Assembly (NCBI GenBank): GCA_963930775.1
Contig: OZ005701.1
Coordinates: forward strand, 8,377,669-8,441,668
DNA: 64,000 nt
Direction: 5' to 3'
Source: Cliona cf. orientalis
Lineage: Eukaryota; Porifera; Demospongiae; Clionaida; Clionaidae
Below the pieces are notes generated by a model. That model saw only the letters and a program-made list of their open reading frames with translations, did not search any database and was not told the DNA's origin. Shown one piece after another: positions 1 to 64,000 of this stretch. The position numbers and the translations under genes are program-made. The first letter of the stretch is position 1; every line of letters begins with the position of its first letter.

Positions 1-345
1 AGCTGTTCGTGATTTCTTACACTTTTCACATTGGACCTTTTGCGGCTCTTTCACTTTCTTAAGAGCTTCTTGGATGTCAAAGAGGTGGTGGATATGGAAC
101 GCTGGCTGGAGGCCAGACACACCAGTAGCCGGGGGAAGGAGGGTGGATTGTCGGCAGGTGGGGCAGCGTAGGGAGAGTTGTCCCTGTCTGTCTGTGACCA
201 CCAGTCGCTGGAGGCAGTCCTTGCAGTAGACATGGAAGCATTGGAGCAGTTTGGGGTCTTTGAAGGCATCGAGGCAGATGGCACAGGTCAGCTGGTCCTC
301 CAGCTTCTCGAGGGCTTGCTTGGCTACAGCTTGAGACTCAGCCAT
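1..345 (-). CDS. TRIM-type RING/B-box E3 ubiquitin ligase, N-terminal part (runs off window)
   Basis: Reading the minus strand from the ATG at 345 gives 115 uninterrupted codons to the window edge. Residues about 19-65 form a C3HC4 RING finger (C-x2-C, then C-x-H-x2-C-x2-C around LLQCFHVYCKDC, then C-P-T-C). The last residues (VQCEKCKK) look like the first zinc pair of a B-box. RING plus B-box is the start of TRIM proteins, which transfer ubiquitin from an E2 to substrates. The coiled coil and C-terminal domain lie outside the window. The NHL gene just upstream on the same strand may be a relative, because many TRIM proteins end in NHL repeats, but the two are separate reading frames about 700 bases apart. 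Confidence 0.85.
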   Translation of the reverse strand, partial: MAESQAVAKQALEKLEDQLTCAICLDAFKDPKLLQCFHVYCKDCLQRLVVTDRQGQLSLRCPTCRQSTLLPPATGVSGLQPAFHIHHLFDIQEALKKVKEPQKVQCEKCKKSRTA

Positions 346-1049
346 TTTACAAAAAAAACCAAACACTTAACAAAAAACAGCTAAATGAACAAAAAAAATT
401 TAACATTGACAACTTAAATACACAAAAATCCAAAAAGTGAATACGCTGGTACTGGGTATTAGTCTTTCAAAGAGATATGGAACACTTTCGACAGAATTAT
501 AGCCAACAGTACAATAGCTAGCAACTCTCAGCAATACTGTGCTATCAGAGCAATAGATCAAAGAAAGGAGCAACACTTACTAACATAGCTGTATAGCTAC
601 TGCTCAACTAGTGGGCGAGCCCGAGCAACTGATAATCATTCCCTGGTCACATGCATTCATCCATATAGGGGCACCACACCCACAAAATATCATCTGGGTG
701 TCGCAGTGGCCAATAGGCTGGTGAATTGGGTATACCTTGTGTTTTGTCACTAAGCAAATGGGACAGGGCCATTTCCTGCTACGAACAAAGTGCTAATTCT
801 AAAGCCTATGATGGAACTGCTAATTACTATTTTGAGATAGAGCAAAATTGTGAAGATCGACCTTTGTCATATATAGGAGTTATTCCCACCAACTATAGCT
901 ACAAGCACACAGAGAAGATTACCTCTGATATTATTATGCATGGAAACAAATAAAGTATAAGTATCTTTTTAGTATTGATTACTTTCATCCAACACAATAT
1001 TAGTAAAAGCTATAAAACCACAATAGTAATAATACAGAGATAGCTCCAC
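346..1049. other. Intergenic, no gene seen
   Basis: The stretch between the TRIM start and the NHL stop is AT-rich. Its only open frames are short and lack homology I recognise. It should contain the promoter of the TRIM gene and the 3' end of the NHL gene. Confidence 0.5.
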
Positions 1050-2015
1050 TCAGTATCGCTGTAGGCGATTATGGTTGCTATCAGACAAGAACACAGCTCC
1101 AGTCTCTCCGACTGCCACTCCACGAGGGCTGTTGAACTCTCCTGCTCTCCTGTGAAATCCCCCCTCTCCGGCAGACGTCAGGAACCTACCCTCTGTAGTG
1201 AACGTAGAAAATCGATTGTTACCATCTTCCGTCACATACACCACGTCGTTGTAGTCTACGGCTATACTAGAAGGCCAGCTCAGTTGACCATCACCTGTTC
1301 CCTCTCTTCCGAATTTCTTCAAGAATTTTCCACCAGATTTGAAGACTTGAATACAGTGATTGCCGCCGTCTGCTACATACACCTTTCCCTCGCTCAGGTC
1401 GAAGGCCACGTCCCAGGGATGAAAGAATTCTCCCTTTGCTTGGCCACACTTGCCGAATCTGCTAGAGAACGAAAGGTCAGAGGTTAAAATCTGAATGCGA
1501 TGGTTTTTGTTGTCCACCACGTATACGTTACCACTGAAGGGGTGTACAGCTATTCCGACTGGACAATTAAATTGGTCTCGCTTATCTCCCTGCTGACCCA
1601 CGGCCTTCACGAAAGCACCATTTCGTGTGAACTTCTGAACACGATGATTGTTGTAATCTGTCACGTAGATATTATCATGCATATCCACGGCAACTCCGCA
1701 CGGGCAGTTGAACTGCCCTGGCTCTGAGCCTCTGCTACCAAAGGTCTGTAGTCTCTCTCCTTTCTGGCTGAATATGGTGATCCGGTGAGCATTAAACTCT
1801 GCCACGATAAGTTCACCCTTCTTATTGATAGCCATGCCCCACGGGTGAAATATTCCATCAATGGTGCCACGACATTTGCACAACTTTTCCTTCATCATGT
1901 GCTTAGTGATGTGTTTTTTCGGAGCTGGTTTGACGACAACCTCTTGTAGATTGTTGTCCGACTGAGCAGCATCATCTAGTTCAATATTAAACTGGAGTTT
2001 CTGTTTGGAAGACAT
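1050..2015 (-). CDS. Stand-alone NHL-repeat beta-propeller protein
   Basis: Intronless frame of 321 residues. After about 55 residues without recognisable domain it carries six NHL repeats to the C-terminus. Each has the pattern P.G.A.D..G..YV.D..NHR.Q.F, for example near residues 103-125 (CGVAVDMHDNIYVTDYNNHR). Six NHL blades form a propeller that binds RNA or protein; the family includes the C-terminal half of TRIM2/3/32/71. No RING, B-box or coiled coil precedes it, so this is a solo NHL protein or a derivative of a TRIM-NHL gene. A short lysine-rich stretch (KPAPKKHITKHMMKEK, about residues 29-44) precedes the propeller. No signal peptide is evident. The absence of introns in an intron-rich region would fit a retrocopy origin, which is inference. 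Confidence 0.85.
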   Translation of the reverse strand: MSSKQKLQFNIELDDAAQSDNNLQEVVVKPAPKKHITKHMMKEKLCKCRGTIDGIFHPWGMAINKKGELIVAEFNAHRITIFSQKGERLQTFGSRGSEPGQFNCPCGVAVDMHDNIYVTDYNNHRVQKFTRNGAFVKAVGQQGDKRDQFNCPVGIAVHPFSGNVYVVDNKNHRIQILTSDLSFSSRFGKCGQAKGEFFHPWDVAFDLSEGKVYVADGGNHCIQVFKSGGKFLKKFGREGTGDGQLSWPSSIAVDYNDVVYVTEDGNNRFSTFTTEGRFLTSAGEGGFHRRAGEFNSPRGVAVGETGAVFLSDSNHNRLQRY

Positions 2016-3008
2016 TCTTGGAAGAGATGGACGATAAAGTGAAGCAGAGACAGAAGTATAACAGACTGTAATAATATTATTGTACTGTGCTGCTGTTCAA
2101 GAACTATAATTATCTAGAGATGTTGAAACGAAGAGACTTGAATGTTACACGCAGCTAGCTAGTAGACTATAATATTGTCACTGTCACTATTCAGATCTAC
2201 AATAAACTTCTGTATTAGCTGGGATACCACAGTTTTCGCTCAGTTGAACTTGAAAAAGTGGGAGGATTTTGCATACACACATGCACACCTCTACTAAACA
2301 TCCAGCAAAATTAGAACTTTACAAAATTCATTATCGTCATGTACGTGATTATAGTTATCTAAGCGACCCTTTCTCCCTTATATGGATGATAGGAGCCACA
2401 CCCCCTACGATCGGTACACACATCATTTTCAAAGACTCTCAGGAACTTATACTGTGTAGCGTAAATATTGCAAGATTTCCAGACTCATCAAACACAATAC
2501 AGAGGAACTTTACTCATAATTACATGTACAGACACCAAAAGTACATGCACATGTACATAGTATACATATTATGTGATCAGCTACAAGAATCTGGACCATT
2601 CGGGACATTTTGTTTTAGTATGCAGCTGTAGCTTGCTGTATGCATGAGTAATGAATGCATTGTACTTATAATCCGCTCTGTGTTTATGCCTATATGTACC
2701 AATACAAGTATATTTACAACTGTACATTTGTAGAAAGCAAGTTGGACATTGGCATCATAAATATTAATTTTTGCGATACTATTACTGTAACAGTCTTCTC
2801 CAAAATAGCTTTCTTTACTGTAGAGTATTATTACACACACGTACATGTACATAATAGTACCACTTACCTGCACAATATTAGTTATACACATACAATATAC
2901 ACACTACACATACATGTAGCAAACTTAGGTACCAAAATATTACATGTCATAATAACTCGATCCATGCAGTTTCCATGCACTACCAATGTATTTAAAAGCC
3001 CGTGGGCT
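2016..3008. other. Gap where the POLE 3' end would be expected; no coding exon recognised
   Basis: About 1 kb of AT-rich sequence with TACATG/ACACAC microsatellite blocks. I looked on the minus strand for the missing C-terminal POLE exons (the helical and two Cys4 zinc-module region) and found no matching frame. Confidence 0.5.
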
Positions 3009-14260
<11,252 letters not shown>

Positions 14261-14400
14261 GCCTCCTCTCCTGGCCTCACACTTTGAATTGATGAGTCAG
14301 CTATTTTTTACCCGCCAAATTTCCGCGCGCGCCAATCGGCCGCGCCGCGCGTACGCATGCGCATAACTCATTACATAATTATGTCATATGTCCACTTAGT
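14261..14400 (-). promoter_or_regulatory. CpG-rich promoter region of POLE
   Basis: Immediately upstream of the POLE ATG there is a CpG-dense stretch holding an AP-1-like TGAGTCA (about 14294), a CCAAT box (about 14331) and ACGCATGCGCA (14353-14363), which resembles the NRF1 site. The same CGCATGCGC core recurs at several other promoters in the window. A promoter role is inferred from position. Confidence 0.5.
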
Positions 14401-14608
14401 CTATAAGCTTATTATGGACATATACACCACATACACACTTGAATGACTTCATCTAATGAGTTATGACCAAATTAGGGCATAAAAAATAACGTGCACACAA
14501 TAACATACAAATCAGTGCTCAAAACTATCAAGAATAATATGAAAATAATTTCCCAAACTCAACTAAATAAATAATATTTAAGACATTACATGCCCTACCA
14601 CATACATT

Positions 14609-14857
14609 CTACTCGTCCTTTAACAGTACAATATCCACATTATCGTGGGCACCTTGAAGCAACATTTCTCCTTGGTACGTGATAATCTTCTTGCGCTTGG
14701 CAGCCCTCAGTGTCCCCACTAAGGCCTCAAATAAATTGGCACATTTATCGTCAGAAAATAGAACCCCAAATTTGACAACCATTTGCCCATCAGCATTGGG
14801 GGAGCCAAGTCGCTTGATCTCTTGGACTAACAACTGTACTTCGTGTTCGACATTCAT
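14609..14857 (-). CDS. ABRACL: Costars domain protein (ABRACL-like)
   Basis: 82 residues in one coding exon, almost the length of vertebrate ABRACL (81). The protein matches the costars family end to end: an MNVEHEV start, LVQEIKRLGSPNADG, KFGVLFSDDKCANLFEALVG, a basic AAKRKK stretch and a closing DNVDIVLLKDE. Costars domains bind actin and act in actin dynamics and cell motility. An acceptor (tgcag) lies upstream, so the exon probably begins at 14884 and a 5' untranslated exon lies further upstream. The exon at 15204-15323, which ends in a good donor, is the obvious candidate. Confidence 0.95.
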   Translation of the reverse strand: MNVEHEVQLLVQEIKRLGSPNADGQMVVKFGVLFSDDKCANLFEALVGTLRAAKRKKIITYQGEMLLQGAHDNVDIVLLKDE

Positions 14858-15203
14858 GACTAGCAGATCAATCTACAGAGATACCTGCATTGAGAGTAAA
14901 GGAGATAGTAGGAAATTACAATATCAGTGATATTTGATATTCACACTTTGTTCTGGTACATTGGATAGACAAACTTTACATAGGCTACTTTTTTGAGACT
15001 AGCTGTACTCACACTCACAAAAATTATAGATAGCTACTCAGGAGCTTGACTGATCTGATGCTCGAGCTAAAAGCAGGGCGCAGGCGATACGGAGGGGTAC
15101 CCGGCGATAAAAGGAGCGAGATACTAATTTGGCACATACCAAACAAGACCGCAAGTTCATTGACACACGTCAATAACATTTTTATACACTGAACATAACT
15201 CAC

Positions 15204-15323
15204 CGGCTCGTGTAACAAAACAGATGGGCTCCTTTTAGAGTCTAAAAGATCTCTAACCAAGAGTAACCAAGTCAAATGCTGGTCACTTCCTAGTATGGCA
15301 TTGTAACGGTCTGCTACACGCAT
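15204..15323 (-). other. Probable 5' exon of ABRACL, or a tiny separate gene
   Basis: An ATG at 15323 opens 40 codons ending exactly at a strong donor (GAGCCG|GTGAGT). I do not recognise the encoded peptide (MRVADRYNAILGSDQ...). Spliced to the ABRACL acceptor at 14884 it would hit a stop after three codons, so it would act as an upstream open frame in a 5' UTR. An alternative acceptor near 15067 would give a protein of about 50 residues. Which is right cannot be decided from sequence. Confidence 0.4.
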
Positions 15324-15421
15324 GGCAAAAGTGTGATTTTAGGGGGCGTGCCGCATGCGCACAAGATCTCCCAGATGAGTGGGCGTGGCTTTCATGGGAT
15401 AGCGCTAGGACAAAATTAAAA
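15324..15421. promoter_or_regulatory. Short divergent promoter between ABRACL 5' exon and TMUB gene
   Basis: Only 98 bases separate the two divergent starts. The stretch contains CGCATGCGCA (15352-15361) and two copies of a GGGCGTG box (about 15345 and 15380), and shows no TATA box. This arrangement suggests a shared bidirectional promoter. Confidence 0.5.
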
Positions 15422-16497
15422 ATGGGCGACCTCGTGGAGGGGATCGGAGACGAGGTGCTACTGTTTGGAGCCTTCCTTGCGTTAACAGCATGTATCGTGA
15501 TCGTGGTGAACGTTTGGCAAGGTCGGTCGGGTCGTGATAGACAACCTCGGACTTCTCAAGGCAAGTACTTTGAAGGCCTGGCCATAATGAGGGGGCTTTT
15601 TAAATTATCTAGGCTGGATCGGATCATAGCATGATGGTTGGATTTTAATATTGGAGTATATTCAAAGGATTTTACTCAATTAGGTACAGGAAACCAACAG
15701 AATGCCAGTACCACAGAGCCTCAAGAACTAGACACTTCCAATTCAACCTCACAACAGTCAACTTCAGCTCGAGTCCCACCCCCATCATCTGTACCTTCTG
15801 ATGGAACTGAGTTGAGATCTCGGCTACGAAGCTCAGCTGCTTCTCAGACTGGGGACAGCAGCCTGAGTGGTAGCGGTGGGACTTCTCGGAGGGTGGCTGA
15901 GTCAGAACAACTGAGTCAGCAAAAAGAGGAGGGAGGGGGAGGAGTGGGAGGAGATGATTCTCTCATCACCATTCGGCTGATCATGTATGGCTCAACGACA
16001 AAGTCGGTTCAAGTCAGCCCAACCACCACGCTGGCAGATATGAGAAGGTACAAGAAATTGTTACATCACCATACCATTATTATAACACTGTGACAATGTC
16101 ATTGTTCTTATTTATTTGCTATAATTATACCTACAGGGCACATTTCAGTCAAGAGATTTCAGAGAATCGCCCAGTGAAGTTCATCTACCAGGGACGAGTT
16201 CTCAACGATGAGTCTGCCACCCTGCTTAGCCTCAATATCACTGATGGTTGCCCCATACATGTGCACGTTGGTAGGCCTCGTGAAACACCGCAACAAAGGG
16301 CCGAAAATGAACAGCGACATGCCAACGAGTTTCTAGATCTCTCTCGATTCTTTGTGCCACTGTTTGGTGTGATTCTAGGCATAGCTTGGGTGGGCTTGTT
16401 CTGTTATCCTAGTATCTTCACTCTGATTACTAAGTTGTTTCTGTTCTTTTTGTCAGTTGGGTATATCTTACTGGCTTATTCTACATCTTTTGCTTGA
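15422..16497 (+). CDS. Transmembrane and ubiquitin-like domain protein (TMUB1/2 type)
   Basis: Three exons: 15422-15560, 15684-16047, 16137-16497, 287 residues. The first intron has a GC donor (AAG|GCAAGT). The N-terminus MGDLVEGIGDEV...LFGAFLAL plus a hydrophobic segment (about residues 12-32) matches TMUB proteins. A Ser/Thr/Gln-rich linker follows, then a ubiquitin-like domain (ITIRLIMYGSTTKSVQV to VHVGRPRETP, with KFIYQGRVLNDESATL). The C-terminus has two hydrophobic segments (VPLFGVILGIAWVGLF and LFLFFLSVGYILLAY). TMUB proteins sit in the endoplasmic reticulum membrane and are linked to ER-associated degradation. Two broken copies of this gene, each joined to a broken deaminase gene, lie downstream at 21396 and 26689. 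Confidence 0.9.
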
Positions 16498-16567
16498 AAA
16501 TATTTTTTCCTTAAAATTTAATAGTAATAATAATAATTGTTGGGAATGACTAACAAGTTAATAATAG

Positions 16568-17575
16568 CTACCAATACATGTCATTGTAGTATTCTTGCTC
16601 ACTGGAATCATCACTGTAGCTATCTGTGTAATAATATGACCCTGAATCATTAGTGATATGATCAGGGAGGGTTATACCCCGATGGTATGAGAGATGAAAT
16701 CGCTCCTGTTCAATTTTTGCCTCATTCTGTTCGCGAATCTTGCGTTTTTCCCAGTATGCTGTAGCTGCTACTATCACACTCACACTCTTGTATCGAGGCT
16801 TGTTGAAAGAATCAATGATCAACTGAGTACACTTAGTGCAGGGAAAATTCCATGAGTAGAGGATAAAGCACTTTGGTGGAATCCCGCGACTGTGCCTCAT
16901 GAATCCATTCCATAGCTGATCCAAATGTTCAAAAATCTCTTTTTCAGCATGGTGGTTAGCATTAATATCAGGCCTTGCAACTATGTAATTATGGTATTCC
17001 TTTTCATTATCGGGCATAGATAAGTTATCATTGTTAATAATGGGTGGATCATAAGGATGGAATTTCATTTGACTAATGTTTCTCAGATCTTCATCAGTCA
17101 CCAATACTAAGACAGCAAATTGATTCTGACGACCATAGAGTCTCTGTTTTTCAAATTTAGGAACTATTACATGCCTAATGAAATTATCAAAATCGTTAGG
17201 AGCACCAATCATACTTCTTACTTCATTCTCATGATAATGTGTATGATCAGACTGTGATTCATCCTTTTGGTCTTGAGTCATACTTTTTCTCACGGTTGAT
17301 GCCTCCTCATTGTCCTCAAGTTCACCATTAAATTCATCACAAGGAGACTCCAAGGGTTTAATAATATTATTTTCAACAGCAGTGGTAGCATCGTTATATA
17401 TAGTTTGCCAGTTGTCCAATGTGTTACTCTTGTCTCCATTCTCATCTTTTTGATGATCATCAGAATCTGATTGAATCCAATCTTGAGCTTTCTTGCTAGT
17501 TAAAGTGATTAAAGAATCAGAATGGTTTGGCCGTACTCTGTTTGAATGGCAGCACCTTCCAAAACACTGACCCAT
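16568..17575 (-). CDS. Deaminase-like protein A, candidate myristoyl/palmitoyl-anchored
   Basis: Intronless, 335 residues. The start MGQCFGRCC has Gly at position 2 and Cys at 4, 8 and 9, the usual look of N-myristoylation with palmitoylation. This would replace the transmembrane helix of its paralogues. Residues 40-120 are polar and acidic. The family domain covers about 128-300: FDNFIRHVIVPKFEKQR, QFAVLVLVTDED, HNYIVARPD, H209-A-E211 and P245-C246-x2-C249 preceded by YSW. These are the three zinc ligands and catalytic Glu expected of the cytidine deaminase fold. The tail is Ser/Asp/Tyr-rich and acidic. It is the only copy on the minus strand and diverges from copy B across about 340 bases. 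Target and activity are unknown. Assignment rests on the motif and on paralogy. Confidence 0.75.
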   Translation of the reverse strand: MGQCFGRCCHSNRVRPNHSDSLITLTSKKAQDWIQSDSDDHQKDENGDKSNTLDNWQTIYNDATTAVENNIIKPLESPCDEFNGELEDNEEASTVRKSMTQDQKDESQSDHTHYHENEVRSMIGAPNDFDNFIRHVIVPKFEKQRLYGRQNQFAVLVLVTDEDLRNISQMKFHPYDPPIINNDNLSMPDNEKEYHNYIVARPDINANHHAEKEIFEHLDQLWNGFMRHSRGIPPKCFILYSWNFPCTKCTQLIIDSFNKPRYKSVSVIVAATAYWEKRKIREQNEAKIEQERFHLSYHRGITLPDHITNDSGSYYYTDSYSDDSSEQEYYNDMYW

Positions 17576-17917
17576 AGTTAATTTGTTGTATTACTTCGAC
17601 CGCTTCTTTGATGCACCGCGTAGCATGTATGCTAGCTACAAGTTGCTGTATGTATCTGCATGCATACATGCTTTATAGTCCTGGAATATCAGCATGCACC
17701 ATGATGAGGCAATTTGTGGCAAGCTAGCAGCCTAGTATGTTTTGGTAATCAGAAGTACCAGGAATACAAAATTCATTAATGTACTAGGGGTGATCCTAGA
17801 TGTAGTTCAATTGTATTCATTATGCATGCTCGGCATGAAAGGTATGCTGAAATCTGTTATTCAAGGCAAAAGAATGTGCTTGATCAGCAAAATTCTATTT
17901 AATTTAGGGACCACAAG
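17576..17917. promoter_or_regulatory. Divergent intergenic region between deaminase-like A and B
   Basis: 342 bases between two divergent starts. It is AT-rich with repeated GCATGCA steps. No coding frame is convincing. It probably holds both promoters. Confidence 0.4.
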
Positions 17918-18502
17918 ATGGTGGACTATTATCTGGCGATCCTTGGCATTATGGGACTTATAATACTTATCATCCTTGCTTACAATCTCTACAAGAAGAT
18001 TATAGAATGTTGGAAAGTGATTGAGATGAATAAATTCAAAGAGTTTATCAAGGACAAAGTGATCCCGACATTTAACGAACAGCGCCAAGGAGAAAGTGAC
18101 GATAGATTTGCTGTTCTGCTGTTAGCAAGTAAAGCAAGCTTGTGGGGACTCAAAAATAGCTCATTCAAACGTGTGCATACAAGATTCTTCAGTAACCCTT
18201 TAGTCGATCCTTCCTTTCCTTCTTTCCCTCTTGAAAATGAGATCAAAAACTACATCTGTGCTAGAGCTGATCATGAGGAAAAGCACCCTGAGAGTATCAT
18301 ACTTGAAAGATTTGATGAACTTAAAAAAGCTTACCAGGAGCACTGCGATAAGAAAGTGAACTGCGCTCTGCTCTACTCGTGGAAGCTACCTTGTGCACGC
18401 TGTGTGGATGAGATTCTTGAAATCTTTGCCAACCGATACATGTACGTTGTGATTGCTTACTCTAAAGACAGCAACGCTATAATTCAGCTGTCAACAAGCT
18501 AA
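17918..18502 (+). CDS. Deaminase-like protein B, membrane-anchored, C-terminal frameshift
   Basis: 194 residues, intronless. Residues 5-22 are a strong transmembrane helix (LAILGIMGLIILIILAY) followed by Lys residues, which predicts a cytosolic C-terminal domain. The domain has FKEFIKDKVIPTFNEQR, RFAVLLLAS, KNYICARAD, H123-P-E125 and P158-C159-x2-C162 after YSW. The open frame ends IIQLSTS, but in the next frame 18478-18580 would encode a tail ending like the paralogues (a VIEVPYNR-type strand). This indicates a one-base shift near 18475 that removes the last strand, or a sequence error. Without that tail the fold may be incomplete, so this may be a recent pseudogene. Confidence 0.65.
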   Translation: MVDYYLAILGIMGLIILIILAYNLYKKIIECWKVIEMNKFKEFIKDKVIPTFNEQRQGESDDRFAVLLLASKASLWGLKNSSFKRVHTRFFSNPLVDPSFPSFPLENEIKNYICARADHEEKHPESIILERFDELKKAYQEHCDKKVNCALLYSWKLPCARCVDEILEIFANRYMYVVIAYSKDSNAIIQLSTS

Positions 18503-19807
18503 GGAGTCACGAGCTCAACGTTATTGAAGTACCTTACAACCGTTTCCCAAGAAATTCCAACAGATGTTGTGTTCAATAGTAAGGTTGGCAGGAGTCATGC
18601 CTATGACATTCGCTAGTAAAATTTCCGGTAGCAAGTAGTATTGGCCATATAAATATTATTGCAGTGGTGTCGCCAGGGGGGTGCATGTGGGTTCATTTGC
18701 ACCCAATCCATGCACCTGTGCACCCATCCTATGCATGACATTGTATAGTTTTGTTGTTTGCCTATAATTATAGCCTGTCACAGTATGCATGTTTCACTAC
18801 ACTGTCACAGCCAGTAATGTATTATGTCATGTAGATGGGGTGATGCATGCCTGTGGTGCTCTAGTACAGTTTGGCTGCTATCAACATAGGGGTCTGTGAT
18901 GCTCTAGTACAGTTTGGCTGCTATCAACACAGATAAGTGAGAGTGTGTGTGCCCATCCTTGTTAAGCTAAGAACTATCATGTACTATCACTACATATACA
19001 TAGACTGTCTACAAGGGATAGTAGCTACCTATAGCTAGGTTAGTACATGCACAACTATAGTAGGGTTTCCACACAAAATACTGAAGTTTTTCAAAACTTC
19101 TCAAAACTCTGGTAGGACGAAGATGTTCTTGGACTGACACTAATTCTCACTCCAGGTCACGCCCCCATGTTCATTTGCTGAGATATCGAGACTTTAATTA
19201 TTCTCCAAATTTTGGCAAAATTCGCCAAAACGTGGGGTACCATCGTTATACAGTATGGTAAACGCTTCCTCATGCTGTCACTGGATGAGGACGATCATTT
19301 AGTAAGGCAGCCACAATAAATCACAGGTTGGAGCATATTAACCATCTGGCATGACAATTTCGCCAAAAAACGCCAAATTTTTGTATCTCCATGTAAGAGT
19401 AATTTTGCACAGTATCATTCGAGATTTAGGGACCGTCCCAGTAGGCTAGCTAAATGCCGCAAAATGAGCGGCTTTTGGAAAGTTTGATTTTTTCGTTGGA
19501 TACCCTAACTATAGTACTATACACTTCTGGACCAGCTTTATGTTACCCACCTGTGCAGTTACTTCAATAACATGCACCCAGTTAAACAACTAGCTAGAAA
19601 CGCCACTGTATTATTGTATACTATCTCAAATATACAATGTCATAATTATGCAAGAAATGACGTAACAATGATGGTCTCGTGCCCCGACCATACCCGACAA
19701 CCTCAAGAACTAGAGACTAGAGATCCTTTCAACCGAGTCTTGGAGGTTGTCTTTTTAAGTTTTAGTATGCCTATCCTGGAATTGTGGCAGCAACACTCAA
19801 CTGCGAT
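18503..19807. other. Intergenic 1.3 kb, no gene; small tandem duplication
   Basis: The 3' remnant of copy B's out-of-frame tail extends to about 18580. A unit of about 40 bases containing GCTCTAGTACAGTTTGGCTG occurs twice at about 18858-18930. I see no other coding content. The end should contain the promoter of copy C. Confidence 0.45.
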
Positions 19808-20714
19808 ATGATATTATCGATTATCGTGGTAGCCGTGATCATTATAATTTTGATCGTACTGGCTGATAAAGATCCGCCGCCAAGAACTACGCTTACCGCT
19901 GATACTGATAACCGGGCCTCTATGTCTATTGACGCTCGACCTGGGAATACAGTGCAGCAGGATCACGATCAAAATATTCATTCTCAGATACCTACCGTGT
20001 GTGTTACTGACAGTATTATGGTAATAGGTAGAAACGATGATACCTTTTGGTGTCCACCAACGAAGAAAGAAGAAGTGGGGGGACTGGTGCCTATCAAAGC
20101 AGGAAATGATTTCAATTCTTTCATCCACGATTACGTAATTCCTACATTCTGCTTTCAGAGAGTGAGGGGTCAACAGTTTGCTGTAATGTTTCTAAGCAAC
20201 TACGATAAGCACAATATTCACAAGACACAGTTTGGTGAGTGTAGCTATAATATATTGTTATTACAGCTACTTACAAACATTCATTTGTACAGATCCTCAC
20301 TGTAGAGTGTGTCCTAGGGCACTTGTTGATCCAAATCAATCACATTTTCCTTGTTACGTATTCCAACATCAGATTCTGGGAAATTATATTGTTGCACGGC
20401 CTGTCCGAAATGAAAACAAAAGACATGCTGAACAGGTTTTATTGGATGCGCAAGGAATATTAATCAGCAATTACACTCAGAATCATGGACAACAACCTCA
20501 ACTGATAGTCCTTTACTCGTGGCTAATGCCATGCTACAATTGTACAACACGGATAATTAAAACATTTAAAAACTGTAAGACCAGAGTGATGGTTGTATAT
20601 ACGTCTCACAGTCAAGCTAAAACGATGAAGTGGGACAAAAAGAGATTGGAGCAGGCCAATATGACTGTTATTCGTGTCAAGTACAATCGTCAACTTCCTT
20701 CTGTTAAACGTTAG
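19808..20714 (+). CDS. Deaminase-like protein C, membrane-anchored, two exons
   Basis: Exons 19808-20234 and 20293-20714 join in phase to give 282 residues. I chose the ATG at 19808 because the transmembrane helix follows at once (ILSIIVVAVIIIILIVLA, residues 2-19). A polar linker of about 75 residues leads to the domain: FNSFIHDYVIPTFCFQR, QQFAVMFLSN, GNYIVARPV, H187-A-E189 and P222-C223-x2-C226 after YSWLM, then VMVVYTSHSQ and a closing TVIRVKYNRQLPS. The frame is intact. The intron splits the domain between the first strand and the zinc site, unlike the single-exon paralogues. Function is inferred only from the deaminase signature. Confidence 0.75.
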
Positions 20715-21045
20715 TTATTGACAACTAACGTTTCCATAATTGATATTATTATTGTAAGCACCATCAATATGTAGGAGTGCTACTAGTGTTTAAAGGATAT
20801 TCATCACTACCTCATTCTTGTGTGTTTCCTAATGTATCTTTCATCTTTGAACATGCGTGTGTGTGCAACACTTATAATGTACTGTATTCATTATCATTAT
20901 AGATTATTATTAGCTTTTCCCAGTATTTCTCATCTTGATATTACATATCATCAAGGAGTCTATAAGCCATAGCTACCCTTTACCGCCTCCAATGCGCATG
21001 CGTAGAGTAGTCCTGTCACGGGACGATATAGCACCACAGAACAAG
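20715..21045. promoter_or_regulatory. Intergenic, candidate promoter of pseudogene D
   Basis: No coding frame. TGCGCATGCG (20993-21002) lies about 45 bases upstream of the next ATG, a spacing shared with other promoters in this window. Confidence 0.4.
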
Positions 21046-21413
21046 ATGGAGAATGCTGCATCGGCAGGCATACCAATAGCTTTCGTGGCTCTATTTGCAG
21101 TCTGCGTGTATCTAATCTTCCGACAATCCTCTCATCGGCGACGCACCCGTGATTCACGCCAAGATCTTCATCATATACACGTAAGGGGGGTGAAGGTTGA
21201 TATAAAAATTATAATCATGGGCGGACTGTGCCAGACTGCATCTGATTTGATCCATCCTCATTTAAATTGAACTGGGCACACCATAATAATATTATACAAT
21301 ACGGCCAGTGGTGCTATTAATGCTTGACTCTCCATACCATTTAGGGTCCAGCAAACTTGGTAGAATTCATCAATGTTGAAGTGGTCCCCAAGTTGAGGGC
21401 CGAAAATGAATAG
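21046..21413 (+). pseudogene. Deaminase-like D: membrane-anchor exon and start of domain, then fused to TMUB fragment
   Basis: Exon 1 (21046-21180) encodes 45 residues with a transmembrane helix (GIPIAFVALFAVCVYLIF) and a basic stretch (SSHRRRTRDSR), ending at a good donor. Exon 2 starts at 21345 and encodes NLVEFINVEVVPK, the first helix of the deaminase-like domain. At about 21396 it switches abruptly into sequence of the TMUB last exon and stops at 21413. The zinc site is therefore absent. If translated, the product would be a membrane micro-protein of about 67 residues without catalytic domain. Confidence 0.6.
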
Positions 21414-21592
21414 CGACATGCCAACGATCTCTCTCGATTCTCAGTTTTGTGCCACTGTTTGGTGTGATATTAGGCATAGTTTGGGTGGGCTTGTTCTGTT
21501 ATCCTAGTGTCTTCACTCTGATTACTAAGTTGTTTCTATTCTTTTTGTCGGTTGGGTATATCTTACTGGCTTATTCTACATCTTTTGCATAG
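21396..21592 (+). pseudogene. TMUB last-exon fragment
   Basis: Nearly identical to the middle and end of the TMUB exon at 16137-16497 (from AGGGCCGAAAATGAA to the final ACATCTTTTGCAT). It has small indels around 21427-21445 and an early stop. It is joined directly to the truncated deaminase copy D. Confidence 0.8.
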
Positions 21593-21727
21593 TTTTTATG
21601 TTGTTGTTACACCCGCGTGATATTGCGCATGCGTGGAAAGAATCATGCGCGTGACATCATTATTGCTTAATAATAGTTTACGACTCCGAGCCTGATTCAA
21701 ACTTCGGAAGTAGAGCAGGGCAATACC

Positions 21728-22908
21728 ATGGATTATATAGCTTTAGCCGTTGGAGCTGCAGCAGCTGTAGGCGTCGGCATTTACTACCTATTAAAACAAC
21801 ATGATGAACAGCAGGTACATGTAGCTTTACCAGTTCGTAGACCCCAATTGCCGCGGCAACCTCAGGCCGGATTTCAACGCGGCGCGGCTCGAGCAGAAAG
21901 TGAAGAAGTACTGGTACCGGGGAAATACAGAGTGAGTCAATCAGTATATTAAATATATCATTAAACCATAGATCATGAATAAACGTATTCTGAATCAGTG
22001 AAAATTCTACACTCGAGAGTTGACTCAACTTGAAACTGAACTATAATATTATGTACAGGCACCGCGGAAGCTGGAACGTTTCATTCAAAATCAAGTGATT
22101 CCAAGTTTAAATTTGCAAAGAGACGATCGGAGTAGAGATCAATTTGCAGCTGTGATACTCAGTGACAAGGATTTAGACCAAATCAATGAGCTACGGTTAT
22201 GTAAGTTAATATAGGTAGCTAGTAGCAAGAGTATATAATTTGCTAGTACACTGTTAGCCTCGTCCCCGTTGAGAGGGGCCTGGGGACGAGGCTAGTACAC
22301 TGTAGCTATTTAATACACAATGAGAGAACGTTTATGCCAAGCCTTTAATTGTCTCTCAAATGGACCACACAATGTCATACAGATGCAAATAACGGCCAAC
22401 TAGTGAACTCCAATGAATGTTCCCATCCAGACAGCTCCAACCTTGTAAACTATATAGTGGCACGCCCAGATCATGATCGACATACCCGTCATGCAGAAGA
22501 GGTGCTTCTTGACAGGTTTAATGAACTATGGCGAAATTTTGGACGACGACCTTCTCTCATTCTGATCTTCTCCTGGCTTATGCCTTGCAACGAATGTACT
22601 GAAGATATCATCAATAGGCTTGGGTAAAAAAAAAACATTACAAACTTAATATTCCCACTGGGAATTTTATACATTGATAGTCATTGCATGCATGGCTTTA
22701 TCCGTTTGATTGTAGACATAGCTTCCCAGGTTTACCCGTATAATTATCCAATAGGTACTTGTGTGCACAACACCAGGTGATTGTTGTGTTCAGATCAAAT
22801 TACCCACTGTACACACCCCAAGTGAATGAAGAGAACAGAGGGAGGCTGACTGAAGCAAATTTCAGAGTTTACCATGTCAGCTATATTGAAAATCTTCCCA
22901 GGAACTAA
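21728..22908 (+). CDS. Deaminase-like protein E, membrane-anchored, four exons
   Basis: Exons 21728-21931, 22059-22200, 22383-22623 and 22755-22908 join in phase to give 246 residues with no interruption. Exon 1 encodes a transmembrane helix (ALAVGAAAAVGVGIYYLL, residues 5-22) and a linker. Exon 2 encodes LERFIQNQVIPSLNLQR and DQFAAVILSD. Exon 3 carries VNYIVARPD, H152-A-E154 and P183-C184-x2-C187 after FSWLM. Exon 4 encodes HQVIVVFRSNY and the closing FRVYHVSYIENLPRN. The spacing H-x-E-x28-P-C-x2-C is close to that of AID/APOBEC enzymes. Copies F and G share the exon layout. TGCGCATGCG at 21624-21633 lies about 95 bases upstream of the ATG. Confidence 0.8.
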
Positions 22909-23138
22909 CTATTATTGATTACTGGAACCCCTTGCTATAATATAGTTTGCAAACATAGATAGACTGATAGCTATAGATGGAATAGCCATGCAAAGGCATA
23001 TTGAATTAGATGGTAAATATTATTATAGCTAGTAGCCAATAATAATGTAGCTCCTAGTGTAGAAATCAGATTGGTAGTCTTGTATCACATTGTGCTGAAT
23101 AGCAATAGTCTGGTAGCATTAAGAAATTTTGGATCCAA
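22909..23138. repeat. Duplicated 3' flank shared with gene G
   Basis: This stretch matches 31692-31925 closely over about 220 bases (for example GCAAAGGCATATTGAATTAG in both). The exon-4 region and 3' flank of copies E and G were therefore duplicated as a block. Confidence 0.7.
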
Positions 23139-23345
23139 ATGCCATGTAACAGTTCCGGTTGTACCAAACTTCTCATCCAGAAATTTAAAACCTGTCCATG
23201 CAAAGTTATTGTTGCATACAATAATGACTGGACAAAGGCTATTTCAGACAAGGAGAATGAAGAAAGCAGGAACTTACTACATAGAACTGGCATTGATGTG
23301 TACCAAATTGGCTATAGATTCATCTTATCTTCACTACAACATTAA
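23139..23345 (+). pseudogene. C-terminal fragment of a deaminase-like gene
   Basis: The frame MPCNSSGCTKLLIQKF...VIVAYNNDWTKAISDKENEE...GIDVYQIGYRF matches the second half of the family domain (the P-C zinc pair, following strand, helix and last strand). The Cys pair is spaced P-C-x4-C instead of P-C-x2-C. No H-x-E half is found upstream. It is probably a relic. A very short gene is the alternative. Confidence 0.55.
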
Positions 23346-24227
23346 TTTCGATTCAGTTATTATTAGGAGGTCTCTATATGATTTAGATGGAAGATCAAAG
23401 GACTCTAATAATTTAGAACGAGGGTTCTATGGAAGGCCTGAGGTCTTCTAAATCACATAGAAATCAACTAAAATTGTTAATACTAAAATCAAGTATAATA
23501 TAGATCATAGTTTTGTACACATTTCTAAAGCCAGAGGGCAAAACTTGTACTAGGTGCATGAGTAAGAAGAACTTGTATATCACATAACACTGCTGTTATA
23601 GATACCTCTCAATGATTCAAAAGGCAGTATTTGTTACAACTATGAACTTTGAATAGGAGGGTACTACCATTAGACTAAGTGTGTGTGTACTACAATACAG
23701 ATAATGTGTAGCACATGTTCCTCGAGCAGTTCCTGGTATGATATTGTTTACATTATACAATAAACTACACAAGGTACTAGCTACTGCACTATAGCAACAA
23801 TTGTGCATGACATTGTATGTTTATAATGCTATACAAGGTGCATGCTAAGGATGATTGTATACTTATAGGCTTTATATATACAAATTAGATAGTGCTGTAT
23901 TATATTGCGTTGCATTATGCTCCCATAGGAAGCATAGCTTTTAACTAGTCAAGCATACATAATATTATATAATATCTTGTATGTATGTACATAATTGTAT
24001 ATACTAGGAGGTTAATTCCTCAGATATCTGTTGTGAGTGCTTTTCATTAGTGCCACCAACAACAGTTGGATAGAATTATACTGCCTGCTTGTCTTAGAAG
24101 CAGCCAGTGTGCCTTATAGAGTAGCTACAGCACTAGCTAAGTGATTCTTTCCTGCTGCATAGTTAGAAAGGTATATATATGTAGCTAGCTCCTTGTATAA
24201 GCTCAACAGTTACCTTAGAGCAATATC
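23346..24227. repeat. Upstream block duplicated before gene I
   Basis: No gene. From about 23690 to 24215 the sequence matches 34080-34575 with small indels (for example GTTGTGAGTGCTTTTCATTAG in both). It sits just upstream of pseudogene F here and of gene I there, so it may carry shared promoter sequence. Confidence 0.6.
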
Positions 24228-25816
24228 ATGGAGCATGTACTTTTAGCTGGAGCCGCTATTGGCACTGGTATTTACTACCTATTATGCACCTATCAATGTA
24301 ATGCCCCACTACCCCCCTCCCGGGCACCATAGGGGGCAAGGTGGGGATTTGACTAATTAACTTGTCAACTTCCCATATAGGAGGGGCCAGCCTGGTCCGT
24401 CAAATCCCTCCATCCACGGTGGGGAAACTATAGGGGATTTGACGAATATCAAATATATGCCTGTCAAATGCCCCTGTATGGGGCTTAGGTTTCTACGTCA
24501 ATCCCCCTATGTTGGCCCCTATTGTGCCCGGGAGGGGGGTAGTGGGGCATTACATTGATAGGTGCATTACGACAACATTGGCAGCAACAACATCCTGCTC
24601 AACCACGCCAAGCTCAGACTGGCGCTCACGTGGAAAGTGAAGAAGTACCATGCAGTGGACTTCAGGAAGTACAGAGTAAGCCAATCAGTAATGAAGTAAT
24701 CAGTGAAAACCTTACACCTGAGGGTTGATTTAAACTGAACTATAATTATACAGGCACCTTGGAAGCTGAAACATTTTATTCAAGATCATGTGATTCCAAA
24801 TTTAAATTTGCAAAGAAAAGATCAGTTTGCAGCTGTAATTCTGAGTGATAAGAATTTAAATCAAGTTGATAACCTTCGGTTAAGTAAGGGAATTACAATT
24901 TCATATAATTTGTAACTTATCTGTCAGATGGAGCACAAAAGTTATAACACGCCTGGCAGTAGCTTTAATCTACTACGGCATCATAGGTGGGATACACCTA
25001 ATTATCCTATTAAAGGCTCTGTATAAATAATAATAAATACATACACAAATGCCAACAGATGCAAATAACGATCAACTGGTGAATTCTGACAGATCCTCTC
25101 ATCCGGATAGCCCCAACCTTAAAACTACATAGTGGCACACCCAGATCGCACATGGGTCATCATGCAGAAGAGGTGCTTCTTGAGAGGTTTAATGAGCTAT
25201 GGCAAAAATTTGGACAATATCGACGACCTTCTCTCATACTGATCTTCTCCTGGCTTATGCCTTGCAACAAGTGCACTGAAGCAATCATCACTAGGCTTGG
25301 GTAAATTCCCACTGGGAATTAAATTGTGTATTCATTACATCCCTAGTAGCAATTTACTTTTTCTGAAACAAGCAATATTATCCCAGTAAGGGTATCGAAT
25401 CATGAAATTTGGCACAGATATAGGTGAATATGCATGGAAAATGATTCTGTAAATACTTTAAAGTTTGTCATCTCTTTCATTTTCAAGTTATTCCACTTCA
25501 AAGCATTTGATGATTACGTAACATTGCATAACTCAAGTATGCTACTTACATACTTAGTCTGTGACCCTTTACCACATACAATGAAGCTACTAGGGATGTG
25601 GTAATCGTTTCATATTTATATTGGCTACTCACTAGTTCATACTTGTAATTCCACTTTAATAGGAACTTATGTGCACGATACCAGGTGATTGTGGTGTTCA
25701 AATCAAACTACCAACTATATACCCCGGAAGTGAATGAAGAGAACAGAGAGAAGCTGACTGCAGCAAATTTCAAAGTTTACCGTGTCAGCTATGCTGAAAA
25801 TCTTCCCAGGAATTAA
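24228..25816 (+). pseudogene. Deaminase-like F, four-exon copy broken by a MITE and a frameshift
   Basis: Same layout as gene E: exon 1 from 24228, exon 2 at 24754-24883, exon 3 at 25059-25300, exon 4 at 25663-25816. Exon 1 encodes the membrane helix (LLAGAAIGTGIYYLL) but is split by a 282-base MITE at 24285-24566 that brings stops. In exon 3 a deletion near 25124 turns NYIVARPD out of frame and creates a stop. The rest still reads HHAEEVLLERFNEL and FSWLMPCNKC. Exon 4 is intact to ENLPRN. Two independent lesions make a functional product unlikely. Confidence 0.75.
24285..24566. mobile_element. MITE with about 40-base perfect TIRs and TTA target duplication, copy 1
   Basis: Begins TGCACCTATCAATGTAATGC and ends with the exact complement. 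The inverted match continues through CCCCTCCCGGGC. TTA flanks both ends (24282-24284 and 24567-24569). A 3-base TTA/TAA duplication is the hallmark of the PIF/Harbinger superfamily. There is no transposase frame, so it is non-autonomous. It is inserted in exon 1 of pseudogene F. Confidence 0.85.
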
Positions 25817-26400
25817 TAATAGCTAGCTAGGCATAATATATTATAGCTTGACTGGACCCTTTATCATAGCTGCATACATGTATAGATCCAGATGCATAGC
25901 ATACTAAGTTTATATATATAGCCAAGACTAGCTAGTATAGTTATGTGGCAGACAGATTGGTAGTTTCAGACAATTATACTGCCTCTAATAATATAGTACA
26001 TTCTTAGATCTAGCTACTGCATGATACTGTATAAACATAAATAGTTGCTTTGGATATGATAATTTTGCTTTCACCTTAATTACAATCACCATGATGACAT
26101 TGTTGTATAATAACGACATTCATGGGTGTGCCCTTAACGCATGCGCGGTAATTAGGGGGTGTAGCTATTGATTTTGCCCGCGCTTTGGCCACCACAGGAA
26201 AAAATGGTGAGTCAGATCTACAACACTGAGTTGCACTAATCTTTTGTTTTTTTTTCTTCTTTAATAGCTTCAGCATTAGCTAGATCTACATGCTGTAGTC
26301 TATGAATAACTGTTTTAGTATAAAACAGATATCAGATCATCTCAGTGACATCAGCTGCAGAGGCGTGTTTATAGAGTAGCTGGATATAGTACGTAGGGTC
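25817..26400. other. Intergenic; promoter-like block duplicated before gene H
   Basis: The part from about 26090 to 26340 resembles 31990-32280: CGCATGCGC (26138-26146), TTTTGCCCGCGCTTTGGC, then ATGGTGAGTCAGA, a likely donor after a 5' exon. No full coding frame is present. Confidence 0.5.
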
Positions 26401-26688
26401 CCTTCGTCCACCAAGGGGGTTCCATGACTTCATCAGGGATCGAGTCGTCCCAGCCTTCAAGGAACAGAGAGGCATCAACCAGAACCAGTTTGCCGTCTTG
26501 CTCATGCTGTGTTAGTTTCAGAAGAGGAATTTAAGCATCTTGATTCGATGACATTTCGTCCCTCCAGGGAACCTCTTACCGACTGCCTAGAAGTCTCAAT
26601 GCCATCGGAAAGAAAGTGGTAGCTATAGAAACGACATCGTAGCGAGGTATGAGAGTGTCAGAGAAAGCAGTGATGAGCGGCTGACCCT
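26401..26688 (+). pseudogene. Deaminase-like H' , 5' half of a copy of gene H
   Basis: Close copy of gene H from its CTTCGTCCACCAAGG start through FHDFIRDRVVPAFKEQR and QFAVLL to just before the zinc-binding His. It has small insertions (about 26505 and 26620) that break the frame. At about 26688 it switches into TMUB exon 2 sequence, so the catalytic half is missing. Confidence 0.75.
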
Positions 26689-27244
26689 GAGGGGGAGGGG
26701 ACGATTCTCTTATTACCATTTGGCTGATCATGTATGGCTCAACGACAAAATCGGTTCAAGTCAGCCCAACCACAATATGAGAATGTACAAGAAATTGTTA
26801 CATCACCATCCATAATTATACCGTTAGCTATTATAATATTATTATAACACTATGACATTGTTCTTATTCAATTATACCTACAGGGTGCATTTCAGTCAAG
26901 AGATTTCAGAGAATCGGCCGGTGAAGTTCATCTATCAGGGACAAGTTCTCAATGATGAATCTGCCACCCTGCTTAGCCTCAATATCACTGATGGATGCCC
27001 TATACATGTGCACATCGGCAGGCCTCGTGAAACACCACAGCAGAGGGCCGAAAATGAACAGCGACATGCCAACGAGTTCCTAGATCTCTCTCGATTCTTC
27101 GTACCACTGTTTGGTGTGATACTAGGCATAGCTTGGGTGGGCCTGTTCTGTTATCCTAGTGTCTTTACTCTGATTACTAAGTTGTTTCTGTTCTTTTTGT
27201 CGGTTGGGTATATCTTACTGGCTTATTCTACATCTTTTGTATAA
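26689..27244 (+). pseudogene. TMUB partial copy (end of exon 2, intron, whole exon 3)
   Basis: Matches 15936-16497 including the intron, so it arose by DNA duplication and not retroposition. The end of exon 2 lost about 15 bases around 26772 including the donor context. Exon 3 (26885-27244) is intact for about 119 codons and ends TSFV. Without exon 1 and most of the linker it cannot make a normal TMUB protein. Confidence 0.8.
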
Positions 27245-27263
27245 TAACGTTGACGTTGGTGAC

Positions 27264-27611
27264 TAGTCTGGCGTAGCCGACCCTCGCAGGAAGAGGAGGG
27301 TCTGGTCTAAAGCCTATACTATGCTTGTGCAGGACAGTCAGAATCTGACTGTCCCCACAAGGATGCAAATGTGGGTGATAAAATAAACTGCCAACCACTA
27401 TGACGTAAGCAGTAGGCGCGTGCGAGAGCGAGAGTATGCACGGGCTTGCCCTGTGCGCGTGCGCATGGCAATGATGTGTTTGCTGAGTGTGGTTGACACA
27501 TACTTTATACACGCCGTACTGTAGTGACTAATTACATTCCTTCTGCACAAGCATAGTATAGGCTTTAGACCAGACCCTCCTCTTCCTGCGAGGGTCGGCT
27601 ACGCCAGACTA
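27264..27611. mobile_element. Long-TIR element with 9-base target duplication (Mutator-like, non-autonomous)
   Basis: TIRs of about 68 bases begin TAGTCTGGCGTAGCCGACC and are repeated inverted at the right end. The element is flanked on both sides by GTTGGTGAC (27255-27263 and 27612-27620). Long TIRs with a 9-base duplication fit Mutator-like elements. The interior of about 210 bases is CpG-rich and encodes nothing recognisable. Confidence 0.8.
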
Positions 27612-27706
27612 GTTGGTGACTACAACACTAAATCGGTAATGGTCGTCATGCGAAAACATGTATAAAATTCTCGGGGCGTAAGTTGCAGAGCAAGATTGAG
27701 TCCGTG

Positions 27707-30700
27707 ATGCTTCTATTTGCCGGGTTCCTGTTTGCTGCAGTAGTGTTATGCCTATGCCTATTCTTTTGTCGGGAGGGCCATGGCCATAATGAATTCGATC
27801 GCGAAGTACGGCTTCACCTGCAGGCGGCAGGACGCGGCCGAGTTGCGGAGGGTGGATTTCAACGCGGAGCCGGGGTAGACTTCCACAGATACAATAGGGT
27901 AAGTCAGTTAGGATTTAAATGAAGTTTCTACACGCTTGAAGGGCAATAATATTAATGCTGTGTCTACAGTGCCGTGCCGGTGCCGCCGGTGTAAGAGCGA
28001 TATGGTACCCCCCGTGAAATGGGCCCCCCGTACCCCCATATCGCTAGCGGTATGGGTCCCCCAGGGGCCCTATATATCTAGAGGTTTGGACCCTCCAGTG
28101 ATATGGACCCCCTTGCCCTATGTGTGACGAAGCGCCTTAGGAAGGCGTAGTAACAGCATCCATGGCTGTCCTTGTACTCGCTTCGTCGCCTACAGCACGA
28201 GGGTCGTGGCCATAACTTGCACAATTCACTGTAGCAAACCTTCGATCATCTTTGATGTAGTCTGGTGTACGTCCATTTCGACCGTTCTGCCACGCCCCAT
28301 TTGCACGAATGTAATCGGCTGTATATTAATATATAGTGGAACAATGCCTTTAATCGTGAGCTAGAACGAGCCAGAGTCGATGGTAGTCTACTAAATTATT
28401 TGATGTGCAATTTTATTAATTTATGTCTACGCTGTGCAAAGCAATCGAGATATTAAATAATTGTTATAGAGCGTTTTTTTTAATACGAGACTATATAGAG
28501 TCCAGATACTCGAATAGGGGTCTGATTTCATGGGACTAAAAAAAAAAAAAAAACTGAGAAGCTCTACTTCACAATGGGAACTGACTTCTCCGAGTTATCG
28601 TATGTCGGAAGGGGTGTGGCTTGATTCAATCACCGTGCGGCGGAGAGGCGATGATCATTACTGTATGTAACTGAGTAGCTAACATTACCTGCTAGAGTCA
28701 TCAGGAACTTGCTGATCCGCAAACAAGGGACAAGAAGCAGCAATAATATGATTCTGGAGCTGGGGGGGTCGCATATCTCTAACGATATGAGGCCTGGGGG
28801 TGTATATCACTAGAGATATGGGACCGGGGGGACCCAAAACTATGGGGGCCCATTTCTCTACTACACCGGCACCGGCACCGGCACCGCAATTTAAGCGTTA
28901 TAGTGCCGGTAAGTCCATATAAAATACTGTACTCTTACGTAGCCCTAGTCCCCGCCCCCTCCTGCATATGGCAATATAAATTTGTATATAAATTTGCCGG
29001 CACTCTAGACACAGCGTAATACTAAATAATTTGTAATCGTACAGGCACCAAACAGACTGATATCCTTCGTTCGAAATCAAGTGATTCGAGAATTGAATTG
29101 GCAAAGAAATGATCTGAGTACAGATCAGTTTGCAGCTGTTGTTCTGAGCGATCACATTAATGAGCTGCAATTAAGTAAGAGAATTCGATAATAATATATA
29201 AGACCACTATAACTTGATTCATTGTTTCCCGTCATGTCACCCACCCGCATGCTTATTAAATAATATTTTGTAGCTGCCTCAAAATTCATTAGCTAGTCAT
29301 GCTCAATGTAAACCACAGGAAGTGGGCAAGATTTAAGGTTGATGTTCCTATTATGAGTCAGCCTATTATGGGTCATCAAGACTAATTAGTATCCAACTAT
29401 TGGGCCATGGGCCAGTGTATTGTACCTTGTTATCTGACAAATTAAAATTTAATTATATATATTTCTATTCCCTTTTGAATTTCCATGTAAGTTTCTGCTT
29501 ATTTTATACTTCGATGCATCATTTGACATATTTAGCCACTCTTATCTTGTATTCACAACTATGCCTTACTTCTGGATGGGTGCTAAGTACTTCACGTCTA
29601 TAATAATCATGGTTGAGTTCATGGCACTGAAAGTATAGTGACTCATAATACCAGCAGGTGGCCCATAATACTTTCAGTAATAGTGCTGACAAAATATTTT
29701 TTTTACTCATATCTATTAATAGGAGAGATCTCATTCGTAACCCACACAATAGACACATCGGGAAATCCATAAAATTTTTAACCACAAAAAATCCCCCCCC
29801 CCCCCCATTACGTACACTTGACCATTCTTGCAGATACAAGTAACGGTCAACTGGTAAACTCTATTAAATCTTTTCATCCGGACAGGCCCAACCTTGTCAA
29901 CTACATAGTGGCACGCCCAGATCACATGGATCATGCAGAAGTGGTGCTTCTTGACAGGTTCAATGAGCTGCAGCAAAAGTTTGGACGACAACCTTCTCTT
30001 ATACTGATCTTCTCCTGGCTTATGCCTTGCAGTGAATGCACTGAAGCCATCATCAATAGGCTTGGGTAATTACACACTAATTACACACTAAGTAGGAAAA
30101 AAAAAAAAGATTTTAATTATTGGGACTCTGGGGAGCGGTTGGGACCGTAAGTTTTATATGGGCACGCAGAATGGCTCAAATTACGAACTTTGATCGAGAG
30201 ACTTTTTTGATTCACACCCTAGAATTAAAGTTATGGCTCTTTGAAGTTTGTATAGGAAGCCATTCACTTGCAATGTTTGCCAAAAAATTTTTACGGGCAC
30301 GTGAAAAAAATTTTACGGGCGCGCGGCGTACGTTGACGACCCTTTACCGAAGATTGTGCATATTGCATGCTGTTTGGGTGCCTCAGCGGCTTGCATTGTA
30401 TGGCTCTAGCTACTACGCATCCAGCTCGACTGTGTGGTGCTTTTCGGACCATTTTTTTTCAGCCACAACAGTAACTCTCCCGCTTTTGCTGAGAGGTAGG
30501 TGGGGTAATACAGCTATAGTTTTAATTTAGCTATGTATGTGTGGATGTGTGGGAAAGTACATCTAGTTGAGAAACATAGCTAACTAAAATTGTTTTGTGC
30601 TTTTCCCCTAGCCTTGTGTGTGTGCTGTGGTGATCTTGAGTACTAGTACGAAGTGCTTGAACGTGTTGCAGGGGCCACAGGTACTGAACCTCTTCCTCTA

Positions 30701-31691
30701 GCCTTGTGTGTGTGCTGTGGTGATCTTGAGTACTAACGTATTGCAGTGGCCACTGGTACTGAACCTCTCAACACTGATCATATACTCTGAGTTTCTAGGC
30801 TCTATTAGGAGCATAGATGGCCTTGTTTCCGATTGTATGGGCATCCAGCTCAACTATGTGGTGGTTTCTGGACAATATTTTTACAGTAATACTCGGGATG
30901 ACTATAATATTATACTGTAGTGTGTGAATATTACATACATGCATGTTTCTGATTATGTGGCACTTTTATCTGCTTAGTGTGCATGGTAGCTCCTTAGATG
31001 ATTTCCAACAAGCTCTAACTGCGCCGCAGGCGCAGTTAGAGCGGGTGGAAATCATCTAAGGTACTTGGTATTGTTACTATGGTATACCAATGCTAAATTG
31101 TACAGCCACTGTACACTGATTAAATTATTGTGGGCTAGGGTAGCTGTTTTGAACATGACTTGACTATGGATGCTCTACTGAAGAATAGTTTTAGTGACAT
31201 TAGATGTTGTTACCATAGTAATATATACCAAATGTACATAAAGTATTGCAGTGTATGTATCAACATGGTAAACGATCAATATAAAATAAGCCTAAGTGCG
31301 TATTAATTTGTGCGAACCTATACAATGCAGGTACGTAGACTTATGTGCCGCAGTTTTTTTTTCTGCTTAGTGTGCACGGTAGCTTGAAAAAAAAAAAAAA
31401 TCATTACAAACATGATATTCCCACTTTGAAATGGGAAATACATTGATAGTCATTGGCTATATCCATTAATTTTATTCATCTTGATTGTACAAGCTTTCCA
31501 GGTTAATTTTTTGTAATTATCCCAATAGGTACTTGTGTGCACAACACCAGGTGATTGTTGTGTTCAGATCGAACTACCCACTGTACACACACCAAGTGAA
31601 TGAAGAGAACAGAGAGAGGCTGATTGCAGCCAATTTCGAGGTTTACCATGTCAGCTATACTGAAAATCTTCCCAGGAACTATAATGAATAG
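27707..31691 (+). CDS. Deaminase-like protein G, membrane-anchored, four exons with long introns
   Basis: Exons 27707-27898, 29045-29174, 29834-30065 and 31529-31691 join in phase to give 238 residues. I took the ATG at 27707 because the transmembrane helix follows (LLFAGFLFAAVVLCLCLFF, residues 2-20), ending in CREG. The domain has LISFVRNQVIRELNWQR, DQFAAVVLSD, VNYIVARPD, H141-A-E143, P172-C173-x2-C176 after FSWLM, then HQVIVVFRSNY and YHVSYTENLPRNYNE. The layout equals gene E, but introns 1 and 3 are 1.1 and 1.5 kb and hold repeats. The frame is intact and all splice sites are canonical, so I consider it a real gene. Confidence 0.78.
27970..28888. mobile_element. Putative TIR element with GC-rich GTGCCGGTGCC ends inside intron 1 of gene G
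   Basis: The left end (GTGCCGGTGCCGCCGGTGTA) is mirrored by the right end (TACACCGGCACCGGCACC). Inside each end lie short blocks naming a GATATGG motif between G or C runs, again in inverted arrangement. No target duplication could be fixed, so boundaries are approximate. Confidence 0.5.
30598..30770. repeat. Tandem duplication in intron 3 of gene G
   Basis: A unit of roughly 100 bases starting CCTAGCCTTGTGTGTGTGCTG (first 20 quoted in part) occurs twice in a row. The second copy is slightly shorter. It is non-coding. Confidence 0.65.
30992..31061. repeat. Long hairpin in intron 3 of gene G
   Basis: CCTTAGATGATTTCC...AGCTCTAACTGCGCC is followed after a few bases by its complement. This gives arms of about 33 bases with a short mismatch in the middle. 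It could be a small foldback element. Confidence 0.7.
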
Positions 31692-32286
31692 CTAGGCGCT
31701 GGAACCCCTTGCTATAGTTGCGGACATAGATAGACCAATAACTATAGATGAAATAGCCGTGCAAAGGCATATTGAATTAGATGGTAAATATTATTATAGC
31801 TAGCTATAGTAGCCAATAATAATGACATTGTAGCTCCTAGTGTAGAAATCACATTATGATAGTCTTGCATCACATTGTGCTGAATGTCATAGTCTTGTAG
31901 CTTGTAGAAATTTTGGATCCATACTGCATGACACTATACATGAATGCAAGTAAACAATTATTTGTGTTTACGTAACACTGATAATTCGGTATGACAGTTT
32001 TGTGTGAACACGTTTTGAATAACAAAATTCATGACAATTAACGCATGCGCATGCGCTGTAATTAAATAAGGGGGCGTAGCTACAGCTTTTGCCCGCGCTT
32101 TGGCAGATAGAAGGAAGCCAAAATTATGGTGAGTCAGACAGTAGTTATCAGATTTACAACTCAGTTTAGGTACACTAATCTTTATGCGGATTGCTTTTCT
32201 TTTAGCTTCAGATTTAATAGTTACAAGCCATTCTCCGAGGCTGAGTATAATAAAACTGATATCAGATCATCTCAAGGTTCAGCTTA
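31692..32286. promoter_or_regulatory. 3' flank of gene G and candidate promoter/5' exon of gene H
   Basis: 31692-31925 matches the 3' flank of gene E. From 31990 onward, ACGCATGCGCATGCGC (32041-32056) is followed by TTTTGCCCGCGCTTTGGC and an ATGGTGAGTCAG at 32126, where GTGAGT looks like a donor. An acceptor (ttttag) follows at about 32204. In the frame I tested, the exon after it hits a stop quickly, so it is more likely untranslated. Confidence 0.45.
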
Positions 32287-32576
32287 TGCACCTATCAATA
32301 TAATGCCCCACTACCCCCCTCCCGGGCGCTATAGGGGGCAACACAGGGGGATTGACATAGAAAACCAAGCCCCAGACAGGGGCATTTGACATGCATGTAT
32401 TCGATATTTGTCAAATCCCCTATCATTTCCCCACCCTGGAAGGGGGATAGAGTGGGGATTTGACAGACGATGCTGGCCCCACCTTACGGGAAGTTGACGA
32501 GTTCATTAGTCAAATCCCCACCTAGCCCCTATGGTGCCCGGGAGGGGGGTAGTGGGGCATTACATTGATAGGTGCA
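32287..32576. mobile_element. MITE with TTA target duplication, copy 2 (inverted relative to copy 1)
   Basis: Same TIRs as the element at 24285 (TGCACCTATCAATRTAATGC) and the same TTA on both sides (32284-32286 and 32577-32579). Its interior is the reverse complement of copy 1 with substitutions. It lies about 45 bases upstream of the ATG of gene H. Confidence 0.85.
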
Positions 32577-32621
32577 TTACTCTGAGCTCATTTGCTGGTT
32601 ACAGTACATAGGCCTCCGATC

Positions 32622-33627
32622 ATGTCTCTTCGTCCACCAAGGGGGTTCCATGACTTCATCAGGGATCGAGTTGTTCCAACCTTCAAGGAACAGAGAGGCA
32701 TCAACCAGAACCAGTTTGCTGTCTTGCTATTAGTTTCAGAAAAAGAATTTAAGCATCTCGACTCGATGACATTTCGTCCCTCCAGGGAACCTCTTACTGA
32801 CTGCCTAGAAGTCTCAATGCCATCGGAAAGAAAGCGGTATCGAAACTACATCGTAGCAAGGTATGAGAGCGTCGGAGAAAGCTGTGATGAAGCTGACCCT
32901 GTTGATCGCCATTCCGAAGAGACTATAATCAGCGAGCTGGACCACCTCTGGGAGGGATATATGAAACTCACGAAGGGTGTGGAACCAAAATGTTTCATTC
33001 TCTACTCATGGAATTTTCCCTGCACAGACTGCACCGATACGATCATCAGTGCATTGAAGCATCCACCGTACAAAGGAATAAGCATGATTGTGGCATTTTC
33101 ACAACATTGGAGGGGGGAGACGTCCATGCAGGAATGTCTACCTCAATAGGAAGGAGATGAGGAAAAAGGGGATTTACTTCACAAAAGTCAACGGTGTCAA
33201 GCTCAATGATTCTGATTCGGATAGTGATTCAGATGATTGCAGTGAATCAGAATCTGATGATAGTGATAATGAGGAGGATGATTCGGATGATCAATATCCT
33301 TTTGACGATGATGATTTTGGTTGGGATGATCTCACTGATGCACATGATCAAGAGTACGATTTTGATTCAAGTGATCCACAAGATTTTGATGATGACCACA
33401 GTGATATGTATGATTTTGATGACGATATTGATATAGATGATATGGATGATTTCAATGGTGGTTACAATGATTTCTACAATATTGCTTATAATAGCGATGA
33501 AGATTCTAGTGATCACGATGATATCACTGATTGCGATGAAGCTGAATCAGAAGACGACAGTGAACTCTATTCTGACGATTCATGTGACAGTTACGATGAT
33601 GAATATGATGATGATGAATATGACTAG
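32622..33627 (+). CDS. Deaminase-like protein H with long acidic tail; frameshift in a G run
   Basis: From the ATG at 32622 the frame encodes FHDFIRDRVVPTFKEQR, NQFAVLLLVS, RNYIVARYE, R-H-S-E (zinc His and catalytic Glu), YSWNFPCTDC and MIVAFSQHW. It stops at 33149 after a G homopolymer near 33113. The neighbouring frame from 33115 continues with RKEMRKKGIYFTKVNG, the expected end of the domain. It then runs through about 145 residues that are mostly Asp, Glu, Ser and Tyr, to a stop at 33627. The acidic frame is too long and too biased to be chance, so either the G run has one base too many in this sequence or the gene is a very young pseudogene. No transmembrane helix precedes the domain from this ATG. 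An upstream exon could supply one. Confidence 0.65.
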
Positions 33628-34721
33628 CATACCATACTTCAAGTCTGTTCAGTAAAAGTAGTTTAATAACTGTGTACATGTATATATAATATTATACTAG
33701 GAGTATGCAACGCACATTGTAGTAGCTACATCTCTTTCCAAATTAATTTTTGACATCACAACCACTGCCTGCAGCCGCAGCTAGTTACTATCACAACACT
33801 GCATGGACACAACCTTCATAATATGGCTTCATGGTTTTAGTGCATGGTTGCATGTTAATGATATTTCTCTGGAAAGAGATGATTGTACTACTACTATGTG
33901 TATTGCATACTCCTGATACTATCTATGCAATGTTACCCCTCCATAATATTATCCAACCATGATCAAATTACAGTATTAAATTAAATGTTTTTTTACGTGT
34001 AGTACATGTACATGTGTGTACTACCGGTACTGTATATACAACGTATGCATGCATAGAGATACGTAGGTAGTGCATGGCATATGTCCCTCGATCAGTTCCT
34101 GGTATGACGTTGTTTACATTACGGCATGTGGGTACAGCTCTGTCATCTAAGATAAACTACACAGGGTACTGCACTATAGCAACAGCTGCATATGTTATGA
34201 TGTTATACCAGGTGCATGCTAAAGATAATAATATTGCAGTATACTTAAGGTTATATATACAAATTGGATAGTATTGTATATATTGCGTTGCATAATGTAG
34301 GAAGCATAGCTTTTAACTACTCAAGCATACATCATATAGTAGTATGTTGTACATATGTATTGTATACTATATAGGAGGTAATAATTCCTCAGATATCCGT
34401 TGTGAGTGCTTTTCATTAGAACCACCAACAACAGTAGGATAGAATTACACTGCCTGCTTGTCTTAGAAACAGCCAATCAGTGTGCCTTATAGAGTAGCTA
34501 CCAGCACTAGCTAAGTGTGTGCACTTTTGTGTGATTCTTTCCTGCTGCATAGTTCAGAGTTAGAAAGGTAGCTAGCTCCTTGTGGGAGAGAACTACCAGT
34601 TGCTTAGCATAGCTCTATTGTAGTATAAGCTCAATAGTTACCTTATAAGTACTAGTCTATAAAATTTATTATTGTAACTACCTACTATATATAAACTGAA
34701 GTATAGCTGATTGTTGCAAGT
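33628..34721. other. Intergenic, duplicated upstream block of gene I
   Basis: No gene. 34080-34575 is the duplicate of 23690-24215. The last 100 bases before the ATG of gene I are AT-rich with a TATATATA stretch at about 34687 that could serve as a TATA element. Confidence 0.45.
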
Positions 34722-35357
34722 ATGGTGTCCACGATCTCATTGCTAGGCATTGTTGCTGCCATAGTCATCATTGTCATCTCTCTATTTCCAAGTCTTCTGA
34801 ATCGATTTCGAGGATCTGGTAACTCTGAAAAAGACATCATCAAGTTTGTACGTACCAAGATCATCCCCTTCTTTCACCAACAGCGAAAGAGCGGTGAGCA
34901 ATTTGCAGTCCTCCTTGTGACAAGCTCAACAACCTCCATAAAGAACACGAAGTTCAAGCCAAGCAAGGGCTTCTGGGGTGAGCCACTGACTGACTCAAAC
35001 CAGCTCACCTTCCCACCCAGAGCTAAGATCTCAAACTACGTCGTGGCTAGGCCAGCAGATGGACATCACGCAGAAAGGCTCCTCTTAGACAACTTGAATA
35101 CGGTTCTGACTCTCGATGATCCTCCACCCCTTGTCCTGTTCTATACCTGGACTATGCCCTGCACAGCATGCACTATGGCCATCGCAAGGGCTCTGGGAAA
35201 CAGAAAGAATGTAGTCTTGGTGTACACCGCAAACAAGAAGGAGATTAATCCCGACGAAAACGCAAAGAATAAGAATAAGTTGGTGGAGTCAGGGATACAG
35301 GTGATTCAGGCAGAGTACAAGGAAGGCCTGCCATCTTTAGACCTACAGAGTGGATGA
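34722..35357 (+). CDS. Deaminase-like protein I, membrane-anchored, intact single exon
   Basis: 211 residues, intronless, no lesions. Residues 6-25 are a transmembrane helix (SLLGIVAAIVIIVISLF). The following residues NRFRGSG are basic, predicting that the domain faces the cytosol. The domain has IIKFVRTKIIPFFHQQR, EQFAVLLVTS, SNYVVARPA, H116-A-E118 and P146-C147-x2-C150 after YTWTM, then VVLVYTANKK and a closing IQVIQAEYKEGLPSL. The spacing H-x-E-x27-P-C-x2-C is the shortest in the cluster and equals that of AID. The codon third positions are richer in G and C than in the neighbouring copies. It is one of the best candidates for a functional enzyme here. Confidence 0.8.
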   Translation: MVSTISLLGIVAAIVIIVISLFPSLLNRFRGSGNSEKDIIKFVRTKIIPFFHQQRKSGEQFAVLLVTSSTTSIKNTKFKPSKGFWGEPLTDSNQLTFPPRAKISNYVVARPADGHHAERLLLDNLNTVLTLDDPPPLVLFYTWTMPCTACTMAIARALGNRKNVVLVYTANKKEINPDENAKNKNKLVESGIQVIQAEYKEGLPSLDLQSG

Positions 35358-37352
35358 GTAATTGACTATATATATAGAGGATGCACCACTTGGATAGTTA
35401 AAAAAAGAAAAGTAGAATTTATTTCGATTGAACTGCACATCAATTTATGTAAATAATATTATAGCTCACGGTGTCAGTATTAATTTGTAGAATGATTTTC
35501 AAAGTCACATGCATGCAGTGAATATTTGTATAGCCAAGTCATGTACTATGTTTTATGGCATTGTTGAATCTTGAATTGCATGAAGGATACTGCATGTGTA
35601 TAATTATTATAGCTACGGGATTGATGTAAGCTGTGATTAAGCTAACAAACTATATTATACTCATCCTATATGCATGGATCATCTTGAAACTACAGTCACG
35701 ATGGGATGCAATGCAATGGCATTTTCTATTTGAAGGCATGACACTAGCTAGCTAACACGTAAAGAAGTCCTTCCTAGCTGAAGCTCTATATAGATCAAAG
35801 CAATTTAGAAACATAAAAATTTAATGCTACAGTGTTGTTACGTGTATAATATGGCATATAAAGTACCTACTCCAAATATGGTTAACATAGCCCATACTTT
35901 CAACCATTTCAAATTGTGTACAATAATATAGCATTGCTGCATGCATGGCCGGCCAGGGGTTCACTGCCTTTGTAACTGCCACCGACAGTGTACATAGTTT
36001 TCATTACACTGAACGAAAACAAAAGCCTTAAAGTTCACCATCTGCGTTTGTAGACATACCCCCACATGCAGACTGTATGTCAGCCACCATACACAATGTG
36101 ACATGAACACTATTATATAGTTACAGTACACATACACACAATAATGTGTAGTACAAAATACTCCAGTACCAGTGTTTGTTCCATGGTCGTTGCCTAGCAA
36201 CCGCAAAGGTAAGTTTTTACGAGGCAAATTGCTGATTACTGGAGGAGTGTGTGATATCATAGTGTACGTCGCCCAATGACAATAGCGGCCATGTCAGGGT
36301 CATAGGTTAAAAAAATAGTTGCAACAACTCTACTCCGCACGCAGCTAGGGTTGCAAAAACATCCGATTCTCTCTCCTGCACCATAATAATAATTTTAATA
36401 TAGTATACTGCTTTGTCCAGCTAGGCCAGTTATCGATATTATACTGGTATAATATTACACACAGACTGTTTTTCTACTGGCTAGGGAATGAACCCCCCCC
36501 CCCACCACATAGTTGAGGTCACACGTACTAGTACTGTCGGCACCGTCATGCATGTTAACCACACTCACTAAACCACGCGAATAAATTTAATATTCCTAGA
36601 AATCTGCATATCTGCATATCTGTACATATGATTACAACTAATTGATGAGTGTGCGTTTAATTTGTAGAGCAACATTCTTAGGGTTTTTAACGTCAGGAGC
36701 AATATCAATAAAAAAAAGAATAATATACCAATTCTAATAATAATATAAAGTTGCCCTGCGCTACGATAAAGTGGTTGCCCGGTATGGTATGTATGTATCA
36801 TTACATTTCGTGGTTTGGTGATTCAATAGCAGGAGTAATTAGAGTGGCAACGACATTCAACAAATTGATGACGACTCTCGTGTGGTGTAAGCTCGAGTGT
36901 AGTAATTAGTGTGCTGACGCGATTGATAAATTACATGACATTGTACCACCGTGACAACAAAAGTGGACAAGAGAGGGCAAGGGACAAGTCAAGGCTAGAG
37001 GAATGTGATTATGAACAAATCAGACTTAAGCTTGTAGAAAAAAGACCCGCAACAACTCTTGGTGCATGTAGAATTATTATGCAGCAGTGATGTACACATT
37101 TAATAGATTTCTAATCACTAATTTTAGTGATTGTCTATAATATTGGCATCATAACACATTCGAGTGAATCTTAAAAGCTTAAACACACACACCATGTACA
37201 AACACAATATTTATTGATACATGTACATGAGCCTTATTGCATGACATAATAACATGGCTGGATGATGGAAGACAATATTAATGGTCATTTTTCTTAATGC
37301 ACAATCAGCTTACATACACATGCTCTTGCTATCTTTGGACGTCATAATTGAC
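35358..37352. other. 2-kb intergenic region, no gene seen
   Basis: AT-rich sequence with no frame that I recognise. A perfect RFX-type X-box (GTTGCCTAGCAAC) lies at 36189-36201. A short C run lies at about 36495. The 3' ends of gene I (plus) and ORC4 (minus) converge here. Confidence 0.5.
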
Positions 37353-40042
37353 TCAACTAGCCATAGCAGAACTAGTTCCCCACCTGGCTATGTCCGTGGG
37401 GCAGTTAGGATAGTTCTGAACGGCCCTTCTGATCTGTTCCCCCTCGAGCATCAAGATCATTGGCTGAAACTCCTTCATCACCTTGCCCGAGTGATGATGA
37501 GTCATGCTGTGGGCCACGCCCCCAGACTCGGACGGACAAACAAACTCCAGTGCTACGAGATGCTCAAACGCCTGAGTGAGGGTAGTAAAAAATACATTCA
37601 CTTCTGTAAAAACATTTTCTGTATGAGCGCCCAAGCAATGCATTAGGTAATCTTAGAGGCTTTGGTACAAAAAGGTTCACATTCTGAAAGGATATGGTTG
37701 CTGTAAATACAGGGGGCAGGGTGGACATGCCTTCAATACTTGAAAGCAAGGGGCAATAAAAATTGTTGTGGGACTCAAGGTCAATTTTCAGTACGATTTG
37801 TACAATCATACCGTAATGTCATAACAATTATTATTATGCAGCATACTCCCACATGTATGTACATGTACATGTACATGTACACATACATGCACATAATATA
37901 CTCACTGGGGCTCGCTTACCTTCAATGCCACTGATTTTTTGAAAAACTCCACTGAACTCGAGCGCTGCGTAAACTTCTTATACTCTAACCACAAAGAAAT
38001 TACATCATAATGACATCACCACACCAACTCACATAATATATATATACATAGTGTACATACCACTGTACACCATTTCAAAATTAAAGGGGTCGTCCCCATT
38101 GAGCTCTACGATGTGTTTCATGGCTATGATGAGGCAGAGCTCCAGGATGGAGACGCCTCTCAACATGGCCGCCACCGACTCCATGGTCAGGAGACGGTAA
38201 GAGTAAACCAGGTCAGGTGCCGTCAAGAAAGAATGTCGAACACCAAGACGACACACTGGCATTGCCTGAGGTAACATACATGTATGGCGATGGATGCAAG
38301 GTATAATCGTGGGTGGGGGGTGGGGGTGGGGGAGGGAGGGAGGGAGGGAGGGAGGGAGGGAGGGAGGGGGGGAGGGGGAGGGAGTGACTTACTAGAAGGG
38401 AAATGAGACTTCTAATGTTAGGAACTGTGTTGTAGCGACGCTTGAGCACCTCTAAGACTGTTTTGTTTTGTGATAGTTCCTAAAGACAATAGAAAATCAT
38501 CTACTAAAGAATAAGAGAGAGAGAGAGAGAGGCAGAGAGAGAGAATAATATGGCAGCTATACCTTTAACTGTTCGTTCCATTTCCCTAAGTAGACCTTAT
38601 CCTCAAAGGATGATGGGAGAGAGAGGAGAGAAGAGAACAGAGCAACATATTCCTCAAACGTGAAGTCGCTGAACATTGTGACCTGCCGGTGGGAGAACCG
38701 AGACTTGACTCGCTTTTCAAGAAGCTCAACTGAATCCTGCAGAAAACGTGTGCGTACACGTAAGAGTGAGAGTCCGGGTGTGTATCATGTGTGTGTGTGT
38801 GAGTGTGTGTGTGTGTGTGTGTGTATGAGTGTGAGTGTGTGTGTGTGTGAGTGTGAGTGTGTGTGAGTGTGTGTACATGTATGTGTGTGTGTGAGTGTGA
38901 GTGTGTGAGTGTGAGTGTGTGTGAGTGTGTGTATGTGTGTGTGTGAGTGTGAGTGTGTGTGTGTGTGTGTACCAGGCGGCAGGAGAGGCCAATGACAGCG
39001 ATGGGATTATCGGCAGACTGCGTGGCATCAAACAGATTATACAGCAGTGTCTGGTTCTTGTGGTGAGCAAATAGGTCGAATTCATCCAGCAGGAATATAA
39101 TACTCTGATTAGCTCTACTTCCTGAAGTAAAGAGAAGGGAGATTAAGAATTGAAGATGATGAAAGGGAGAAATGTCTAATTCACCAGATCTAAGAGCTTC
39201 AAGCAAGTATTCCAGGGCTCCAGAGAAAGATAGCTGAATTGAAAGTGAAATATATGAACTGATAAGCAGCATAAAAGTATGCAGTCTCATTCTCCCCCCA
39301 TCTCTCTCCCTCTCTCTTTCTCCCCCCCCCCCCTCTCTCTTTTCTCTCTCTCACACACACACACACACTCACAGCTACTTTCTCTCCCATCTCATTCTCA
39401 ACATCCAGTTGTCTAGCGATGGCCAGCAGGGCTAGTCTGTCATCAGTGTGGACCAGACCATTCAACTCCACTTTGATGAAGTTCTGTTTACATCTTTTGT
39501 CAGATTCCAGACTCCTCATGACCTTATCCAACACCTGAACGAACGGAAACACCATACAGTCTAGACATGCATGTAGTGATATTATATATACCCCTCAGTG
39601 CATACTAACTGCACGAGCTTACCCATGATTTTCCACACCCTCGTGGACCAATAATGAGTAGGGAATTCCCCTCTCCATGGAGTATAGTCCTTTCGAGAAG
39701 ATTGTGGATTGTACTATTATGGAAAAAAAAATGTAGTTTACATAGTAATTTTAGAGTCAAATAGTAGTACAGTACACAGCTGGTTAGTTATGGGCACAAA
39801 TTTGAAAATAATTACCCAAATTATACAAGAAATTCCTGATATTATGGGATGCTTTGTTTTTTTTTTTTTTCCCCGGCTGACCTGAACGCCCTTCTTCTAC
39901 TTTCAGGCCACCTTTTCTGCTCATCTTTACTGAATGGTGCACTCTTTCGGGAGGAGGGAGAAGAGAAAAGTCTCTCCCTCAGCAATTCCCTCGCCTTGGC
40001 TGCGCTAGAGAGATCTAAGTCTAAGCCTGTTGAGCTGGCCAT
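37353..40042 (-). CDS. ORC4: Origin recognition complex subunit 4
   Basis: Ten exons join in phase to 453 residues (vertebrate ORC4 is about 436): 39882-40042, 39623-39713, 39373-39534, 39185-39233, 38973-39121, 38736 down to 38563, 38393-38479, 38061-38265, 37920-37984, 37353-37571. ORC4 is an AAA+ ATPase-fold subunit of the complex that marks replication origins and loads MCM helicase with CDC6 and CDT1. Visible features: Walker A ([12 protein letters not shown]), Walker B with sensor context ([19 protein letters not shown]), sensor-1 region ([11 protein letters not shown]), [14 protein letters not shown], and the winged-helix part ([25 protein letters not shown], then [15 protein letters not shown] at the end). 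Intron 5 carries a long GT microsatellite. The gene shares an upstream CpG-rich region with the divergent collagen gene. Confidence 0.95.
38784..38971. repeat. (GT)n microsatellite with GA interruptions
   Basis: About 190 bases of GTGTGT/GAGTGT in the ORC4 intron between the exons at 38563-38736 and 38973-39121. It produces spurious long frames of alternating His/Thr or Cys/Val. Confidence 0.9.
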
Positions 40043-41146
40043 ACTTTACCAAATAGAATGGAAACACGTGGAATGGGAGGATAATATCAGCAGTAAAGGC
40101 GCGCAGCATGGTTTCCCAACTGCGCATGCGCAGATTGTGCGGGGGCTAAGGCGGGGCTTGTAAAGCATGAAGCCTGCCAAACAAAGAGGGGCGGGCGTTG
40201 GCTAATGAAGTGCATTTTGCTTTGGACCGGCCAGGCAGTAGGCAACAAAGGGGGAAGCGAGAGAGCCCGAGCGCGCCTTTGGCCGAAACCTCGCCCACAC
40301 GCAGCCCACAATGGAAACAATGGCGCGCAACAATACGACCGCACACTTTTGCGAACAATCGTTCTTTGTACGATAGGCCTGCAGCATGGCCACTGGAAGA
40401 GGGGCCTGCGCCGCTATTCAACCCAACACTGGCTGTCCGCTAGGCAACCGGCGAGCGAGAGTATTCCACGAGAGAGAGAACTCGGGCTTGCTATTCGCGG
40501 CGTCTGCTCTCAGTTGCAATTTCGGCTTGGTTGCAAGGAGGCAGATATTTCTGTGTTCTCAGCTCGGCTCTCGACCCGGAGGTTCGTTGTCGTCTCTTCC
40601 ATTTGCTGTGTGCAGAACCATACAAGCTAGTGGAGGGTAAGTGCGTACTCGAGCTATATTATACTGCATGCATACGGTACTAAAAAATACTAGTTTCAGC
40701 TAGCTATATCGGTATGCGCAGCTGGTGCATGATTCCCGCGCGCACGCATTTATAAGATCGGCTCTAAAGGATGTTTTGACTACCGTAGTTTGACGCCGCG
40801 CAGGGATTCTGATTTGTTGACATATTTATTTGACTTCCCATAGGAAGCTGGCATTTTGTATAGCTGCCCAGCATGCATAATTAATTTTTTATGATCATAA
40901 TATAATAATTATTATGCATGTAATGTGAGGTATTGCACATGCAATGCTTCCAATATTAGCAATAAGCATGATTATCTCTTACACTTTTACACAATGTCAT
41001 GCTGGATTCTTCATTTAGCAATCATGCAAATTTGTTAATAGCTACTTAGCAGGCACATACTCATGATGAACAATGTTGCAGCTATACTAACAATAATGTA
41101 GCTCAAATGTGCATTAATTTCTCTTCAAAATGCACCATAGGTCACA
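40043..41146. promoter_or_regulatory. CpG-rich divergent promoter of ORC4 and collagen, with collagen 5' UTR
   Basis: A perfect NRF1-type palindrome TGCGCATGCGCA lies at 40121-40132. CpG density stays high to about 40640. A donor (GTGGAGG|GTAAGTG) at about 40637 and an acceptor just before the collagen ATG (ccatag|GTCACAATG) indicate a 5' untranslated collagen exon and a 0.5-kb intron. The open frames across 40085-40640 on both strands follow from the high GC and are not supported as genes. Confidence 0.6.
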
Positions 41147-51971
<10,825 letters not shown>

Positions 51972-52710
51972 GCGCTATATCTCTCTCGCACGTACCATCG
52001 ACCTATCTAATAAAGCAAACTCTGTTTAAAATTTCTCTGAGCATCAAACAAACCTCTGTGTTCTATATGTACGTAGTGAAAAGAAATATCGAACGTCCAT
52101 TTTATGTTAGTAAATTTTTGTGCCTGTGTATTATTATTATTATTCTATTTTGCTGTTAGGTGACAGGTATATGTCGTAGCAAGTACTATTTTTCCATTTA
52201 TTCTTAATTGTGTTGATCCGACAGTACAGTAATAATGTAAACTATTTGTATCTTTGTACATGTAATGTTGATATAAATGACATCTTGCATACACAATGGT
52301 TGGAGGCTGGCTTGTTAAATAGCGTCGATCTGTACGCATGTTAATTCATGACTATGATAGCTCTCGTTTCATCTGCATAATTATGATCTATATTTTAATT
52401 TTGCTTTTGTTTCAGCTCCATAGCTGTTTCGATATACACTTGCATCATAGATTATGCTTGCATGTACATGGCTTGGACACAATTAAGGCAGCATTTGTAC
52501 AGGGGTTAATAACAATTATCAACCCCTGTACATTCCAATGTTTAATACAAAATTATGTTGAAACTCGCAAGCGTTTTCTCACCGGTACTACATCGGATAT
52601 TTTATTTTAACTATGCTCACCCTAACCAGCGTTCCAGCCTCGGCTCGGAAGGTAAGTCACCGTCTGATCATCATCACAGACTCACAGTACATGACAGTAC
52701 TATGCTCAAA
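51972..52710. other. Collagen 3' UTR and intergenic, no gene seen
   Basis: The polyadenylation signal AATAAA is at 52009. Beyond it the sequence is AT-rich and holds a small palindrome around 52497-52529 (ACAGGGGTTAATAA and TTATCAACCCCTGT). No coding frame is supported. Confidence 0.5.
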
Positions 52711-53046
52711 CTAGTCTCGCAAGCCACACCCTTCAATCTCCGAGAGAAAGAGGGTCTGGTAACTTCGCGTACATTGAGTTGTACACGCTCCAAGATCCTG
52801 GAGCGACCAATCAGATTGCAGATTTTCAGCGTTACCATAGTCACGCACACGCGCAATGTTACTAAACATCGCGCGCCTGTATGAATGATAGGCAAGCGCG
52901 CGCCGCGCAATCTAAACTTAACGTGACGTCACGTAAAACGGTCCATTATATATTATTGCATTCCAGCAGCACAACTCGATGTACGCAAAGTTACCAGACC
53001 CTCTTTCTCTCGGAGATATAGATTGAAGGGTGTGGCTTGCGAGACT
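52711..53046. mobile_element. Long-TIR non-autonomous element, TAGTCTCGCAAGCC ends
   Basis: Inverted arms of about 75 bases (left starts CTAGTCTCGCAAGCCACACC, right ends with its complement) flank about 185 bases of CpG-rich interior without coding capacity. The first bases TAGTCTSGC resemble the Mutator-like element at 27264, which suggests a related family. I could not identify a target duplication. Confidence 0.7.
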
Positions 53047-53299
53047 ATATATATATACAGGGGTGGCCAAGGTACTGAAGTCCATGGGCCAAGATCTCAA
53101 TATTAAGGCACTAGTTGGGGCCACTTCAGTACATCACCAATAGCTAATGAATGGTAGTGTTGCAATTGCATGCTGCATGCCTAGAGTATGATCATATTTT
53201 TCAACATTAATTTTATAATAATAATTATTAATATGCTATTTTTTGATGTAAATACAATTAATATATGAAATGCATTGAGCAGTAGCTATAGAATAAATT

Positions 53300-55376
53300 T
53301 TATACTCTGAGATTGAGTGAGTGCCATGGAAATGAATCTAGTTTCCTATTGTCCATATTAACAGTAAGGCGAGCTTGTAGGTTATCCTGGCTCAGTCGAG
53401 TTGAGAATTTGTCTTTAGTGAGATTCATACTGGAGAAACCACGTTCACATTCGACCGTGTCTGGACTCATACACATCAGAATCATTGCAAGCAATCCAAA
53501 TTGATCATACTCTGGCATCTGTGTTATTTTGCAGAAGAAGGTATCGGGTTGCTGTTCACAATTGATGAAGAGATGAGTAAGAGATTCATCATTCCTGTAA
53601 ACACTGTACTGCATCTTTGCAGTTATGACATTGACTGAATCTTTGCAGTATTTTTGGATGACTGCCTCTATATCACACCTAGAATGCTTCCTATTTGTAG
53701 GACAGAGAAAGCTCATGTTATGGACAACAAAGTCCATTTCTGGGAAACGCGACTCAAGTGATCTTCCAATGGCAACAGTGAAGTTGAAAACATTCTTCAT
53801 GACTTCATGTAATTGAGCATTGGAGAGCTGGCCACTCGATATTGCTTGCTCCTTGAACTGTTGAAATTGGCTACTCTCAAAGTCTATGTCATCAATATCT
53901 GTTCGGATATTACCATCTTGCATACCATCATCCACTTGGTTAAGTATAGGCTCAAGGAAGGCATTCTTGAAACTAGCTATTTTCTGGTATGATGTGAAAA
54001 GGTCTTGGTTGCTCTTTTGAAGTTGAGTGTTGATACTGGCTAGGATTGGTAGACGACTTTGGAGAAAATAAAGATACAACTGAAATTGCGGGTCTACTAT
54101 TCCATCATGAATCTCTTGAAGTTTAGCACGCTCACTTGGTCGATTTGCAGTGTTCTGTGCTTCCTGCTCAAAGTAGCGTACTATCTCTGGCAATAGATCT
54201 GTGAACCTTTGAACACAGTCATTTAGCGACAACCACCGGACTTTGTGGTATGTAACCAACTGTTGATATTCATGCTCCTCTTCACTCATTTCAATAATGG
54301 CTTGGAGCTTTTCCTTACGCACATGGCTATTTTTGAAATACCTCATCACATCATCTACTGTCTTATGCACACTGTTTGGTAGTTTTTCAAGCCCATCCTT
54401 AGCTGCTAGAGCCTGTCTATGCACAATACAATGTTGGGTGAAAATTGAAGGGTTGTAGTTCCTCCTGAGGTGTCCTGATACGCCTCTTCCTTCAGACCGC
54501 ATGACTGAAGCTCCATCGCTAGCGAAAGATACCAGTTTCTGCTTTGGTAAAGTATGTGATTCTACATATGCATTCAAAGTTTCATATAGCTATAGGTTAT
54601 CGGCATTTGGGCTACCTTCTACCCTCAGTATTGTCAGGAAGTTAGTCCTAATGCAGCACAATTCCATGTCAGCATACCTGGAATATAGGATTGCCTGCGC
54701 AAAGTCACCTTTATCAGTGCACGCTTTCATCCATTTGAATACCCCAGCATGGAGAAGACTGAATCTTTGATAGATTCTCAGTCTGGATGAAATCAGCCAT
54801 TTCAGATACACGTCGTGTGAGAGTTTGCCGACTTTTTGGCATAGTCGGGAAGACCTTTGACTCGGGGTCACTCGAAGTTGCCCACTCAACAACTGCCTCA
54901 CCAAATGCCAATGGCTTGTGATGTTTCACAAGAGTAAACCCTAATTTGTATGAAGCTAGCTGTGGTAAGGTGCTCGAGACGAATGTCTGTGAAAGACATT
55001 GCTGCATTTGTTTCAGCTTTTGTTTTGCCTGCTGTACAAAAAGCTTCCTTTTTTTATCACTCCACTCCTTGGTATCAGGATGCATACTCTCACAGTGCCT
55101 TTGCAGGTTATATTTCTTTACAGTATCTATTCTACCGTTACATTTCAAACAAGTACAAGTATCTGTTTTACTATCATATGATACAAGATAAGTGGTCTCC
55201 CACTCGGGGTGCCATAGGCGCCTACAGTCTCCCGGCTTACGTTTTTTGTTGCTAGTCTCCTCAGTGTCACAGCGTCGGTCACCACCGCTACTGCTGGCAC
55301 CAGACTCCGAGCCAGAAGCATCAGACAAACTTGAGTCCAACTCTGAGGCCGATCTTTTACGAGCAAAACGTAGCAT
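53300..55376 (-). pseudogene. hAT transposase (ZBED/KIAA1586-like), frameshifted
   Basis: The first frame (55376 down to 54714) has an acidic Ser-rich start and a BED-like zinc finger (CTCLKCNGRID...LQRHCESMH). It then enters the RNase-H-like catalytic fold at WGIQMDES, where Asp is the likely first catalytic residue. It breaks there by a one-base shift. The continuation carries an in-frame stop at about 54590, after which 425 codons run to 53300. These include FASDGASVM (second catalytic Asp), QHCIVHR, and a C-terminal dimerisation region with DTVECERGFSSMN. The two lesions make it inactive unless read-through occurs. Domesticated relatives exist in animals, but the lesions argue against that here. 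Confidence 0.8.
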
Positions 55377-55471
55377 GATTCAACTGAGTACTCTTGCTCC
55401 TCCATTTGATGCACAGTACATTCGTACCTGTGTTGCAGGCCACACCCACTTTAGATAAAACTAGCTAGAGT

Positions 55472-55482
55472 ACGCATGCGCA
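55472..55482. promoter_or_regulatory. ACGCATGCGCA promoter-type motif between hAT and LOTUS/Tudor gene
   Basis: The motif lies inside the right part of the hAT element, about 240 bases upstream of the next plus-strand ATG. It equals the motif found before POLE, ABRACL/TMUB and several deaminase-like genes. Confidence 0.35.
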
Positions 55483-55719
55483 CTAAATAACATTATACTG
55501 CTGGCGCTTTTTGCATGCAGAGTGACAGTATACAATTGCTATACGGCAGTCTGGTTAGGGGCCGCCAAAAATTTGCCAGGGGCCGCAGTTGGCCACTCCT
55601 GATATATGCTCAAACCTGTCCTCCGGTCCTCCAGGGGCGGTGGTGGGTAATGGTCGACAGTTATACACGTAGATGCAGCTCCACGTGCCAGGCCAGGGTG
55701 CAGGGTGTGGTACGGTGTG

Positions 55720-59658
<3,939 letters not shown>

Positions 59659-59983
59659 TTATTTGCTGGCTCATGATACATAATATAGTACAAGGTATAG
59701 GTGACATTGTATGCCAACAATATTTTGTTCCGCTCCTTGTTAGATGACGTATTCTGAAGTTTGCGCTATTTTTAGCAACAGCTAGGGAAATGTACCTGGG
59801 GTTTTCCCTGTACACCTTAACCTATTTACCTGCCATTGAGATTCTACCATGTCAACATCTATACATAGTTCCTGGCACTTGGCATAATAATAATAGATAA
59901 AAATCGAGCACTTCTCAGTAGAGGTTATAGTTGAATGATTAAGAGAGATAAGGCTTAGCTGGAAAAGCAGAGCTCCTAGAACT
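59659..59983. promoter_or_regulatory. Upstream region of deaminase-like J
   Basis: No gene. It contains TTTTTAGCAACAG followed by TACCTGGGGTTTTCCCTG (59793-59810). This pair is also found, slightly changed, upstream of gene L and in reverse upstream of gene K. Confidence 0.45.
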
Positions 59984-60832
59984 ATGGAAACTTCCACTGT
60001 TATTGCTGTAGTGGTCTCCGTTGTTGGGTTGGCCACTGTGGCAGTATTTGTGTGTTGCTGCTCTTTGTACTATTGTTGCTGTAGAAACCGTAGTAGTAGT
60101 AGTAGAGCTGCTGGAAGAACCACAAGTCACCACACTAGGCGTAGTGGTTGGGGATCTCCTGGTATAAATCTTGAATCTGGATTGTTTTTTGAACCTCACC
60201 GATTGCAAAGACCTGCTGTTGAGACTGATGGGCCAGACAGCAGACAAGCCACTCACCTGCCTCGCAACTTTCGTGACTTTATTGTTCAGAAAATTATTCC
60301 TTACTTTATTGATCAGCGCCTGACCGCTTACCAGTTTGCCGTTGTGGTCCTGCTATCGGAGGATGATTTCAATAATATCTGTCGGATAAGATTCTCACCT
60401 TCCAGTTTCCGGGGGAAACCGATTCTTGATAAAACTTTCTCAATTATGCCTCAAGATCTCACAAAGTATAGAAATTATGTCATAGCTAGGCCCGACGGTA
60501 ATGACTGTCATTCTGAAGAAGAGATATTTGGGCAGTACTCAGTGACAGGTAGCCCCTTCAGTCACCTGTGGCGTTCTTACGTGGAGCACGCTGGTGCTTA
60601 TCCTAAATGTGTCCTGATCTACTCGTGGAACTTACCTTGTAGTCGGTGCACAGATGTTATCATCAGATCGCTGAGAGAGGAGCCATACAACAGAGCGAGT
60701 GTCATAGTGGCACATACCATATTTTGGAGATCTGAGACTGAGTCCCAACACGAAATGAATACTGAGAAACTGAAATGTGAGAATATTACTGTGAAACAGA
60801 TACCATATCCAATCCAACTTCCACCAGCATAG
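59984..60832 (+). CDS. Deaminase-like protein J, membrane-anchored with Cys clusters
   Basis: Intact, intronless, 282 residues. Residues 6-23 are a transmembrane helix (VIAVVVSVVGLATVAVFV). CCC at 24-26 and CCC at 31-33 follow, then a basic Ser/Arg stretch. The cysteines are likely palmitoylation sites and the basic stretch predicts a cytosolic domain. The domain starts at about 95: FRDFIVQKIIPYFIDQR, YQFAVVVLLSEDD, RNYVIARPD, H176-S-E178 and P218-C219-x2-C222 after YSWNL, then SVIVAHTIFW and a closing ITVKQIPYP. The segment between Glu and the Cys pair is 39 residues, longer than in copies C, E, G and I, because of an insert (GQYSVTGSPFSHLW). Copy L is its closest paralogue, and K is the third member of this tandem subgroup. 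Confidence 0.8.
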   Translation: METSTVIAVVVSVVGLATVAVFVCCCSLYYCCCRNRSSSSRAAGRTTSHHTRRSGWGSPGINLESGLFFEPHRLQRPAVETDGPDSRQATHLPRNFRDFIVQKIIPYFIDQRLTAYQFAVVVLLSEDDFNNICRIRFSPSSFRGKPILDKTFSIMPQDLTKYRNYVIARPDGNDCHSEEEIFGQYSVTGSPFSHLWRSYVEHAGAYPKCVLIYSWNLPCSRCTDVIIRSLREEPYNRASVIVAHTIFWRSETESQHEMNTEKLKCENITVKQIPYPIQLPPA

Positions 60833-61556
60833 TAGCTATAGTAATAACATTTCACATTGACCAATATTTTTATACTATAGATATGCGTAATTAATATTAT
60901 CAGATTCTACCATCTTAATAATTTAAGCAGTGTTGATCGACAAGGATGATGGGGTGGCTGCCCATAGTAGTGTAGGGGGTGGCTGGCTGGTAATGGTGAA
61001 CATTAAATTTCATACTTTGCAAGTACATGTATTGTGAGTAAAGGTGGGTGGCTAGCCCCGCCCCCTCGCTCGTCAGCCTCTGCATGATTGTACAAAAATG
61101 CATGGTATTCCCTAATTGGTTATTGATTCGTGAACCTTGCATTGTCAGCATGCACCTTCTGTAATGAATATTAGCTATTTTAAAGCATGCTTCTTGCGTA
61201 ACTTTGCACTGTGTGTGGATACAAAGCAGAGCTTGGCTGGCGTAATTAGTGCATGCTGTGTTCTAGAACATTCCTTGGGTTCGCTATTTTAGAGTGTCAG
61301 TGTAGAATTGTGCAATACAGGCACTACTTTAGAGTGTGCACTGATAGTATTACTATACACAAAATCTGCATGAATATACACCATAGAGAATACACATGCA
61401 CCAAGATTTAGTATGACATGCCAATAAAATTTATGCATAACAGAAAAACCCCAGGTTTATCCCCTATTTGATAGTATCCTGCATGTATGTATTTAAGTGG
61501 CCAGCACAAACAACACTGCATATAGAATTGAGTAGAAGAGTAAAATTCCTGAAACT
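60833..61556. other. Intergenic between deaminase-like J and K
   Basis: No gene. CAGAAAAACCCCAGGTTTA at 61441-61459 is the reverse complement of the box seen upstream of J and L. Confidence 0.45.
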
Positions 61557-62372
61557 ATGGAATACTTGGCCAGATATGTTGATAGTGCTAGTTGTTACTA
61601 TAACAACAGTGGTGATGTTGGAGTACACATTTCAAGCACTCTAACATCTTGGTCATCAGAACCAACTGATGCTGAGTTTTGTCAGCAAGAATTACAAGTT
61701 CTCACTAATCCTCCTACTGATGATGTGTGCAGTAGTGTTGAGAGTGATGAAGAGCCTGAGAATTATCCAGATATTATCTCTTCGCTGTGGCCTGCATCAA
61801 TTATTATTGAGAGACCTCGATATGTGCCGGACCAGTTTCATGACTTCATTAATCAAATAATCATCCCCAATTTCAGAGGTCAATGCAAATCTTACTCCAA
61901 GCAGTTTGCTGTTGTGATGCTACTGTCTGCACTTGATCTTCTTAACATCAAGGGGATGAGCTTCTATCCTTCTGATCTCCTGGGGAAGCCAATTCTGGAC
62001 AATGCAGTTGCGGTGATGCCAAGAAATTCAGCAATCTACAGAAACTATATTGTTGCTAGAATTAATAATAAGTGTCACTCGGAGAAGAAACTGTTTGGAA
62101 ACTGTTCTGAGTTGACTGATACTCCTTTCAATCATCTGTGGAGAGCTTACCTCAAGCACTATCGTTCCCATCCTAGGTGCATCCTGATATATTCTCGGAA
62201 CTTTCCATGCAGTCGCTGTACTGACTTGATACTCAAATGTGTTGGAGAACCCCCCTACAGCAGCGTGAATACAATAGTAGCACATACTAAGTTTTGGAGT
62301 AAGGATACTCATCATGAAATGAGCAGGATGAAGTTGGAGAGTAAGAATATATCAGTGGAACGTATATTATGA
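61557..62372 (+). CDS. Deaminase-like protein K, no membrane helix, altered SW motif
   Basis: Intact, intronless, 271 residues. Unlike J and L the N-terminus (MEYLARYVDSASCYYNN...) has no hydrophobic helix and is acidic around residues 54-72. The domain begins at about 92: FHDFINQIIIPNFRGQC, KQFAVVMLLSA, RNYIVARIN, H174-S-E176 and P217-C218-x2-C221. The usual YSW before the Cys pair reads YSRNF here, so the conserved Trp is replaced by Arg. In the first helix the conserved Gln-Arg is replaced by Gln-Cys. The zinc site itself is complete. The protein may be soluble, or its anchor may be encoded in a missed upstream exon. Confidence 0.75.
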   Translation: MEYLARYVDSASCYYNNSGDVGVHISSTLTSWSSEPTDAEFCQQELQVLTNPPTDDVCSSVESDEEPENYPDIISSLWPASIIIERPRYVPDQFHDFINQIIIPNFRGQCKSYSKQFAVVMLLSALDLLNIKGMSFYPSDLLGKPILDNAVAVMPRNSAIYRNYIVARINNKCHSEKKLFGNCSELTDTPFNHLWRAYLKHYRSHPRCILIYSRNFPCSRCTDLILKCVGEPPYSSVNTIVAHTKFWSKDTHHEMSRMKLESKNISVERIL

Positions 62373-62853
62373 TAATTTTTATAATCAATGACATTATATC
62401 TAGCTATATATTTTTATTATTGTGCGCTAACATCACATGGCACACAATTAGTAAAATAATTAATTTTACATTGTATATATTATTATGGCATTGGTACAGT
62501 CATCATGATTCCAATATTATTATTCAGACTCGATATTATTGATGTACCACATTGCAATAATAACAGTGTATCTCCATATTGGATTACGTAATCCGAAATT
62601 TGTGCCAAAAATAGCAACAAGTTACTCCACAAGGGGGTGGGGGTGTACCCTGGGTTTTTCTGAGTATCTCTCCATATAATATTATATTATACTTTCCTGT
62701 GTATAATTCATTCTTCTATGTCAACACCTGCTCAAATTCTACATGACTGCTGATTTGATTTGAGAAGGGATTTAGGCTAGCAAGTATAATTATTATTAGC
62801 TACAGCTAATCTGTATCTATTAACTAGAGTGCTAGAGCAAAAGTATCTGATTC
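62373..62853. promoter_or_regulatory. Upstream region of deaminase-like L
   Basis: No gene. AAAAATAGCAACAAG is followed by TACCCTGGGTTTTTCTG (62646-62662), matching the block before gene J. A palindrome GGATTACGTAATCC lies at 62581-62594. Confidence 0.45.
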
Positions 62854-63780
62854 ATGGATATTTCTCAACTATTGTCTACACACCCAGTTGGAACAGCTGT
62901 TATAGCTATTGCAGTAGCTATTATATTATTATGCTGCTGTTGCTGTTGCTGTTGCTGTAATACTAACCATACTCCTAGAAAATCCACCTATCGTGGTATT
63001 AATAGGGTTACACCAAGTTACCTTGAATCTGGATCATTGAATGATTTTGAACTACCCATAAAGCCACCCAACCGTCGCACTAAGGGAGGTTATGTACGTG
63101 TTAACAACTCAGAATGTGAGACAGATGTTCCAGAAGAGTATCCTAATCTTCATATTCCTACAGTTAATGTCAGTCAAGAGAGGCCAGTCACTCATCTGCC
63201 TCACCATTTTTCTGACTTTGTCATTGATAAAATCATCCCTTATTTCCTTGGTCAGCGCAGGAGAGCTTATCAGTTTGCCGTTGTGGTGTTACTGTCGGAG
63301 AACAATTTTGACAACATCTATCAGACCGGCTTCACTCCATCTAGATCTGATTCTGGGAAGCCAATCATTGATAATGATTACATATCAATGCCTCGAGATA
63401 GGACAGAGTACGGAAATTACATCGTAGCTAGACCCCTCTCCAATAGCTATCACTCTGAAGAAGAGATATTTGGGCAGCACTCTGTGACGGATAGCCCCTT
63501 CAGTCATCTGTGGAGTTCTTACGTGAAGCACGCCGATGCTTATCCTAAATGTATCCTCATCTATTCGTGGAACTTGCCATGTAGTCGGTGTACAGAAGTT
63601 ATCATCAGATCACTGAGAGAAGAGCCATACAACAAAGTGGGCGTCATAGTGGCACATACTCAACTTTGGCCATCAGAAATACTTAGTGAAAACAAGAATA
63701 ATAGGGAGAACCTAACTCATAACAACATTACTGTACAACAGGTAGCATATCCTACTCGTATCTCTCCTGCAAGTGACTGA
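62854..63780 (+). CDS. Deaminase-like protein L, membrane-anchored with nine consecutive cysteines
   Basis: Intact, intronless, 308 residues. A transmembrane helix (VGTAVIAIAVAIILL, residues 12-26) runs directly into nine Cys (27-35), a striking candidate for multiple palmitoylation. A linker of about 80 residues leads to the domain: FSDFVIDKIIPYFLGQR, YQFAVVVLLSENN, GNYIVARPL, H200-S-E202 and P242-C243-x2-C246 after YSWNL, then GVIVAHTQLW and a closing ITVQQVAYP. It is closest to J, with long identical blocks (for example EEEIFGQ and LREEPYN), showing recent tandem duplication. Function is inferred only from the deaminase signature. Confidence 0.8.
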   Translation: MDISQLLSTHPVGTAVIAIAVAIILLCCCCCCCCCNTNHTPRKSTYRGINRVTPSYLESGSLNDFELPIKPPNRRTKGGYVRVNNSECETDVPEEYPNLHIPTVNVSQERPVTHLPHHFSDFVIDKIIPYFLGQRRRAYQFAVVVLLSENNFDNIYQTGFTPSRSDSGKPIIDNDYISMPRDRTEYGNYIVARPLSNSYHSEEEIFGQHSVTDSPFSHLWSSYVKHADAYPKCILIYSWNLPCSRCTEVIIRSLREEPYNKVGVIVAHTQLWPSEILSENKNNRENLTHNNITVQQVAYPTRISPASD

Positions 63781-64000
63781 TGTATTTCATCTATGACATT
63801 ATAATACCTGTGAGCTTGATTGCTCGTAGAATAAAAATGACTAGTATTGATGATAAGAACTGCTAAACTCTATGAATGATAATAATAAACTATAATAATA
63901 TAATAGGCTGCTAAAATAGTTCCATGATTGTTGGGCTAAAAATAAATATTCTAACAGCTACTGTGAAAATACACATACACTAAGCAATTACATCATAATG
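63781..64000. other. Intergenic end of window
   Basis: AT-rich, with AATAAA-like signals at about 63831 and 63883 that could serve as polyadenylation signals of gene L. No gene is seen. Confidence 0.5.

What the first reader, a model, noticed from the sequence alone, without database searches (positions are those of the whole stretch)
16568..63780. A clustered, rapidly expanding family of deaminase-like genes, most with a membrane anchor
Ten full or nearly full copies (A, B, C, E, G, H, I, J, K, L) and at least four relics (D, F, H', fragment at 23139) share one domain order: a helix ending in (Y/F)xxQR, a QFAVxxL strand, a NYIVAR strand, H-(A/S/P)-E, SWxxPCxxC, a VIVA strand, and a last VxxVxY strand. 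This is the order of the cytidine deaminase fold. Seen in sequence: the shared motifs, the intact frames, and the copies flanking ORC4, collagen and a LOTUS/Tudor gene. Inference: an expanding effector family in a conflict with viruses or mobile elements.
Basis: partly seen in the sequence, partly recalled or inferred. Interest (0 to 1): 0.9.

Follow-up and report, generated by a model that had tools for sequence, protein, structure and literature searches.

The report
Membrane-tethered sponge APOBEC-like deaminase cluster
A marine sponge carries a growing cluster of genes that look like the virus-mutating APOBEC enzymes of vertebrates, but most appear built to sit on a membrane facing into the cell, which hints at a tethered form of this old animal defence.

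Summary
The window has 11 genes of one deaminase-fold family plus two fragments; the cluster runs 20 kb further. Chromosome lengths match the sponge Cliona cf. orientalis. Pfam (marginal scores), AlphaFold and Foldseek place the domain with AID/APOBEC; geometry alone does not separate it from other deaminases. Zinc ligands stand in 117 of 120 listed database proteins. Two genes that read as broken by eye (D, H) are intact four-exon genes. The unusual part is the leader: 7 of 11 window genes start with a transmembrane segment, often followed by cysteines and basic residues; A has a myristoyl/palmitoyl-like leader; a mosaic gene just outside the window joins A's leader to a body whose 91% identical twin has a transmembrane leader upstream. 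Both would leave the enzyme in the cytosol, unlike secreted-type relatives on chromosomes 1 and 2. Best reading: membrane-tethered C-to-U mutators against invading nucleic acid. Activity, substrate and topology are inferred. Sponge AID/APOBEC relatives are known; the tethered class is a new variant.

The parts
16568..17575 (-). copy A: one open frame, MGQCFGRCC leader (myristoyl/palmitoyl-like), deaminase domain, short acidic/Tyr tail
   Evidence: (SNAD1 25.4 bits, cut-off 25)
17918..18502 (+). copy B: TM + basic residues, HPE...PCARC; frame changes at about 18460-18490 before the last strand
19808..20714 (+). copy C: two exons (19808-20234, 20293-20714), phase-1 intron, TM, HAE...PCYNC
21728..22908 (+). 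copy D: four-exon gene with open frame (21728-21931, 22059-22200, 22383-22623, 22755-22908), phases 0/1/2, TM in exon 1
23109..23342 (+). fragment: domain from the PCxxC helix to the end
   Evidence: E 3.4e-7
24228..25816 (+). copy F: pseudogene of the D/H type; inverted-repeat insertion in exon 1 (about 24284-24567) and frame change at NYIVAR
26390..26619 (+). fragment of an E-like copy beside a duplicated TMUB-like segment
27707..31691 (+). copy H: four-exon gene with open frame (27707-27898, 29045-29174, 29834-30065, 31529-31691), phases 0/1/2, TM in exon 1
32622..33149 (+). copy E: no anchor, HSE...PCTDC; frame changes at about 33088-33150, beyond which a strongly acidic stretch stays open to 33627
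34722..35357 (+). copy G: one open frame, TM + basic residues, HAE...PCTAC; second AlphaFold model
59984..60832 (+). copy J: one open frame, TM with CCCSLYYCCC then basic residues
61557..62372 (+). copy K: no TM; SRNFPC instead of SWNxPC and a short C-terminus, may be decaying
62854..63780 (+). copy L: one open frame, TM + nine cysteines + basic residues; first AlphaFold model
15942..16492 (+). TMUB-like segment (name recalled; ubiquitin family, 23.6 bits, under cut-off, for the copy at 26.8 kb) duplicated with the cluster; also 21396-21588 and 26689-27239

Best explanation
A short N-terminus with no or negative charge, one hydrophobic segment, then basic residues and often a cysteine run that could be palmitoylated would thread the protein N-out/C-in, leaving the deaminase in the cytosol; A and its neighbour M would reach the same place with a myristoyl/palmitoyl-like MGQCFG leader. 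There the enzyme would deaminate cytosines in single-stranded DNA or RNA of viruses, retroelements or engulfed microbes as these cross or bud from membranes. Copies turn over by block duplication, leader exchange, intron loss (perhaps retrocopying) and decay. SHOWN by computation: family, fold, zinc ligands, gene models, leaders, duplications. INFERRED: topology, lipidation, catalysis, substrate, antiviral role.
For: AID/APOBEC placement: Pfam at or over cut-off for A (SNAD1), G (NAD1; APOBEC2 at the cut-off) and C (NAD1); of 80 members scanned at E <= 0.01, 38 match SNAD1, 29 APOBEC_N, 26 SNAD4, 22 NAD1, against 4 for the general dCMP/cytidine deaminase family. Fold: copy L has 186 of 308 residues at pLDDT >= 90, order a1-b1-b2-a2-b3-a3-b4-a4-b5; all 50 listed Foldseek rows are AID/APOBEC entries by title; for G 49 of 50, the other T4 dCMP deaminase. 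Zinc site: HxE...PCx2-3C in 117 of 120 listed proteins, two of which are J and L themselves; H 79/80 and E, P, C, C 80/80 in the aligned set. Anchor: TM-like segment in 84 of 108 proteins with a countable leader (12 of 120 not counted); of the 84, 70 are more positive after the segment, 8 before, 6 equal; 58 have 3 or more cysteines at or after its end. Leader exchange: M (C13:8443586) has A's leader (42% identity, pairwise E 5e-30) on a body 91% identical to R, and upstream of R, in another frame, stands a TM leader. Turnover: three collinear pieces of 77-95% identity; pairs with dS 0.01-0.15, two of the four on C13. Selection: dN/dS by NG86 0.34-0.60 in 8 of 9 pairs from the C13 cluster and B/C17, 0.85 in L/O.
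Against: C and H are not more positive after the segment, so their orientation is open. K, E, N and T show no anchor. By YN00 two recent pairs are near or above 1 (L/O 1.39, M/R 0.86), which is as well explained by relaxed constraint. Total cysteine number does not separate the leader types. Geometry alone ties AID/APOBEC with RibD, Rib2, dCMP deaminase, TadA and yeast cytosine deaminase; Foldseek TM-scores are under 0.5. A bacterial toxin-type deaminase family (XOO_2897) also matches weakly, 9 of 80. Sequence search of solved structures found at best APOBEC2 at E 0.64. Most window copies fall below Pfam cut-offs and L matches none. R, used for the leader exchange, is itself out of frame between leader and body. 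No expression data, no activity test. Two window copies lose frame after the zinc site.
Confidence: 0.5

Rival explanations
1. The hydrophobic leaders act as signal peptides or type II anchors, and the deaminase is outside the cell or in the lumen, as proposed for the secreted SNAD enzymes.
For: The nearest named families include SNAD1 and SNAD4; five copies on chromosome 1 and one on chromosome 2 of the same genome carry plain signal-peptide-like leaders; six fish SNAD1 are predicted membrane-anchored (PMC11004436, passages); C and H lack the basic flank.
Against: In 70 of 84 proteins the more positive side follows the segment, 8 the reverse; the cysteine run follows it too; the five chromosome-1 copies each have two cysteines after the zinc pair, whereas 15 of 16 other genome copies tested and 104 of 117 listed proteins have none or one; an MGQCFG leader on the same body makes sense only for a cytosolic enzyme.
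Confidence: 0.2
2. The domain no longer edits polynucleotides: it is a nucleotide-level deaminase or a non-catalytic APOBEC2-like binder.
For: Fold geometry ties with RibD, dCMP deaminase and TadA; APOBEC2 is among the Pfam matches (17 of 80) and among the Foldseek rows of G, with T4 dCMP deaminase; the motif reads SWxxPC rather than the SW-S-PC of vertebrate AID/APOBEC (the latter recalled).
Against: Zinc and proton-shuttle residues are kept across diverged copies; expansion and turnover are unusual for a housekeeping nucleotide enzyme; most top Foldseek rows are AID/APOBEC entries.
Confidence: 0.2
3. The enzymes diversify the sponge's own receptors or transcripts, as AID or lamprey CDA does.
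For: Same superfamily; lamprey CDA genes serve receptor assembly (PMC13428168, passages).
Against: A membrane tether would keep the enzyme out of the nucleus; many changing copies fit restriction factors better. Both are arguments, not tests.
Confidence: 0.05
4. The copies are cargo of a mobile element rather than host effectors.
For: Inverted-repeat insertions sit in and beside copies; a zf-C2H2_12 gene lies at 54.7-55.4 kb.
Against: Copies differ in introns and leaders, and the self-comparison showed no element boundary common to them; no relatives were found for G in phage records, for A3 in viral contigs or for A2 in prokaryote genomes at the sensitivity of those searches.
Confidence: 0.03

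Closest known systems
SNAD family of secreted AID/APOBEC-like deaminases (SNAD1 in fish and other vertebrates, SNAD4 in sponges; Krishnan et al. 2018 not held, known here through passages of PMC11004436 and PMC8201067)
   Same: Deaminase domain matched by PF18744 and PF18750; lineage expansion; sponge occurrence; five C1 copies and one C2 copy have signal-peptide-like leaders, and the C1 copies extra C-terminal cysteines.
   Different: The window copies carry a TM leader with cysteines and/or basic residues, a lipidation-like leader, or none; 0-1 cysteines after the zinc pair; most score below the SNAD cut-offs.
APOBEC3 restriction factors of mammals
   Same: Fold, zinc motif, cluster, turnover by duplication, recombination and possibly retrocopying (PMC7263822, abstract).
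   Different: No membrane anchor in APOBEC3 (recalled); 6-20% identity in the Foldseek rows; SWxxPC instead of SW-S-PC (recalled).
NAD1 / NAD2 (Pfam 'Novel AID APOBEC clade' 1 and 2)
   Same: C, G and the chromosome-17 copy reach the NAD1 cut-off; 12 of 80 members match NAD2.
   Different: Leaders as above; matches are partial and barely over threshold.
Sea urchin AID-like genes (PMC5956068, passages)
   Same: Multigene family of invertebrate AID/APOBEC-like deaminases, nine sea urchin loci.
   Different: The passages read say nothing of a membrane leader; not compared by sequence here.

Membership tests
AID/APOBEC superfamily | cytidine deaminase fold with helix 4 between strands 4 and 5 | tested here: met
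   AlphaFold models of L and G; strand direction itself not measured; the feature is shared with ADAT and dCMP deaminases (recalled)
AID/APOBEC superfamily | HxE ... PCx2-4C zinc/proton-shuttle motif | tested here: met
   117 of 120 listed proteins; 10 of 10 window copies other than F by reading
AID/APOBEC superfamily | profile match to AID/APOBEC families better than to general deaminase families | tested here: met
   scores are marginal (at most 29 bits) and L itself is unmatched
AID/APOBEC superfamily | structural similarity specific to AID/APOBEC among deaminases | tested here: inconclusive
   Foldseek yes; VIA-align ties with RibD, Rib2, dCMP deaminase, TadA
AID/APOBEC superfamily | C-to-U or dC-to-dU activity on single-stranded polynucleotides | not testable with these tools
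   needs expression and assay
SNAD (secreted) | cleavable N-terminal signal peptide | tested here: inconclusive
   by hydropathy and charge only, no signal-peptide predictor: A, E and K lack one; B, D, G, J, L look like N-out/C-in anchors; C and H are open. Five C1 and one of two C2 copies read look secreted
SNAD (secreted) | C-terminal cluster of three cysteines (PMC11004436) | tested here: not met
   0-1 cysteines after the zinc pair in A, B, E, G, J, K, L; B and E are cut short by their frame changes
SNAD4 (PF18750) | score at or over curated cut-off of 27 bits | tested here: inconclusive
   G 26.9 bits as protein, 27.8 in the genome search; D exon 3 27.1; others below. In that search 8 of 14 control genomes rang, none over the cut-off

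The most novel reading that the evidence does not exclude
Sponges run a two-armed mutator defence: one tandem family of AID/APOBEC-like enzymes is secreted, and a related family is tethered to the cytosolic face of membranes, with the tether itself the selected feature, since a transmembrane leader and a myristoyl/palmitoyl leader are interchangeable on the same body. Deaminases placed at the site of viral entry, budding or phagocytosis would be an animal strategy that I have not seen described for APOBECs.
Probability: 0.35. Interest if true: 0.8.

Novelty: new variant of a known kind. Interest (0 to 1): 0.6.

Why it matters
Vertebrate AID and APOBECs are thought to come from an old immune deaminase stock. 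A sponge with secreted-type, membrane-tethered and untethered versions in one genome, some recently duplicated and with intact zinc sites, gives concrete genes with which to ask what the early animal enzymes edited and where. The tether is easy to test, and a small open-frame deaminase such as G (211 aa) is a practical candidate for biochemistry.

Tried and rejected
Sequence search of solved structures with L alone and with alignments A2 and A3: no useful match (best deaminase hit APOBEC2, E 0.64). Relatives of G in phage records, of A3 in viral contigs and of A2 in prokaryote genomes: none. Viral structure library with the L model: one match under E 0.001, a phage CMP/dCMP-type deaminase. APOBEC_N family search of the own genome: no match, and no control rang, so uninformative. 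Family searches of the own genome with controls: SNAD4 11 matches, 4 over cut-off, 8 of 14 controls rang, none over cut-off; NAD1 6 matches, 3 over, 1 control; SNAD1 2 matches, 1 over, 1 control. Total cysteine and sequon counts as topology markers: do not separate the classes. Rfam on the window: nothing. Column entropy: variable columns are spread widely, not clearly confined to substrate loops, so no claim of diversifying selection there. dN/dS for A/E failed by both methods; YN00 also failed for C1c/C1d and A/M. The row labelled Q is in fact the 119-codon piece at C13:8451021 (Q'), picked up by my script instead of the one at 8441813; no conclusion hangs on it. Papers: seven topical searches listed no paper on membrane-tethered AID/APOBEC enzymes in sponges; the written form with a slash cannot be searched for, so they are weak; one search was for the species. 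Krishnan et al. 2018 is not held, so whether it notes TM leaders is unknown.
Full report
WHAT IS THERE. A profile HMM from seven window copies recovers 19 of 2072 ORF pieces at E <= 2.3e-4; the reversed window gives 3 of 2179 at E <= 1, best 0.019. In my lettering the window has 11 genes: A, B, C, D, F, H, E, G between 16.5 and 35.4 kb, and J, K, L between 59.9 and 63.8 kb, plus two fragments. Genome-wide, merging by hand the places at E <= 0.001, I count 42 places on 7 contigs: C13 22 (11 in the window, 11 in the next 20 kb), C1 9, C2 5, C4 2, C18 2, C7 1, C17 1. The searches score only their best candidates, so copies may be missing, and the 42 include fragments. Three more, of another subtype with SPCPxC, lie on C8 and C18; two of the three were scanned, and both pass the cut-offs of APOBEC3 and AID. 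A weak C16 place (E 0.043) was dropped.

WHOSE GENOME. Contig lengths of 37,495,003, 14,801,553, 11,506,086, 9,989,510 and 8,925,284 bases for C1, C2, C4, C7 and C13 agree with the 37.5, 14.8, 11.51, 9.99 and 8.93 Mb of chromosomes 1, 2, 4, 7 and 13 of Cliona cf. orientalis odCliOrie1.1 (PMC12639293, passages with part of Table 3). The held copy has 216.79 Mb in 149 contigs, the paper gives 217.17 Mb in 307 scaffolds. The identification is by length only. The window lies about 0.5 Mb from the end of C13.

GENE STRUCTURE. The stretches at 21.7-22.9 and 27.7-31.7 kb resolve into four exons each, all introns GT-AG, phases 0, 1, 2, one open frame, 246 and 238 residues. C has two exons, and its intron falls in the same alignment column and phase (1) as the second intron of D and H. 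A, G, J, K, L are single open frames. In the tree (56 rows: 27 of this genome, 29 of the 120 database proteins; H without exon 1) G and its database kin group with intron-bearing C at modest support (87/79), and C, D, H, G, B and the C4, C7 and C17 copies, with their kin, separate from the rest at 98/88; long branches limit trust in single joins. Intron-bearing and intronless members side by side suggest intron loss or retrocopying; retrocopying is a known route for APOBEC3 in primates (PMC7263822, abstract). F is a pseudogene. B and E change frame between the zinc site and the last strand; E's following frame stays open for a very acidic stretch of about 150 codons. Whether these are real, polymorphic or assembly errors cannot be told.

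ZINC SITE. HxE...PCx2-3C stands in 117 of the 120 listed proteins (121 found; P0001 and P0002 are J and L); the exceptions are one H-to-N change and two proteins without the PC part. In the 80-row alignment H is 79 of 80 and E, P, C, C are 80 of 80, at a mean column identity of 20%. dN/dS by NG86: L/O 0.85, J/L 0.34, K/N 0.50, K/T 0.49, N/T 0.47, M/R 0.60, Q'/S 0.39, B/C17 0.39, A/M 0.40; C4a/C4b 0.24; secreted-type C1a/C1b 0.10, C1d/C1e 0.68, C1c/C1d 1.28 on very few changes; A/E failed. YN00 gives 1.39 for L/O and 0.86 for M/R. This is purifying selection on the whole, loose in recent pairs; no positive selection is claimed.

ANCHORS. Window copies B, C, D, G, H, J, L start with a hydrophobic segment of 19-31 residues, 0-10 residues from the start. 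In B, D, G, J, L the flank after it is more positive than that before; in C and H it is not. J and L carry 6 and 9 cysteines in or just after the segment. Of 120 listed proteins 108 have a countable leader; 84 have such a segment (Kyte-Doolittle >= 1.9 over 19 residues), 24 do not; of the 84, 70 are more positive after it, 8 before, 6 equal, and 58 have three or more cysteines at or after its end. These proteins were found with a profile of these very copies, their organisms are not named, and they are not independent. A and its neighbour M start MGQCFG and fit the PROSITE N-myristoylation pattern (pattern recalled; fit computed); none of the 120 does. M is a mosaic: residues 1-156 match A's leader (42%, pairwise E 5e-30), the rest is 91% identical to R. 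Upstream of R, in another frame, stands a TM leader with basic flank, and P0019, a TM-type protein, shares the same linker. Thus one body occurs with two unrelated leaders, both of which would leave the domain in the cytosol. E, K, N and T have neither.

SECRETED SISTERS. Five C1 copies (8.96-8.98 Mb) and the C2 copy at 9021860 start with signal-peptide-like leaders, judged by eye and hydropathy; a second C2 frame read shows none, and three C2 places were not fetched. These six group together at 100/98. The five C1 copies each have two cysteines after the zinc pair; 15 of 16 other genome copies and 104 of 117 listed proteins have none or one. SNADs are described as secreted and with a C-terminal cluster of three cysteines, and SNAD4 as found only in sponges (PMC11004436, PMC8201067, passages).

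EXPANSION. A block of about 5.8 kb with K, L, Q and M recurs 8-9 kb further on as N, O, Q' and R, in three collinear pieces of 77, 90 and 95% identity. Three copies of a TMUB-like segment travel with the cluster. Pairs with dS 0.01-0.15 (L/O, M/R, C1c/C1d, C4a/C4b) mark recent duplication.

HOW IT MOST LIKELY WORKS. Inference: a tethered mutator. The leader places a cytosine deaminase at the cytosolic face of the plasma or endosomal membrane, where single-stranded DNA or RNA of entering or budding viruses, retroelement particles or engulfed microbes would pass. The secreted arm would act outside. Expansion and leader exchange fit an arms race. None of activity, substrate, expression or location has been shown.

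NOVELTY. Sponge AID/APOBEC relatives and lineage expansions are known. A cytosolic, membrane-tethered class with exchangeable leaders was not seen in seven topical paper searches, which are weak because the slashed name cannot be searched, and the founding paper could not be read. I rate it a new variant of a known kind.

Noticed in passing
C1:8976105-8977517 (L027) and C1:8980266-8981510 (L028): Two secreted-type copies end in a long run of RPRFEDRWGGKWEEKE-like repeats, frames of 471 and 415 residues; 394 of 408 aligned residues identical, dS 0.012.
   Followed up: partly
window 33150-33627: Strongly acidic Asp/Ser stretch of about 150 codons open after copy E, in another frame; might mimic nucleic acid or autoinhibit if it is translated.
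   Followed up: no
window 24284-24567 and 32286-32577: Two copies of one inverted-repeat element in opposite orientation, one inside exon 1 of F and one just upstream of E, 87% identical.
   Followed up: partly
window 53303-55376, minus strand: A frame with a zf-C2H2_12 (Spin-doc) finger, 50.6 bits, followed by a frame without Pfam match that looks transposase-like to me (recalled look, untested).
   Followed up: no
C4:10964631-10965512 and C4:11018267-11019118, minus strand: Paralogues with SWLMLCSKC, leucine in place of the zinc-motif proline, 93% identical, dN/dS 0.24.
   Followed up: partly
window 61557-62372: Copy K has arginine in place of the tryptophan before the zinc cysteines that is invariant in 80 of 80 aligned members.
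   Followed up: no
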